A stretch of DNA of 64,000 nucleotides from Nocardiopsis eucommiae (GTDB lineage Bacteria > Actinomycetota > Actinomycetes > Streptosporangiales > Streptosporangiaceae), in NCBI GenBank assembly GCA_018388625.1, contig CP074402.1, forward strand, positions 1,054,001-1,118,000, in the 5' to 3' direction. Position numbers and translations under genes: made by a program. A model generated the notes under the pieces. The model made no database searches. It was not told the DNA's origin and saw only the letters and a list, made by a program, of their open reading frames with translations. This document shows positions 1-64,000 of this stretch, in pieces (the stretch's first letter is position 1; every line of letters begins with the position of its first letter).

Positions 1-1
1 C

Positions 2-652
2 ATCGCCACCCAGGTGGTCGAGGACGCCAAGGCGGCCTACGACACCCGCGAGGCCGAGCTCGGTGAGGAGGCGATGCGCGAGGTCGAGCGCCGCGTCATC
101 CTCCAGGTCATGGACCGCAAGTGGCGTGAGCACCTCTACGAGATGGACTATCTCCAGGAGGGCATCGGCCTGCGCGCGATGGCCCAGCGCAACCCGCTGA
201 TCGAGTTCCAGCGCGAGGGCTTCGACATGTTCCAGCAGATGCTGGAGGCGATCAAGGAGGAGTCGGTCGGCTTCCTCTTCAACGTCGAGGTCCAGGTCCA
301 GAAGAAGGCGGAGCCCGCGCTGACGGCCGCCGCCGCCGCGCAGACCGCCGCCACCGTCGGTGGCTCCTCCGGGGCGACCGCCGTGGCCACGGCCGTGGAC
401 GAGGACGTCGAGGCCGCCGGTGCGGACGCTCCCACCGAGGAGGCCGAGGCCGCCGAGGACGTGGTGGTCCCCGGCTTCGGCGAGGACCAGCCGAACAGGC
501 TCCAGTACTCCGCGCCGAGCGAGGACGGCACCGTCGAGCGGCACACCGAGACGGTGGACGACGAGTACGCGGGTACCGCCCGCAACTCGCCGTGCCCCTG
601 CGGCTCCGGCAAGAAGTACAAGAAGTGCCACGGTGACCCCACGGCCCGGTAA
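2..652 (+). CDS. secA: SecA preprotein translocase ATPase, C-terminal part
   Basis: This is the last 216 residues of SecA, the ATPase motor that drives Sec-dependent export at the SecYEG channel. The frame is already open at base 2, so the gene begins outside the window. The first ~90 residues match the SecA helical wing/scaffold end ([21 protein letters not shown], then LRAMAQRNP and [10 protein letters not shown]). A low-complexity Ala/Glu linker follows, then the zinc-binding SEC-C tail [15 protein letters not shown] close to the stop. The Cys/His tail normally contacts SecB or ribosomes, although actinobacteria lack classical SecB. The gene ends in a strong hairpin shared with the convergent gene downstream. 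No frameshift is seen. Identification is very secure. Confidence 0.97.
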
Positions 653-674
653 CGGCTGAGGGACACCAGAGATC

Positions 675-717
675 ACGCGTGTGGGCGCGGCTCCCGAGGG
701 GCCGCGCCCACACGCGT
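675..717. terminator. Bidirectional hairpin between secA and a convergent gene
   Basis: Two perfectly complementary 17-base arms (675-691 and 701-717) enclose a 9-base loop, between the secA stop and the stop of the opposing YCII gene. There is no clear T run on either side, as is common in GC-rich actinobacteria. Its place between two convergent genes suits a terminator for both. Confidence 0.8.
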
Positions 718-724
718 CAGCGCG

Positions 725-1120
725 TCAGCCGTGCGGCCCCAGGAACGGGCGCAGCTCCAACCACTCGTGGATGGGCCGTCCCCCGGCCCCGGGTGCGGCC
801 GAGAGCTCCCCGGCCAGTTCCAGTGCGCGGTCGTAGGTGTCGACGTCGATCACCATCCAGCCCGCGACGAGGTCCTTGCCCTCGGGAAAGGCGCCGTAGG
901 TGAGGGGCGGTCGTCCCTCACCGTCGTGGCGCACGAAGGTCCCCTCCGGGGCGAGCGCCTGGGAGTCCACGAACTCCCCGGTCTCCCTCAGCCGGTCCGC
1001 GAAGTCGTTCATGTACCCCACGTGTGCCGCGACCTCCGCTGGCGTCCACTGGTCCATGGGGACGTCGTTCACTGAGGCCGGGGCGCCCCGGTAGTGCTTG
1101 ATCATCACGTACTTGGCCAT
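725..1120 (-). CDS. YCII-domain protein (DGPF family)
   Basis: A 131-residue protein of the YCII/DGPF family, small ferredoxin-like dimers often found with ECF sigma factors in actinobacteria; their reaction is mostly unknown. Family features are the N-terminal strand MAKYVMIKHYRG and the C-terminal block GWMVIDVDTYDRALELA. The start is taken at 1120 because GGAGAG lies a few bases upstream; the frame extends nine codons further without such a signal. It is convergent with secA and followed on its strand by the shared hairpin. No partner sigma factor lies next to it, so its role is open. Family assignment is confident; function is not known. Confidence 0.85.
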   Translation of the reverse strand: MAKYVMIKHYRGAPASVNDVPMDQWTPAEVAAHVGYMNDFADRLRETGEFVDSQALAPEGTFVRHDGEGRPPLTYGAFPEGKDLVAGWMVIDVDTYDRALELAGELSAAPGAGGRPIHEWLELRPFLGPHG

Positions 1121-1221
1121 GGTCTCTCCTCTGCGTGGTGCGCCCATTGTGGGTCGCGCCTACGACAGGGCGGAGTCGGGCACGCGTACGCGACCCGGTC
1201 GGCCGGATTCCTTTGCCGGAG

Positions 1222-1282
1222 CCTGGAACACCGACGGGCCCGGGACGAGTGTGTGGGGTGCCCTGGAACACCGAGGGCCCGG
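1222..1282. repeat. Short direct repeat, two copies
   Basis: The 13-base unit CCTGGAACACCGA occurs at 1222-1234 and 1262-1274, each followed by a similar GGGCCCGG run, giving a 40-base period. It lies in the 252-base gap between the YCII and SIS genes, probably upstream of the YCII gene, which reads leftward. No gene is visible in this gap. Confidence 0.6.
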
Positions 1283-1372
1283 CGCCGCGTGCGCGGTACC
1301 GGGCCGTGGACGTCCCGTGCGGCCCGAGACCCACGAGAACGGGAGCGGCGGGTCGCGGGGGAAGGCCGGGGC

Positions 1373-2413
1373 TCAGGTGGTCTGGGTGACCTTGTTGAGG
1401 CCGCGCGGAACGTCGGGGTCGTAGCCCAGGCGCCGGGCGAGGTGCTCGGTGAGCAGCTGGGCGGGGACGATGAGGTTCATCGGCGCGACCCACTCGGGCA
1501 CGTCCGGGACCGGCACCGACACGTCGCTGGCGGCGGCGAGGGCGGAACCGCCGCCGAAGCCGAACACCGGGGCCCCGGCGGAACGGACCCGCTCCGCGAG
1601 GGCGACCGTGCCCTCCAGGGTGGGGCCGCTGGGCGCGGCCACCAGCAGGGCCGGGGTACGCGGGTCCACCACGGCGATGGGCCCGTGCTGGAGGTCCGCG
1701 TAGGACAGCCCCATGGCGTGCAGGTAGCAGGCCTCCTTGAGCTTGAGGGCGGCCTCCAGGGCGGTGGAGAAGGCCATGCCGCGACCGGAGATCACCGCGC
1801 CCTGCACGGCCACCATCCGCTCCACGATCTCCTCCAGGGAGTCCGTGGGAGCGGCGAGGGTCTCCTCGATCCCGGCGGGCACCAGCTCCAGCTCTCCGGC
1901 GTCCAGGTTCGCGCCCAGGCCCAGGGCCAGCACCGCGAGCGCGGCCAGCTGCGTGTTGTACGTCTTCGTGGCGGGGACCGCCAGCTCGTTCCCGGCCCGC
2001 GTGACCAGGGCGACGTCGGCCTCCGTGGCCAACGGGGAGTCCGCGCCGTTGGTGACGGCGACGGTCCGGGCGCCGCAGTCGGCGGCCCAGCGCATGGTCT
2101 CGACGATCTCCTCCGTCCTGCCGGACTGGGAGATGGCCACAGCGAGGACGTCGGACAGGTCGATCCGCGCGCCGTAGGCGGTGGCGATGGAGGGCGAGCC
2201 CAGCGTGGCCAGGCGGCCGGTGTGCGCCTGGAGGAGGTAGCTGCCGTAGACCGCCGCGTTGTCCGAGGAGCCCCGGGCGATGAACAGGACGTGCTTGGTG
2301 GCGCGGCCGAGCGCCTCGATCTCCCCGCGCAGGGGCAGCAGTTCGGCGAAGGTCCGGCGCAGGGCCTCGGGCTGTTCGGCGATCTCGGAGAGCATCATGC
2401 TCGTGGTGGACAT
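1373..2413 (-). CDS. Double SIS-domain sugar-phosphate isomerase/deaminase (NagB-II/AgaS-like)
   Basis: A 346-residue protein made of two SIS domains (about residues 25-155 and 190-325), like the isomerase half of GlmS but without the glutaminase domain. Such stand-alone proteins include glucosamine-6-phosphate deaminases (NagB-II) and related amino-sugar isomerases. Visible sugar-phosphate motifs are ARGSSDNAA (~46), SQSGRTEE (~94) and SGRGMAFSTALEAALKLKE (~200). The start at 2413 has GGAAGG upstream. The gene is divergent from a GntR regulator, with a palindromic operator between them, and the next plus-strand genes are GlcNAc-type PTS components. From this context I infer conversion of glucosamine-6-phosphate to fructose-6-phosphate after NagA. 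Exact substrate is not proven by sequence. Confidence 0.82.
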   Translation of the reverse strand: MSTTSMMLSEIAEQPEALRRTFAELLPLRGEIEALGRATKHVLFIARGSSDNAAVYGSYLLQAHTGRLATLGSPSIATAYGARIDLSDVLAVAISQSGRTEEIVETMRWAADCGARTVAVTNGADSPLATEADVALVTRAGNELAVPATKTYNTQLAALAVLALGLGANLDAGELELVPAGIEETLAAPTDSLEEIVERMVAVQGAVISGRGMAFSTALEAALKLKEACYLHAMGLSYADLQHGPIAVVDPRTPALLVAAPSGPTLEGTVALAERVRSAGAPVFGFGGGSALAAASDVSVPVPDVPEWVAPMNLIVPAQLLTEHLARRLGYDPDVPRGLNKVTQTT

Positions 2414-2560
2414 ACGGAGCCTTCCGGTGGGGACGTGCGGTCCTGGCCGTACGCCGGGGGCCGCGCTGGTCGCGTGGACGGCCCGGACTACGCCGCTGGC
2501 CAGCCACGATGCTGGTTCACTCCGCGTGCCACAAGGAGGATTGACACGCGGGTCGAGCTA

Positions 2561-2582
2561 TGGTCTAGTCCGGACTATACCA
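2561..2582. promoter_or_regulatory. Palindromic operator between SIS gene and GntR gene
   Basis: The two 11-base halves TGGTCTAGTCC and GGACTATACCA form an imperfect 22-base palindrome (one mismatched pair). TGGTCTAG and TGGTATAG half-sites are typical of GntR/HutC regulators and resemble DasR-responsive elements of Streptomyces. TTGACA at 2541-2546 lies just upstream on the plus strand, and TATAGT (minus strand, 2573-2578) lies inside the site, so occupancy could block both divergent promoters. The regulator could be the adjacent GntR protein, the DasR ortholog at 50.6 kb, or both. Confidence 0.75.
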
Positions 2583-2695
2583 GTCAGATCCCGGCATGAC
2601 CCGGCAAGTGTCACGAGTCCGGGCGGATGCCGCGCTAAGGTCGAACGCCGACCACCGGACCACCCGACCCGCCGACCGAGAAGGCCACTCGCTCC

Positions 2696-3433
2696 ATGCC
2701 GATCGACGCCAGCAACCCCCTGCCGAAGTACGTCCAACTCCGCGATCTGCTCCTGGACTGGATCACCGCGGCGGGGCTGGGCGTGGACGACATGGTCCCC
2801 TCCGAGCGCGAGCTCAGCTCCACCTACGGCCTCTCCCGCATGACCGTGCGCCAGACCATCGACCTCCTCGTCGCCGAGGGCCGCCTGTACCGGGTCCCGG
2901 GCAAGGGCACCTTCGTGGCCCGGCCGAAGATCGAGATGTCCCTGGTCCTGGCCTCCTTCAGCGAGGACATGCGGGCCCGGGGCTTCGAGCCGGGCGCGCG
3001 CGAGCTGATCCGTCAGGTCATCCCGGCCAGCGGCCACACCGCGCGCATGCTCGACATCGCCCCCGGCACCCTCGTCCACCACATCGAACGCATGCGTACG
3101 GCGGACGACGAGCCCATGGCGGTCGAGCGCTCCAACATCCCGGCGGCCATGGTGCCCGGCCTGGAGGACCACGATCTGGCCGAACGATCTCTCTATGAGG
3201 TCCTGGAAAACGAGTTCGACATCCTGTTGGATTCCGGTGAGCAGACCATCGAGGCCGGGATCTGCGACTCGGCCGACTCCCGTCTCCTTGGCCTACCCGC
3301 CGGAAGCCCGGTGCTGATCATGCAGCGCCGCAGCTTCGCCAAGGGACAGTGCGTGGAACTCGCCCTGTCCACCTACCGTGCCGACCGCTACCAGCTGCAC
3401 TCCCGCCTGGACCCGCGGAGGCACGGAGACTGA
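2696..3433 (+). CDS. GntR/HutC-family transcriptional regulator of the amino-sugar block
   Basis: A 245-residue repressor-type regulator. Residues ~8-75 form a GntR winged helix (VPSERELSSTYGLSRMTVRQ, then GRLYRVPGKGTFVARPK) and ~95-235 a UTRA ligand domain as in HutC and DasR, which binds sugar phosphates. It is related to DasR, but the true DasR ortholog is the gene at 50649-51389; this is a local paralog. It is divergent from the SIS gene and 46 bases upstream of the PTS EIIC gene, suggesting one operon and control through the palindrome at 2561-2582. The start at 2696 fits family length; AGAAGG lies rather far upstream. I infer that it senses GlcN-6-P or GlcNAc-6-P. Confidence 0.88.
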   Translation: MPIDASNPLPKYVQLRDLLLDWITAAGLGVDDMVPSERELSSTYGLSRMTVRQTIDLLVAEGRLYRVPGKGTFVARPKIEMSLVLASFSEDMRARGFEPGARELIRQVIPASGHTARMLDIAPGTLVHHIERMRTADDEPMAVERSNIPAAMVPGLEDHDLAERSLYEVLENEFDILLDSGEQTIEAGICDSADSRLLGLPAGSPVLIMQRRSFAKGQCVELALSTYRADRYQLHSRLDPRRHGD

Positions 3434-3479
3434 CGTCTCGCGCCCTCGGGGCGCGCGTCCGAGAGGGAGGACCCCCACC

Positions 3480-4948
3480 ATGTCGGACCCCACCCCCGCG
3501 AAGAAGGCCCCCGCCGAACCCGGGGACCCCCGCGCAAACGCTCCTCCGCCGCGTTGGCCGTGCTCCAGAGGCTCGGCCGGAGCCTGATGATGCCCATCGC
3601 GGTCCTGCCCGCCGCCGCGATCCTGCTCCGCCTCGGACAGGACGACCTCCTCGGAGCGGACGGCCTGGCCGGGATCGACGGGATGGGCTGGATGCAGCCG
3701 GTCTCGGGTGCCGTGGGCACCGCCGGTGAGGCGATCTTCGAGGCCCTGCCGCTGCTGTTCGCGATCGGTGTCGCGATCGGCTTCGCCCGGCGCGCGGACG
3801 GCTCGACCGCCCTGGCCGCCGTGGTCGGCTACCTGGTGTTCGACCGCGTGGCCACCTGGACGATGGTCACCTTCGACGGCCCGGCCGGGGACATCGGGTC
3901 GCGGCTCGTCACCTATCCGCTCGCGACCGATCCGGTGACCCGTGAACCGGTCGCGGACCCGGAGGCGGTCAACGCCGTCCTCCCGATGATCAACCACGCC
4001 GTCAAGAACCCCACCGACGTGCTCGGCGGGATCGTGGTGGGCCTGGTGGCCGCCGTGCTGTGGCAGCGCTACCACCGGATCAAGCTGCCCACCTGGCTCG
4101 GCTTCTTCGGGGGCCGCCGCTTCGTCCCCATCGTCACCGCCCTGGCCGGTCTGGGCATGGGCGTGGTGCTGGGCCTGGTCTGGCCGATCGTCGGCATGTG
4201 GATCCAGAACCTGGGCGAGGCCCTCATCGGCGCGGGAGCCCTCGGAGCCGGGATCTACGGGGTCGTCAACCGCATCCTGCTGCCGCTGGGCCTGCACCAC
4301 GTGGTGAACTCGTTCGTCTGGTTCGTCTCGGGCACCTACACCGACGAGAGCGGCGTGGTCTCGCACGGGGAGATCACGCGCTACTTCGCCGGTGACCCGG
4401 AGGCGGGCACGATGCTGTCCGGCTTCTTCCCGGTGCTCATGTTCGGTCTCCCGGGAGCGGCGCTCGCGATGTGGCTGACCGCGTCCAGGGCCAGACGCGC
4501 GCAGATCGGTTCCATCATGATTCCGGCCGCGCTGACCGCCTTCGTCACGGGCATCACCGAGCCGGTGGAGTTCGCCTTCATCTTCGTGGCGCCGGTGCTC
4601 TTCGCGGTCCACATCCTGCTCACCGGCGTCTCGCTGGCGTTGATGAACCTGCTGGACGTCCAACTGGGCTTCGGGTTCTCGGCGGGGCTGATCGACCTGC
4701 TGCTGAACGCGACGAAGAGCAACACCGAGGGGCTCGGCGTGCTGTTGCTGTTCGGCACGTTCTACTTCCTGGTCTACTTCGGGATCTTCTACGTCCTGAT
4801 CAGCAGGTTCAACTTCCCCACCCCCGGACGCGAGCCCGACCCCGACGAGCCCGGAGGGACGCCGCACACGGCCCCGGCCACGGCGGACGGCACGGCCGAG
4901 GCCGGACCGGACGCCCCGAGCGGCGGGGATCCCGGCCGCTCCGGCTGA
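3480..4948 (+). CDS. nagE2: PTS EIIC membrane permease, N-acetylglucosamine type (one frameshift)
   Basis: A 489-residue membrane transporter domain that imports and channels a PTS sugar for phosphorylation. Around ten hydrophobic segments are visible, with the glucose-family signature GITEPVEFAFIF near the middle of the second half, and a hydrophilic Pro/Asp-rich C-terminal tail. EIIB and EIIA are separate genes downstream, as in the Streptomyces GlcNAc system. The ATG at 3480 with GGGAGG upstream is the best start, but its frame leaves the transporter frame: one base is missing at the G run 3522-3525 or the C run 3527-3531. Without repair only a TTG at 3554 would be available. GlcNAc specificity is inferred from neighbours. 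The symbol follows Streptomyces usage. Confidence 0.88.
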
Positions 4949-5066
4949 GCCCGGCGCCCCCGGCGACGATCGACCACCGTGCCGACCCTGGCGTGTGAGG
5001 CACACCACCTCTAAGCTCGGCTCAGACCCCCGGGTCACGTGATCCCGGGTAGAGCACGGAGGGCAC

Positions 5067-5303
5067 ATGTCGGACAAGGCAACGGCGATCGTCGCCGGTT
5101 TGGGCGGCGCGGCCAACATCGAGGACATCGAGGCCTGCATCACTCGGCTGCGCACCGAGGTCAGTGATCCCGCTCTGGTCCGGGAGGCGGACCTCCGGGC
5201 GGCGGGCGCGCACGGCGTCCTGGTCTCGGGCAACGTGGTCCAGGTCGTGGTGGGCCCGGAGGCGGACTCCCTCACCGACGACATCCAGGACCTGCTGGAA
5301 TAG
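5067..5303 (+). CDS. nagF: PTS EIIB phosphotransfer protein, N-acetylglucosamine type
   Basis: A 78-residue stand-alone EIIB domain of the glucose/GlcNAc family. The phosphorylated cysteine is Cys24 in the motif IEACITRLR, which receives phosphate from EIIA and passes it to the sugar entering through EIIC. It lies 118 bases after the EIIC gene, with its own ribosome site (GGAGGG) just ahead of ATG 5067, so it may have a separate promoter. A GTGTG-AGG-CACAC inverted repeat lies in the gap upstream, but I see no DasR-like site there. The frame is intact and length is typical. Domain identity is secure; specificity is inferred from neighbours. Confidence 0.93.
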   Translation: MSDKATAIVAGLGGAANIEDIEACITRLRTEVSDPALVREADLRAAGAHGVLVSGNVVQVVVGPEADSLTDDIQDLLE

Positions 5304-5385
5304 GGGTTCGGCAAAGTCGGGCCTTTGTACTCTTTTGGCCGCCCCTTTTCCGGGTTAAGTCCCCCTCCCAGGGAAGACCTCCTCC

Positions 5386-5872
5386 ATGTCAGACCTGAAC
5401 GGTGCGCTGCGCGTACTCTCGCCCGTCGCCGGAACCGCCATGTCCCTGGACACGGTCCCCGATCCGGTGTTCTCCCAGAGCATGGTCGGCCCCGGTGTGG
5501 CCGTCCACCCCGAACCGGGACAGGAGGGCGGCCAGGAGTCCGAACACGAGGCGGTCGCCCCGATCGCCGGGACCCTCGTCAAGCTCCACCCGCACGCCTA
5601 CGTGGTCATGGCCGCCGACAACAGACGCGGTGTCCTCGTCCACCTGGGCATCGACACCGTGCAGCTCGCGGGGAGGGGTTCACCCTCCTGGCCGAGGAGG
5701 GCACGGAGGTGGCGGCGGGCACACCGGTGATCCGCTGGTCGCCCGGCGCGGTCGCCGCCGCCGGTCGACCCTCGGTCGTGCCGGTGGTGGCCCTGGACGC
5801 CCAGCCGGGCGGCCTCGCGGACCTGGCCGCGGGAGCGGTCGAGCCGGGGAGGTCCTGTTCGTCTGGGAGTGA
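5386..5872 (+). CDS. crr: PTS EIIA (Crr-type) phosphotransfer protein (two frameshifts)
   Basis: A 162-residue EIIA of the glucose (Crr) family. The phosphorylated histidine is His86 in GVLVHLGIDTV, with a second conserved histidine in KLHPHAYV (~68-73). It takes phosphate from HPr and donates it to EIIB. Two single-base gaps interrupt the frame, at G runs 5670-5673 and 5846-5849; adding a G to each restores GEGFTLLAEEG and the normal ending EPGEVLFVWE. The gene follows EIIB by 82 bases, with GGGAAG before the ATG. In Streptomyces crr maps elsewhere with ptsI, so its placement beside EIIC and EIIB is notable. Both gaps look like sequencing undercalls. Confidence 0.9.
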
Positions 5873-5956
5873 GCCCCCGCCCCCGCCACGGCGGGGTGTG
5901 TCCTGCCCGCTCCGGCGAACGGGTAGTCTCCGGCCGCAACCAGCGATCCGGCGGAG

Positions 5957-7638
5957 ATGAAGTCCCTTATGAGATCGTCCGTGCCACGCGCCCTGGCCCC
6001 GGCCTGCGTGGCCCTCACCCTGATCACCACAGCCTGCACCACACCCGAGGAGGTGGACACCTCGCCCGAGAACGACCCCAGTGCGGAGGCCACGGCCGAG
6101 CCCTTCGAGCCGGTCCTTGCCCCGCAGCTGCTCGCCGAGATGGACCTGGACGACAAGATCGGCCAGCTCCTGGTCCTGACCGCGCAGGGCACCACGGCCG
6201 CCGACAACGCCGCCCAGATCGAGGCGCACAGGCCCGGCGGCGTCATCTACTTCGACGCCAACCTGAACGACGCCGAGCAGATCGCGCGGATGTCGGCGGG
6301 GATGCAGGACCAAGCGGCCGAGGTCGGTCAGGGGTGCCCCTGTTCGTCAGCATCGACCAGGAACAGGGCCTCGTGGTGCGCATGCCCGTGGGCACCCTGT
6401 TCCCCGATGCCATGGCTGTCGGTGCCACCCGTGACACCGACCTCGCCGCGCTGCGGGCGTCGACCACGGCGGACGAGCTCCTCGCGGTCGGCGTCAACAT
6501 GAACTACGCGCCCGACGCCGACGTCAACACCGACCCCAACAACCCGGTCATCGGTATCCGCTCCTTCGGCTCCGACCCGGAACTGGTGTCGGAGATGGTG
6601 CTGGCCGAGTCCGACGCCTACTCCGAGCACGGCGTCGTGCCGGTCATCAAGCACTTCCCCGGACACGGCGACACCGACGTCGACAGCCACACGGGGCTGC
6701 CCGTGATCGACCTGCCCCGGGACCGCTGGGAGGCCGAGCACCTGCCGCCGTTCCGGGCCGCCGTGGACGCGGGCGTGGACGCCATCATGACCGCGCACGT
6801 GCTCATGCCGCAGCTGGACCCGGGCGAGGACCCGGCCACCCTGTCGCCGGTGATCATCGACGAGATCCTGCGCGGCGAGCTCGGCTACGACGGGGTGGTC
6901 ACCACCGACGCCCTCAACATGGAGGGCGTGCGCCAGACCCACGACGACGGCGAGGTCGCCGTCCGCGTGGTGGAGGCGGGGGTGGACCAGCTCCTCATGC
7001 CGCCGGACCCCGGAGCCGCCGTGGCGGCGATCCGGGAGGCGGTCGAGAGCGGACGCCTCACCGAGGAGCGCATCGACCAGTCCGTGCTGCGCGTCCTCAC
7101 ACTCAAGGAGAAGCGCGGCGTCCTGGAACGCGAGTCCGCCGACCCGGCCCAGGCCGACGCGGCCATGGAGAACCCCGAGCACGCCGAGGCCGCCCAGCGG
7201 GTGGCCGACGCCTCGGTCACCCTGGTCCGGAACGAGGCGGACCTCCTACCGCTGGACGCGGGCACGCGCGTGCGCGTCCAGGGTGAGGGCGCCGACCGGA
7301 TCGCCCCGGCGCTGACCGACGCCGGACTGGAGGTCGTGGACGGCGGCGAGGACGTGCTGGTGGTCGGCACCCGGAACGCGCGGGGCTCCGAGGAGCAGCG
7401 CGGGATGGTGGCGCGCGGGCGCTCCCAGGGCACCCCGGTGGTCGTGGTCGCCCAGGGCGGCCCCTACGACCTGGAGGCCTTCCCGGACGTCGACGCCTAC
7501 CTGGCCCTGTACTCGGCGGTCGAGGTCTCCCGGGTGGCTGCCGCCCGGGTGATCGCCGGAGAGGTCGACCCCTCCGGGACACTGCCGGTGGACATCCCCG
7601 GTGCCGACGTGGCCTCCGGAACCGGACTCGGCTACTGA
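5957..7638 (+). CDS. nagZ: NagZ-type beta-N-acetylhexosaminidase lipoprotein, GH3 (one frameshift)
   Basis: A 560-residue glycoside hydrolase family 3 enzyme that releases GlcNAc from muropeptide or chitin fragments. A signal peptide ends in the lipobox-like LITTAC, so it is probably membrane-anchored outside the cell, like mycobacterial LpqI. The diagnostic motif KHFPGHGDTDVDSHTGLP is present, with its catalytic Asp/His dyad, followed by the nucleophile segment TTDALNMEGV. The C-terminal ~170 residues resemble the GH3 second domain. One G is missing from the run 6331-6334; restoring it gives QGVPLFVSIDQEQGL. Located behind the PTS genes, it likely supplies the GlcNAc that they import. ATG 5957 or 5969 may be the true start. 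Confidence 0.92.
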
Positions 7639-7674
7639 CGCCACCGGGTCGCCACCGGGTGACGCGCGGTTGAA

Positions 7675-7711
7675 CCGGACGGGGAACGGGAAGAACCCGG
7701 TCCCCGTCCGG
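7675..7711 (+). terminator. Hairpin terminator after nagZ
   Basis: An inverted repeat with arms CCGGACGGGGA and TCCCCGTCCGG, plus an inner GGG/CCC pairing, lies 37 bases after the nagZ stop and before the next ribosome site. No T run follows, as usual here. Confidence 0.75.
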
Positions 7712-7776
7712 CTCCGTCGGCTCCGCACAGGTCCGGGCGGGTGGTCCCCATGGCGATCACCGAAGGAGGCGACCGG

Positions 7777-8433
7777 ATGAACGGCACCCGACGAGGGGTC
7801 ATCTCCGACTGGGGCGGTGTACTCACCCCACCCCTGCCCGAGGGAATCCGGGCCTGGCTCAGGTCCGACCGCATCGACATCGAGCACTACCACGAGGTCA
7901 TGCGTCCGTACTTCGACGACAGCGTGCCGGACAACCCCGTGCACGCCCTGGAACGCGGCGAGATCGAGACCCACCTGTTCGAACGCGACCTCGCCGCCCT
8001 GCTGCGCTCCACCCACGGCGCCCCGGTACGGGCGCAGGGTCTGATCGAGCGCATGTTCGCGCACTTCGACCCGGTCGACGGCATGTACGAGACCCTGCGT
8101 TCGGCCCGGGGGAGCGGACACGCGACCGCGCTGCTGTCCAACTCCTGGGGCAACGGATACCCGCGTGACCACTTCGCGGCCACCTTCGACACGGTGGTGA
8201 TCTCCGGCGAGGTGGGCATGCGCAAGCCCGAGGAGCGCATCTACCTGCTCACCTGCGAGCAGCTGGGCCTGGAGCCCGAGGACTGCGTGTTCATCGACGA
8301 CCTGGCGCACAACATCGAGACCGCCGAGTCCCTGGGGATGACCGGGATCCTGCACACGGACGTGGAGAGCACCCGTCGGGCGCTGTCCCGCTTCCTGGCC
8401 CCGGAGGACGACCACCAGCGGCAGCCGGTCTGA
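7777..8433 (+). CDS. HAD-superfamily hydrolase (subfamily IA, YihX-like)
   Basis: A 218-residue haloacid-dehalogenase-fold hydrolase. All four motifs are visible: motif I ISDWGGVLT with the nucleophile Asp followed by Trp-Gly, as in the epoxide-hydrolase-N/YihX branch; motif II LLSNSWG; motif III lysine in GMRKPEERIY; motif IV FIDDLAHNIETA. Members act on sugar phosphates and other small phosphate esters. ATG 7777 is chosen because AAGGAGG sits seven bases before it; the frame opens earlier without such a signal. It follows the nagZ terminator and is 54 bases from the DUF6912 gene. A link to amino-sugar phosphates is only positional. Confidence 0.85.
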   Translation: MNGTRRGVISDWGGVLTPPLPEGIRAWLRSDRIDIEHYHEVMRPYFDDSVPDNPVHALERGEIETHLFERDLAALLRSTHGAPVRAQGLIERMFAHFDPVDGMYETLRSARGSGHATALLSNSWGNGYPRDHFAATFDTVVISGEVGMRKPEERIYLLTCEQLGLEPEDCVFIDDLAHNIETAESLGMTGILHTDVESTRRALSRFLAPEDDHQRQPV

Positions 8434-8487
8434 CCTCGTCGGGTTCTTTGGGAAACTCGTAGGGACCCGATCCCGCCTGGAGAGCCC

Positions 8488-8945
8488 ATGTACGTCTTCC
8501 TGCCCAGTACCGTCCCCGCGCTCGCGGCCCTGCTCGACCGGGGTCGACTGGAGGGGAGGCCCTTCCGGCCTTCACCGCCGACGCCGGTCCCGACGGGGAC
8601 CCCGAGGAGGCCGAGTACGACGCCATGTACGCGGCGGCCGAGGCCTCCCTGCGCATGCTGTCCGAGGACCCCGGGGCGCCCCGCCGCCGCGTGGTCCTCG
8701 CCGCCGAGATGCCCGACGCCGCCGTGGAGCACGAGGCCCGCCACGCGGACGGGGTCGCCCGCGTCACCGTCCGGGGCGGCGTGCCCTACAAGAAGCTCCG
8801 GTCCGCGCACCTGGACGACACCGACGCGGCCGCCGACATCGCCGAGGCCGCGGCCGAGCCGGCCTCCGAAGCCGCCGAGGACCACGAGCTCATGTGGTTC
8901 GCGGTCCAGGAGATCCGCTACCTGGTCGAGGAGTCCCAGACGTAG
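8488..8945 (+). CDS. DUF6912 family protein (one frameshift)
   Basis: A 152-residue actinobacterial protein of unknown function. The N-terminus MYVFLPSTVPALAALLDRG and the central RRRVVLAAEMPDAAVE segment match the DUF6912 pattern, and it ends DHELMWFAVQEIRYL. One G is missing from the run 8553-8556; adding it joins the N-terminus to the remaining frame. GTG/ATG choice is not an issue, since ATG 8488 follows GGAGAG. The last 28 bases overlap the 3' end of a GNAT remnant on the opposite strand, marking the edge of the accessory island. Function is unknown and neighbours give no strong hint. Confidence 0.78.
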
Positions 8946-9067
8946 CAGTACGCGGGTACCCCGGGGGATCCGTCGAAGGCGTGCGTGATCGCGCCCAGAC
9001 GCTCCCAGCCCAGGCGTTCGTACAGGCGGGTGGCGGCCCGGTCCTTGGCTTCTTCGGGAGCGCTCAC
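8918..9067 (-). pseudogene. C-terminal remnant of a GNAT acetyltransferase
   Basis: A 49-codon frame whose product contains ATRLYERLGWERLG, the last helix and strand of a GNAT N-acetyltransferase, and ends PAYCYVWDSSTR. The acetyl-CoA-binding part is absent, so it cannot be active alone. Its GTG at 9067 overlaps the stop of the methyltransferase upstream (GTGA), but this may be chance. It overlaps the end of the DUF6912 gene. I read it as the leftover of a gene cut off when the methyltransferase segment arrived. A tail domain of the methyltransferase is another possibility. Confidence 0.5.
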
Positions 9068-10184
9068 CGGAGCCTGTGCTCCCAGGGGCCGAGGGCACCT
9101 GCTCGGATCGTGTGTGTTCTGCGGTCGGGAGAGACCTCCAGGGTGAACTCCGTCAGCTCGGGCCAGCCCGCCGCGTCGAGTTCGACGTAGGCCTCTCCCA
9201 GTTCCTTGCCGAGGTCGCGGGGACCGGCCCCCGTGGTGGTGCCGTCCGGCCACAGGTGCACCCAGGAATCAGCCGTGCTCAGCGCGATGACCGGGGCGGA
9301 GTCACCGTCCCAGGGGCGTCTTCCCTCCTCAAGACGCAGATCTGGGGCGGCCAGGGTCAGGCGGGTGAGCAGGTCACGGTCGACCAGCTCTCGGGAGCCG
9401 ACAGGGAAGCCACCCACCTGTTCCATCTCCTGGGCGGTCCCCGCGAAGGTGTCTCGGGGAGCCTCTGAGTGCGGTCGCGCATGATCGAGGCATCGCACAG
9501 GAAGTCGCCCCGGAGGGCGTGGGACAGGGCGACAACCGGGGTGGGGCCGTCGTAGTCGTAGGGCGCCCAGGGGAGTACGGCCACGCCCGGAGAGGTGAGG
9601 GAGGTGGTCCACGACTCGGGTACGTGCCTCACCGCGCAGGTGGCGATGACCGAGTCGTAGGCGTCCGCATCGGGGGCGGTGGTTCCGGTGATGACTCGCA
9701 CTCCGGTTCCAAAGAGCCGGGACCGGGCGTGTGCGGCGACGTCGGGGTCGATTTCCAACGAGGTCACGTGCCCGGTGGGTCCGACCAGAGAGGCGAGGAT
9801 CGCGGCGTTCCAGCCGGTCCCGGTACCGATCTCCAGCACCCGCATTCCGGGTTCCACCCCGGCCGCCGCGATCATGTCCGCCATGAGCTGCGGTGCCAAG
9901 GAGGAGGAAGTGGCGATGTTGGACGAGCCGCTGCCCCCGTCATTGGCCTGGATGACCACGGCGTCATCGTCGTAGACGTACGCCGCCCACCGCGCGAGGT
10001 TGGCGGTTCGGTAGAGCGGTAGGCCCTGGCTGCTGGGCCAGACCAGGTCCGGGATGAACCGGTGCCGGGGGTGGTCGGTGAAGGCGGCACGGATCGTGTC
10101 GGTGGTGTCCATTCGGTCGACCAGCCGCGCATGGAGGTTGTCCAGGTTCACGCCGTACCGCTTTCCTTGAGGCACTTTTGCCAT
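9064..10184 (-). CDS. PIMT-like protein methyltransferase (one frameshift)
   Basis: A 373-residue SAM-dependent methyltransferase of the protein-L-isoaspartate O-methyltransferase type. Residues ~65-80 include GLPLYRTANLARW, and the SAM loop VLEIGTGTGWNAAILA is at ~135-150. Beyond the catalytic domain is a ~140-residue extension (EMEQVGGFPVGSRELVDRD, then WVHLWPDGTTTG) absent from housekeeping PIMT. This extended form is known from actinobacterial peptide-modification systems and from genes beside XRE/DUF397 regulators. One base is missing at 9456-9459 (G run on the plus strand). The ATG at 10184 follows a small Cys-containing gene on the same strand, with a hairpin between. The substrate may be that protein; this is inference. 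Confidence 0.82.
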
Positions 10185-10207
10185 GGATGATGTCCGGCCG
10201 TGCGGAT

Positions 10208-10240
10208 GGGCGGCGCCGCGTTGCGAGGACGGCGCCGCCC
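10208..10240 (-). terminator. Hairpin between small gene and methyltransferase gene
   Basis: A perfect 11-base-pair stem (10208-10218 with 10230-10240) and 11-base loop lies between the stop of the 105-residue gene and the methyltransferase start. It has no T run. It may act as a partial terminator or 3' stabiliser, giving more transcript of the first gene than of the second, as in peptide operons. Confidence 0.6.
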
Positions 10241-10258
10241 AACGGCACGGAAGGGGCT

Positions 10259-10576
10259 CTAGCGGACGCGGTAGCTCACCCGCCTCGTCTCGACGACACT
10301 CGCCCCTTCGGGAAGACCGCCCTCGTCGTCGCCCTCCAGGAGGACACGCATCCAGATGTCGCTGTCCTTCCGGTAGGGGTTCAGCCGGTCGAGCCGCTCC
10401 CAGAAGCTGTGCCCGATCGCGACGCAGGAGCACGCGCAGGTCTGCGTGTTGTAGCTCGGAGCCAGCGGTGAGATTCGCCCCGCCAGCGAGATCCCGTTCT
10501 CGTCGGGCTCACCGCCCCGGATGATCTGGATGACCTCGGTGTACAGCTCGACATCAGGCACGAAGGTTGACGCCAT
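10259..10576 (-). CDS. Small Cys-motif protein, possible modified-peptide precursor
   Basis: A 105-residue protein I cannot assign to a family with certainty. The N-terminal half contains an acidic leader-like stretch FVPDVELYTEVIQ, then a Gly/Ser/Pro-rich part with the cluster TQTCACSC around residue 48. The second half is charged (ERLDRLNPYRKDSDIW, then SVVETRRVSYRVR). The leader vaguely recalls FxLD-type lanthipeptide precursors, whose operons carry PIMT-like methyltransferases, but the FxLD motif is not exact and the C-terminal half is too long. No lanthipeptide synthetase or protease gene is nearby. ATG 10576 has GGGAG upstream and shares a regulator-like intergenic region with the divergent XRE gene. 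It may instead be an ordinary small protein. Confidence 0.55.
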   Translation of the reverse strand: MASTFVPDVELYTEVIQIIRGGEPDENGISLAGRISPLAPSYNTQTCACSCVAIGHSFWERLDRLNPYRKDSDIWMRVLLEGDDEGGLPEGASVVETRRVSYRVR

Positions 10577-10638
10577 GGAGTCAGCTCCCTACGTAGAGGA
10601 GGCGACACCCGATATGGGTGTCCCGCTGACTCCAGTAT

Positions 10639-10686
10639 GAACTTGTGCAAAGTCAAGTTCAAGCAGTCGTCTTGATTTTGTTCAAG
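10639..10686. promoter_or_regulatory. Operator-like inverted repeats between divergent genes
   Basis: Two inverted repeats share a CAAG core: GAACTTG-N8-CAAGTTC (10639-10660) and CTTGA-N6-TCAAG (10671-10686). A looser TTCAA/TTGAA pair follows to about 10702. The region is AT-rich against its surroundings and sits between the small Cys gene and the XRE gene, so these are good candidate sites for the XRE regulator on both promoters. Confidence 0.6.
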
Positions 10687-10743
10687 TTATTCTCGTATTG
10701 AAGGTCGGGACTACGATCGAGACACCCCCTAGAAGGAGGATTC

Positions 10744-11601
10744 GTGACAGGAACAGGCCATGCTCCAGGCGTGCGGCGCCGCAGACTGTCCGCTGCCCTG
10801 CGGAGGTTGCGGGCCGAAGCCGGTCTCTCCTCGCCTGAGGTGGCCAAGGAACTTGGCTGGTCCCCCACTAAAGTCACTCGTGCTGAGCGCAACGAGTGGC
10901 GACGTCCGGCCGTGAAGGACGTGGAGGCGATCCTTACGCTCTATGGGGTGAAGGGGGAGGAGCGGGCGCATCTTCTCAGTCTGACTGAGGAAGCTCGCGG
11001 GCGCAGCGATTGGCACAAGTACGCTGACCTCTTCACTGGGCCGCTGCCTGACCTGGAGGCCGAGGCGGTCCGAATCCGCTCGTACGAGGCCTTGCTGATC
11101 CCTGGGCTACTCCAAACTCCCGACTATGCTGCGGCGATCTTCGAGTCCAGTCAGATCGTTCCGCCGGAAAATACCCAGCGCAAGGTGGAGTCTCGAATGG
11201 CCCGCCGAAGCGTCCTCGATGCTCCCAACGGGCCCCGATTCGTCTCTGTCATCGACGAAGCTGCTCTACGCAGGGTGGTCGGCTCACCCAAGGTGATGGT
11301 GGAACAGTTGTGTTTTCTGGCGGGGATGGCCGCGCACTACAAGGTAACCGTGCTGGTGCTGCCGTTCGAGTCGGGAGCTCACCCGGCAGTTGAAGGGGCC
11401 TTCGCACTGCTTGACTTCCCCAGCCCGGAACCGGGGATCGTCAGCATCTCCACAGGGGCGGAATCCCTGTACGTGGAAGACGAGGCGTACGTGGATAGGC
11501 ATACGCTGATCTTCGACGGCATCCACAACCTGGCCTTGGATCCCAAGAAGTCTCTCGACCTCATCGAATCCATCGCCGCCGAATACGACAAGCGAGCCTG
11601 A
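10744..11601 (+). CDS. XRE-family regulator with DUF5753 domain
   Basis: A 285-residue helix-turn-helix regulator. Residues ~12-70 form an XRE domain (LSAALRRLRAEAGLSSPEVAKELG, WSPTKVTRAE), and ~95-280 the DUF5753 sensor domain (YEALLIPGLLQTPDYA; later VLPFESGAHPAVEGAF). This architecture is abundant in Streptomyces and relatives, where it pairs with a DUF397 protein as in the WhiJ and Scr1/Scr2 systems that control development and secondary metabolism. GTG 10744 is preceded by a strong GAAGGAGG. The DUF397 gene starts two bases after its stop, so they are co-translated. CAAG-core repeats in the upstream gap are probable targets. The lower GC of parts of this gene hints at transfer. Family assignment is secure. 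Confidence 0.93.
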   Translation: MTGTGHAPGVRRRRLSAALRRLRAEAGLSSPEVAKELGWSPTKVTRAERNEWRRPAVKDVEAILTLYGVKGEERAHLLSLTEEARGRSDWHKYADLFTGPLPDLEAEAVRIRSYEALLIPGLLQTPDYAAAIFESSQIVPPENTQRKVESRMARRSVLDAPNGPRFVSVIDEAALRRVVGSPKVMVEQLCFLAGMAAHYKVTVLVLPFESGAHPAVEGAFALLDFPSPEPGIVSISTGAESLYVEDEAYVDRHTLIFDGIHNLALDPKKSLDLIESIAAEYDKRA

Positions 11602-11603
11602 TC

Positions 11604-11918
11604 ATGCTTCTGGAGTTCCGCAAGTCCTCCTACTCCGGGCACCAGGACAACTGCGTTGAGGTCGCGCCCATCCTCACCTTCCGCAAGTCCTCCTACTCAT
11701 CCGGCGGGGACAACTGCGTCGAGGTAGCCCAGGTCGCTCCAGCCTTCCGCAAGTCCTCCCACTCCTCCTCCCAGGAAAACTGCGTCGAGGTCGCTGACCT
11801 GCCCACCGGTGCTGCCATCCGTGACTCGAAGAACCCCGACCACGGCTTCCTGCCGATCGGGGCCTCCGAGTGGTCCGCCTTCGCGCAGTTGATCGCCGCT
11901 CGTCCCTCGCTCCTCTGA
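11604..11918 (+). CDS. DUF397 protein with a triplicated signature motif
   Basis: A 104-residue DUF397 protein, the usual partner of XRE-DUF5753 regulators. The family normally has one copy of the W/F-x-KSSYS...NCVEVA element near its N-terminus. Here it occurs three times: FRKSSYSGHQDNCVEVA (~5-21), FRKSSYSSGGDNCVEVA (~26-42) and FRKSSHSSSQENCVEVA (~48-64). After the last copy the normal ending follows (AIRDSKNP, then ASEWSAFAQLI). The copies differ in synonymous and other positions, so they are not an assembly duplication. The gene is translationally coupled to the regulator. Triplication could give several contact sites for DUF5753 partners; that is inference. Confidence 0.92.
   Translation: MLLEFRKSSYSGHQDNCVEVAPILTFRKSSYSSGGDNCVEVAQVAPAFRKSSHSSSQENCVEVADLPTGAAIRDSKNPDHGFLPIGASEWSAFAQLIAARPSLL
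11616..11794 (+). repeat. Three imperfect tandem repeats inside the DUF397 gene
   Basis: Units begin with TTCCGCAAGTCCTCC at about 11616, 11679 and 11745, so the periods are 63 and 66 bases (multiples of three, frame kept). Each encodes one KSSYS...NCVEVA element. Divergence between units suggests an old duplication under selection. Confidence 0.85.
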
Positions 11919-12070
11919 GGTTCACGTTTCAGCGTCCCGGCCCTGGCCCGGGCTGGGACGCCGTCGGGTGTGCCTCGCGCGTCACTCCTGGCCCGGGACA
12001 AGATTCCTTGCCCCCGATGCCCGCCCGGATCACGAACGGTGGGCGTCGCCTCTGCGGGGCTGCGTCGGGC

Positions 12071-12375
12071 TCAGCCGCCGCCGTCGCCCCCTCCGTCCCC
12101 ACCGTCTCCGCTGCTGCCCGTGCCACCGCCACCGCCGCCACCACCGCTCCCGCCGTCGGAGTCCCAGTCCAGCCACGCGTTGAGGGCGGCGAACGCCACC
12201 ACCGTCCCCGAGGCGAGCAGGATCAGGGGAACGAGCGCGGAACCGTCGCCGTCCAACACCCGGCCCAGGAGCCCCCGCCGAGGTAGGCCACGACGGCCAT
12301 CCCGCCGGTCAGACCTGCTGTCAGGGCGAGCACGTCCTTGCCGTCCACGGGGCCTCCAGGGGGCGCGGGGACCAT
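12071..12375 (-). CDS. Small two-helix membrane protein with Gly/Asp tail (one frameshift)
   Basis: A 101-residue protein with two hydrophobic segments (VLALTAGLTGGMAVVAYLGG, and LVPLILLASGTVVAFAALNAW) and a C-terminal tail made almost only of Gly, Ser and Asp after WLDWDSD. Unknown function. The frame needs one extra base at the C run 12272-12276 on the plus strand; the repair joins two helices that otherwise sit in different frames. The ATG at 12375 has only a weak GAGG upstream. The gene is divergent from the HAD gene 100 bases away. Because the tail is low complexity and the start weak, the call is moderate; the two helices in conserved spacing favour a real gene. Confidence 0.55.
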
Positions 12376-12475
12376 CACGGTACGCCTCGGAAGGAGCGGG
12401 AACGGGGGAGTGGCCCCATCCGGCCAGCAGCCGGGTTCGGACTCCGTTTCCTCCCTGAATCGCCCATCCGGCACA

Positions 12476-13222
12476 ATGGTGGCGTCCCCGAACCCCGACG
12501 CCGAGGAGTCAGCCATCAGCCGCCTGGTGCTATGGAACATCGACCTCACCCTCCTCGACGTGGGGCAGGTGATGCGGGCCGCCTACGCCGAGGCCTTCGA
12601 GAAGGTCACGGGCGAGCCGCTGGTCTACCTGACCTCGGCCTCGGGCCGCACCGACTCCGAGATGTTCTTCGAGTTCTGCGCCCGCAACTACGTCGAGCTC
12701 GAACCCGACACCGAGGTCCTGGGCGACTTCCTTGCCGCCCTGGAGGCCTCCTTCGCCTCCCGCCACGAACAGCTCCTGGCCAAGGGCCGGGTCATGCCCG
12801 GCGCCGCCGCCTCCCTCGCCGCCGTGGCCGCGCTGCCGGACACCGTGCAGACCGTGGTGAGCGGCAGCACCCGGGCCAACGCCATCGCCAAGCTGGTGGC
12901 CTTCGGCCTGGACACCCACCTCAACCTCGCGGTGGGCGGGTTCGGCTCCGTCAACTACCCCAAGTCCAGCCTGATCCAGTCCATCAGGCTGCACGCCTCC
13001 GGTGAGGGCGGCCGGGCCTACGCCGAGGACGAGACGGTGTTCGTCACCGGCTCCGCCCCGGACGTGCGCGCGGCCCTGATCGGCGGCGCGATCCCCGTCG
13101 CGGTGCTCAACGGGTCCACGACCGAGGGGCAGTTGCGGGACGCCGGAGCGCAGATCGTGCTCCCGGACCTGAGCGATCCCCGGGCCGTGATGACCGCCGT
13201 CCACCAGGCCACGACGCGGTGA
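12476..13222 (+). CDS. HAD-fold phosphatase-like protein with altered motif I
   Basis: A 248-residue HAD-superfamily protein resembling phosphoglycolate phosphatases. Motif I reads LVLWNIDLTLLD: the first Asp of the usual DxD pair, the phosphate-accepting nucleophile, is Asn. Motif II is TVVSGSTRANA, and motif IV VFVTGSAPDVRAALIGG lacks the acidic pair that normally binds magnesium. Similar WNIDLTL proteins are, as far as I recall, common in actinobacteria, so the change may be family-wide and the protein may not be a phosphatase. ATG 12476 is the most likely start, because upstream sequence is low complexity. It stands alone between a small membrane gene and the glutamate dehydrogenase leader. 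Confidence 0.78.
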   Translation: MVASPNPDAEESAISRLVLWNIDLTLLDVGQVMRAAYAEAFEKVTGEPLVYLTSASGRTDSEMFFEFCARNYVELEPDTEVLGDFLAALEASFASRHEQLLAKGRVMPGAAASLAAVAALPDTVQTVVSGSTRANAIAKLVAFGLDTHLNLAVGGFGSVNYPKSSLIQSIRLHASGEGGRAYAEDETVFVTGSAPDVRAALIGGAIPVAVLNGSTTEGQLRDAGAQIVLPDLSDPRAVMTAVHQATTR

Positions 13223-13277
13223 CCGCACCGGGCACACGGCTCCTCCGGTGTCCGCCGCAATCCAGGTCTTACAGTGC

Positions 13278-13293
13278 GTAACCGTGCTGTAAC
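13278..13293 (+). promoter_or_regulatory. Putative GlnR box upstream of glutamate dehydrogenase
   Basis: GTAAC-N6-GTAAC at 13278-13293 fits the actinobacterial GlnR pattern of two half-sites six bases apart, and TTAC-N5-GTAA overlaps its left edge. It lies about 296 bases before the glutamate dehydrogenase start. Nitrogen control of this gene would make sense. The match is by eye and half-site two departs from the usual GAAAC. Confidence 0.5.
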
Positions 13294-13337
13294 GGTGTTG
13301 GTCCTGTTCTCGTGCGCGAAAAGCAGTAGCCTGGGGT

Positions 13338-13471
13338 CGGTCCCCACTGAGTGGGGGCCGTGCAGAGGCCGGGACAACGACGTCCCGACCTCGTTTGACG
13401 CCACCTGTGCGCACAGGTACCAACCCAACCAACGCCCTCGTGGGATCCTTGCGGCCCAAGGACCTCACGAG
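13338..13471 (+). promoter_or_regulatory. Structured 5' leader with four consecutive hairpins
   Basis: Four stem-loops follow one another upstream of the glutamate dehydrogenase gene: 13338-13347 with 13351-13360 (10 pairs, one G-U); 13365-13375 with 13382-13392 (11 pairs, one mismatch); ACCTGT/ACAGGT at 13403-13418; and CTCGTG/CACGAG at 13437-13471, with an inner TCCTTG/CAAGGA stem. Unpaired linkers are A/C-rich. The density of pairing suggests a cis-acting RNA. It matches no riboswitch I know. Confidence 0.55.
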
Positions 13472-13588
13472 AATTCACAAGCCAGCCACAGAAGTTCACA
13501 GGTCGCTTGACGAGCCACACACGTCACATGACCGGGTGTCCACTTCCGCGCTCGTGCGACGTTGCTCACAAAGGAGTGAGAGATCCCT

Positions 13589-16500
13589 ATGTCCGGGCAA
13601 TCCGACGTCATCCTCCAGAAGCTGCTCAAGGACGCGGCCTCCCGGTGGAGTCCGGGGGACCGACTGAGCCCCGAGGCCGCCGACGCGGTCCGCGCCTTCC
13701 TTCCCCTCTACTACCGGCACACGGACCCCGAGGAGATCAGCGGGCGCAGCCCCGAGCAGATCTGCGGGACCGCCGAGGTCCACCACGCCTTCGGCGCCGA
13801 GCGTGCGCCGGGCCGGGCCAAGGTCCGCGTCCACACGCCGACGCTCGAACGGGACGGCTGGGAACAGCAGACCAGCATCGTCGAGATCGTCACGGACAAC
13901 GCGCCCTTCCTCGTCTCCTCCGTGACCATGGCCCTCAGCGACCTGGGCGCCGGAGTGCGGCTGATCATCCACCCGCAGATGACCGTCGGCCGTGACCTGT
14001 CCGGCCGCCTCATGGAGATCGACCCGGAGATCGGCGGCGAGGGCCTCCTGCCCGTCGACGAGTCGTGGATGCACATCGAGATCGACCGGCAGAGCGACCC
14101 CGAGCGCGTCAAGGAGATCACCACCCGGCTGGAGCGCGTCCTCAACGACGTCCGCTACGCCGACGAGGACTCCGCCAAGATGAGCGACCGGGTCATCCGG
14201 ATCGCCGACGAGCTCTCCGCCTACCCGGACCGCCTGGTCGCCGGCGGCGTCGACCCCCGCGAGATCGGGGAGAGCGTCGACTTCCTGCGCTGGATCGCCT
14301 CGCGCCACTTCACCTTCCTCGGCTACCGCGAGTACGCCCTGGTGACCGACGAGAACGGCGACGACTCCCTGCGCCCCGAGCCCGGCAGCGGCCTGGGCAT
14401 CCTGCGCATGGACCCGTCCGCCTCCACCCGGTTCTCGGCGCTTCCCCCGGAGATCCGCGGCAAGGCCCGCGAGCCCTACCTGCTGGTGCTCACCAAGGCC
14501 AACTCCCGCGCCACCGTCTACCGGCCCAAGTACCTGGACTACATCAGCGTCAAGAAGTTCGACGCCCAGGGCAACATCGTCGGGGAGCGCCGCTTCCTCG
14601 GCCTGTTCTCGTCCCAGGCCAACACCAGCAGCATCGCGCAGATCCCGATCCTGCGCCGCAAGCAGGCCGAGGTCCTGGCCCTGGCCGGGTTCGAGGCCGA
14701 CAGCTACGACGGCAAGGACCTGATCGAGCTCCTGGAGACCTTCCCGCGCGAGGAACTCCTCCAGATCCCCGTGGGCGAGCTCTACAGCATCGTGCGCGGC
14801 GTGCTGCGGCTCCGCGACCGGCGCGGCACCAAGCTGTTCATGCGCCGCGACCCGTACGGCGGCCGCTACATGTCCTGCTTCGTGTACATGCCGCGTGACG
14901 AGTACAGCACCCAGGTGCGCCTCGACATCCAGAAGGTCCTGGCCGACGCCTTCCACGGCGCCACCATGGACCACAACGTGATGATCGGCGCCGCCCCGCT
15001 GGCCCGCCTCTACCTGGTGGCCCGCGCCCAGAGCGGACAGACCCTCGCGGACATCGACCAGGTCGAGCTGGAGGAGAAGGTCCGCCAGGCGGCCCGCTCC
15101 TGGGACGCCGACTTCGACGACGCGCTCGTCGACGAGTTCGGCCCCACCCGCGCCACCACGCTCAAGGAGCGCTACGGCCCCGGGCTCACCGAGGCCTACA
15201 AGATCGACAACGACCCCAGGGTCGCCGCCCGGGACATCCTCCGCATCGAGGAGCTGCTCCAGCGCACCTCCGACGAGGACCGCGAGGGCGAGTTCTCCGC
15301 CAGCCTCCACCAGCCCGAGGGCGCCGCCCCGGGACCTGGCGCTTCCGCCTGGCCCGGATCGGTCAGCCCATCTCGCTCTCCCAGGTCCTGCCGGTCCTGG
15401 AACACCTGGGCGTGGAGGTCGTCGACGAACTGCCCTACGACATCACCGTCGGCGGGGTGGGCCGGGTCTGGATCTACGACTTCGGCCTGGGCCCGCTGGA
15501 GGCCTCCGACCTCTCCCCGGGCCGTCTCAAGGCCCTCTTCGAGGACGCCTTCGACGCCTCCTGGCGCGACCTCGGTGAGTCCGACCGGTTCAACGCCCTG
15601 GTCGTGCGCGCCGGACTCGACTGGCGTCAGCTCACCGTGCTGCGCGCCTACGCCAAGTACCTGCGCCAGACCGGATCGACCTTCACCCCCGACTACCTGG
15701 CCGACGTCCTCGTCGCCAACGTCGGGATCGCCAACCTGCTCGTGGAGCTCTTCGAGGCCCGCTTCGACCCCGACCAGCCCGACGAGGGCCGCGCCGAGCG
15801 CGGCGACGTGATCGTCGGCAAGATCGAGAGCGAGCTGGACGGAGTGGCCAGCCTGGACCACGACCGCATCCTGCGCTCGTTCCTCGCGGTCATCCAGGCC
15901 ACCCTGCGCACCAACCACTACCAGGGCGGCGCCGAGGGGCGCCCCTACCTGGTGCTCAAGCTCAACCCGCAGGAGATCCCGGACCTGCCCCACCCGCGGC
16001 CCCGGTTCGAGATGTACGTGTACTCGCCGCGCGTCGAGGGCGTCCACCTGCGCTTCGGCTCCGTCGCCCGCGGCGGCCTGCGCTGGTCGGACCGGTTCGA
16101 GGACTTCCGCACGGAGATCCTCGGCCTGGTCAAGGCGCAGATGGTCAAGAACTCCGTCATCGTGCCGAGCGGCGCCAAGGGCGGGTTCGTCTGCAAGCGC
16201 CTGCCCGCCGGCGGAGGCCGCGAGGAGGTCATGGCCGAGGTCGTGTCCTGCTACAAGCAGTTCATCAGCGGCCTGCTGGACGTCACCGACAACCTGGTCG
16301 ACGGCCGGGTCGTGCACCCCGAGCGCACCGTGCTGCACGACGGCGACGACTCCTACCTGGTGGTCGCCGCCGACAAGGGCACCGCGACCTTCTCCGACAC
16401 CGCCAACGCGATCTCCGAGGAACGCGGCTTCTGGCTGGGCGACGCCTTCGCCAGCGGCGGCTCCGTGGGCTACGACCACAAGGCCATGGGCATCACCGCC

Positions 16501-18468
16501 CGGGGCGCGTGGGAGTCGGTGAAGTACAACTTCCGCGAGATGGGCGTCAACGTCCAGGAGCAGCCCTTCACCGTCGTCGGCATCGGTGACATGTCCGGTG
16601 ACGTCTTCGGCAACGGCATGCTGCTGTCCCGCAAGATCAAGCTCGTGGCCGCCTTCGACCACCGGCACGTGTTCCTCGACCCGAACCCGGACCCGGCCGT
16701 CTCGTGGACCGAGCGCGAGCGCCTGTTCCGCCTGCCGCGCAGCACCTGGGAGAGCTACGACCCGTCGCTGATCTCCGAGGGCGGCGGCGTGTACCCGCGC
16801 ACCGCGAAGTCCGTCCCGATCACCCCGCAGGTCCGCGAGGTCCTGGGGATCGACGAGGGCGTCACGGCGCTCACCCCGGACGAGCTCATCCGGTGCGTGC
16901 TCACCTCGCCGGTGGACCTGCTGTGGAACGGCGGGATCGGCACCTACGTCAAGGCCAGCGGCCAGACCCACGCGGACGCGGGCGACAAGGCCAACGACCA
17001 GGTGCGGGTGGACGCCACCGAGCTGCGCGTGAAGGTGGTCGGTGAGGGCGGCAACCTGGGCCTGACCCAGCCCGCCCGTATCGAGTTCGCCCGGGAGGGC
17101 GGCCGGGTCAACAGTGACTTCATCGACAACTCCGCCGGTGTGGACACCTCCGACCACGAGGTCAACATCAAGATCATGCTCGACCGCGAGGTGCGGTCCG
17201 GCGAGATGGCCAAGGCCGACCGCGACCAGCTGTTCATCGACATGACCGACGAGGTCGCGTCGCTGGTCCTGGACAACAACTACTCCCAGAACGCCGTCCT
17301 GGCGGCCGCGCGCAAGCAGACCCACGAGATGCTGCACGTCCACGGCCGCTACATGCGTCACCTGGAGCGCACCAAGGTCCTCAAGCGCAAGCAGGAGGAC
17401 CTGCCCTCCGACAAGGCGATCGCCGAGCGCCGTGCCCAGGGCAAGGGGCTGACCGGCCCCGAGTTCGCCACGCTGCTCTCCTACACCAAGATCAGCCTCA
17501 AGGAGCAGATCGGGCTGTCCGACCTGGCCGACGACCCGTACCTGGCGTCGACCCTGACGGACTACTTCCCGACTCCGCTGCGGCTGGACCGCTTCGCCGC
17601 CGGTGTGCAGTCGCACCCGCTGCGCCGCGAGATCATCGTCAACCAGGTGACCAACCAGATGGTCAACCGGTCGGGCACGACCTTCGCGTTCCGCCTCAAC
17701 GAGGAGCTGGGCTCCAGCGCCGCGGACATCACCCGCGCCTACCTGGTCACGCAGGAGATCCTGGGCCTGCGCCAGTACTGGGGCGAGATCGAGGAGCTGG
17801 ACCACGAGATCTCCGTGGACAGCCAGCTGGTGCTGCTGCTGGAGATCCGCAAGCTGGCCGAGCGCTCCGCCCGGTGGCTGCTGCGCAACCGGACCTTCCC
17901 GTTCGACCTCGCCAGCGAGATCGGCTTCTTCGCGGAGGGCGTGGGCGAGGTGCTGCCGCAGCTCCGGGAGCTGCTGCGCGGACGCGACCTGGAGGCCTTC
18001 GAGGAGCGCCGCGACCGGTACACCTCGCTGGGCGTGCCCGAGGACCTCGCGGAGCGCGTCGCCGTGATGGTCCCGGCCTACTCCACTCTGGACCTGGTGG
18101 AGATCGCGCACCGCACCGGCCAGCCGGCCGACCGGGTCGCCAGCCTCTACTTCGAGCTGGCCGACCGGTTCAACATCAGCTGGTGGCGTGAGCGGATCAT
18201 CGACCTGCCCCGGGACGACCGCTGGGGCACGATGGCGCGTTCGGCGCTGCGCGACGACCTGTACTCGGCGCACGCGGACCTCACCAACCGGGTGCTGGAG
18301 TCCGGCGGCGAGGGCTCCAACGAGGAGCTGATCGCCACCTGGGCCGAGCAGAACGAGGACTCGGTGCAGCGCGCCGGGATCACGCTCTCGGAGATCCAGG
18401 AGAACGAGCGCTTCGACCTGGCCACCCTCTCGGTGGCCCTGCGGTCGATCCGCTCGCTGGTCGACTAG
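13589..18468 (+). CDS. gdh: NAD-dependent glutamate dehydrogenase, large (L_180) class (one frameshift)
   Basis: A 1626-residue enzyme that interconverts glutamate with 2-oxoglutarate and ammonia using NAD. Size and layout fit the 180-kDa class: long N-terminal ACT-like and helical regions (SIVEIVTDNAPFLVSSVTMAL at ~95), a catalytic domain with RGGLRWSDRFEDFRTEILGLVKAQMVKN and the lysine-bearing VPSGAKGGFVCK, then a Rossmann domain (VVGIGDMSGDVFGNGML) and a C-terminal helical domain. One C is missing from 15327-15330; adding it gives PGTWRFRLARIGQPISL. ATG 13589 has AAGGAG upstream. In mycobacteria this class is inhibited by GarA; no garA is seen here. The upstream GlnR-like site and hairpin leader point to nitrogen-linked regulation. 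Confidence 0.95.
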
Positions 18469-18479
18469 CCGACCGAGCA

Positions 18480-18513
18480 CGGAGGGGCGTCCGGACGACC
18501 GGGTGCCCCTCCG
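18480..18513 (+). terminator. Hairpin terminator after glutamate dehydrogenase
   Basis: CGGAGGGGC (18480-18488) pairs with GCCCCTCCG (18505-18513) twelve bases after the stop codon, leaving a 16-base loop. Confidence 0.75.
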
Positions 18514-18626
18514 GCGTGTCCGGGCCCGTGCCCGCCCCGGGACCCGAACCGTGACGGCGGCCTCTCCGGGCGGGGTCGGCGGGCACGAGTGGGGGCGCCC
18601 TCCCGCTGGGACCTACACTGGGTCCC

Positions 18627-19745
18627 GTGGCAGAACTGGACCCAGCAGAGAAAATCAAGGAACTCGCGGCGACCCTGGCGAGTGTGACCGCCGTGTTGGA
18701 CCTGGAGGCGATGCAGACCCAGATCGCCGAACTGCGCGAGCAGTCCGCGGACCCCGAACTGTGGGCCGACCAGGCCAACGCGCAGAAGGTGACGCGCCAG
18801 CTCTCCAGCCTGGAGTCCATGGTCAACAAGGTCAACGGCATCGGGCAGCGCCTCGACGACCTCGGGGTGCTCTACGAGCTCGCCGAGGCCGAGGACGACC
18901 CCGACACCAGGGCCGAGGCCGACCGTGAGCTCGAACAGCTCCGCAAGGAGATCGGTGAGCTGGAGGTGCGCACGCTCCTCAACGGGCCGCACGACGAGAG
19001 CGAAGCGATCGTCACCATCAACTCCCAGGCCGGCGGCGTCGACGCGGCCGACTGGGCGCAGATGCTCCAGCGCATGTACCTGCGCTGGGCGGAGCGGCAC
19101 GGCTACCCCACGGACGTCTACGAGACCTCCTACGCGGAGGAGGCGGGCATCAAGTCCACCTCGTTCGCGGTCAAGGCCCCCTTCGCCTACGGCACCCTGC
19201 GGGGCGAGCACGGCACCCACCGGCTGGTGCGCATCTCGCCGTTCGACAACCAGAACCGGCGCCAGACGTCGTTCGCGGGCGTGGACGTCGTCCCGATGGT
19301 GGAGCAGAGCGACCACATCGAGATCGACGAGACCGAGCTGCGGGTGGACGTGTACCGCTCCAGTGGTCCCGGCGGTCAGGGCGTCAACACCACCGACTCC
19401 GCCGTGCGCATCACCCACATGCCCACGGGCATCGTGGTCTCCTGCCAGAACGAGCGCTCGCAGTTGCAGAACAAGGCGACCGCGATGTCGATGCTCCAGG
19501 CCAAGCTCCTCGCCCGCAAGCGCGAGGAGGAGCAGGCCGCGCTGGACGAGATCCGCGGTGACTCGGTGAGCAGCTGGGGAACCCAGATGCGCAACTACGT
19601 CCTGCACCCGTACCAGAGCGTGAAGGACGTGCGCACCGGCGCCGAGACCGGCAACACCTCCGGCGTCCTCGACGGCGAGATCGACGCGTTCATCGACGCC
19701 GAGATCCGCTGGATGCGCAGCCGGGAGAAGAACGAGCAGAACTGA
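18627..19745 (+). CDS. prfB: Peptide chain release factor 2
   Basis: A 372-residue release factor that recognises UGA/UAA stops and triggers peptide release on the ribosome. The catalytic GGQ loop is in [17 protein letters not shown] near residue 250; the stop-codon-reading region lies before it ([15 protein letters not shown] at ~190). The gene reads in one frame from GTG 18627, so the programmed frameshift that controls prfB in many bacteria is absent, as in other actinobacteria. It sits upstream of ftsE-ftsX-smpB, a conserved actinobacterial order. A hairpin follows its stop. Identification is secure; the GTG has only a weak ribosome site. Confidence 0.97.
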
Positions 19746-19753
19746 CCCGTGGC

Positions 19754-19776
19754 GTCCCCGCCCGAGCGGCGGGGAC
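19754..19776 (+). terminator. Hairpin terminator after prfB
   Basis: GTCCCCGCC (19754-19762) pairs perfectly with GGCGGGGAC (19768-19776) across a five-base loop, nine bases after the prfB stop. Confidence 0.75.
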
Positions 19777-20083
19777 ACGCCCGGTCGCACGAGTGGAACC
19801 AGGAGGGGTGGAACCCGCCCCGTAGCCCGCCGGTGACGCGCACGACTCCGCAGTTTTACCGAAACTGCTATATGTGAACGTTATCATCGGTTGACACCTC
19901 CGATATGCTCGTGGCTGTTGTCCGATAGTGCTCTGATCTCCACAGATCTCTCGGGTGCGACAGGACCTGGACAATCCGGGCCCCTGCCCCCTCTAAACTG
20001 TCGGTGGCCATGCGGCCGGTACGATCCCGCGCGGAGCTCAGTCCGCCGGGTGCCCATACCTTCGAGAGCCTTGTGATGCGCCT
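19777..20083 (+). other. Intergenic region before ftsE, with AT-rich patch
   Basis: No gene is seen in these 307 bases. An AT-rich patch (about 19850-19930) holds the inverted repeat GCAGTTT-N5-AAACTGC (19850-19868) and a TTGACA at 19891-19896, and probably contains the ftsE promoter, but I cannot assign a convincing -10 element. Confidence 0.5.
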
Positions 20084-20773
20084 GTGATCCACTTCGATAA
20101 CGTCACCAAGCTGTACCCAACTCAGAAGCGCCCCGCGCTCGACGGTGTTTCCATCGACGTGGACAAGAGCGAGTTCGTCTTCCTGGTCGGCCCGTCCGGC
20201 TCCGGCAAGTCGACCTTCCTCAGGCTGGTGCTCAAGGAGGAGAAGCCCAACGAGGGACGGGTGCACGTCGCGGGCAAGGACCTCGCGCGCCTGTCCAACT
20301 GGAAGGTCCCGCACCTGCGCCGCCGCATCGGCTGCGTCTTCCAGGACTTCCGCCTGCTGCCGAACAAGAACGTCTTCGAGAACGTCGCCTTCGCCCTGGA
20401 GGTCATCGGCAAGCCCCGGCGGTTCATCAAGAAGGTCGTCCCCGAGGTCGTCGAACTCGTGGGGCTCGAAGGCAAGGCCGGGCGTATGCCCGGGGAACTC
20501 TCCGGTGGTGAGCAGCAGCGCGTGGCCATCGCCCGCGCCTTCGTCAACCGCCCGCAGATCCTGCTGGCCGACGAGCCCACCGGAAACATCGACCCGGCGA
20601 CCTCCATCGGCATCATGAAGGTGCTGGACCGAATCAACCGCACGGGCACGACCGTCGTCATGGCGACGCACGACGCCGCCATCGTCGACTCGATGCGCAA
20701 GCGCGTGATCGAGCTTGAAGAGGGCTTGGTGGTGCGCGACCAGACGCGCGGCGTCTACGGCCAGGCGTACTGA
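20084..20773 (+). CDS. ftsE: Cell-division ABC transporter ATPase FtsE
   Basis: A 229-residue ABC ATPase that works with FtsX at the divisome to activate peptidoglycan hydrolases in the envelope. Walker A is GPSGSGKST (~37), the signature [14 protein letters not shown] (~140), Walker [13 protein letters not shown] (~160), and the switch histidine is in VMATHDA. The start codon GTG 20084 gives the family-standard beginning [12 protein letters not shown]; its ribosome site is weak. ftsX follows after 85 bases, the usual order in actinobacteria. The frame is intact. FtsE/FtsX also link to RipC-type NlpC/P60 hydrolases, none of which is in the window. Confidence 0.97.
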
Positions 20774-20858
20774 CCCCTGGCACGCTCGTCGCCGGGCGGT
20801 CGGCGACCGCGAGACCACCGGCACGGCGAAGCCCCGAAGGATGGACCTTTAACAGATC

Positions 20859-21770
20859 ATGCGAGCACAATTCGTTCTCTCCGAGACGTGGATCGGCCTA
20901 CGTCGCAACCTGACGATGACCATCGCGGTCATCACGACCGTGGCCATCTCCCTCGCCTTGTTCGGTGCCGGTCTGCTGGTCAACCAGCAGGTCTCCGAGA
21001 TGCGCAACTACTGGGACCAGCGGATCACGCTGACCATCTACATGTGCAACGACATCTCACCGACCGCGGCCTGCCAGGAGAACGGCGCGGCGACCGAGGA
21101 GGACCGCGAGGCCCTCGAGGCGCAGCTGACGTCGCTGTCCGAGGTCGAGGACTTCCGGTACCTCACCGCCGCCGAGGCCTGGGCCGACTTCCAGGAGCGC
21201 ATCGGCTCCTCCAACGAGGCCCTCGCGGAGGCCGCGCAGGAGGGTGACATCCCGGAGAACTACCGGGTGCAGCTCACCAACCCCGACAACTACGACACCG
21301 TGCGCGCGGCCGTCGACGGGGCCGCGGGTGTCGACTCCGTCTCCAACGACCAGCGCGTCCTCGAACAGTTCTTCGGGCTGCTCGACGGTCTCAAGTGGGC
21401 CGCCCTGGTCGTCGCCGGTGTGCAGCTGGCCGCCGCCGCGCTGCTGATCGGCAACACCATCCGGCTGTCGGCCTACAGCCGCCGCCGGGAGACCGGCATC
21501 ATGCGCCTGGTCGGTGCCTCGAACTTCTACATCCAGCTGCCCTTCCTCCTGGAAGGCGCCATCGCCGGTCTCATCGGTGGTGTCATCGCGTCCGGGTTCA
21601 TCGTGGCCACGAGGTACACGCTGCTCACCCAGATCGAGGAGTGGTTCCAGTTCGACGTGGCCCTGGGCACGGGCTCGCTGCTGTACGTCATCGGAGTCTC
21701 GATGATCCTCGGTGTGCTCCTGTGCACCGTGACCTCGTTCCTCACCCTGCGCCGCTACCTGAAGGTCTGA
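20859..21770 (+). CDS. ftsX: Cell-division membrane protein FtsX
   Basis: A 303-residue membrane partner of FtsE. Four hydrophobic segments are visible: one near the N-terminus (TMTIAVITTVAISLALFGAGL) and three in the C-terminal half. A ~150-residue extracellular loop lies between the first and second (from ~50 to 185), where FtsX proteins contact their hydrolase. The loop contains a Cys pair (YMCND, and TAACQ) likely to form a disulfide. It follows ftsE in the same direction, and a strong hairpin separates it from smpB. Length and arrangement are normal. Confidence 0.96.
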   Translation: MRAQFVLSETWIGLRRNLTMTIAVITTVAISLALFGAGLLVNQQVSEMRNYWDQRITLTIYMCNDISPTAACQENGAATEEDREALEAQLTSLSEVEDFRYLTAAEAWADFQERIGSSNEALAEAAQEGDIPENYRVQLTNPDNYDTVRAAVDGAAGVDSVSNDQRVLEQFFGLLDGLKWAALVVAGVQLAAAALLIGNTIRLSAYSRRRETGIMRLVGASNFYIQLPFLLEGAIAGLIGGVIASGFIVATRYTLLTQIEEWFQFDVALGTGSLLYVIGVSMILGVLLCTVTSFLTLRRYLKV

Positions 21771-21804
21771 CGGGTCACCGCCGGAATCAGGCGGGCGCCG
21801 GGTA

Positions 21805-21831
21805 CCGGGGGCCACACGACGTGGCCCCCGG
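21805..21831 (+). terminator. Hairpin between ftsX and smpB
   Basis: CCGGGGGCCAC (21805-21815) pairs perfectly with GTGGCCCCCGG (21821-21831) across a five-base loop, 34 bases after the ftsX stop and 20 before the smpB start. It may terminate or attenuate read-through into smpB. Confidence 0.75.
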
Positions 21832-21851
21832 ACGCATGAAGGGAGACAACC

Positions 21852-22316
21852 GTGGCCAAGGAAACCGGGCGGAAACTGATCGCCCAGAACCGCCGCGCCC
21901 GGCACGAGTACCACCTCGACGAGACCTACGAGGCGGGGCTGGTCCTGACCGGTACCGAGGTGAAGTCCCTGAGAGAGGGACGCGCCTCCCTGGTGGACGG
22001 CTTCGCGCACATCCACGACGGTGAGGTGTGGCTGGAGGCCGTGCACATTCCCGAGTACTCACAGGGCACCTGGACCAACCACTCGGCCCGCAGATCACGT
22101 AAGCTACTCCTGCACCGCGAGCAGATCTCCCGGCTGATCGGCAAGACCCGGGAGCCCGGGCGCACGCTGATCCCGCTCTCCCTGTACTTCAGTGACGGGC
22201 GGGCCAAGGTGGAGATCGCTCTGGCTCGCGGTAAGCGTGAGTACGACAAGCGCCATGCCATCGCCGAACGCGAAGCCAAGCGTGACATGGAGCGCGCGCT
22301 TCGCCGTCGGCGTTGA
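21852..22316 (+). CDS. smpB: SsrA-binding protein SmpB
   Basis: A 154-residue RNA-binding protein that loads tmRNA onto stalled ribosomes for trans-translation. The family blocks are clear: [20 protein letters not shown] (~10-30), [14 protein letters not shown] (~36), and a basic C-terminal tail [27 protein letters not shown] that reaches into the empty mRNA channel. GTG 21852 follows GGGAGA. Its RNA partner ssrA is encoded 2.4 kb downstream on the same strand, with the PBP-like gene in between. No defects are seen. Confidence 0.97.
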
Positions 22317-22353
22317 GCTGTCCCACATGAGGCGCCTGAAAGGAACACACAAG

Positions 22354-24339
22354 GTGTCCCCCCGTCCCCTCGGCCGCAGGATCGCGGCCGCCAGCAGTGG
22401 CCTGATCGTCGCCCTGAGTCTCGCGGCGTGCACGACCCACCCCAGTCCCGAGGTGGCAGTCAGGTCCTTCCTGCTCGCCTGGCAGGACGGGAACCACGCC
22501 GAGGCCGCCCGCTACACCACCGGTGACCCGGAGGAGGTCGAGCGGGCGCTGACCGACGTCCACGACCAGCTCGACCTCGCCTCCATCCGGTTCGACCTCG
22601 GCCGGATCTCCACGGAGGGCGGGTCCGCGAGCGCCGAGTTCGGCGCCACCGCGGACCTCGGCATCGGTGACCCGGTGTGGAACTACACCGGGCGGATGTC
22701 GCTGACCAACGGCCCCACCGGCTGGGTCATCGACTGGTCCCCCAGCGTCATCCACCCCGACCTCTCCGAGGGCGAGCGCCTCGCCGTCAGCTACGAGATC
22801 AAGGACCGGGGCCAGATCCTCGACCGGTCCGGCGAACCCCTGGTCTCCGCCGACAGCGTCACCGCCTTCGGCGTGCTGCCCGCCGACATGGAGGACAAGG
22901 AGGCGGGCGTCACCGAGCTCGCGGAGCTCCTCGACGAGGACCCCGACCCGCTGCTCAACCGCGTGCGCTCCGCCCCGCCCGAGCAGTTCCAGCCGCTGGT
23001 GCTCATGCGCGACGCGGACGACGCCCTCCTGAACGAGGCCCGGAGCATCACCGGCGTCGACACCCAGGAGGTCGAGGTCAACCTGTCCCCGACCGTGGCC
23101 CCGTCCGTCCTCGGAGAGGTCGCGGGCACATCGGAGCACCGCGTCTCCTCCCGTGTCGCGGGCGCCTACCAGGCGGGCGACACCGTGGGCCTGAGCGGCC
23201 TCCAGAACATCTTCCAGCAGGAGCTGGCCGGCACCGCCACCACGCAGGTGGTCAGCCTGGGCGAGAACGGCGACCAGACCGACGTCCTGGAGTCCTGGGA
23301 GGGCGTGCTCAGCGGCGGCGTCGAGACCACCCTGGACCTGGCCACCCAGCACGCCGCCGAGAACGCGCTGGAGGCGCTGCCCGGCGACGGCTACCTCGTG
23401 GCGGTGGACACCACCAACGGCGAGGTCCTCGCGGCGGCCAACGCCTCCGGCAGCACGGCTGACGACGCCGCCTTCACCGGCTCCTACGCCCCCGGCGGCA
23501 CCTTCACCATGGTGTCGGCCCTGGCGGCCCTGGAGTCCGGCGCCGCCACGGCGGACAGCGCCATGCCGTGCGGGTACCAGTCCGAGGTGGGGGACCAGGT
23601 GTTCACCAACCCCAGCAACGGCTTCCTCGCGGAGAACCCCACACTGGTCCGCAACATGACCTACATGTGCACCGTCGGCTTCGTCGACATCGCGCCCGAG
23701 GTCGGCGCCGACACGCTCACCGAGGTGTCCGCGCGGCTCGGTCTGGGTGCCGACTGGCAGCTGCCGCTGCCCGCCTCCCCGGGCACCGTGGACATCGCGG
23801 ACGGCGACGCGGAACTGGCGTCGGCCATGATCGGTGACCACGGGGTCCAGGTCAGCCCGCTCTCCATGGCCCTGGCCGCCGGGGCCGTCGCGGACGGTTC
23901 CTGGCACGGCCCGACCCTCGTCCGGGAGGAGGGGCCCAGCCCGGCCAACGCCAACGAGCTGGACGAGGCCCATCTGGAGGTGGTGCGGGAGGGGCTGCGC
24001 GACGCGGTCACCCTCCGGATCCCCGAGGTGAACGTCGGTGAGGAGCAGGTGTACGGTCAGGCGGCCCGCGCCGAGCAGGACGGCACCGCGCTGCACTGGT
24101 TCGTGGGCTACCAGGGGGACGTCGCCTTCGCGGTGCTCGCCGAGATCGACCCGCAGATGAGCCAGTACCAGCAGTACGCCGTCACCTCCGCGACCAGCTT
24201 CCTCAACGGTCTGGCCACCGGTGCCGTCCCCGGGACCGAGGTCGTTCCCGGGGCCGAGGGGCTTCCCGGCGAGGAGTCCGCGCCGCCGGAGGGCCTCGGC
24301 GTCGAGGGCGAGGCGGGAGCCGACCTCGCCGGCCAGTGA
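22354..24339 (+). CDS. PBP2-like lipoprotein lacking transpeptidase catalytic residues
   Basis: A 661-residue lipoprotein with signal peptide and lipobox LAAC at ~27, an NTF2-like MecA_N-type domain (VRSFLLAWQDGNHAEAARYT, ~40-145), a PBP dimerisation region, and a C-terminal fold like the transpeptidase of class B PBPs. The active-site motifs are gone: the SxxK site normally in PGSTFK reads PGGTFTMVSAL; the SxN region reads NMTYMCTVGF; the KTG region reads AEQDGTALHWFVGY. So it cannot acylate peptides as a normal PBP does. It is unbroken and keeps the overall fold, so it is probably a functional pseudoenzyme. GTG 22354 is chosen over ATG 22327 because AAAGGA lies at correct spacing. It lies between smpB and ssrA. 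Confidence 0.88.
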   Translation: MSPRPLGRRIAAASSGLIVALSLAACTTHPSPEVAVRSFLLAWQDGNHAEAARYTTGDPEEVERALTDVHDQLDLASIRFDLGRISTEGGSASAEFGATADLGIGDPVWNYTGRMSLTNGPTGWVIDWSPSVIHPDLSEGERLAVSYEIKDRGQILDRSGEPLVSADSVTAFGVLPADMEDKEAGVTELAELLDEDPDPLLNRVRSAPPEQFQPLVLMRDADDALLNEARSITGVDTQEVEVNLSPTVAPSVLGEVAGTSEHRVSSRVAGAYQAGDTVGLSGLQNIFQQELAGTATTQVVSLGENGDQTDVLESWEGVLSGGVETTLDLATQHAAENALEALPGDGYLVAVDTTNGEVLAAANASGSTADDAAFTGSYAPGGTFTMVSALAALESGAATADSAMPCGYQSEVGDQVFTNPSNGFLAENPTLVRNMTYMCTVGFVDIAPEVGADTLTEVSARLGLGADWQLPLPASPGTVDIADGDAELASAMIGDHGVQVSPLSMALAAGAVADGSWHGPTLVREEGPSPANANELDEAHLEVVREGLRDAVTLRIPEVNVGEEQVYGQAARAEQDGTALHWFVGYQGDVAFAVLAEIDPQMSQYQQYAVTSATSFLNGLATGAVPGTEVVPGAEGLPGEESAPPEGLGVEGEAGADLAGQ

Positions 24340-24367
24340 GAAACGGCCGGTGAGAACACGGATTCAG

Positions 24368-24406
24368 GACGCCGCCGGAGCAACCCACGGGTGCTCCGGC
24401 GGCGTC
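24368..24406 (+). terminator. Hairpin terminator after the PBP-like gene
   Basis: A perfect 15-base-pair stem (24368-24382 with 24392-24406), nine-base loop, followed by TTTCC. It lies 28 bases after the stop codon and is the most classical intrinsic terminator in the window. Confidence 0.9.
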
Positions 24407-24716
24407 TTTCCGTGTGACTGGTGTCGCGCCAGGGGAGCGGACCAGTGTGAGAGGCAGGACCTCGTCTCGGGGGAGGCCCTGTCGCCTTTCCAGGGCGGCC
24501 CCACCCAGGCCGACCGCCCCCGTGAGCCGCGTGGACCGCTCTGGAGTCCGCCTCACGGGGGTTTCTCCCTGCCCGGGGCAATCCCCCGCCGTCGCGGGGA
24601 ATCAGCTTGGTTCCCACACCGTTCAACAGGTAGAGTGACGATCACGCGAGTGCTCGTTCACTCGCTTGTCGGCCGCCCGGAACCCTCGGGTGACAGGTGG
24701 TCTTGACAACTTCACA
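24407..24716 (+). other. Intergenic region before tmRNA
   Basis: No protein gene is visible in these 310 bases. The last 60 bases become AT-richer and hold TTGACA at 24703-24708, too close to the mature tmRNA end to be its -35; the promoter must lie further up, with the 5' end made by processing. Confidence 0.5.
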
Positions 24717-25085
24717 GGGGGTGATCGGTTTCGACTTTGGTAGCCGTTCCAGGGGAAGCGGGTCGAGGGTTGTGTTTGTGACCTCGTTAATCCTGCATTC
24801 GCGTAAATTCAAGTGCCAATTCCAAGCGCACTGAGTTCGCTCTCGCTGCCTAAGCGATAGCGACTCTGTCGGCCCGGGCTCGTCATCGGCTCGGGATCCG
24901 GCACCATTCAGATGACTCACCGCTCAGATCAGGCCACGGGGCCTGAGCGGGACATTTTCGTGGCTGGGCCCGTCAGCGATGTGTCTGTACAAGCGCTGGG
25001 GCCGAGTAGAACGACACTACAGACTGCACCCGGAGAAGCCCTGGCTCGATGCTGAAGGACGCGGGTTCGATTCCCGCCACCTCCA
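24717..25085 (+). ncRNA. ssrA: Transfer-messenger RNA (tmRNA)
   Basis: The 5' end GGGGGTGATCGGTTTCGAC and the 3' tRNA-like end GGACGCGGGTTCGATTCCCG are diagnostic. The acceptor stem pairs 24717-24723 with 25078-25084 (one G-U), the T arm is complete, and CCA is not encoded. The resume codon GCC at 24815 opens the tag frame ANSKRTEFALAA, ending TAA at 24851-24853; its end matches the FALAA degradation signal typical of actinobacteria. The RNA rescues stalled ribosomes together with SmpB, encoded just upstream. Confidence 0.97.
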
Positions 25086-25092
25086 CTTGTCT

Positions 25093-25140
25093 CGAAGGCG
25101 ACCCTGCTCGCGCGTGAACGCGCTCGCGGGGTCGCCTTCG
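25093..25140 (+). terminator. Hairpin terminator after tmRNA
   Basis: CGAAGGCGACCC (25093-25104) pairs with GGGTCGCCTTCG (25129-25140); the inner part can also fold. It is followed by TCGTTTCTTC, so it fits an intrinsic terminator for ssrA. Confidence 0.85.
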
Positions 25141-25451
25141 TCGTTTCTTCGGGGGACGACCCCCGGACCCCCCGATGTGCACTCGCTGGCGCTCGCGCCC
25201 GACGCGCCCCGTGGTGTGGGGGCCTCCGGCCTCCTCCCTGTGGGGCGCGTCGTCGTGTCCGGGGTGGTGCGGAAGGTGCCTGTGTGCGCCCTGGGGTGTG
25301 CGGCCCGAGAGTGCCCGTCGTGGAGCCCGCTTCCGCCCTGGAGTCCGTATGACTACATAGGTTGTTATCCTAACTAGATTGCTCTACGGTCTAGGTAGAT
25401 CAACCGACGGCGCACCGGTCCGGGCGCCCCCACGCCAGTGAAGGAGAACGG
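25141..25451 (+). other. Intergenic region before the PadR gene
   Basis: No gene is visible in these 311 bases. It holds a long inverted repeat, 25200-25210 with 25242-25252 (11 pairs, 31-base loop), then an abrupt change to AT-rich sequence from about 25345, where the PadR promoter lies. Confidence 0.5.
25362..25399 (+). promoter_or_regulatory. Promoter and overlapping inverted repeat of the PadR operon
   Basis: TTGTTA (25362-25367), 17-base spacer, TACGGT (25385-25390) form a sigma-70-type promoter. The inverted repeat TCTAC-N7-GTAGA (25383-25399) covers the -10 element. PadR proteins typically repress their own operon from such sites. Confidence 0.55.
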
Positions 25452-25784
25452 ATGGACCGTCGATCGAGCTGGTTGAAGGGGGTCCTGGACCTGCTGGTCC
25501 TGGCCGGGCTCACGGAGGGCGAGAGCTACGGCTACGCCCTGGCGGCCCGGCTGGACGAGGCCGGGTTCGGCCGGATCAAGGGCGGGACCCTGTATCCCGT
25601 GCTGAACCGGCTGGAGGAGGCGGGCCTCGTCGTCGCGGAGTTCCGCGCGGCGGAGAAGGGGCCGGGGCGGCGCTACTACCACCTGACCGACCAGGGCCGC
25701 GCGGTCCTGGCCGAACAGGGCGCCGCGTGGCTGGAGTTCGACGCGTCGGTGCGTGAGGTACTGAGGAAGGGCGGCATCGGATGA
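25452..25784 (+). CDS. PadR-family transcriptional regulator
   Basis: A 110-residue winged-helix repressor. Family signatures are LDLLVLAGLTEGESYGYALAARL at the N-terminus and GGTLYPVLNRLEEAGLV in the recognition region, followed by GRRYYHLTDQGRAVL. ATG 25452 has AAGGAG upstream. Its stop overlaps the next start (ATGA), so the two are co-translated. Such PadR/HAAS pairs usually control membrane or transport functions in response to antimicrobials or envelope changes. The inverted repeat over its promoter suggests autoregulation. Function of the operon is unknown beyond that. Confidence 0.93.
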   Translation: MDRRSSWLKGVLDLLVLAGLTEGESYGYALAARLDEAGFGRIKGGTLYPVLNRLEEAGLVVAEFRAAEKGPGRRYYHLTDQGRAVLAEQGAAWLEFDASVREVLRKGGIG

Positions 25785-26506
25785 GCTACATGGACGAACT
25801 GGAGACCCTGCTGCGGGCCCGTGGCGTCACCGAGGAGCGGACCCGGGAGACGGTGGACGACCTCGCGGCCTTCGTCGCCGAGAGCGGTGTGGAGCCGGAG
25901 GAGGAGTTCGGTCCCGTCGCGGAGTTCGCGGACGACCTCGCGGGAGAGGACGCCGAGGCCGGGCCCGAGGCCCTGGTGTGGGGCGCGGACTCCTTCGTGG
26001 CCCAGGGGCGGATGAACGAGCTGGGCGCCCAGGGCTGGGAGATCGTCCGGCTGGACCGGCAGGGCAGGTTCGTGAGCCACCGGGACGAGCCCCCGCAGGC
26101 CTGGGAGTACCGGCAGGAGTCGGCGCTGGGCCGTGGCGAGCGGGAGCGGATGGCGCGGCGCCTGGCCCCGGAGGGCTGGGAGCCGTGCGGGCACTACCTG
26201 ACCCACGCCTACTTCAAGCGGGCTCGGGCGGCCGTGGTCGGGCCGGAGGCGGTGCTGGAGGAGCGCCCCGAACCCACGGGGAGGCGCTTCTTCTGGGGCG
26301 TGCCGGGCGTGGCCGTGACCGTGTTCTTCCTGGCGGTGCTGGTGGTCTCGCTGGTCAGCCTGGGAAGGACCCTGTGGGAGGGCGACGCCGCCGACCGGGT
26401 GGCGACCCTGCTGGGCGCGGTGGTGGGCGGCGCGGTGGGTCTGGCGGCCATGCTCGTCGTGGTCTGGCTCGCCTTCAAGCTGCTGGCGAGGATCAGGAAC
26501 CGCTGA
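25781..26506 (+). CDS. HAAS-type membrane protein, partner of PadR
   Basis: A 241-residue protein with three parts. Residues 1-55 resemble the HAAS/DUF1700 helical domain that accompanies PadR regulators (YMDELETLLRARGV, then TVDDLAAFVAESG). Residues ~85-150 contain two WEIVRLDRQGRF/WEPCGHYLTHAYF-type segments like DUF2812 proteins. Two hydrophobic helices follow (VAVTVFFLAVLVVSLVSL and VGGAVGLAAMLVVVWLAF). It is probably an inner-membrane protein that modulates the regulator. It starts within the PadR stop codon, and its own stop lies inside a 20-base palindrome shared with the opposing gene. The family is not well characterised. Confidence 0.8.
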   Translation: MSYMDELETLLRARGVTEERTRETVDDLAAFVAESGVEPEEEFGPVAEFADDLAGEDAEAGPEALVWGADSFVAQGRMNELGAQGWEIVRLDRQGRFVSHRDEPPQAWEYRQESALGRGERERMARRLAPEGWEPCGHYLTHAYFKRARAAVVGPEAVLEERPEPTGRRFFWGVPGVAVTVFFLAVLVVSLVSLGRTLWEGDAADRVATLLGAVVGGAVGLAAMLVVVWLAFKLLARIRNR

Positions 26507-26520
26507 CCGCGCGGTCAGCG
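26501..26520. terminator. 20-base palindrome covering two convergent stop codons
   Basis: CGCTGACCGC is followed directly by its complement GCGGTCAGCG, with no spacer. The TGA at 26504-26506 ends the PadR-partner gene and the TGA read on the minus strand at 26515-26517 ends the SRPBCC gene. One symmetrical element therefore supplies both stops and a possible two-way terminator. Confidence 0.7.
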
Positions 26521-27020
26521 GACTTCGGTCAGTGAACCGAAGTGGTTTCGGGTGTCCCGCACGAGGGAGGCGAGCAGGGTCTCCGTGAGGGGCTTCCCCA
26601 GTTGGACCGCGCTGTCCAGGCCCTTCCACGGGGCGAAGGCGAACGACCACACGAGCTTGCTGCCGACGTCGAAGGGCAGCACGTGGTAGTCCTCCGCGAA
26701 GGCGCTGAACAGGGGAGGGTGGCCTCGGTGGCGTGGAACGACTTGCGCCGTCCGGCCTCGTCCCAGCGGAAGAACTCCTCCCGGATCCGGTAGGTGCCGA
26801 GCACGCTGGCCTCGCGGATGGTGCCAACGCCGTAGGGCGGCTCGGAGGTGTGGAGCACCTCGGGCAGGGCCCGGCACCAGGACAGCGGCCGGGCCGAGGT
26901 GAGGCCCGCCCAGACCTCGTCGGGCGAGGCCGCGAGTTCGAGGCCCACCCGCCAGCGCATGGGCGCGGTCTCGAAGAAGGTCTCGTCGACGGGGTCGAGC
27001 CCGTAGCGGAAGGCGGTCAC
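26515..27020 (-). CDS. SRPBCC/polyketide cyclase-like protein (one frameshift)
   Basis: A 168-residue START-fold protein of the SRPBCC superfamily, which binds hydrophobic ligands. The pattern RVGLELAASPDEVWAGLTSARPLSW near the N-terminus and PWKGLDSAVQLGKPLTETLLASL near the C-terminus fits. One base is missing at the plus-strand G run 26712-26715; repair gives TEATLPLFSAFAEDYHVLPFD. GTG 27020, with AAAGGA upstream, is the likely start. It is convergent with the PadR operon. The ligand cannot be told from sequence, and neighbours do not help. Confidence 0.75.
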
Positions 27021-27124
27021 GGGAGGTCCTTTGCGTCCGGGGTCACCTCTGGCGAAGGTACCAAGCCCTCGGAAAACGCCTGACGGGGGCGGTACCCGTC
27101 GGCATCGCCCCCGTCGGTCGTCGC

Positions 27125-27433
27125 CTACTCCTTGGTGGCCCCGACGAGCCACGCCACCTTGTGGGCGGTCAGCGACACACTGCCGCTGTTGCCCAGGTGG
27201 ACCCCGAAGGAGGCGATGAACGCGAAGTCGTGCTCGCGGCGTTCGCAGATCACGTCCTCGACCGCGTAGACCGAGACGGGGTTGCGCACCCGCAGGCACA
27301 GATCGGGTTCGTCCATCACCTCCGCCTGGACCTCGTAGCGGGTCAGCTCGCCTGCGAGCTTGCCGAGGTGTTCGCGTTCCTCGGAGGGCACGCGGGTCGG
27401 CTGCTGGTCGTTGGCCTGTCTCGACTGAGCCAT
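27125..27433 (-). CDS. Hypothetical protein, 102 residues
   Basis: I do not recognise this protein. It begins MAQSRQANDQQPTRVPSEERE, a polar N-terminus, then alternates strands and turns (YEVQAEVMDEPDLCLRV, DVICERREHDFAFIASFGV) and ends VAWLVGATKE. No membrane helix or signal peptide is seen. The start at 27433 is preceded by AAAGGA at good spacing, and codon bias is normal for the genome, which supports a real gene. It is transcribed alone, between the SRPBCC gene and nagA on the same strand. The composition suggests a small mixed alpha/beta cytoplasmic protein. Confidence 0.65.
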   Translation of the reverse strand: MAQSRQANDQQPTRVPSEEREHLGKLAGELTRYEVQAEVMDEPDLCLRVRNPVSVYAVEDVICERREHDFAFIASFGVHLGNSGSVSLTAHKVAWLVGATKE

Positions 27434-27535
27434 GGTGGTTCCTTTCGTGTCAGGCACGGTGCTTTCCTCGACGCCCTGTCCGCAATTGTCGCTCAGGGTC
27501 AAGTTACTCATCCGTACCGTGCTCACGACACGCCG

Positions 27536-28683
27536 TTAGAACACCGAAGTGTCCGAAATCCAGCCGCCACGGTACATCACCGAGGAGACCGTGAGGTCGT
27601 CGTCCAGGACGAGGAGGTCGGCGTGGCCCCCGACCTCGATCCGGCCCGTGTCGGCCAGGCCCAGGGCGGCGGCGGGGACGGAGGAGGCCGACCGGATCGC
27701 GTCCGCCGCGGGCACGCCCAGGGCCGTCGCGTTGCGGACCGCCTGGGGAGGACGATGGTGCTGGAGGCGATCGCCCCGTTCTCCACCAGGCGGGCCTCGC
27801 CGTCCTCGACCCGGACCCGCAGGTCGCCCAGGGTGTACTCGCCGTCGCCCAGACCGGTCGCGGACATCGCGTCGGTCACCAGCGAGACGCGCTCGGCCCC
27901 GGCCGCGTCGAACACCAGCCCGGCCGCGCCCGGGTGGACGTGCACGTTGTCCAGGATCAGCTCCACCGTCACCCGCTCGTCGCCCAGGACCGCGGCGATG
28001 GGCCCCGGGTCACGGTGGTTCAACGGCCGCATCGCGTTGTAGACGTGCGTGGCCACGGTGGCCCCCGCGTCGATCGCGGCGAGGGTCTGCTCGTAGCTGG
28101 CCTCGGTGTGACCCACCGCCGCGACCACGTCGGAGGAGCGCGCGGCACCGATCAGGGCGAGTGCGCCCGGCAGTTCGGGCGCCACCGTGATCATGCGGAC
28201 GTGGCCGCGGCCCGCCTCGACCCACGCGTCGAACTCCTTGGTGTCGGGGTCGCGCAGCAGCTCGGGGTCGTGCGCCCCGCACTTGGAGCGCGCGATGAAG
28301 GGCCCCTCCAGGTAGATTCCGGCCAGCTCGCCCTCCTCGCACAGGTCGGCCAGCGCGGAGACCTGGCGCAGCGTGTTCTCGGGTGTGGCCGCGACCAGCC
28401 CGCCGACCAGGGAGGTCACCCCGGACCGGCGGTTGAAGGCGACGATCTCCCGCACGCCCTCCGGGTCGGCCTCGGGGAACGCGTGCCCCGCCCCGCCGTG
28501 GACGTGCGTGTCGACCAGTCCGGGCGCGACCAGTCGTCCGCCGACGTCGTGCCGTTCTCCCGGGCCGGGGTCGCCCGTGCCGAGCTCGGCGACTCGACCG
28601 TTCTCGATCCGGATCCAGCCGTCGTGGGTGCGGTCGGCCGTGACGACGCGCGCGCCGGTGAGGGTGAGGGGTGTCTGGGCCAT
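27536..28683 (-). CDS. nagA: N-acetylglucosamine-6-phosphate deacetylase (one frameshift)
   Basis: A 382-residue amidohydrolase that removes acetate from GlcNAc-6-P, feeding glucosamine-6-P to deamination. Metal and catalytic motifs are in order: GLVDTHVHGG (~58-67), IYLEGPFIARSKCGAHDPE (~125), the His in AAVGHTEASYEQ (~195), THVYNAMRPLNHRDPG (~215), and the catalytic Asp in LVTDAMSATG (~273). One base is missing at the plus-strand G run 27745-27748; repair gives LPQAVRNATALGV and a normal C-terminus. ATG 28683 follows GGGAAGG. It lies 22 kb from the PTS and SIS genes, in its own unit. I see no clear DasR-type site upstream. Confidence 0.95.
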
Positions 28684-28947
28684 GTCTGGGCCTTCCCTGT
28701 CTCTGGGGGTACCGCCGTGGGGCGGGGTGTCGGTTCGTGTGTCGTAAATTACATTTCCGTGAACGCGCGGTTCGCCGGTGGTCGTGCGCCCCCTCCGGGC
28801 CGTCGCGTATCCCCAGCGGAGCAGGGTGATCCCGCTCCCTGGGACGGTTGTCCGCGAGGTGGACCGGCCCACGCGGAGCCCGACACCCCCAAGGAGGGGT
28901 GGCGGCACGCATTGACGATAGCGGCCGCCGCGCCTCATGATGGAGAC

Positions 28948-29025
28948 ATGTCCGCCGGTGAGCTGCTTGTCCAGCGCCTGCATGTCGATCTTCGACAGCA
29001 GGCGAGCGCGCTCTGTCGTAGCTAG
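28948..29025 (+). CDS. Cysteine-type leader peptide (attenuator ORF)
   Basis: A 25-codon frame, starting ATG 28948 with GGAG just ahead, encodes VQRLHVDLRQQASALCRS at its end. The RLHVDL...SALCR pattern is the hallmark of short actinobacterial leader peptides found upstream of sulfur-assimilation genes; in mycobacteria related uORFs with terminal Cys codons respond to cysteine supply. Here the Cys codon is third from the end. The next gene, 281 bases on, is an FMN reductase of the type used with alkanesulfonate monooxygenases. I infer cysteine-dependent control of that gene. GC-rich sequence with a CCCCGCGGGG palindrome follows. Confidence 0.75.
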   Translation: MSAGELLVQRLHVDLRQQASALCRS

Positions 29026-29305
29026 CGCCCCGCGGGGCCCCGCCCCGCCACGGTTCTGACCCGTGCCCCCGTGCCCTTACGCAGACACCGGACGCTCATG
29101 ACTCCCACCTGGGTCCCGGACCATCTCTCCCGGTCCGTGTGAGCACCCCCGACTGGACCACCGCACACGAGTCCCGGACGACGAGGTCCCACTCGGTCGA
29201 GGTCCACGAGGAACAGCGGTTCCCCTCCGGTGTCTTCCGATCACCGCCCCCGCGTTCCTTCCGGTCGATCCGGCTCGCTCTGACCGAACCCAGGAGTTCT
29301 CCGCC

Positions 29306-29821
29306 ATGACTCGCTTCACTGTGCTAGTCGCCGCTCCCCAGACCCACTCCTCCGTGCACACCGCCGCGCTGCGCGCCGCCGCCGAGGTCGCCACCCGCGC
29401 CGGGGTCACCTCGACTCCCGAGGTCATCGACCTGGCCGCGCTCGGCCAGGACCTGCTGGCCGAGTCCGCCGACTCGGTGACCGAGGCCCTGGAGAGGGTG
29501 AGCCGGAGCGACGTGCTCCTGGTGGCCTCGCCCCAGGTCCACGGCACCTACACGGGGCTGCTCAAGGTCTTCCTGGACCGACTGCCCGAACTCGGCCTGG
29601 GCCACACCGTCGCGGTGCCGCTGGCGGTCGTCGACGACCTGCGCAACAGCCACGGGATCGAGGAGGACCTGCGCATCCTCCTGGCCGACCTGGGCGCCTG
29701 GGTGGCCGAGCCGGGCCTCATCCTGGCCTCGGACGAGACCCACAGCCCCGAGAGCGTCGTGCGCGCCTGGGCCGACGTGGCCGCTCCCGGCCTGCGCCAG
29801 GCCGTCTCCGTCGCCGCCTAG
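29306..29821 (+). CDS. NADPH-dependent FMN reductase (SsuE-like)
   Basis: A 171-residue flavodoxin-fold reductase. The FMN phosphate loop region VAAPQTHSSVHTAAL and the block SPQVHGTYTGLLKVFLDRLP (~92-111) are typical of SsuE/MsuE enzymes that supply reduced FMN to sulfonate or nitrilotriacetate monooxygenases. ATG 29306 has AGGAG upstream. A cysteine-type leader peptide precedes it, supporting a role in sulfur scavenging. No monooxygenase gene is adjacent, so the partner lies elsewhere. Its stop overlaps that of the opposing transporter gene through a shared CTAG. Confidence 0.88.
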   Translation: MTRFTVLVAAPQTHSSVHTAALRAAAEVATRAGVTSTPEVIDLAALGQDLLAESADSVTEALERVSRSDVLLVASPQVHGTYTGLLKVFLDRLPELGLGHTVAVPLAVVDDLRNSHGIEEDLRILLADLGAWVAEPGLILASDETHSPESVVRAWADVAAPGLRQAVSVAA

Positions 29822-30771
29822 CGAACGTCCGTGGTCCGGGTGGGGTCGGCCCCGCCCGGATCCCGTGTCCCGGTGGGGGTCGGTTCGCCGCGCAGCCGGC
29901 TGGTGTCGGCCTCGGCCTGGGCCACGTTGCCCCGGACCAGGACCACCACGACCAGGGTCAGCGCGAACCCGCCGACCCGCAGCGCCAGCGTGATCGGGTC
30001 CTCGGGCAGCTGCTCACCGAAGAGCAGCGTGCCGACCACGACCACGAAGACGTTGCCGACCACGTTCGACACCGGCGCCGTGATGGAGGCCCGGGAGCGC
30101 TGGAGCGAGGTCTGGAAGAGCACGATCCCCACCGCCCAGCCCAGCGCGTACAGGTAGGGGAAGGGCGAGAGCAGGGCGGGCACGATCGCGGACAGGAAGC
30201 CGTTGTCGGCCAGCAGACCGCCCAGCCCCTTGCCCTGGAGCCCGGCACTGCCCTGCGCGAGCCCGGCCGCGGCGCCCATGGCGGCCGCCGACACGTACCG
30301 GCCCCGGCCGCCCACGAACCCCATCACGGCCACGCACGCCACGACGGTGACCACGCTGACGGCCACCAGCAGCGGGGTGTTCGCCGTGGTCCCGGTCTCG
30401 GCCCCGTCCACGGTCGACAGGCTGAGCAGGCCGAGGGCGACCGGCATGACGCCGAGCGCCACGTACTCGCCCCGGGTGATCCGCTCGCCCCGGACCAGGG
30501 TGACGATCAGCAGGGTGGTGGCCACACCGGCGGCGAAGGCGGGTTGGGCCACGGACACGGGGGCCAGACCCAGCGAGACGATCAGGCCCACGCTGCCCAG
30601 GGCGGCGAAGACGCATCCGAACACCCACCTCGGGTTACCCAGCAGTACCCTGGCGAGGTGGAGGGGCCGGTTGATCGAGATCGACTCGGAGCCGTGCAGC
30701 GCCCGCTGTTCCACGGTCAGGCCGATCGTGTAGACCAGCGCGGAGAGCAGCGCGACCAGGAGTCCGATCAC
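29818..30771 (-). CDS. DMT-superfamily (EamA/NIPA-like) membrane transporter
   Basis: A 317-residue membrane protein with about nine hydrophobic helices, starting IGLLVALLSALVYTIGL and including VGLIVSLGLAPVSVAQPAFAAGV and ITAPVSNVVGNVFVVVVGTLLFGE. The internal repeat and the helix-end APVSVAQP/APVSNVVG pair suit DMT transporters, and it resembles magnesium-transporter-like NIPA proteins. The cytoplasmic C-terminus is Pro/Thr/Asp-rich. GTG 30771 is preferred, because AAAGGG lies eight bases upstream; earlier in-frame starts would add 33 residues of polar sequence. Substrate unknown. It is convergent with the FMN reductase gene. Confidence 0.82.
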   Translation of the reverse strand: MIGLLVALLSALVYTIGLTVEQRALHGSESISINRPLHLARVLLGNPRWVFGCVFAALGSVGLIVSLGLAPVSVAQPAFAAGVATTLLIVTLVRGERITRGEYVALGVMPVALGLLSLSTVDGAETGTTANTPLLVAVSVVTVVACVAVMGFVGGRGRYVSAAAMGAAAGLAQGSAGLQGKGLGGLLADNGFLSAIVPALLSPFPYLYALGWAVGIVLFQTSLQRSRASITAPVSNVVGNVFVVVVGTLLFGEQLPEDPITLALRVGGFALTLVVVVLVRGNVAQAEADTSRLRGEPTPTGTRDPGGADPTRTTDVR

Positions 30772-30952
30772 GGTGGGGGCCCTTTCGGCTCGGTGCCGCT
30801 GGACCAGGCTGGGCCAGAAGGTTGACGGCATCCATATAACCAGTTCTAGTCTTGTCTGGCGAGTGACCACCCCTGGTGGGCTGACGAGGGGGTCGTCGCT
30901 CCGGTGCTGAACAGGAACCTGTAGCTATCGCGGCGGCGAGAGATGGGGCACG

Positions 30953-32800
30953 GTGCAGGACCCGGGCGAGGACGCCATCCCCGAGCAGCGCGACCCCGAC
31001 GGACGGGCGCCCCGCGCCGACGACGACGCCCCCGCCCAGGCCGGTCGGAACCGCTGGTCGTGGCGCCTTCCGTACCGGCTGACCGCCGACTACTGGCGTG
31101 ACCGCGACTGGCGCGACCTCGTGGTCTGGCGCCGCCCCGGCTCCCGGTTCGAGCCGGGCCCGCTCGGCCTGCTCGGCGTCATGCTCTCGGCCATGGCCGT
31201 CACCATGCTGCTCCTCCAGACCGGTTCGGGCGGGCTCGACGGGGGCGGGACGCCGCCGACGACGCCCCCGTTCCGGTGCCCGGACCGCCCGACGGCGAAC
31301 TGCGGATCATGATGGTGGGCGACGCCGCCACCCAGGGAGCAGCGGGGACCACACCTGGCGCTACCATCTGTGGTCCCACCTGTCCCAGCAGGACGTGGAG
31401 TTCGACTTCGTCGGCCCCAGCGACGACATGTACTCCCTCGACTCCGAGGAACCCGGCGACCTCAACTACGCCGAACCCGACTTCGACACCGACCACGCGG
31501 CGCGCTGGGGCGCCACCGCGCGGGAGCTGTCCTCCGACATCGCGCAGGTCGCCGCGGAGCACGACCCCCAGTACCTGTTGCTGCTCGCCGGGACCGAGGA
31601 CATCCTCGCCGGGGGCGGGGCGGACCAGGCACTCGACGGCGTCGCGGAGACCGTCTCCACGGTGCGCGTGGTGCTGGACGACGCCCGCTTCGTGGTGGGC
31701 GAGCTCCCCGACGTGGACGGCACCGACGACGACCGCCGGATCAACGACGAGATCGCCCGCTTCAACATGGGGCTGGTCGACCTCGCCGGTCAGCTCACCT
31801 CGGCCACCTCGCCCGTGGTCGTCGCGCAGGTCGCCAGGGAGTACGCGCCGGCCTTCGACAACTGGGACGCCACCCACCCCAACGTGCGCGGGGAACTCAA
31901 GATCGCCGCCGCCTTCGCGGACGCGCTGGCCGCGCCGTTGGGTGTGGGGGACGGGTTCCCGCGCCCCCTGCCCGAGCTCTCCGCCGGTCCGCTGACCGCG
32001 CCCGAGCCCGAGTACGAGGAGACCGACGACGGGCTGCTGCTGAGCTGGAAGAACGTGCCGGGGGCCACCGACTACCGCGTGGTGCAGCGCCGGGTGGAAC
32101 CGGACCCCGACGACGCCGGGGTGATCCCCGCCGACGTCGAGAGCGCCGATGACGACCGGTTCGTGGTGGTCGGATCGCTCTTCAGCGGCGCCCGGTACGA
32201 GTTCGTCGTGCGTCCGCTCAAGGGCCGCGACGAGGGCACCGAGTCCGAACCCCTCCAGCTGGTGTGGGACGACGACCCCCGCCCGCACCCTCCTGGGTCC
32301 GCGTGCACGACGGCGGGTCCCTCGTGACGTGGGAGGACGTGGCCGAGGCCGGGCACTACGAGGTATGGCTCCGGCAGCTGGAGTGCGTTCCGGACCGGCG
32401 GGCCGCCACCGGTGACCGCCGCGTGTTCACCACCCCGCGCGACCTGACCGGCCCCCGTCCGGGGAACCCGGCCACCGACGACCAGGAGGTCCCCGGCGGC
32501 ACGGAACCGGGGGTCGAGGAGCCGGGTCCGACCCCCACCCTGCGCCCGGAACCGCCCCGTGCCGACCCCGAACCCGCCCCCGAACCCTCCGTCCCGGCGG
32601 CCCCCGCACCCCGCGAGTCCTGCGCTCCCCTCGACGGGCGGGGTCCCGGATCCGGCGACGGCTGGCGCTCCCTCGGCTCCGTCGGTGAGAGGCCGCGCTG
32701 GGCGGCGTCGGTGTCCGGTCCCCACGAGATCGTGGTCCGCAGCCACCGGGACCACGTGGAGGGCGGCTACTCCGGCAGCGTCGTCCTCTCGGAGCACTGA
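30953..32800 (+). CDS. Membrane-anchored SGNH-like protein with FN3-type region (three frameshifts)
   Basis: A 616-residue envelope protein. A polar N-terminus with the RNRWSWRLPYRLTADYWRD segment leads to one membrane helix (LLGVMLSAMAVTMLLL, ~70-85). An SGNH-hydrolase-like domain follows: block I reads IMMVGDAATQGA where GDS is expected, so the catalytic Ser is Ala; block III reads LLAGTEDIL without the usual Asn; block V DATHPN keeps Asp and His. Then come two fibronectin-III-like segments (LLLSWKNVPGATDYRVVQR; GSLVTWEDVAEAGHYEVWL) and a Pro/Glu-rich part. Bases are missing in 31241-31249, at 31344-31347 and at 32276-32280. It is the first gene of the envelope cluster, abutting the next gene (TGATG). 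Probably a binding pseudoenzyme. Confidence 0.75.
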
Positions 32801-34691
32801 TGCGGACCGCTGCGCGTGTGGCGGTCGGAGCGCTGCCCTGGCTGGTGGGCCTGCTCGCCGGGGCGCTCGCGCTGGGGCCCGCCCTCGGCCCGGGGTACGT
32901 GCTCCGGTACGACATGCTCTTCGTCCCCGGACTCTCGCTGCCCACGGTGCTGGCGGGCGCGGACGGCTTCCCGAGGGCGATCCCGAGCGACGCTGTGGTC
33001 GCCGCCCTCTCCCTCGTGCTTCCCGGGGACGCGGTGCAGACGCTGGCCCTGCTGGCGGTGTTCACGGTCGGGGGCGCGGGCGCCTTCCGGCTCCTGGTCC
33101 GCCTGGCGCCCGGGGCGTCCGCCGGTGGCGGGCGCGTGCTGGGCGCCGGGGCCGCCGCCGGTGTCCTGTACGTGTGGAACCCGTTCGTGGCGGAGCGGCT
33201 GCTGCTGGGGCAGTGGGCGGTGCTCCTGGGGTACGCGGGTCTGCCGTGGGTCCTGTGGGCGGTGGTGCGGTTGGCGTCGGACCGGACGGGGCTGGCCGGG
33301 GTGGTCCGCGCACTGGTCCCGGCGGCCGTCGGGGGTTCTCCTCGGTGGTGCTGAGCGCGCTCACCGCCGGTCCTCAGGCGCTGGTCGGCCCGCGCCGTCT
33401 GCGGAACGCGGGCCTGTTCGCCCTGGCTCTGGTCCTGGTGTCGCTGCCGTGGCTGCTGCCGTCCCTGACCAGCGGCGCCGCGACGGACCCCGCGGGGTGG
33501 AGGCCTTCGCGGCGCGCTCGGACACGCCCTTCGGCACGGTGGGGTCGCTGCTCCTGCTGGGCGGGGTGTGGAACGCGGGGGCGGTGCCGCCCGGCTACGG
33601 CGAACCGGTGACCGCCACGGCCCGGGCGCTGGTGTGCGCGCTCTCCCTGGCGGGCTGGGTCTGGTGGCTGTGGCGGGCCCGCCCGGTGGTGGGGGTCGGG
33701 CTGTCGGTGTCGGCGGCGGTCGGGTTCGGGATCGCGCTCCTCGGGGTCTCCGCTCCGGGCCGGGAGTTCCTGGCCGCGCTGATCGGACTGTGGCCCGGGT
33801 TCGGTCCGCTCCGTGACGGCCAGCTGTACCTGGCGCCGCTCTCCCTGGTGCAGGCGCTGGGAGCGGGCGCCGTGGTGCTGGGGCTGCTGCGTGTCCTGCC
33901 CGCCCATGAGGGGGCGGGCCGGGATCGAGCGGGGGCCACCGGGGAGGGGGAACGCCCCGGGGCTCCCCGGTCCCGTTGTGGCGGGTGGTGACGGCGGTAC
34001 TGGTGGTGCTGGCGCCCGTGGTGGTGTTGCCAGGACTGCTGTGGGGGCCGGGGGACGGCTGACACCGGTGGAGTATCCGAGGGAGTGGGTGGCGGCCCAG
34101 GAGGCGGTGGCGGCCGACGACCGCCCGGGGGCGGTGCTGGTCCTGCCCTGGAGCGCCTACCGGGGACCGGAGTGGTCGGGTACGCCCGTGGTCGTGCTCG
34201 ACCCGGCGACGAAGCTGTTCGACCGGCGCACGATCTGGAACGACGACCTCAGCGTCGGCACGGCCGACGGCGGCCGGGTCGTGGTGACCGGCGAGGACGC
34301 CCGAGCCCGGGAGGTCGCGCGCCTGCTCGAACCCGATCCCGCGACCGGCCTGCCAGGGGAGCGGTGGCGCTCCGATCCCGACGCCCTGGCGGAGCTCCTC
34401 GGTGCCCTCGGGGTCCGCTTCGTGGTCGTCTCGGCGCCGGTCGAGAACCGGTTCTGGTCTGGGGCGGAGTTCCTTTCCCCGGTGGTCGAAGGTGCCGATC
34501 TGGCTCTTCTGGAAGTGGATGACCAGCACATCAATGCGGACAAAGACCCGCGATCGGGGTTGGAAGTTACCAGTGGGTTAGTTACAGTTGGGGCAATCAT
34601 CTGGTCTATGGCTAGATCAGGTTCTAGTCTCGGGTTCCAGCGTCCCCAACCAAGAACGGAGCGGGGCGCGCGGAAGGAGATCCCCAAGTGA
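32800..34691 (+). CDS. Polytopic membrane protein, GT-C-like (four frameshifts)
   Basis: A 631-residue membrane protein with about eleven hydrophobic segments in its first ~460 residues, a soluble stretch (~470-600; VEYPREWVAAQEAVAADDRP, ALGVRFVVVSAPVENRFW) and a last helix VTSGLVTVGAIIWSMARSG. The first outer loop contains GYVLRYDMLFVPGLSLP, with an Asp where GT-C glycosyltransferases have catalytic acids, and WNPFVAERLLLGQW resembles AftD-family N-termini. I infer a polyprenyl-phosphate-sugar transferase, but no family is certain. One base is missing at each of 33331-33335, 33494-33497, 33959-33962 and 34050-34054; with all four the frame runs unbroken. It overlaps its neighbours on both sides, so this is one operon. 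Confidence 0.7.
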
Positions 34692-34827
34692 TCAAGGTAA
34701 TCGCCGCCTGCGTGATCGGCGCGGCTCTGGCGGGGGTGCCACCGTGGTGGCCACCAACCTCGCCACCGAGTCCACGGCGACCGCGGAACCGGTGAACGAA
34801 ACCCTCTACAACTACGGCGACCGCTAG
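34688..34827 (+). CDS. DUF2613 small secreted protein (one frameshift)
   Basis: A 46-residue protein with an N-terminal hydrophobic helix (VIKVIAACVIGAALAGGAT) and the ending ETLYNYGDR. Size and the terminal YGxR fit DUF2613; in Mycobacterium tuberculosis such a gene (Rv0236A) lies beside aftD, which matches this setting. One G is missing from 34732-34736; without it the frame runs off into a shadow. GTG 34688 is preceded by an excellent GGAAGGAG and overlaps the previous stop (GTGA). Function unknown; probably a small envelope accessory of the arabinosyltransferase-like machinery. A hairpin terminator follows. Confidence 0.8.
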
Positions 34828-34849
34828 ACGTCCGTACTTGCCGAGGCAG

Positions 34850-34880
34850 GCGGGCGCCCCGCCGCCAGTGGGGCGCCCGC
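34850..34880 (+). terminator. Hairpin terminator after the DUF2613 gene
   Basis: GCGGGCGCCCC (34850-34860) pairs perfectly with GGGGCGCCCGC (34870-34880) around a nine-base loop, 23 bases after the stop. It splits the envelope cluster into two transcription units. Confidence 0.75.
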
Positions 34881-35049
34881 CCCGCCCCCACGGTCGCACC
34901 CCTCGTGACCGACCATCCCCAATGACGCCCGGTCGACGGGCCCCTTCGGCGTGCGCTCGACGCTTCCCCCGAGTGCTCGCCCAGCGTGCGCACGCGTGTT
35001 CTCCGAGTGCGCGCCAGGGTCCGCCGGGCACCGCGCGGAAGGAGAGCGT

Positions 35050-36405
35050 GTGGTCTTCCAGAAGGTCCCAGCCCGGGTGGAGCCCGACCTCCCCACGGTC
35101 ACCCCCGCCCAGGCCACCGTTCCCTCCCCGGCCGTGGCCCCCGAGTCCGCCACGACCTCCGCGCGGGTCGAACCCGACGACCCCGGGACCGACCCCGGCC
35201 CCCGCCTCGACGGCGTCCGGATCGTCATGATCAACTGGCGCGACCCCTGGCAGTCCACCGCCGGCGGCGCCGAGGAGTACGCCTGGCGGATCAGCCGCCA
35301 CCTGGCCGAACGCGGCGCCATCGTCACCTTCCTGACCAGCCGCGAACCCCACCAGGCCCGGGTCGAGACCAAGGACGGCATCGTTATCCGTCGCATGGGC
35401 GGCCGGTTCACCGTCTACCCGCGCGTCATGGCCTGGCTCGCCCTGTGGAGACGCGAGTACCACCTCGCCTTCGACTGCATGAACGGCGTCCCGTTCTTCT
35501 CCCGGCTGGTCCTGCGCCGCCGCACCAGGGTGGTCAGCGTGGTCCACCACGTCCACGACCTCCAGTTCAACGCCTACTTCCCGGCGCCGCTGGCCTGGCT
35601 GGGGCGGTTCCTGGAGTCGGCCGTGGCCTCCCGCGTCTACCGGAACTGCACCACCGTCACCGTCTCCGAGTCCTCCCGCGCCGCCATGCGCGACAAGCTC
35701 GGCTGGCGGGCGCCCATCGAGATCGTCCACAACGGCGGCCTGCCCGCGGCCCCGCCCGGAACGGACACCGCCCCGCCCCCGCTCACCGCCGACACCGCCC
35801 CCGCGCTCGTCAGCCTGGGCCGCCTCGTCGTGCAGAAGCGGGTCTCCCGCGTCGTCGACCTCGTGCGCGCGCTCGACGGCGCCCACCCCGGCCTGCGCGT
35901 CCACATCATCGGCAGGGGGCCCGAGGGCGAACACCTCGCGACGCAGGTGGCGCGGGACGGCCTCCAGGAGCGCGTGGACCTGCACGGATTCCTCTCCGAG
36001 GAGGACAAGGACACCGTCCTGGCCTCCTGCCACCTGCACGTGACCGCCTCCGAGTTCGAGGGGTGGGGCCTCACCGTCATCGAGGCCGCACGGCTCGGCG
36101 TGCCCACCGTGGCCTACGATGTGGACGGACTTCGCGATTCGGTCCGCGACGGCGAGACCGGATGGCTCGTCCGCGAGGGCCAGACCCTCCAGGACGTCGT
36201 CTCCCGTGCCCTGGCGGAACTGTCCGACCCCCGGCGCTCCGAGGAGGTGCGGCGGGCCTGCCGCGCCTGGGCGTCCCGGTTCACCTGGGAGGCCAGCGGG
36301 GCCCGCATGACCCGCCTGGTCGCCGCCGAACTCGGTCTGGACGCCCCCGCCCGCACCGCCCCCGGCACCCCCGACCCCACAGCAGGCAAGAAAGCGAAGA
36401 TGTGA
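35050..36405 (+). CDS. Glycosyltransferase family 4 protein
   Basis: A 451-residue GT-B glycosyltransferase. After a ~55-residue Pro-rich leader, the acceptor domain begins RIVMINWRDPWQSTAGGAEEYAWRI; the donor-binding domain has LVSLGRLVVQKRV (~256) and the GT4 signature SEFEGWGLTVIEAARLGVPT (~335-354) with its two Glu residues. GT4 enzymes add sugars from nucleotide-sugar donors with retention, on the cytoplasmic side. GTG 35050 is preceded by GGAAGGAG. The stop overlaps the AftD-family start (GTGA), so the two are co-translated and likely work on the same polymer. The frame is intact. The sugar is unknown. Confidence 0.9.
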   Translation: MVFQKVPARVEPDLPTVTPAQATVPSPAVAPESATTSARVEPDDPGTDPGPRLDGVRIVMINWRDPWQSTAGGAEEYAWRISRHLAERGAIVTFLTSREPHQARVETKDGIVIRRMGGRFTVYPRVMAWLALWRREYHLAFDCMNGVPFFSRLVLRRRTRVVSVVHHVHDLQFNAYFPAPLAWLGRFLESAVASRVYRNCTTVTVSESSRAAMRDKLGWRAPIEIVHNGGLPAAPPGTDTAPPPLTADTAPALVSLGRLVVQKRVSRVVDLVRALDGAHPGLRVHIIGRGPEGEHLATQVARDGLQERVDLHGFLSEEDKDTVLASCHLHVTASEFEGWGLTVIEAARLGVPTVAYDVDGLRDSVRDGETGWLVREGQTLQDVVSRALAELSDPRRSEEVRRACRAWASRFTWEASGARMTRLVAAELGLDAPARTAPGTPDPTAGKKAKM

Positions 36406-39400
36406 CTTCGGCGGAATCCACCGCCAGGCGCGAACCGGAGGATTCCAGAACACCGACCGCCCCGGGCGGAGTGGACGAGCGGCTGCTGGCGCGGCTCAAG
36501 GTCCTCGCGGTGTGTCTGCTCCTGGGAGCACTGGCAGCGAGCATCGACCCCGGCAGGATCGTCAGCGACACCAAGATCGACCTGACGGTCAACCCCCTGG
36601 GGTTCATGGAGCGCGCCCTGCACCTGTGGGACGCCGCGTACTTCGGCCAGCTCCAGAACCAGGCCTACGGGTACTTCTTCCCCAACGGCCCCTTCCACCT
36701 GCTGTTCGACGTGCTCGGCATGCCCGAGTGGCTCATCCAGCGCCTGTGGATGGCCGTGCTGCTCATCGCCGCGTTCGTGGGGGTCTACAAGGTCGCGGAG
36801 GCCCTGGGCCTGGGCACCGTCAACACCCGCATCATCGCCGGTGTGGCCTACGCGCTCGCCCCGCGCGTGCTCACCCTGCTCTCGTACAACTCGGCCGAGC
36901 TCCAGCCCATGCTGCTCATGCCGTGGATCCTGCTGCCGCTCGTCCTGGGCGCCCGACACGGCTACCCGCCCGCGCGCATGGCGCTGCTCTCCGGGCTGGC
37001 CTTCCTCCTGTGCGGCGGCACCAACGCCGCCTCCGAACTGGCGGTCCTGGTCGTCCCCGGCCTCTACCTGCTGACCCGGGCGGGCGGGCCGCGCAAGTGG
37101 CGGCTGATCCTGTGGTGGTCGGGCGCGCTCGTCCTCGCGTCGTTCTGGTACATAGTCCCGCTGCTCATCATGTCGCGGTACGTGTACTCGTTCATGCCCT
37201 ACACGGAGGACGCCGCCGTCACCACGGGGATCACGTCCCTGTTCAACGCCCTGCGCGGCACCTCCAACTGGATGGGCTTCCTGCCCGACATGGGCAACAC
37301 CGCCCTGCCCTCGGGCGCGGAGCTCTCCCTGACCCCCTGGCTGGTCGCGGTCACCGCGCTGGTCGCCGGGCTGGGCCTGGCGGGGCTGATCAACCGGCGC
37401 ACGCCCGAACGCCTCTTCCTCATCAGCTGCCTGCTGGTGGGCACCGCGATCGTCGTCGCCGGGTACACCGGTGCCCTCACCGGCCCCTTCGCTCCGACCA
37501 TGCGCGAGCTGTTCGACGGCGCCCTCGCGCCCTTCCGCAACGTCCACAAGTTCGACGCGCTCATCCGCCTGCCGATCGTCCTGGGCCTCGCCCACCTGCC
37601 GGTCGTGGTCGCCCGCGACTGGGCCGATCGTCGTGGCGTCGGCGACCCCGGGGCCGTCGCCCGGGTCCGCAGGACCGTGGCCGGGGCCAGCGCCGCCGTC
37701 TTCCTCGTCACGCTCGCCCCCATCGCGACCGTCGGCATCGCCCCCAAGGGCGGGTTCGAGGAGATCCCGGACTACTGGTACGAGGCCGTGGAGTGGCTGG
37801 AGGACCGGGGCGACGAGCGCGGCATGACCATGGCGCTGCCCGGGTCCGCGCGCGGTGAGTACGAGTGGGGCCGCCCGCTCGACGAACCCGTGCAGCCGCT
37901 GCTCTCCGGCGCCTGGACCAACCACCAGATCATCCCGTGGGGCTCCTCCGGCATCTCGCGGATCAACCACGAGATCGACCAGCGGGTCTCCTCGGGGCGG
38001 GGGTCCGAGGGGCTCGCGGACACCTTCGCCCGGCTGGGCGTCACCCACCTGATCGTCCGCAACGACCTCCAGCGGGTGGGCAACAACGGCGGCTGGCCCG
38101 CCCGTGTCCACCAGTCGCTCCAGAACTCCCCGGGCATCAGTGAGGCCGCCGAGTTCGGGCCGGTGATCGGCTCGGTCGACCACTCGTCCGCCTCCCAGTG
38201 GTTCGACCAGCCGTACCCGTCCCTCACCGTCTACGAGGTGGAGGACGCCGCGCCCACGGTCGGCACCGTGCCCTCGGGCGACGCGCTCAGGGTCACCGGC
38301 GGCCCGGAGTCCGTCCTCCACCTGGCCGAGCAGGGCATGGTCAACGACGACCGCCCGATCCTGATCGGGGACGACCCCGGCGCGGACGCCGTCGCCGCCG
38401 AGGACACGATCGTCACCGACACCGTCCGGCGCCGCGAGGTCGTCTACTCCGACGTGCGCCGCAATGTCTCCGCCACCCTGACCGAGGACCAGGAGCTGGA
38501 GCGCGACGTCCCCGCGCCCGACATCATGGACCCCGCCTGGGAGGAGTACGTCTCCCATGCCGAGGACCTGGGCGTGGCCGGGGTGACCGCGTCGAGCTCC
38601 GAGGCCGGGGTGGAGTCCCGGGCCAGCGACCGCGACCCGGGGCACGCCCCCACGCGGCCCTGGACGCCGACCTCGGCACCGCCTGGCGCTCCAGCGCGTT
38701 CGCGGGAGCCATCGGCCAGTGGATCGAGGTCGAGTTCGAGGAGCCCCGGGACCTCAGCGGTCTGAGCGTGGCCTTCGAGCAGCTGTCCGGAGAGCCGCCG
38801 CCCTCGCGGGTCACCCTCGTCACCGACGAGGGGCGCACCGAGGCGGCCGTGGCCGCCACCGACGAGCCCCAGGAGCTGGCCGCCCCGCCGGGTCCCACCA
38901 CCACGCTGCGGGTGCGGATCGACGAACTGGCCTGGGAACCGGAGTACCGCTTCGGCACCCGGGTCGGGATCTCCATGATCTCCCTGCCCGGTCTGGAGGC
39001 CACCCGCACCCTGCGGGTGCCCGGGCCCGCCGACGCCGGATCCCACCTCTTCACCGGGTCGACGGGCACCGCCCCCGGCTGCATGGAGGGGTCGCACGTG
39101 TGGGTGTGCAACCCGCGCCTGGAGGTGAGCGGTGAGGACTCCAGCAGGCTCGACCGCACCTTCGAACTCTCCGAGGAGGCCGCGGCCGGACCGCACTCCA
39201 TCTCCGGCGAAGTGGTGCTCACCGACCCCCGGGAGGCGGAGAACGCCGCCAACCGCGCCGACGGGTACCCCCGGGTGACCGGCTCCTCCACGGCCGTCGG
39301 CCACCCCGCCGCCATGGGCCGGGGCGCGCTCGACGACGACGAGACCACCGTCTGGTACCCCGACCCGGAGGAGAAGGCCCCCTGGCTCGACGTCGAGCTG

Positions 39401-40845
39401 GGCGAGCCGACCTCGATCGACCACATGAGGGTCGAGTTCCCCCGCGCCGACAGCGTGATGCGGCCGATCCGCGTCACCGTGGAGGGAGGCGGCACCGTCC
39501 GTGAGGGATGGCTGGACGGCAGCGGTCGCGTCGACTTCGCGGAACTGACCGCCTCGTCCCTCCGGGTGACCTTCGAGCGCCCCGAGGGGCAGGCCCTGGA
39601 GATCGGCACGGTCGACCTCCCCGGGGTCCCCGCCGTGGACCCGCTCCCCGAAGGCGACGCGTCCACCACCTGCGGTCTGGGCCCGACCCTGCGCGTCAAC
39701 GACCGGCGCGTGGAGACGAGGATCAGCGACGGCACCCTCGCGGACCAGCTCACCGGACGTCCGTTGCGCTACGAGACGTGCACCGACCTCGACCTCACCG
39801 AGGGCGAGAACCGGATCGTGGTCGACCCGGGCAACCGCTACCAGGTGCGCTCGGCACTCGTCGGGACCGGAGACGGCCCCGGCACCGCCGGAGGGACGCC
39901 CGAGGTCCGCATGGCCGAGGTCGACACCGTGCACTCCTGGGAGCCGGGGGAGCGCCGCTTCGACGTGGACGTCGACGAGGACAGCCTCCTGGTGGTCAAC
40001 GAGAACTTCAACGAGGGCTGGGAGGCCCGGATCGACGGCGGCGACGGTCCGCTCGAACCGGTGCGGCTGGAGGGCTGGAAACAGGCCTGGGTGCTTCCCG
40101 AGGCGAGCTCGGGCACCGTCACCCTCACCTACACCCCCGACGCCGTGTACCACCGTGTGCTGGTGGCGGGCGGGGCCCTGGCCGCCCTGCTCGTCGTGCT
40201 GGCGCTGTGGCCGCGCCGCTGGCTGCCGGGCGGGAGGCGGCTCACGGCCGAGCCCCCGCGCGGTGCGCGCGCCCTGCCCGGCACCGGTCCCGGATGGCTG
40301 CCCCGGCGCGTGGTGCTGCCGCTGGGCCTGGCCTACGGGGTGTGGATCGCGGGCTGGGCCGGTGCGGCCGCGGTCGGCGTGATCCTGCTGACCCTGTGGT
40401 GGCTGGCCCGTCGGGCCCCCAGGCGACTGCGCCACGCGAAGCCCGGGCGACCGTCCCTGGGCGGCCGGGCCCTGCCCCACCTGGCGGGTCCGTGGGTGGT
40501 CACGGTGTCGTTGGCCCTGGCCGGACTGGCCATGGCCTCGGGGACCCACCTCGTGGTGAACATGCCCTTCCACGACATCACCGAGACCCTCGGCACGGCG
40601 CTGCGCGGCTGGGTACCGCAGGTCCTGTGCCTGCCCGCGATGGCCCGTCTCGTCCTCGCACTGGGACAGCGCGGAGCCGAGCACGATCCCCCTCGGGCAC
40701 CCCGGAGGAGGGCGCCGAGGGGGCCACGGCCGACGCCGACGGCGAGCGTCGGGAGACCGCACCGTCCGAGAACGGATCCGGGCCGAGCCACGGAACCGTA
40801 CGCCTGCCCGAGGCCGGTCACGACGTCGAGGAGGTGCGCGGGTGA
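36402..40845 (+). CDS. aftD: AftD-family alpha-(1->3)-arabinofuranosyltransferase-like protein (two frameshifts)
   Basis: A 1481-residue membrane glycosyltransferase of the DUF3367/AftD family. The N-terminal ~470 residues carry about ten helices and the GT-C start (KIDLTVNPLGFMERALHLWD, ~58-77, with the conserved acidic residues in the first outer loop; AYGYFFPNGPFHLLFD). A large extracellular part holds two discoidin/F5-8-type carbohydrate-binding regions (GTAWRSSAFAGAIGQWIEVEF; WYPDPEEKAPWLDVELGE) and C-terminal helices end it (~1255 on). One base is missing at 38647-38651 and one at 40688-40692. AftD adds branching arabinose to mycobacterial arabinogalactan; this organism probably lacks that polymer, so another glycan is expected. 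Length is close to mycobacterial AftD. Confidence 0.88.
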
Positions 40846-41860
40846 GGATCCCGACGCGGACGGCCCAGGAGCCTGGACGGAGCCTGCCCCGGGGCACGGT
40901 CCTGGTGGCGGCCGGTGCGTTCCTGCTGACCCTGGCCCTGCTCCTGCCGCTGTACGTGCACGACCGGGTCGCCCCGCACCCGGCCGACGCCTCCCTCGGC
41001 CTGCGCATGGTCGACGACGACGCCCGTTTCCTGGACACCGCGACCTGGACCCTGGCGGAGGGGGTCGACCTCGAACGGGACACCCGGGTGGAGGCCTCCG
41101 CGCACGGCGCCGACTGGTCGGCCTGGGAGATGACGGTGAACACCACCTCCTCGGAGCGGGTGCTCGACCACTGGAGCCGTCGGGTGATCGTGGACCGGGA
41201 GACCGGCCGGGCCGTGAACTGCTGCGGTGAGCACGTCGACGGTGACCGCGCGGTGCGCCAGGCCGGGCTGGTCCTGTACTGGCCGCCGGGGGCGCCCGAA
41301 GGGGACCACTCCTTCTACGACGCCGAGGTGCGCTCGGCGCCCTCGGTCGTGTTCGAGGAGGACGACGAGGTCGCCGGGGTGGCGGTGCGCCGCTACACAC
41401 AGACCGTGGACGCCACCCAGGTCCCCGACTCCGCGCGGGACGTACCGGCCGCGTTGTTCGACCCCGACGCCGAGGGCACGGTCAGCGTGAACCGGTGGCT
41501 CACGGCGGAGCGGACCTTCTGGGTCGAGCCGACCACCGGCATCCTGGTGAACCTGGAGGAGAGCAGGTCCGAGACCCTGCGCCCGCAGAACGGCTCGGGC
41601 GAGGTGGAACTGCTCGACGCCGAGCTGGCGCTGGCGGAGGGACAGGTCTCCGGGTACGCCGAGCAGGCCCGGGTGCGGTCGCTGCTGCTGCGCGGACTCG
41701 ACCTCTGGGCCCCCTGGACCCTGGGCCCGGTCGGTGCGGTCGCGGTCCTGGCCGGGCTGCTCGGTGCCTGGCGTGCCCGGCCCCCGAGCAACCGGGGAGC
41801 GTGCGCGGGAGGACGCCGGAACCGCCTGACCGCGCGGGGGACCGTGGGCGGATCGCATAG
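40842..41860 (+). CDS. DUF3068 (PorA-like) membrane-anchored protein (one frameshift)
   Basis: A 339-residue envelope protein: N-terminal helix VLVAAGAFLLTLALLLPLYV (~20-40), a beta-rich extracellular domain with VNRWLTAERTFWVEPTTGILVNLEE (~208-232) typical of DUF3068, and a C-terminal helix WTLGPVGAVAVLAGLLGAW (~290-308). The family occurs beside AftD homologs and envelope genes in actinobacteria; its function is unknown. One G is missing from 41794-41797; with it the protein stops at TAG 41858-41860. Without it the frame runs into the next gene, a false fusion. The start overlaps the AftD stop (GTGA). Confidence 0.85.
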
Positions 41861-41870
41861 GATCGCGGCC

Positions 41871-42723
41871 ATGTGCGGTCGCTATGCCCAGTCCAGGAAC
41901 GTGCACCAACTCCAGCTGGCCTTCTCCCTCCCCGAGGAGGCAGTGGGCGCCGCGGGGACCCACGCGCCTGGCCCCCTCTGGAGGAGCTCGACCCGGACTA
42001 CAACGTCGCGCCGGGCAGCCCGGTGTACGCCGTGCTCGGGCCCCCGCCCCAGGGCCACCCCACCGGCGAACCCGGGCCGCGCTCCCTGCACACCATGCGC
42101 TGGGGCCTCGTGCCCTCCTGGGCCAAGGACCGCAACGTCGGCTACCGGATGATCAACGCCCGTGGCGAGACCGTCGCGGACAAGCCCGCCTTCCGGGTCG
42201 CCTACCGGCGCCGCCGCTGCCTCATCCCCGCCGACGCCTACTACGAGTGGCAGCTGCTCAACAGGGACGGCACCGCCGAGGCCAGCACGTCGCCCGTCAC
42301 CGACCCCCAGCACCGGAAGCGCAAGGCGAAGGCGGCCAAGAAGCCCTTCTCCGTCCACTACCCGGGGACGAGCCGCTCGCCATGGCCGGGATCTTCGAGC
42401 GCTGGCGCGACCCCGAGGTCGACGACCAGAACGACCCCGCCGCCTGGGTGTGGACCTGCGCCGTCATCACCACCGAGGCCGCGCCCGAACTCGCTCACAT
42501 CCACGAACGCATGCCCGTCGTGGTGCCGCGCGAGGACTGGGCCGTCTGGCTCGATCCCACCACGGGCGCCGACGAGCTCGCCGACCTGCTGGACCGGACC
42601 CCGGTGGACCGGTTCGCGGTGGACGAGGTCTCCACCGACGTCAACAGCGTCAGGAACAACCGCCCCGACCTGCTGGAACCGGTTGAGGACGCCGTCCCCG
42701 CCGAACCGGAGACACTTTTCTGA
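41871..42723 (+). CDS. SOS response-associated peptidase/HMCES (SRAP domain) protein (two frameshifts)
   Basis: A 284-residue SRAP-domain protein. It opens MCGRYAQ, where Cys2 becomes the N-terminus and forms a covalent thiazolidine bond with abasic sites in single-stranded DNA, protecting them. Other conserved parts are [12 protein letters not shown] (~47), [12 protein letters not shown] (~77), [15 protein letters not shown] (~95), [14 protein letters not shown] (~112; catalytic Glu), and [12 protein letters not shown] (~210; catalytic His). One G is missing at 41954-41957 and one at 42364-42367. There is little room for a leader; ATG 41871 lies eleven bases after the DUF3068 stop. It is not related to the envelope genes. 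Confidence 0.93.
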
Positions 42724-42854
42724 CCCGGGCGAGGCTGGACAGGCCCGGGGACGGCCTGTGTATGGTGTGCGAGGCCACGGGGAGTGCTTCCCCGGCCCGG
42801 GACACCGTGATCGAGATGTCCCGGCACGTTCGACGTGCGCACATGTGAATACGC

Positions 42855-42945
42855 AACGCGGGAGCTCGCGCCATGGCGGGCTGAGAGGGCGACTCAAGGG
42901 TGTCGCCGACCGCAGAACCTGTTCGGGTAATTCCGACGTAGGGAG
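42855..42945 (+). promoter_or_regulatory. TPP riboswitch upstream of thiC
   Basis: All conserved parts of the THI box are visible in order: CGCGGGAGC, GGCTGAGAGGGCGACTC, the GTCGCC closing strand, CAGAACCTG, GGGTAATTCCG and GTAGGGAG. The 3' strand includes the GGGAGG that serves as ribosome site for ATG 42953, so thiamine pyrophosphate binding should hide it and repress translation. Confidence 0.95.
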
Positions 42946-42952
42946 GCATGCC

Positions 42953-44619
<1,667 letters not shown>

Positions 44620-44664
44620 TCGACGGGCGTGACGGGCCTGTCGCTCCGCAGGGGGCGGCGGGCC

Positions 44665-45479
44665 CTATGCGGGCTTGTGGGCACTGGCGACCAGGTGGAC
44701 GCCGACGTAGTCGTCGGAGTCGGCGGCCCGCAGCTCCATCTCCACCAGCCGTGCCATGGAACGGGGATCACGGGCCAGCATCAGCTCCACGGTGGAGGCC
44801 GACAGCACCGTGCGCGGCTTGATCCACTCCAGCTCCAGACCGGCCTCGGTGACCATCTCCGTCAGCTGCTCCGCGGTGAAGCAGCGGGTGATCGAACCGT
44901 CCGGCCAGGGCACCAGGAGCACGTCCGCGCTGGGGGCGTGGCTCAGCTCCGGCCAGGCGTCCTGCTCGGCCAGCAGCGCCATGCCCAGGACCACGGAGTC
45001 GACGCAGACCAGCACCCGGCCGCCGGGGCGCAGCACCCGGGCCACCTCGGACATCGACGACTCGGTGGCCAGCTGCCGGGAGAACACCCGGTTGTCCGCG
45101 ATGACCCCGTCGAAGGACTCGGGGCTGAAGGCGCGCAGGAAGGCGGAGTCACCGACCACGTGCCGGAGCCGACCGCGCGGCGTGGGGGCGGTACCACGGC
45201 GCGACCGTTGACCAGGGTGAGCGGACGGCGCATGGCCATGTCCACCGAGGGCAGCAGGGTGACGACGTCGTGTCCGGCGGCCACGGCGCGCGGAGTGCCC
45301 TGGAAGTCGGGGCTGGACAGGTCGAGGAGCCGGGCGGGCCGCTCGGGCAGCCAGCGGCTGATCTGCGCCTCCGCGACCGCCCAGTAGAAACGCCAGTAGT
45401 CCGAGAGCCGGTCCGTGGTGGCGAACTGGGCGGCGGGCGATCGGGGGCGGTCGGAGGCCGGAGTCGAGGACGGTCGCAC
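44665..45479 (-). CDS. SAM-dependent methyltransferase-like protein (one frameshift)
   Basis: A 271-residue protein with a class I methyltransferase fold. [21 protein letters not shown] (~25) leads to [25 protein letters not shown], an unusual SAM-binding stretch without the GxGxG pattern. [40 protein letters not shown] matches the later class I region. One base is missing at the plus-strand G run 45184-45188. GTG 45479 is chosen because GAGGAG lies seven bases upstream. Convergent with thiC. The substrate is unknown, and the weak SAM loop leaves open whether it is active. Confidence 0.75.
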
Positions 45480-45594
45480 GTGCACTCCTCTCCCATCCTT
45501 CAGTGAGTCCTACCCGCACTCTGCCATGCCTCACCTTCACCGACGCGGTCAAACCACAAACTTCGGATCCGGGACCCCGTCCCGCTCCCAGGGC

Positions 45595-45620
45595 GGAATC
45601 AGCTCGCGGAGGTCGTTGTT
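45595..45620 (+). promoter_or_regulatory. Sigma-R-type promoter upstream of sigR
   Basis: GGAAT at 45595-45599, then exactly 18 bases, then GTT at 45618-45620, matching the sigma-R consensus GGAAT-N18/19-GTT. It lies upstream of both candidate sigR starts and so suits positive autoregulation, as known for sigRp2 in Streptomyces coelicolor. Confidence 0.75.
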
Positions 45621-45691
45621 GTCACCAGCACCGTCCGGGACGTGGTTCCGGAGCGGGAACTCGGGAGCAGGGAAGGGGTTGGATCAGGAGC

Positions 45692-46474
45692 ATGCCGACC
45701 GCTGGTGCGTGCCTGGAGCGCGGGGAAACGGCGTTGGCGCCACGCGGCGTCGACGCGCAGGTCGGGGGTGTGGGAACGTATCGTTGGGATACGGACACCC
45801 CACCAGGGACCAGCGCGAGGAGGCCGAAGGGCTTGGACCAGAGCCAGGAGACAGCCGGGGAACGGGACGAGCGGTTCGAGAGGGACGTGCTTCCCTTCCT
45901 CGACCAGCTCTACTCGGCGGCGCTGCGCATGACACGCAACCCCTCGGACGCCGAGGACCTGGTGCAGGAGACCTTCGCCAAGGCGTTCGGTTCCTTCCAC
46001 CAGTTCAAGGAGGGGACCAACCTCAAGGCGTGGCTGTACCGCATCCTCACGAACACCTTCATCAACTCCTACCGCAAGAAGCAGCGGGAGCCGAAGCAGG
46101 CCGGGACCGAGGACGTCGAGGACTGGCAGCTCGCCCAGGCCGCCTCGCACACGGCGGCGGGGCTGAAGTCCGCCGAGGCCGAGGCGCTCGAACACCTCCC
46201 CGACAGCGACGTCAAGCGCGCCCTCCAGGAGCTTCCCGAGGACTTCCGGATCGCGGTGTACCTCGCGGACGTCGAGGGCTTCGCGTACAAGGAGGTCGCC
46301 GAGATCATGGGCACCCCCATCGGGACGGTCATGTCCCGGCTGCACAGAGGGCGGCGCCAGCTGCGTTCCCACCTCGAGGAGTACGCGGTGGACCGTGGTT
46401 TCCTCGCCGCGACCAGAGCCGCGGAGGCGTCGGCCGTCGCGTCGGGGTCGGCGGCGGGGGTCGAGCACAGGTGA
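45692..46474 (+). CDS. sigR: ECF sigma factor SigR (thiol-oxidative stress)
   Basis: An ECF sigma factor of the SigR/SigH group that directs the disulfide-stress regulon. Region 2 has [21 protein letters not shown] and [22 protein letters not shown]; region 4 has [26 protein letters not shown] and [15 protein letters not shown]. Two starts are plausible: ATG 45692 (AGGAG just ahead; 260 residues) or TTG 45833 (GGAGG ahead; 213 residues). This mirrors the long, unstable sigma-R' and short sigma-R forms of Streptomyces, whose extension is of similar length. The anti-sigma factor gene follows 25 bases after the stop, and a sigma-R-type promoter precedes it. Confidence 0.93.
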
Positions 46475-46499
46475 GCGGGTCGGATCGAGGAGATCGGCA

Positions 46500-46810
46500 A
46501 TGAGCGGCGGTCACGACAAGTCGGAGACGGACACCCCGTGCAGCGAGGTGCTCGACAAGCTGTACACCTACCTTGACGGTGAGCTGGCGGAGAGCGACTG
46601 CCCCGAGGTCAGGGCGCACCTGGACGGGTGCAGCCCCTGCCTGGACGAGTACGGTCTGGAAGAGGCCGTGAAGAAGCTCGTCGCCAAGCACTGCGGTTGC
46701 GATCCGGTCCCGCTGGACCTGCGTGACAAGGTCCTCGGGCGGCTCGCGGAGGCGCGCAACGAGCAGCTGGCCCGTGAGGCGAGGGCGGACTCCCCGGGGC
46801 GCCCGCCTGA
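46500..46810 (+). CDS. rsrA: Zinc redox-sensing anti-sigma factor RsrA (one frameshift near the end)
   Basis: A 103-residue ZAS-family anti-sigma factor that holds SigR under reducing conditions and lets go when its Cys residues form disulfides. The zinc motif HxxxCxxC is HLDGCSPC (~39-46), with further Cys in DTPCSEV (~14) and KHCGCDPVP (~63). ATG 46500 has GAGGAG upstream. One G is missing at 46796-46799; with it the protein ends SPGAPA at TGA 46808-46810. As given, the frame runs through the downstream terminator for some 85 odd residues, which is biologically unlikely. Partner and order with sigR are conserved in actinobacteria. Confidence 0.92.
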
Positions 46811-46853
46811 CACGGGTCCGATCCGTCGGCGGCCCCGGGCCGCCCGGGACGAG

Positions 46854-46890
46854 GTGGCGAAAGCTGGAATTCCAGCTTTCGCCACTTTTT
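46854..46890 (+). terminator. Perfect 32-base palindrome plus T run after rsrA
   Basis: GTGGCGAAAGCTGG-AATT-CCAGCTTTCGCCAC is perfectly self-complementary over 46854-46885 and is followed by TTTTT (46886-46890): a textbook intrinsic terminator for sigR-rsrA. A second smaller one, CCCCC/GGGGG at 46968-46984 followed by TTTT, lies about 80 bases on. Confidence 0.92.
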
Positions 46891-47229
46891 GTGTATCCAG
46901 GGATGCTTGTTGTGTTCTGATGCGTTCTGGGCTATTTGTGTGCTTTTGTAGAAAGAGTTCGCCGCATCCCCCTGGACTCGGGGGTTTTGGTCACAGGGGT
47001 GCCGAGTTGGCGGTTCCTGAGGGGTTCGACACGCCCGATGCCTGGAATCGGTTTTCGGTCGTGACCGAGTCGGAATGAATTTCCTTGAACTTGTGAGAGA
47101 CCGTTTCGATCGCTCACGATGGGTAGTCATGCCTGATGAGGTTGGCCGACCCCGCGTCCAGGATCGCCCGGGGCGCCGATGGTCCCCGGCGTCGCACCTG
47201 TGACCTATTGTCACTCTGTGTAACCATCT

Positions 47230-47256
47230 GGAATGACTAATTGAATTAGTAATTCC
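47230..47256. promoter_or_regulatory. Long AT-rich palindrome, candidate operator
   Basis: The central ACTAATT-G-AATTAGT (47236-47250) is perfect and is framed by GGAAT (47230-47234) and ATTCC (47252-47256); only one pair (47235/47251) mismatches. No T run follows, so it is less likely a terminator and more likely a protein-binding site. Confidence 0.6.
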
Positions 47257-47351
47257 ACGCTCCGGAACTTCACGTCCTCTCTGGCTTCGTCTCTGCCCTC
47301 GGTTCGGGTTGGGGGTAATCAGGATGGTGTCGTGGCCCGTTAAACTGGAGG

Positions 47352-47370
47352 CCTTATCCAACGAATAAGG
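47352..47370. promoter_or_regulatory. Inverted repeat upstream of the 25-residue peptide gene
   Basis: CCTTAT (47352-47357) and ATAAGG (47365-47370) are complementary with a seven-base spacer, about 60 bases before the start of the small peptide gene. An operator or a small hairpin in the leader are both possible. Confidence 0.45.
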
Positions 47371-47432
47371 TCATTTGCGCGGCGTGCCCGGTGGATGAGG
47401 GGGCATGCGCCACGGGGAGAAGGGGGTCGACG

Positions 47433-47510
47433 ATGCTCGTCACCATGTTCGGTTCGATGATGTCCGCCGTTTTTGTGGCTTCCACTTTTACCGGATGGGC
47501 TTGGTGGTAG
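47433..47510 (+). CDS. Possible 25-residue hydrophobic peptide
   Basis: ATG 47433 opens a 25-codon frame ending TAG 47508-47510. The product has an N-terminal MLVTMFGSMM, a single hydrophobic stretch SAVFVASTFTG and the ending WAWW. A strong purine-rich ribosome site (GAGAAGGGGG) lies seven bases before the start. It would be a one-helix membrane peptide. The Trp-rich end resembles aromatic belts at the membrane face. I know no family for it. It could be a translated leader for the downstream HD-GYP gene, 55 bases away, or a free membrane peptide. Evidence is the ribosome site and the composition only. Confidence 0.5.
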   Translation: MLVTMFGSMMSAVFVASTFTGWAWW

Positions 47511-47565
47511 AACAGAACCGGTGAAACCATGACAGTCCGGTCGTCGTCGGTGGGGGTGAACGGGG

Positions 47566-48979
47566 GTGCGGGCTCTTCCTTGGGGCGCGCGTGTCTACGT
47601 CGGGATCATCGTTGTCAGTGCTGTCGCCATCATGCTCGTCGGTCCCTACGCGGGGATCGACCTGGGGACCCTGGTACTCATCGCGGTCCTCTTCGTCGTC
47701 GCGGAGTCGATAAGCACACACGTCGTCGTCGTCGACGTCAAGGAAGCCGGAATCTCACCGAGCTCGGCCGTGGCCCTGGCCGCCGTCGTGCTGGTGGGCC
47801 CGGCCGGGGCGGCCGTGGTCGGATTCGCCTCCTGCCTCGCGGTCCGCAGACAGGGCCTGGTGAAGCGAGCCTTCAACGGAGCCCAGTTCGCGCTGGCGGC
47901 CTACGTGGCCGGACAGGTCTACCTCCTGCTCGGAGGCACGGTGGGGGTGCCGGGGCAGTCCGACTTCCCCGGCATCGTCCTGCCGTACGTTGCCGCGGTC
48001 CTGACGCACACGCTGCTCAACTCGTTGCTCATCGGCGCGCTCATGTGGTGCCTGGGCGTCACCCGGCCCGCCGGTGCGGGGCCGATGCGCTGGCGCCCGC
48101 TGGCCGCCCTGGAGGTCGCCTCCGTGGGTTACCAGATGCTGGGCCTGGCGATCGCGGCCATCTGGGGCGCGGTGGGGATCATCGCCCCGCTCCTTGTCCT
48201 GCTTCCGCTGTTCATCGCGCGGTGGGTGTTCGGCCAGCAGACCGCCGAGGCGCGCGCGCACGAGGCCACCCTGGCCACCCTGTGCCAGGCCGTGGAGACG
48301 AAGGACTACTACACCCGGGGCCACTGCATGCGGGTGGCCGAGGGCTCCGCGATGATCGCCGCCGAGCTGGGCATGCCCGCCGAGCGCGTGCAGAAGATCC
48401 GGTACGCGGGGATGCTGCACGACATCGGCAAGCTCGGGGTGCCCACCAAGGTGCTCCAGAAGAACGGCAAGCTCACGGACGACGAGTACGCCGCGATCAA
48501 GCTGCACCCCACGCGCGGGTACGAGATCGTCCGCGAGATCAGCTTCCTGGACGAGGCCCTCGCGGGCATCCGGCACCACCACGAGCGCCTGGACGGGCGC
48601 GGCTACCCGATGGGGCTGGTGGGGATGGAGATCCCCGAGTCCGCCCGGATCATCAGCGTGGCCGACGTCTTCGACTGCCTCACCTCCACGCGTTCCTACC
48701 GCAAGGCGTGGTCCGTGGAGGACGCCATCACGGAGCTCCGGCGCTGCGCGGGCAGTCAGTTCGACCCCGGATGGTGGAGGCACTCGTCCGGGCCGTCACC
48801 CGCGAGGGATGGGAGACGCCGGACATCGCGGAGCCGCCGGGCGGTTGCTACGGCGCGTCCGGGACTCCGGAGTCCGGTGAGACGGACGCGACGGTGGCGT
48901 CCGCCCCGCAGCGGAGCGGAACCACGACGGTGGCCGAGTCCACGTCGGCGGCCGCGGTGACGGGGGCCAGGAGCGGTGA
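47566..48979 (+). CDS. Membrane HD-GYP domain protein, intact motifs (two frameshifts)
   Basis: A 471-residue protein. The N-terminal ~215 residues hold about six helices (VYVGIIVVSAVAIMLVGPYAG first), a membrane sensor; the C-terminal part is an HD-GYP domain with GHCMRVAEGSAMIA (~250), the HD pair in AGMLHDIGKLGVP (~285) and the full HHHERLDGRGYP (~345). HD-GYP proteins hydrolyse cyclic di-GMP, though actinobacterial members may have other nucleotide substrates. One base is missing at 48765-48768 and one at 48962-48966; both repaired, the protein stops at 48979, overlapping the next start. GTG 47566 has no good ribosome site; ATG 47529 would need further base gains. It follows sigR-rsrA, an order I recall from Streptomyces. 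Confidence 0.85.
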
Positions 48980-50308
48980 TGACGCAGAGGCAGTCGGACG
49001 GGACTCCTCCCGGACCGCACCCCGGCGGCCCCGAGGGCGGGGCACTGGGCCACGAGCGTTCCTGGGGGCCGGTCTGGCGTACCGCGAGACCCTTCCGGGC
49101 CCTGCTCGTGGGCGGGGTGGGCGCCGCCTCCCTGGCCGCCCTGGTGTGGACCGCCGCGACCGGGTTCCACCAGCCTTACGTGGCGCTGGCCTTCTGCCTG
49201 GTCATCGCCGGTGGCGAACTGGCCAGGATCACCCTGCCCGGGCACCGGAGTCCGCGCCGATCGCCCTGGCCGGGGCGATCGCGTACGCCTTCCTGCTCAG
49301 TCTGGGCGGTGAGCCGATCCACCACACGGCCTGGCAGGTCGTGGCGGTGGTCGCCCTGGGGGTGGCCCTGGGCGAACTCCCCACGTGGCGGTGGGCCACG
49401 GCCCCCGGCTGGAGGACGTCGCGCGCAGGGTGCTCACCGCACTGCTGCTCGCCGTCGCCTTCCGGCCCCTGGTGGAGGCCCTGTCCCTGACGGGGCCCTC
49501 GGTCGTGGTCGCCCTGCTGATGACGGTCCTGGTCGCCCTGGCGTGGGCGCTGGACGTCGCGGTCTCCGCCGTGCTGCGCGCCGAACGGCTGCGCACCCGA
49601 CTGGTCGTGGCCACGCGCGACGAGGCCCGCGCACAGGTGGCCACCGGGGGCGCGATCGCCTCCAGCGGCGTGCTGATCGCCCTGGCCTGCACGGTCACGG
49701 GTCTGGTCGGGCTGCTGGTCTTCCTCGCTCCGCTGCTGGTCTCACAGGTGGCCTTCCGCAGGCACGCCGAGGTGCGCCGCACCTACCTGGAGACGGTGCG
49801 GGCGCTGTCCCGGGTCACCGAGGTGGGCGGCTACGTGGAGAACGGCCACTCGCGGCGGGTCAGCCAGCTCTCCCACGGCATCGCCTGCGAACTGGGACTG
49901 GCCGAGGCGGAGCTGCTGGAACTGGAGTACGCGGCGCTGATGCACGACATCGGCCAGCTCTCCCTGCGCGAGCCCATCGCGGGCGGCGCCACCGTGCTCT
50001 CCTCACCGAGGGAGCAGCGCCGGATCGCGGAACTGGGTTCGGCCATCATCCGGGAGACCGGGGTGCTGGACAACGTGGCGGAGATGGTCCGCCGCCAGTG
50101 CGAGCCGCTGGCCGGTGACGGCGACGAGGGCGTGCCCCCGCTGGGCAGCCGCGTGATCAAGGTCGCCAACGCCTTTGACGACCTGGTCGGGGAGAACGGT
50201 GACGCCGAGCGCCGGGCCGCCGTCGTGGAGCGCCTGCGCATGGACACCGGCAGCGAGTACGACCCCCGGGTGGTCGACGCCCTCGCCTGCGTGCTCGCCC
50301 GCGGCTGA
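48976..50308 (+). CDS. Membrane HD-GYP-like protein with degenerate GYP motif (two frameshifts)
   Basis: A 444-residue paralog of the preceding protein: about six N-terminal helices, then an HD domain with NGHSRRVSQLSHGIA (~285) and YAALMHDIGQLSL (~315). The GYP region, HHExxDGxGYP in active enzymes, reads RRQCEPLAGDGDEGVP (~375), so most metal and signature residues are lost. It may be a regulatory subunit for its neighbour. AGGAG lies five bases before ATG 48979; GTG 48976 is an alternative. One base is missing at about 49240-49242, and one at the C run 49402-49406. Overlapping start and stop make a two-gene operon. Confidence 0.82.
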
Positions 50309-50648
50309 CCGAGAGACCGCGGTGCTCGCGAGCCCCCGTGGTTCCGGTTGTCGCCCGGCACCCGCTCCCGTGCGGCGTCGGGTACCGCGTGGGCGGAACG
50401 CCGCCGACACGATCCTGGCGTCCCCGTGACCGCGTTCGGCGGTGACCCGTTCGGCCGGGTCCGCGACGGCCTCCGGCGTGAGGACGCGGTGGCCCACGGC
50501 GTCCCTCTCCAAGTGCGGGAGACAGCTCGCTGGACGGGGGCGGGGGCATCGTGGGGGCACCACTCCACGGCGGGAGACCGCACCGAGGGGTCGCCGCTCG
50601 GGGGCGCCCGGTGGCCGGGGGACTGTCGCGGTGGGCGGGGGCGGGGTC
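50309..50648. other. Intergenic region between convergent genes
   Basis: 340 bases between the HD-GYP gene and dasR, both of which end here. I see no gene with plausible start and composition on either strand, no clear terminator and no repeats. Confidence 0.5.
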
Positions 50649-51389
50649 TCAGCCCCGGGGCGGACGCAGGCGCGTGACGAACTTGTAGCGGTCGCCACGG
50701 TAGAGCGATCGCACCCACTCCACCGGGTGCCCGTCGCCGTCGAAGCTGTGCTGGCAGTGCAGGACCAGGGGCAGGCCCACGTCCACGCCGAGCAGGCGGG
50801 CCTCGTTGGGGGTCGCGAGCACGGTCTCGATGGAGGCCTCCGCCTCCGCGAGGGAGACGTCGTAGGCGCTCGCGAGAGCCTCGTAGAGCGACGCGTAGCG
50901 GTCCAGCTGCCTCCGGAGCCCGGGAAAGCGTCGCGCGGCCAGGTGGGCCGTCTCGACGGCCATGGGCTCACCGTTGGCCAGCCGGAGCCGTTCGATCCGC
51001 AGCACGCGACCGCCGGAACGGATGGCGAGGAGCTCAGCGAGCTGGTCGTCCGCGTTGATGTAGCTCACGTCCAGGATGCGGGTGGCCGGGTGCAGGCCGT
51101 GCGCCCGCATCTCCTGGGTGTAGCTCGTCAGCTGGAGGATCTGGGCGACCTTGGGCTTGGCCACGAACGTGCCCTTGCCCTGGATGCGGAGCAGCCGACC
51201 CTCGACGACCATCTCGGTCAGGGCCTGGCGCACCGTGGTGCGCGAGGTGCCGAACTGGGTGGCCAGGGCGCGCTCGGGCGGGACCGGGTTCCCCGCCGGC
51301 ATGGCCTCGATCAGCTCCAGCAGCTGCTTCTTGACCTGGTAGTACTTGGGCACTCTGGGGTTGCCGTCCAGTGTGTGCTGACCAGTCAT
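50649..51389 (-). CDS. dasR: Global regulator DasR (GntR/HutC family)
   Basis: A 246-residue regulator nearly identical in layout to Streptomyces DasR, which represses GlcNAc uptake and chitin genes and links them to development and antibiotics, with GlcN-6-P and GlcNAc-6-P as effectors. The GntR winged helix includes [20 protein letters not shown] and [18 protein letters not shown]; the UTRA domain includes [22 protein letters not shown] and [24 protein letters not shown] 51389 has GGAGGAG upstream; earlier in-frame codons lack one. It is divergent from pdtaS. GACCA-C-TGGTC (51465-51475) in the gap may be a half-type binding site. Its targets here likely include the operator at 2561-2582. 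Confidence 0.95.
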
Positions 51390-51522
51390 CAGTCTCCTCC
51401 GCCGCGTTCCGCGCCCCGCCAGGACGTGGTCGGTGCGGCCGCCTTCCGGCCGTCGATTGGTGTGGACCACTGGTCGAGTGCGTGTCCCTTGAGTATGCAC
51501 GGCTTCATGGGATGATTTGTGA

Positions 51523-53066
51523 GTGCCTCACCTCAGCGACCTCATTCGCCGCCACACGTCACTCAAGCAGGCGGACCTGGAGTGGATCCACTCGCTGGTC
51601 TCCGACTGGCAGCTCCTGGCCGACCTCTCCTTCGCGGACCTCGTGCTGTGGGTGCGCCTGCGGGAGGACGACGGATGGATCGCCATCGCGCAGATGCGAC
51701 CCACCACCGGCCCGACCGCCTTCCAGGACGACCTGGTGGAGGCGGTGCTCCGGGACGACATGACCGATGTCACGTCCCGGACGGCGCCCCGGGTGGTCGG
51801 ACGCCGCGCCCTGATCGACCGCGCCTGGAGCGAGGGCCGGATCTGCCGCGACGGCGACCCGGACTGGTCCGGCGGGGTCCCGGTGCGCGAGGAGACCATC
51901 CCGGTCCGCCGCGAGGGCAACCTCATCGCGGTCATCCAGCGCAGCACCAACCTCAGCTCGGCGCGCACGCCCAGCCGCCTGGAGCTCACCTACCTCCAGA
52001 GCGCGGGCGACCTCGCCCAGATGATCGCGGAGGGCGCCTTCCCGTTCAGCGACCAGGGACCGCTCATGGTCCGCTCGCCGAGGGTGGGCGACGGCCTGCT
52101 GCGCCTGGACCAGAACGGCGAGGTGGTCTACGCCAGCCCCAACGCGCTCTCGGCCTACCGTCGGCTGGGCCTGACCGCCGACCTCGTGGGTGCCCGCCTG
52201 GACCGCACCACGCTGGAGCTGGCCGCCCAGGGGAGGCCCGCGACGAGAACCTCACCTACACGGCGAGCGGGCGCGCTCCGCAGGAGGCCGAGGTCGAGGC
52301 GCGCGGGGTCACCGTGCAGCTGAGGGCCATACCGCTGGTGATCGACGGGGTGCGGATCGGCGCGCTGGTGATGGTCCGCGACGTCACCGAGCTGCGGCGG
52401 CGCGAGCGCGAGCTGATGACCAAGGACGCCACCATCCGGGAGATCCACCACCGGGTGAAGAACAACCTCCAGACGGTGGCGGCTCTGCTGCGGCTCCAGT
52501 CGCGGCGCCTGGACATCCCCGAGGCGCGGGCGGCCCTGGACGAGGCGGTCGGCCGGGTGGGGTCGATCGCGATCGTGCACGAGATGCTCTCGCACACCCC
52601 GGACGAGGTGGTCGACTTCGACGACATCGCCGACCGGGTGATGCAGATGGCGGCGGAGGTGTCCTCGACGGGGCAGGCGGTGGTGCCCAGGCGCGACGGC
52701 CACTTCGGGCTGTTGAACGCGCTGGTGGCCACGCCGCTGTCGATGGTGCTGGCGGAACTGGTGCAGAACGCGGTGGAGCACGGCCTGGGGCAGGGCCCGG
52801 GGCTGATCGAGGTGCGGGTCCGCCGGTTCGACACCGGCCCGGCCCACCCGGGGCCGAGCAGCCTGGAGTTGGCCGTCTCCGACGACGGTGGCGGTCTGCC
52901 GGAGGACTTCGACCTGGAGGGCACCACGAGCCTGGGTCTGCAGATCGTGCGGACCCTGATCGTGGGCGAGCTCGGGGGGACCCTGGCGATCAAGCCGAAG
53001 GACGCTGGCGGGACCGAGGTGGCGATCAGCCTGCCCCTGGAGCACGAGGAGCGCGAGGTTCCCTGA
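51523..53066 (+). CDS. pdtaS: Sensor histidine kinase PdtaS (one frameshift)
   Basis: A 514-residue soluble histidine kinase of the HisKA_2/HWE class. The N-terminal GAF-like domain has [18 protein letters not shown] (~27), a PAS-like part has [29 protein letters not shown] (~188), the phosphorylated His is in [22 protein letters not shown] (~306), and the ATPase domain has [12 protein letters not shown] and DDGGGLP. In mycobacteria PdtaS signals to the RNA-binding antiterminator PdtaR. One G is missing from 52230-52233. GTG 51523 has no ribosome site, so translation may be leaderless. It is convergent with whiB1, as in mycobacteria where they are neighbours. No pdtaR is in the window. Confidence 0.95.
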
Positions 53067-53111
53067 GGGGGCGAGGGGCGGGGGCGTCGCTTCCGGCCCG
53101 GCCTCCCGCGC

Positions 53112-53129
53112 CGGGGATGTGACTCCCCG
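53112..53129. terminator. Small hairpin between pdtaS and whiB1
   Basis: CGGGGA (53112-53117) pairs with TCCCCG (53124-53129), loop TGTGAC, between the two convergent stop codons. It is short and lacks a T run. Confidence 0.5.
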
Positions 53130-53167
53130 CCGCGCCCGCGGGGTCGTCGTTCAGCCGGGGCGGGTGG

Positions 53168-53422
53168 TCAGCTGCGGACCATGGGGCGCAGCGCGGTGCC
53201 GCGGCGCTTGATACGGCGTCGTTCCTCTTCCGAGGTGCCTCCCCAGACGCCGCCGTCCTGGCCGCTCTCCAGCGCCCACTTCAGACACGCGGAGCTGACC
53301 GGGCAGCGCTGACAGACCGCCTTGGCCTCCTCGATCTGGATCAGTGCGGGGCCGTGGTCGCCGATGGGGAAGAAGAGTTCGGGGTCTTCGTCACGGCAGG
53401 CTGCGTCATGGCGCCAGTCCAT
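53168..53422 (-). CDS. whiB1: WhiB1-type iron-sulfur regulator
   Basis: An 84-residue Wbl protein that binds a [4Fe-4S] cluster through Cys9, Cys37, Cys40 and Cys46 (DAACRDED; AVCQRCPVSSAC), followed by the beta-turn GVWGG and a basic tail RRRIKRRG. WhiB1 (WblE in Streptomyces) is a nitric-oxide-responsive, often essential partner of the housekeeping sigma factor. The start at 53422 is preceded by GGAG at good spacing and gives the standard opening MDWRHDAAC. A CRP-type site lies just upstream, and pdtaS is convergent; both traits are shared with mycobacteria. Confidence 0.95.
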   Translation of the reverse strand: MDWRHDAACRDEDPELFFPIGDHGPALIQIEEAKAVCQRCPVSSACLKWALESGQDGGVWGGTSEEERRRIKRRGTALRPMVRS

Positions 53423-53452
53423 GCGGTCACTCCTCACAGTGAGGCGATCATT

Positions 53453-53468
53453 TGTGAAGCTTTTCACG
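53453..53468. promoter_or_regulatory. CRP-type binding site upstream of whiB1
   Basis: TGTGA-N6-TCACG matches the CRP/FNR consensus TGTGA-N6-TCACA in nine of ten positions. It lies 31-46 bases before the whiB1 start. In Mycobacterium tuberculosis, whiB1 is controlled by the cAMP receptor Rv3676 through such sites. Confidence 0.65.
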
Positions 53469-53706
53469 ATCGGAATGTGCAAGGGCGCCCGGCGGAGGGG
53501 TCCACCGGAGGGTCGTCAAGGCCGAGGTAAGTGAGGTTTCACCCCACGGCCACGTGGGAAGCGCCCAAATTAACTCGCCCGTAACTCGCGGCGATAACTT
53601 GAGCGTGACAGGAACGCCGGAGGCACGCAAGAGTGCCCGAGGCCAAAGGTCCTGTTCGGCGTGTCGGGTGCGTCACAGTCGCTGGGAATGGCGGCTTTCG
53701 ACGTTA

Positions 53707-54639
53707 TTAACAGAAGATTCGTAATGCCTTCGGTACCGAGTGGAAGTTGACCTCTTCACGCTCCCCCAGGTATTCACCGTCGATTTGGAAGGCCCGGGGA
53801 TGGGACGACGAGATGCGCAGCGAGGCCTGGTCGTGCCAGGTCACGTAGCCGTCCCCACGTGCGGGAAGGCCCTTCGGGAAGAACATTTGGGAAAGAACCC
53901 AGCCAGTCAGCGCGTGCGAGGACTGGGTCAGCGCGAATGCGTCCAGGCCCAGCTCGAATCGTGAGGCCGGGGTGGGCTGAAGTGGCAGCGCTCCCGCGTA
54001 CGTCCAGGGAGTCGTGTTGGTGACCAGCGCGAAATAGACGTCCTCCAGGGACCTTCCGTCGTTGGACACGCTCAGTGACGGATCGCGGATATCCCCTCGG
54101 AAGAACAGCTTTACCGCCGTCTCCGCGTACAGCGCCGGAGTGGCCTTGCGGCCGTTGCCGCGTTCCTGCTCCACCTGCTGCACCACATCGGCGTCCCAGC
54201 CGAAACCCGCGCAGAAAGTGAAGTAACGGTCGTCCTGGTCGCCGGTGATCCGGCCCAGCCCGATCTCGCGCTCACGTCCGGCCCGGATCGCCTCCAGGAC
54301 CGCGCCGGTCGCCTCGACCGGGTCGCCGGGGACCCCCAGGGAGCGGATGAAGACGTTCGCGCTTCCGCCCGGGATGACGGCGTACCGGGGGCGGGGCAGG
54401 CCCTCCGGGGTGGTGAGGAGCCCGTTGACGACCTCGTTGACGGTGCCGTCACCGCCCAGGCTCAACACGAGTTCGTACCCGTCGGCGGCGGCGCCCCGCG
54501 CCAGCTCGCGCGCGTGGTCGCGGTAGGCGGTCTCGACGGGGGTGACGTCCAGCTCGGAGGCCAGGGCGGCCAGGATCACCTCGCGGGAGCGGGAGGTGGT
54601 CGTGGTCGCCTGGGGGTTCACGATGAATAGGGCTCGCAC
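53707..54639 (-). CDS. Diacylglycerol/lipid kinase family protein (DagK/YegS/BmrU)
   Basis: A 310-residue lipid kinase that phosphorylates diacylglycerol or similar lipids. The nucleotide-binding motif LVLSLGGDGTVNEVVNGL (~58-75) and PGGSANVFIRSLGVP (~90) are diagnostic; the C-terminal domain has FQIDGEYLGEREEVNF. It starts at GTG 54639, directly behind a TAGACT (-10-like, minus strand) with only nine bases in between, so the mRNA may be leaderless. It lies upstream of whiB1 on the same strand but 284 bases apart, probably separate. No frameshift is seen. The exact lipid is not known. Confidence 0.9.
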   Translation of the reverse strand: MRALFIVNPQATTTTSRSREVILAALASELDVTPVETAYRDHARELARGAAADGYELVLSLGGDGTVNEVVNGLLTTPEGLPRPRYAVIPGGSANVFIRSLGVPGDPVEATGAVLEAIRAGREREIGLGRITGDQDDRYFTFCAGFGWDADVVQQVEQERGNGRKATPALYAETAVKLFFRGDIRDPSLSVSNDGRSLEDVYFALVTNTTPWTYAGALPLQPTPASRFELGLDAFALTQSSHALTGWVLSQMFFPKGLPARGDGYVTWHDQASLRISSSHPRAFQIDGEYLGEREEVNFHSVPKALRIFC

Positions 54640-54872
54640 CCGCCCAGTCTAGGGCGTGTTCCTTGGATCATCCCGCGCTCGCGTTGATGGCGGCTCCCCC
54701 CGCAGGTGGAAGCATCCACGGGAACACGCCCCGGGCGTGCGGTGCGTGTGAGGGGGAGCGGACGGGAGCCAGAGGAGCGCGCGTCACGCGGTGTGGGGCT
54801 GGCCGGGCGTCGGGAGGGCACCCGAGGGGCGGGCCGGAGAGGGGACACCGGGAGCGCGTATAGGCTCGTCGG

Positions 54873-55267
54873 GTGTCTTCGCGTCCCTTCACCATCGTCA
54901 TCGCCGCCGTGCTGGAGGCCCTGATCGGGCTGGTCTCGGCGGTCGCCGGAATCTACAGCCTGTACACCGCGATCGCCGGGCGGGCCACCGATCCGGTCTC
55001 CTCGGCACTCCCGCTCACCGTGATCGGTGTCGGGGTCGGCGCGCTGCTCGTCTTCGTCGCGTACGGGCTCTGGAACCTGCGCGACTGGGCCCGCACCCCG
55101 GTGGTCGTCACCCAGATCTTCATGGCCGTGGTGGCGTACTACATGTACACGGGGAGCAGTACGTGATCTGCGCCGTCATGCTCGCCGTGGCGGTGGCCGC
55201 GGCGGCCGCCGTCCTGGCGCCGCCGACGACCGCGGTGCTGTTCTCCGACACCGAGGGGCGCCGGTAA
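54873..55267 (+). CDS. Small four-helix membrane protein (one frameshift)
   Basis: A 131-residue integral membrane protein: helices at IVIAAVLEALIGLVSAVAGIYSL, PLTVIGVGVGALLVFVAYGLW, PVVVTQIFMAVVAYYMY and VICAVMLAVAVAAAAAVLAPP. WNLRDWARTPVV between helices two and three is typical of small actinobacterial membrane proteins of unknown function. One G is missing from 55151-55154; with it the fourth helix joins. The GTG at 54873 has no ribosome site, but TAGGCT lies six bases upstream, suggesting a leaderless mRNA. Function unknown. Confidence 0.75.
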
Positions 55268-55297
55268 CGGTCACCGCGGCCGTCGGCCGCGCACCGG

Positions 55298-56099
55298 TCA
55301 GTCGTCCGTGGTGAGCGCCTGACGCAGTTGGGCCAGGGTGCGCGCGAGCAGACGCGACACGTGCATCTGGGAGATCCCGAGCTCCTGGGCGATCTGCGAC
55401 TGCGTCATGTTCCCGAAGAAGCGCAGCAGCAGGATGCGCTTCTCCCGGGGCGGCAGCTGCTCCAGGAGCGGCTTCAGTGACTCCCGGTACTCCACGCCCT
55501 CCAGGGACTCGTCGACGATCCCCAGGGAGTCGGCCACCGCCGGGGCGTCCTCGTCCCCGCTGTCGGGGGCGTCCAACGACACCGTCGAGTAGGCGTTGGC
55601 GGACTCCAGGCCCTCCAGCACCTCCTCCTCGGTCATCTGGAGGTGCGCGGCCAGTTCCGCGACGGTGGGGAGCGCCCCTCGCGCTGCGACAGGTCGCTGA
55701 CCGCCTTGGTCAGCGAGAGCTTCAGCTCCTGGAGACGGCGCGGTACCCGCACCGCCCAGCCCTTGTCCCGGAAGTGGCGCTTGATCTCACCGACGATCGT
55801 GGGGTCGCGTACGTGGAGAACTCCACCCCGCGCTCCAGATCGAACCGGTCGATGGACTTGATCAGCCCGATCGTGGCCACCTGCGTGAGGTCGTCCAGCC
55901 ACTCGCCCCTGTTACGGAACCTGCGGGCCAGGTACTCCACCAAGGGCAGGTGGAGCTCGACCAGTTCGTCGCGGATCGCCCTGCGCTCGGGCGCGTCCGC
56001 GTCGAGGTCGTTAAGGCGCTCGAACAACTCTCTCGCGCGCGCCCGGTCGGGCACCGCGTGCTCGGTCTTCGCTGTCAGAGCGGGCCCCCTTTCGCTCAC
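55298..56099 (-). CDS. Sigma-B/F-like alternative sigma factor (two frameshifts)
   Basis: A 267-residue group 3 sigma factor (SigB/SigF type, general stress). Region 2 has VEYLARRFRNRGEWLDDLTQVATIGLIKSIDRFD and FSTYATPTIVGEIKRHFRDKGW; region 3 VPRRLQELK; region 4 LPPREKRILLLRFFGNMTQSQIAQELGISQMHVSRLLAR. Bases are missing at the plus-strand G runs 55801-55804 and 55667-55670; repaired, it gives the normal YATPTIVG and SPTVAELAAH. GTG 56099 overlaps the stop of rsbW (GTGA), and GGAG lies upstream. RsbW should bind it. It is close in sequence to Streptomyces SigB/F-group factors; which paralog is not certain. Confidence 0.92.
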
Positions 56100-56521
56100 G
56101 CCGGCTCCAGGGCGCCACGGCGTTTGTACAGGACGATGTAGACGCGGTCGTCCGGACCGACGCCCGCGTCGACATCCCCGGCGAGAGCGGAGAGCACGGT
56201 CCAGGCGAAGGTGTCACGTGCGGGCAGGCGTCCGTCCGCCGTCATCACCGAGACCGAGATGCGCATCCCGTCGGGGGTGAGTTCGAATTCCGTGGTCAGT
56301 TCTGTGCCGGGAAGCGCCTGGGAGAGGAGCATCGCGCAGGCCTCGTCAACCCCGATCCTCAGGTCCTCGATCTCGTCGAGGGTGAAGTCGAGTCGGGCGG
56401 CCAGCCCTGCCGTCGCCGTGCGCAGGACAGACAGATAAGCGCTGTCGGCGGGCATGTTGACGGTGACAGCGTCGCGTACACCGGTGGCGTCGGCCGTGGG
56501 CACAGCGGTTTCTTCGGTCAC
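56096..56521 (-). CDS. rsbW: Anti-sigma factor RsbW-like serine kinase
   Basis: A 141-residue HATPase_c-fold protein that should bind and silence the sigma factor encoded next to it. The ATPase region DLRIGVDEACAMLLSQ (~62-77) is the N-box; the usual Asn is replaced, a variation seen in actinobacterial RsbW-like proteins, so kinase activity on an anti-anti-sigma partner is uncertain. GTG 56521 has GAAGGAGG upstream. The gene overlaps the sigma gene, so both are made together. No RsbV-like gene is in the window. Confidence 0.88.
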   Translation of the reverse strand: MTEETAVPTADATGVRDAVTVNMPADSAYLSVLRTATAGLAARLDFTLDEIEDLRIGVDEACAMLLSQALPGTELTTEFELTPDGMRISVSVMTADGRLPARDTFAWTVLSALAGDVDAGVGPDDRVYIVLYKRRGALEPA

Positions 56522-56761
56522 GTCCCTCCTTCGGGGGCGAGGTTGCCGCTTGAGAGCAATGTATCTCGTTTCACCCTGCCACTGACGCAGGGAGAAGGGA
56601 TCGTGTCCAGCCCTCGGAGGGCGAACACGAGACGAATGGTCCGCCCGGGCCCCTCGCGGAAGCCAGTGCGGTCAGCGCGTCGCCGTCCGGGCGACGGACC
56701 GTCAACACATCCCTGGGGGCGTTCCCAGGGTACGCGCCGCGTCGGCGGGGCGCCGACGACC

Positions 56762-57352
56762 TCAGCGGGGCCGGTGCGCGACCACCCGTTCCACCATGCC
56801 CATCATCAGCCGGTCGTGGTGTCCCACCTCGAACCCGACCTCCTCCGCGACGGCGCGGGGCAGCCTGCGCGGGTGCTTGCGCAGGCGTTCACGCAGCCGG
56901 AACGGGAACCGCGTGTACTCGATGTGGTCGACCAGCAGCAGACGCCCGCCGGGGACCAGGACACGGTGCATCTCCGCCAGGGCGCGCCCCTGGTCGGGGA
57001 TCGTGCAGAGCGCGAGCGCGCACAGGACGGTGTCGAACGACTGGTCCGCGAAGGCGAGCCGCTGGGCGTCGCCCTCCACCAGGTGCACCAGGCGGCCCTG
57101 TTCCTCGGCCCTCTCCCCGGCCCGCGCGAGCATGGCGGGGCTCAGGTCCACCCCCGTGAGCATGACCTGCGGCGGGTAGTACTCCAGGTTGATCCCGGTG
57201 CCCACGGCCACTTCGAGGGTGCGCCCCCGCGCGCCGCCGCACAGCAGCCGACGCGTGCGGCGGATACTCGACGGTTCCAGCCGTGATCCGGTGTCGTAAC
57301 CTCCCGCCCTCTTCTCCCACAGCTCGCGAACCTTCTCCGTACGCGCGTCCAT
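56762..57352 (-). CDS. Class I SAM-dependent methyltransferase
   Basis: A 196-residue methyltransferase of the UbiE/phosphatidylethanolamine-methyltransferase style. RELWEKRAGGYD opens it, the SAM loop is TLEVAVGTGINLEYYP (~45-60), acidic motif LTGVDLSPAMLARA (~65), and CALALCTIPDQGRALAEMHRVLVPGGRLLLVDH (~108-140). ATG 57352 is chosen because GGAGAGG lies just upstream. It is the only gene between the rsbW promoter region and the ABC importer. Its substrate is not shown; a lipid or quinone is possible. The frame is intact. Confidence 0.85.
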   Translation of the reverse strand: MDARTEKVRELWEKRAGGYDTGSRLEPSSIRRTRRLLCGGARGRTLEVAVGTGINLEYYPPQVMLTGVDLSPAMLARAGERAEEQGRLVHLVEGDAQRLAFADQSFDTVLCALALCTIPDQGRALAEMHRVLVPGGRLLLVDHIEYTRFPFRLRERLRKHPRRLPRAVAEEVGFEVGHHDRLMMGMVERVVAHRPR

Positions 57353-57501
57353 GCCTCTCCCCGGGCAGGTGGATGTCACGTGACGACTCTGGGGGCGGGA
57401 GCCCCCGGGGTCAAGGGCATCGGGAGCACGTCCCCGTGAACCGGGACACGACGGCGCCCCGTGACCCCGGTGTCCGGGTCACGGGGCGCGGAGAGCGTCG
57501 G

Positions 57502-58323
57502 TCACAGGACCTTGGAGAGGAAGGCCTGGGTGCGCTCGTGCTGGGGGTTGGTCAGGACGTCGGCGGGGGTGCCGGACTCCACGACGACGCCGTCGTCCAT
57601 GAAGACCAGGGAGTCCCCGACCTCGCGGGCGAAACCCATCTCGTGGGTGACCACGACCATGGTCATGCCGCCCCGGGCGAGGTCGCGCATGACGTCCAGG
57701 ACCTCACCCACCAGCTCCGGGTCCAGCGCGCTGGTGGGCTCGTCGAACAGCATCAGCGACGGCTCCATGGCCAGGGCGCGGGCGATCGCCACGCGCTGCT
57801 GCTGGCCGCCGGAGAGCTGTTCGGGGTAGGCGTCCGCCTTGTCCGGCAGGCCGACCCGCTCCAGCAGCTCCCGGGCGCGTTCGGTGGCCTCGGCCCGGGG
57901 CACCTTCTTGACCTGCACCGGGGCCTCGATGATGTTGCCCAGCACCGTCAGGTGCGGGAACAGGTTGAAACGCTGGAAGACCATCCCGATGTCGCTGCGC
58001 TGCGCGGCGATCTCGGTGTCGCGCAGCTCGTACAGGCGCCCGCGCTTCTGCCGGTAGCCCATGAGCTCGCCGTTGACCCACAGGCGCCCCGCGGTCAGCT
58101 TCTCCAGGTGGTTGACGCAGCGCAGGAACGTGGACTTGCCCGACCCCGAGGGGCCGACCACGCACATGACCTCGCCGCGCTTGACCTGGAGGTCGATGCC
58201 CTTGAGCACCTCCAGGCGCCCGAAACTCTTGTGGACGTTCTCGGCCACGACGAGGGCGTCCGCGGGCAGTTCGGTGCCCTCGGCGGTCTCCACGACGCCG
58301 TGGTCCTTGGTCTGGTCGGCCAT
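57502..58323 (-). CDS. Polar amino-acid ABC importer, ATPase subunit
   Basis: A 273-residue ABC ATPase of the PAAT (GlnQ/HisP) family. After a 28-residue polar leader, Walker A is [11 protein letters not shown] (~62), the signature [14 protein letters not shown] (~171), Walker [15 protein letters not shown] (~191) and the switch His [12 protein letters not shown] (~225). [14 protein letters not shown] is the family Q-loop. It forms one operon with permease and binding protein genes upstream, overlapping the permease stop (ATGA). Substrate is probably a polar amino acid such as glutamate or glutamine; this is inferred from family only. Confidence 0.94.
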
Positions 58324-59282
58324 CAGTGCGCCCCTCCCACGATGCTCTGCCGGACCCCGCGCCCGCTCCGGTTGAACCTGCGTTCGATGAAGTACTGGCC
58401 CACCATCAGGACGCTGGTGATGGCCAGGTACCACAGGCACGCGGCCACCAGCATCGGGAAGATCTGGTAGCTCCGGGTGCCGATGGCCTGGAGCTGGTAG
58501 AAGAGCTCGATGGTCACCGGTACGTAGGCGAGCAGCGCCGTGTCCTTGAGCATGGCGATGGTCTCGTTGCCGGTCGGCGGGATGACCACCCGCATCGCCT
58601 GCGGCAGGGTGATCCGCCGCATGATCCGGCTCCGGCTCATGCCGAGCGCCTGCGCCGCCTCGGTCTGGCCCTTGTCCACGGACTGGAGGCCCGCGCGGAT
58701 GATCTCGGCCATGTAGGCGCCCTCGGACAGCGAGAGGGCGAGGAGGCCCGCCGTGTAGCCGGTCAGGAGGGTGCGGGCGTCGATCTCGAAGAAGCGGGCG
58801 TCGCCCTCCAGACCCAGCCACGGCATCCAGTAGTTGTCGAACGGCAGCCCGATGTGGATGGTCGAGTACAGGATGGCGATGTTGCCGAAGAGGACCGCCA
58901 GCACGAGCCGGGGCACTCCGCGGAAGAACCACGTGTACAGCCAGGAGACCGTGACCAGCACGGGGTTACCGGACAGGCGCATCACCGCGAGGATGACGCC
59001 GAGGAGGACACCGATGACCATCGACAGCACGGTCGCGCTCAGGGTGACCCACACGCCCCGCAGCACGGGGTCGGAGAACATGTTGTCGAACATGAACGGC
59101 CAGTTGAACGCGGGGTTCGTGAACAGCATGTGCACGAACATCGCGGCGAGGACCAGGATGATCCCGGCGGCCACCCACCGTTCGGGGTACCGGACGGGGA
59201 CGGCGGTGATCGGTGCGGCCGAACGGCCCGGGGTCGGTTCCTTCGACCCCGGGCCGCCCACCGGTTCGCTCGGTGAGGTCAC
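58323..59282 (-). CDS. Polar amino-acid ABC importer, permease subunit
   Basis: A 319-residue inner-membrane permease. A ~30-residue Pro-rich leader is followed by helices [17 protein letters not shown] and [36 protein letters not shown] and the coupling loop [27 protein letters not shown] (~218-244) are family hallmarks. It differs from two-permease systems in being single, so it likely works as a homodimer. Start GTG 59282 lies 39 bases after the binding-protein stop. It overlaps the ATPase start. Specificity is unknown. Confidence 0.94.
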
Positions 59283-59321
59283 AGTCAGACTTTCGCTTGG
59301 TGTACGGACGTGCGCGGGACC

Positions 59322-60238
59322 CTAGACGGCCGGGTTGACCTCGGCCTCTTCGAGGGCTCCGCCCTCGATGCCCCACTCCGCGAGGACCTCCTCGTAGGAG
59401 CCGTCCTCGATGATGGAGTTGAAGGCCGCGGCGACGGCCTCGGAGAGCTCCTCCTGCTCCTGGTTGACGACGACGCCGTAGGGCGCCGCGTCGTACTGCT
59501 CACCGATGAACTCCAGCTGCTCGCCGGTCTGCTGGAGCGCGTAGAGGGCGGTCGGCAGGTCGGCCAGGGAGGCGTCGTTCAGGCCGGAGACGATGGTCTC
59601 GGTGGCCTGGGGCTGGGTCTGGAACTTCTCGATGGTGATGGCCTCCTCGCCCGCCTCGACACAGGCCTCGCTGCGGGCCTCGATGTCGGTGTCGTGGGTG
59701 GTGCCCGTCTGCACGGCGATGCGCAGGCCGCACGCGTTGTCCGGGTCGACGCCGTCGGGGTTGCCCGCCGGGGCGAACCACTGGGTGCCGGAGGAGAAGT
59801 AGCTGACCATGTTCACCGCCTCCATGCGCTCCTCCGTGACGGTGAAGGAGGAGGCGCCGAGGTCGTAGGTGCCGGTGTCGACGCCGATGATGATCGAGTC
59901 GAAGGTGGTGGGCTCCCAGTTGGCCTCCAGGCCGAGCTTGCCCAGCGCCGCCTCGATGAGGTCGACGTTGAAGCCGAGCACGGTCTCGCCGTCCTCGTCC
60001 AGGTACTCGCCGGGCGGGTAGGAGGCCTCGACGCCGATGGTGACGGAACCGGCCTCGGCCACCGCGTCGGGCAGCAGCGCGGCCAGCTCCTCGTCGACGG
60101 CCACGTCGGGGGCCTGGGGGCGTCCGCGTCCTCGGAGGCCCCCTCGCCGTTGCCGCAAGCCGCCAGGGCCAGGACGCCGGCCGTTGCGAGGGCGGTGAGG
60201 TAGGTCCGGGGCTCGGACAGGGGCTTGCGCAGGGCCAT
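59322..60238 (-). CDS. Polar amino-acid ABC importer, substrate-binding lipoprotein (one frameshift)
   Basis: A 305-residue periplasmic-type binding protein, lipid-anchored. The signal peptide runs LRKPLSEPRTYLTALATAGV and the lipobox is LAAC (~26). SVTIGVEASYPPGEYLDEDGETVLGFNVDLIEAALGKLG is the SBP_bac_3 N-lobe start; the ligand Arg-type segment is CGLRIAVQTGTTHDTD. One base is missing at the plus-strand G run 60116-60120; with it the signal peptide joins the mature domain through DADAPQAPDVAVD. ATG 60238 has AAGGAG upstream. It is the first gene of the importer operon, divergent from malic enzyme. Confidence 0.93.
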
Positions 60239-60612
60239 GGTGGGTCTCCTTCGGGGAGCACGGAGTGCCTGGTCGAGGGTGGGTCCGCGCCCTCGCGGGA
60301 CCGACCAGTGGTGATATGGGATGGATGCGGCGCCATGGGCGACACGTCGGTGACGTTCCATTCTGTCGACCCGCGATTTTCCTCCGGTCACCGTTGTGAG
60401 AGAATTGCGTAACGGGTCATCCCCGTGAGATGCGGACGCGCAGTACTCGTATAAGAGTCCGGCGAAGACCATCCCTCCCGGCGCACACCCGGTCATGGCC
60501 GACCGGTGCCGACGAGGGCCCCCTGGCACCCTGACGTCTTCGCGCGCGCTCCGTGGCCCACCGTCCACGTCATGGCCGACGCGGACGTACAGCAGACCGA
60601 GGGGTTTGAGTA
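60239..60612. other. Divergent promoter region: ABC importer / malic enzyme
   Basis: 374 bases without a gene. Two AT-rich patches (about 60355-60415 and 60445-60460, with GTATAAGAG) presumably contain the divergent promoters. I see no clear GlnR pair or long palindrome. Confidence 0.5.
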
Positions 60613-61806
60613 GTGACCACCTTTTCTTCGCGTACCCAGAACACGTCCCCGCTGGACGAGGACCCGGCCTTCGCCATGCACCGTGGCGGAAAGCTGCACG
60701 TGACCTCCTCCGTGGACGTGAGCGACCAGGAGGGCCTGTCCCTCGCCTACACCCCCGGTGTCGCCCGTGTCTGCGACGCCATCGCCGAGAACGCCGAGCT
60801 GGTCGAGACCTACACCTGGAAGAGCAACCTGGTCGCCGTCGTCACCGACGGCACCGCGGTGCTCGGCCTGGGCAACATCGGCCCGGAGGCCTCCCTGCCG
60901 GTCATGGAGGGCAAGTCGCTGCTGTTCAAGCAGTTCGCGGACGTCGACTCCGTGCCGATCGCGCTCAACTGCACCGACGCCGACGAGATCGTCGAGACCG
61001 TCGTGCGCATGTCGCCGTCCTTCGGCGGCGTCAACCTGGAGGACATCTCCGCGCCGCGCTGCTTCGAGATCGAGGCCAAGCTGCGTGAGCGCCTGGACAT
61101 CCCGGTCTTCCACGACGACCAGCACGGCACGGCCATCGTGACCGTCGCGGCGATGCACAACGCCGCCCGCCTCACCGGCCGCACCCTGGCCGACCTGCGC
61201 GTGGTCGTCTCCGGCGCGGGCGCCGCCGGGGTCGCCGTCACCAAGATGCTCATCGACGGCGGGATCGGTGACATCGCCGTGGCCGACTCCAAGGGCATCA
61301 TCCACCAGGGCCGCGAGGGCCTGACGCCGGTCAAGCAGGAGCTGGCCGAGATCAGCAACAGGGCCGGGCTCCAGGGCTCCATCGAGAGCGCGCTCAGGGG
61401 CGCCGACGTGTTCGTCGGCCTGTCCGCCGGTGAGGTCCCCGAGTCGGTCGTGGCCACGATGGCCGAGAACGCCGTCATCTTCGCTATGGCCAACCCCAAC
61501 CCGGAGGTGCACCCGGACGTCGCCCGCAGGTACGCGAGCGTCGTCGCCACCGGGCGCAGCGACTTCCCGAACCAGATCAACAACGTGCTGGCCTTTCCGG
61601 GTGTCTTCCGTGGCGCCTTCGACGTCCAGGCCACCGACATCACCGAGAACATGAAGCTGGCCGCCGCCAAGGCGCTGGCCGAGCTGGTCGGTGACGACCT
61701 CAGTGCCGACTACGTGATTCCCAGTCCCTTCGACGAGCGGGTGGTCCCGGCGGTCTCCGCCGCCGTCGCCGCCCAGGCCCGCGAGGACGGCGTCGCCCGA
61801 CGCTAG
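60613..61806 (+). CDS. NAD(P)-dependent malic enzyme
   Basis: A 397-residue oxidative malate decarboxylase giving pyruvate, CO2 and NAD(P)H. The catalytic Tyr is in LAYTPGVARVC (~45), the Lys in YTWKSNLVAVVTDGTAVLG (~75), and the metal/substrate site in PVFHDDQHGTAIV (~165). The Rossmann loop is VSGAGAAGVAVTKML (~200), and the late signature NPEVHPDVAR is intact. It is the short bacterial form, with no phosphotransacetylase tail. Starts GTG 60613, with GAGGGG upstream. It ends in a 38-base perfect palindrome. NAD versus NADP use is not decidable by eye. Confidence 0.95.
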   Translation: MTTFSSRTQNTSPLDEDPAFAMHRGGKLHVTSSVDVSDQEGLSLAYTPGVARVCDAIAENAELVETYTWKSNLVAVVTDGTAVLGLGNIGPEASLPVMEGKSLLFKQFADVDSVPIALNCTDADEIVETVVRMSPSFGGVNLEDISAPRCFEIEAKLRERLDIPVFHDDQHGTAIVTVAAMHNAARLTGRTLADLRVVVSGAGAAGVAVTKMLIDGGIGDIAVADSKGIIHQGREGLTPVKQELAEISNRAGLQGSIESALRGADVFVGLSAGEVPESVVATMAENAVIFAMANPNPEVHPDVARRYASVVATGRSDFPNQINNVLAFPGVFRGAFDVQATDITENMKLAAAKALAELVGDDLSADYVIPSPFDERVVPAVSAAVAAQAREDGVARR

Positions 61807-61818
61807 GTCGTGGCACAG

Positions 61819-61856
61819 GACGGGGCCCGGAGACCGCGCGGTCTCCGGGCCCCGTC
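61819..61856 (+). terminator. Perfect 38-base palindrome after malic enzyme
   Basis: The 19-base arm 61819-61837 (GACGGGGCCCGGAGACCGC) is followed at once by its exact complement 61838-61856. It lies 12 bases after the stop. No T run follows. Confidence 0.8.
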
Positions 61857-62001
61857 GCGGTGGGGCCAGGTCCACCGGGAGCCGGGGTGACACGGGTACC
61901 CGGAAGCGGGGAGCGGGCCAGTGCCCGGGAGGGGGCCGCGTCCGTAGGTTCTCCAGGGACATCCCGCGCCGCCTGCGGCCACACGACCCCCTGGACACCC
62001 C

Positions 62002-63551
62002 GTGAACGCTCTCTCCCCAGCCCCGCCCGCCCTCCGTGCGGGCGGTACCGCCCGTCGGATCGCGACGGCGTCGGCGGTCGTGCTCGCCGCCGTCTCGGCG
62101 CTGCTGCTGACACCCCGGCCCTACGAACTGTCCGCCGCGACCAGCGGGGACGCGGAGCTCGCCGCGCTGGTGCGGCAGGGGATCGACGACACCACCGGCT
62201 TCCACGGGCTGTCCGTGGCCGTCGTCGAACCCGGCCCCGAGGGGGACCTCCGGGTACGCTCCGCCGGGCTCGGAGAACAGGGGGACCGGGGTGAGACGGT
62301 GGACGGGCGCACCCCGTTCGGCTCCGCCTCGGTCGCCAAGGTCCTGCCCGGGATGCTGCTGGCCGACATGGTCGACCGCGACGAGGTCGGCCTGGACACC
62401 ACGGTCGGGGAGCTGCTGCCCGACCTCGGTTTCACGGACCCGGCGGTCGCCGCCCTCACCGTGGAGGAGCTGGCCACCCACACCTCGGGGCTGTCCCGCG
62501 AGGACACGACCCCGCCGCAGACTCTCTGGCAGTTCGCCGCCAAACGGCACCCCTCCCCGCCCACGTCGGTCGACGGGTTCCTGCGGACCACGGCGGAGGA
62601 CGCCGTGGTCGACCCCGCGCTGAGGGGTGCCAACCACTACTCCAACACCGGCTTCTCCCTGCTCGGGCACGCACTGGCGGAACACCTGGAGACCACCTAC
62701 GCGGACCTCGTCCGGGAGCGGATCCTCGACCCACTGGGCATGGCGGACACCGAGGTGTGGACCCGGGTGGGCGGAGAGGTGCCCGACCCCCGTGTGCACG
62801 ACGCGGACCGGGGGCGCCCGATCGAGCTGGACCGCTGGTCGGCCCACGGGCCTCAGGGCGGGGTGACCACGACCGCGCACGACCTCGGCCTCCTCCTGGC
62901 CGCCATGATGGACGGCTCGGCGCCCGGAGCGTGGTCGGCCGAGCCGATCGCGCCCGGCGACGTCGACCGCCGCGAGCAGGGACTCGGGTGGTACGTGGAG
63001 ACCCTCGGCGGCCGGGCGATCACCTCCCACGGCGGCAACGCCACCACCAACGGGCACACCGCCTGGATCGGCTGGTCCGGTGACCGGGGCGCCGTCGTCC
63101 TGTCCAACACCCACCGGTTCAGCGAGGACGTCGGGATCCGGCTCCTGGGGGTGGACCAACCGAGTCCCGACAACGCGGCGGGGAGCGGGTGTACTCGGCG
63201 GCCACGGTGGCGTTGACCCTGCTCCCGGTGCTGGCATGGCTGGGCTTCGCGGCACGCCGCCGCCCGGGACGCTGGGTGCGCCGTCCCGCGGACCGCCTCG
63301 GTGCGGTGTCCCACGGGACCGTGGCGGTCGCCCTGCTCGCCTACGCCCACGCGGCGGGCTTCTGGCACCTGGTCTCGCCGTGGGTGTGGACCACGGGCGC
63401 GGGCCTGGCCGTGGCGGCGGTGCTGGTGAGCGTCCACCGGTGGGAGCGGCTGCCGGTCGCACGCGGGCCACGGCCCTGGGCGCGCTGGCTGTCCACGGCC
63501 CCGCCCGCGCTGGCCGGGTTGGTCCTGCTGGTGGCCCTGGCCCTCGTGTGA
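62002..63551 (+). CDS. Beta-lactamase-family serine hydrolase with membrane tail (one frameshift)
   Basis: A 516-residue class C beta-lactamase/DD-peptidase-like protein. An N-terminal helix (ASAVVLAAVSALLLT) exports it; the catalytic SxxK is SVAK in FGSASVAKVLPG (~113), the YxN is YSN in NHYSNTGFSLLG (~213), and the HxG-type third motif is SHGGNATTNG (~338). After one missing G in the run 63180-63183, four C-terminal helices follow (VALTLLPVLAWLGFAA ... ALAGLVLLVALALV). This tail resembles esterase EstB/PbpE-like anchored enzymes. GTG 62002 lacks a clear ribosome site. Substrate unknown; peptidoglycan peptides or esters are likely. Confidence 0.88.
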
Positions 63552-63564
63552 GCGCCCGGGGCCC

Positions 63565-63743
63565 TCACAGCAGTTCGGCGGGGAGCCGAACTCCTCGGTG
63601 AGCAGGGCGAAGGCCGTGCGCAGGTCAGCCAGGGCGGCGTCCGGGGTGTCCCCCTCGCCGTGGGCGGAGACCCCCGCGCGGAGCACGGCGCGGGCGCACC
63701 AGACCCCGTCCTCGTCCTGCTCGATCGTGTACGGAACCAACAC
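63565..63743 (-). CDS. HicB-like (UPF0150) small protein (one frameshift)
   Basis: A 59-residue protein of the HicB-like fold: LVPYTIEQDEDGVWCARAVL, then GVSAHGEGDTPDAALADLRTAFALLTEE. The DG-W and GxT-xDA-A pattern is typical of the HicB antitoxin half without its DNA-binding domain. One base is missing at the plus-strand G run 63580-63583; with it the protein ends GSPAELL. GTG 63743 has a very strong GGAGGAGG upstream. No HicA toxin frame is seen beside it, so it is a solitary member and may not be a toxin-antitoxin gene. Confidence 0.75.
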
Positions 63744-63773
63744 GGGGTTCCTCCTCCTTCGCCGACCCGCGTG

Positions 63774-63824
63774 CACGGAGGGGCCCGGAGGACCACGCCC
63801 CCGCGCGGTCCTCCGGGCCCCGTG
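63774..63824. terminator. Hairpin between the two last minus-strand genes
   Basis: The right arm 63807-63824 pairs with 63774-63794 except for a three-base bulge, around a short C-rich loop. It lies between the stop of the gene entering from the right and the HicB-like gene, so it likely ends the upstream transcript. Confidence 0.7.
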
Positions 63825-63839
63825 CCGGGCCGGTCTCGG

Positions 63840-64000
63840 TCAGTCCTTCTTCTGGTCGTCCTCGCCGGTGGCGGTGGACCAGGGGTCCCCGCCGGAGGGC
63901 GGCATCGGTCGGGCCTCCGGTTCCGGCCCGGGGTCGGGCGCGGTCTCCGGTTCGGCCTCGGGCCGGTCAGCGGCCCCGGACCCGTCGGAGGACGCGGGGC
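63840..64000 (-). CDS. C-terminal end of an unidentified gene (partial)
   Basis: An open frame enters from the right edge and ends at TGA 63840-63842. The visible 53 residues are Pro/Glu/Asp-rich (AEPETAPDPGPEPEARP) and end DPWSTATGEDDQKKD. Third-position G/C bias fits coding sequence. Such a tail is typical of cytoplasmic ends of membrane proteins or disordered linkers; the family cannot be told. It is not long enough to exclude chance, but the hairpin just after it supports a real gene end. Confidence 0.55.
   Translation of the reverse strand, partial: PASSDGSGAADRPEAEPETAPDPGPEPEARPMPPSGGDPWSTATGEDDQKKD

Follow-up and report, generated by a model that had tools for sequence, protein, structure and literature searches.

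The window, a stretch of 64,000 nucleotides, belongs to a Nocardiopsis assembly of 6.10 Mb in two contigs with a completeness of 84.39%; among its same-genus relatives, 17 of 18 are listed at 99-100% and the remaining one, in 550 contigs, at 85%. Frame-aware protein-DNA alignment with the proteins of five same-genus genomes (189 window alignments kept) yields 59 clusters of frame changes in the window, of which 37 are supported by at least two proteomes. The 22 clusters with single support (12 of -1 and 10 of +1) are excluded from the 37; one of them, at 3479, is probably the first site of an earlier note on this DNA. Throughout, the relatives are the judges of which runs are shorter, the scope being a comparison of sequences rather than of reads. 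Supported clusters are present in 23 of 50 gene footprints (22 without the cluster at 12487), somewhat short of the 26 genes claimed earlier.

The affected genes are listed here by position, on the plus strand unless marked otherwise, with the number of supporting proteomes given for most sites. A PTS EIIC gene (3349..4945; the intact protein of N. prasina matches PF02378) contains -1 changes near 3479 (1 proteome) and at 3511-3535 (5/5), and is followed by a crr-like PTS EIIA gene (5386..5869; PF00358) with changes at 5669 and 5845-5851 (5/5 each), a glycoside hydrolase family 3 gene (5873..7635; PF00933) with one at 6330-6336 (5/5), and a DUF6912 gene (8419..8942; PF21853) with one at 8552-8567 (5/5). 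The NAD-glutamate dehydrogenase gene gdh (13588..18465; PF05088), a single open frame of about 1,625 amino acids in same-genus relatives, changes frame at 15327 (4 proteomes). On the minus strand, a Polyketide_cyc2-domain gene (26518..27235) is interrupted at 26710-26716 (2 proteomes) and an amidohydrolase gene (27539..28789; PF01979) at 27749 (4 proteomes). An FMN reductase gene (29030..29818) contains a mixed site at 29239-29269, with a C run that lacks one base in comparison with four relatives. Two genes without a Pfam match at 1e-8 follow, one (30946..32794) with changes at 31245, 31340 and 32272 (5/5 each), the other (32772..34688) at 33332, 33493, 33957 and 34049 (3-4 proteomes each).

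The aftD gene (36606..40861; PF11847), whose aligned counterpart in N. prasina has an open frame that starts further upstream, at 34867, changes frame at 38647-38653 and 40689-40725; conservation is poor around the latter site, as it is around 33957, and the event at both is uncertain. Next come an SRAP-family gene (41870..42720; PF02586) with changes at 41944 and 42366 (3 proteomes each), thiC (42734..44616; TIGR00190) with one at 43302 (5/5), a minus-strand gene without a Pfam match at 1e-8 (44668..45552) with one at 45181-45187 (4 proteomes), and a predicted footprint at 45542..46500 with one at 46455-46458 (2 proteomes), which overlaps a footprint on the opposite strand and may not be a real gene. 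Two adjacent HD-domain genes (47565..50302) are hit at 48770, 48966, 49247 and 49378 (2-4 proteomes each), the pdtaS sensor kinase gene (51522..53063; PF12282) at 52226-52229 (5/5), and a small gene without a Pfam match at 1e-8 (54872..55264) at 55150-55156 (5/5). On the minus strand again, a sigma-70 family gene (55301..56100) is hit at 55670 and 55804, and the gene adjoining it (56099..56629) at 56537 (3 proteomes for each of these sites); a gene with similarity, below curated cut-offs, to the substrate-binding proteins of amino-acid ABC transporters (59325..60319) is hit at 60114-60120 (4 proteomes).

The intact proteins of the relatives bear out most gene names proposed from the sequence, namely aftD, gdh (of the NAD type), thiC, pdtaS and the crr-like EIIA. 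The amidohydrolase gene may be nagA, a name that is not itself confirmed, and the same is true of rsrA, the gene beside the sigma factor having no NCBIfam match at 1e-20. The five runs singled out earlier exist as described (G4 at 5670, 6331, 43297 and 52230; C4 at 15327), and all coincide with -1 frame changes supported by 4 or 5 of the five relatives' proteomes. At 15327, a blastn alignment with N. prasina shows a two-base surplus in place of a deficit, which might have signified a real or conserved frame change; the single open frames of the relatives and the protein alignment point to a difference of codon length beside a one-base deficit.

The frame changes are nearly all of one kind. Where the earlier note counted 37 one-base deficits, the independently obtained 37 clusters comprise 34 that are all -1, 2 that are all +1, and the mixed FMN reductase site. 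Both +1 clusters (29070-29079 and 45489-45507) coincide with the predicted starts of genes, and most of the aligned relatives have the same length there as the window, so the claim that no base ever has to be removed holds. Two -1 clusters, 12487-12502 and 45634-45636, match the lengths in N. prasina and are thus not specific to the window, leaving 32. As claimed, G/C runs of 4-5 are the usual setting: 32 of the 34 -1 clusters have one within about 12 bases, compared with 26% of random 25-base windows containing a run of at least 4, although many clusters are wider than 25 bases and the chance rate is therefore somewhat higher. Five relatives served as controls, each aligned with the proteomes of the remaining four, one fewer than for the window; they give 5-6 supported sites apiece, 0-2 of them pure -1. 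The reference genomes are not error-free; in one of them (G005), rpoC is matched as two pieces in different frames, and rpoC is intact in the window's assembly. In blastn alignment with N. prasina (counting runs that are 3 bases or longer in both sequences), shortening is far commoner than lengthening, with 37 G/C runs one base shorter in the window and 3 longer.

Shortening increases steeply with run length. Relative to N. prasina, 7 of 2685 G/C runs of 3 are shortened (0.3%), 4 of 670 runs of 4 (0.6%), 23 of 164 runs of 5 (14%) and 21 of 22 runs of 6 (95%), and the pattern is repeated in a second region 3 Mb away (fives 23/131, sixes 11/12). Against four relatives, runs of at least 6 are shortened in the window in 12/13, 3/4, 5/6 and 5/6 cases; among six pairs of relatives, the corresponding values are 1/7 (G003-G007), 1/6 (G003-G014) and otherwise none. 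The earlier assertion that an A or T is never missing is weak evidence: only six A/T fives were comparable in the two regions, with 0 of 6 shortened, and at the 16% rate of G/C fives an outcome of 0/6 is expected about one-third of the time; it mostly reflects the 71% G+C of the genome.

The depletion of long runs extends well beyond the window. Runs of at least 6 number 6.2 per 100 kb in the window, 5.2 in a 464 kb stretch that surrounds and includes it, and 4.0 in 300 kb at 4.1-4.4 Mb; the five relatives have 37.8-51.4, and 18 further loci of the family contain 205 such runs in 380 kb (range 23.7-90.0 per 100 kb). The spread is thus assembly-wide for the chromosome samples, whereas contig 2 (106 kb) is much less affected, with 25.0 per 100 kb. 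In addition, the match of polc to its profile breaks off in this assembly at position 956 of 1022, and the 11 same-genus genomes searched have the gene in full length.

Shortening that goes one way, depends on run length, occurs inside and outside recognised genes and in distant parts of the chromosome, and leaves the relatives intact is what the earlier note's reading, homopolymer undercalling, requires, and the comparison with close relatives that it proposed finds intact frames and longer runs in them. We assign a probability of about 0.97 to the explanation that the frame breaks are consensus errors of a long-read assembly to which correction with accurate reads was applied incompletely or not at all. 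Under this scheme, the base caller and the consensus step would count G/C runs correctly up to four and drop one base from about one-sixth of fives and nearly all sixes; a drop within a gene would shift the reading frame, and one outside a gene would pass unnoticed. We infer that the real DNA of the organism probably has the longer runs, and the platform was presumably a nanopore-type single-molecule method. PacBio continuous long reads and pyrosequencing also leave homopolymer indels, and the same artefact from another machine, which overlaps with the long-read explanation and differs only in the platform, is unlikely but deserves consideration. Assembly into only two contigs favours long reads. 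Uncorrected nanopore consensus commonly has a cap near five, and homopolymer indels are its reported mark.

Biological causes fare far worse. Real gene decay through one-base deletions would agree with a nonsynonymous share of codon differences that is slightly higher in broken genes (0.372 before the first break, 0.337 after) than in unbroken ones (0.296). The share differs little between the two sides of the break, and random change would give 0.744; purifying selection acts on both sides of the junctions, and neither relaxed constraint nor mixed lesions are found. Recognised genes and the DNA between them are hit equally often: in the window, 7 of 8 sixes and 8 of 41 fives are short inside gene footprints, and 3 of 3 and 4 of 20 outside, small numbers in which "inside" means genes recognised by the analysis script and "outside" may include unrecognised ones. 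Decay also leaves unaccounted for the sharp threshold between fours and sixes and the nearly pure -1 changes. Outside the window, the tRNA synthetase gene ileS falls into two frames in this assembly and is unbroken in each of the 11 same-genus genomes searched; this gene is essential in bacteria, and a strain in which it is broken should not live. Decay is accordingly highly improbable.

A mutator lineage in which G/C runs really slip in one direction only would affect distant regions and non-coding DNA too, and is no more credible than decay: real slippage lengthens runs as well, yet 32 of 34 sixes in the two regions pooled are exactly one base shorter and none is longer, and viability with a broken ileS is not expected. 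Programmed or phase-variable frameshifting is the least probable of all: although single-base runs are common substrates of slippage, each of these genes is a single open frame in the relatives, with neither a conserved slip site nor a frame change, the relatives' tracts of 5-6 and the 4-6 range in general fall below the length of typical phase-variable tracts, the changes go in one direction, the genes are varied and unrelated, mostly housekeeping or regulatory rather than surface or contingency genes, and runs outside recognised genes are shortened too.

Run length is not the sole factor in the undercalling. The losses from fives are concentrated in GGGGGAG, which exceeds every other 7-mer in strand polarity across the two compared regions: 24 of 46 fives followed by AG are shortened there, against 22 of 249 other fives, a strong excess that run length alone does not explain. 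In Corynebacterium, an octamer that contains GGGGGAG has been reported as a chromosome-architecture sequence. In the window's region, G fives are lost in 20 of 89 cases and C fives in 3 of 75; a strand-specific cause was rejected, as G and C are equal in the other region (10/60 and 13/71). The polar motif accounts for much of the strand difference, the window's region without AG contexts giving 9/68 for G and 3/73 for C. A base modification in GGGGGAG that disturbs the base caller could cause the excess and, if true, would make modification of an architecture motif a new finding; this is very doubtful, and ordinary context bias of the base caller explains the excess as well.

The phenomenon is a known kind of artefact without biological novelty. 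With 22-23 of the 50 gene footprints in the window looking broken and about half of the comparable GGGGGAG copies lacking a base, this assembly will give wrong values for gene content and completeness and for the numbers of pseudogenes and motifs, and it should be corrected before use. The passages of the Homopolish (PMC8011154) and Kastor (PMC12007338) papers on which we draw describe homopolymer indels in long-read bacterial assemblies that shift frames and create false pseudogenes, with deletions that are most frequent after four to five identical bases and some dependence on k-mer context, and the window resembles these systems in these respects. The GGGGGAG excess seen here does not appear in those passages, and whereas A/T errors exceed G/C errors in the Pseudomonas case of Kastor, the run errors here are in G/C, in a genome with 71% G+C.

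Frame changes were located by aligning proteins of at least 80 aa, encoded by genes that our script predicted in five relatives of the same genus, to the window with frame steps permitted, leaving out proteins whose best tblastn segment fell below 60% identity as well as alignments over less than 60% of the protein. The 189 resulting window alignments contain 143 frame steps of -1 (one-base deficits) and 16 of +1 (one-base surpluses). When steps at most 30 bases apart were joined, 59 clusters were obtained, of which 37 are supported by at least two proteomes (34 pure -1, two pure +1 and one mixed). In the control, where each relative was compared by the same procedure with the proteins of the other four, there were 5-6 supported clusters apiece, with 0, 0, 1, 2 and 2 pure -1 clusters. 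In the local alignments, two of the 34 -1 clusters are equally long in N. prasina, and the two +1 clusters each sit at the predicted start of a gene, at which the window is of normal length; about 32 sites therefore stand. The earlier note had counted 37 one-base deficits; the five G/C runs that it named (at 5670, 6331, 15327, 43297 and 52230) all coincide with supported -1 sites.

The window lies at 1,054,001-1,118,000 on contig 1 of a two-contig, 6.10 Mb genome with a completeness of 84.39%. The nearest match of its release factor 2 is that of N. prasina DSM 43845, with which the window is mostly collinear, the aligned blocks being 87-97% identical; 61,854-63,561 did not align to any of the N. 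prasina pieces compared. In that stretch sits a serine hydrolase gene (62002-63216) with a weak, below cut-off likeness to AmpH and class C beta-lactamases. The stretch at 9,000-12,300, perhaps lineage-specific, is found in N. prasina; genes of the other relatives cover little of it, and elsewhere in their genomes it has only scattered matches of about 65-90%.

Of the one-base gaps in the blastn comparison with N. prasina, 90 make the window shorter and 31 make it longer; for gaps at which the window and N. prasina both have a G/C run of at least 3, the figures are 37 and 3. Runs were counted, here and among the pairs of relatives below, where their flanks are identical in the two genomes compared. 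Over 178 kb aligned to N. prasina, the shortened G/C runs of 3, 4, 5 and 6 number 7/2685, 4/670, 23/164 and 21/22, respectively, and in a second region 3 Mb away (137 kb), 23/131 fives and 11/12 sixes are short. Among six pairs of relatives, runs of at least 6 are shortened only in the pairs of N. terrae KCTC 19431 (G003) with N. metallicus DSM 44598 (1/7) and with G014 (1/6). In nanopore consensus sequences, homopolymers are often capped at about five bases.

The shortening takes place within and outside the 50 gene footprints recognised by our script: in the window, 7/8 sixes and 8/41 fives are short inside footprints and 3/3 and 4/20 outside, and the 33 shortened runs of five or six that blastn finds divide into 19 within and 14 outside. 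For codons that differ between the window and N. prasina, omitting those at most 12 residues from a break, the nonsynonymous share amounts to 0.296 where the gene is unbroken and, in broken genes, to 0.372 before the first break and 0.337 after it, against 0.744 expected from random single changes. Constraint acts on both sides of the junctions, and the broken genes are slightly less constrained than the unbroken ones.

The artefact extends well past the window. Per 100 kb, there are 6.2 runs of at least 6 in the window, 5.2 in the surrounding 464 kb (window included) and 4.0 in the 300 kb at 4.1-4.4 Mb, compared with 37.8-51.4 in the five relatives. Outside the window, ileS is split over two frames and polc is cut short; both are complete in each of the 11 genomes of the genus that were searched (N. 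prasina not among them). The rpoC gene of this assembly is intact. In the relative G005, for which 100% completeness is listed, rpoC matches in two pieces in different frames (contig 2, 265379-269064), so this genome too may contain an error. Contig 2 of the N. eucommiae assembly, of which 100 of 106 kb were examined, is undercalled less than the chromosome and its runs are strongly strand-biased (fives, 245 of G vs 98 of C; at least 6, 22 vs 3); one 20 kb piece of it has matches of 74-76% to sections of two plasmids from Nocardiopsis flavescens.

Direction, run length, place and extent are four tests that tell a counting error from biology: the shortening runs one way, rises steeply with run length, occurs inside and outside footprints and recurs in distant regions. 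Homopolymer undercalling, as proposed in the earlier note, was rightly recognised. This is a known class of error and biologically nothing new; the sequencing platform is one that we infer. The Homopolish paper describes systematic nanopore errors as mainly homopolymer indels that shift frames, with large excesses of false pseudogenes prior to its correction (PMC8011154), and, in the Kastor paper, deletion errors are commonest after four to five equal bases (PMC12007338).

None of the comparable A/T runs of five is shortened in either region, but the claim that A or T is never lost says little because, at 71% G+C, only six such runs are comparable. The loss of fives is not random: those followed by AG, in the G-strand reading, are short in 11/23 cases in the window region and 13/23 in the second region, and those with other 3' contexts in 12/141 and 10/108. 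GGGGGAG is the most strand-polar 7-mer in both compared regions (+83/-24 at contig 1 854,001-1,318,000, window included; +8/-69 at 4,100,001-4,400,000), which in large part explains why the short fives of the window are mostly G on the + strand. The heptamer is strand-polar in the relatives too, and it is also the hot spot of the base-calling error. Further Corynebacterium genome papers mention GGGGGAG. For Corynebacterium variabile, G(A/T/C)GGGGGA and (T/C)GGGGGAG have been reported to be architecture imparting octamers (PMC3219685), and the latter contains the heptamer GGGGGAG.
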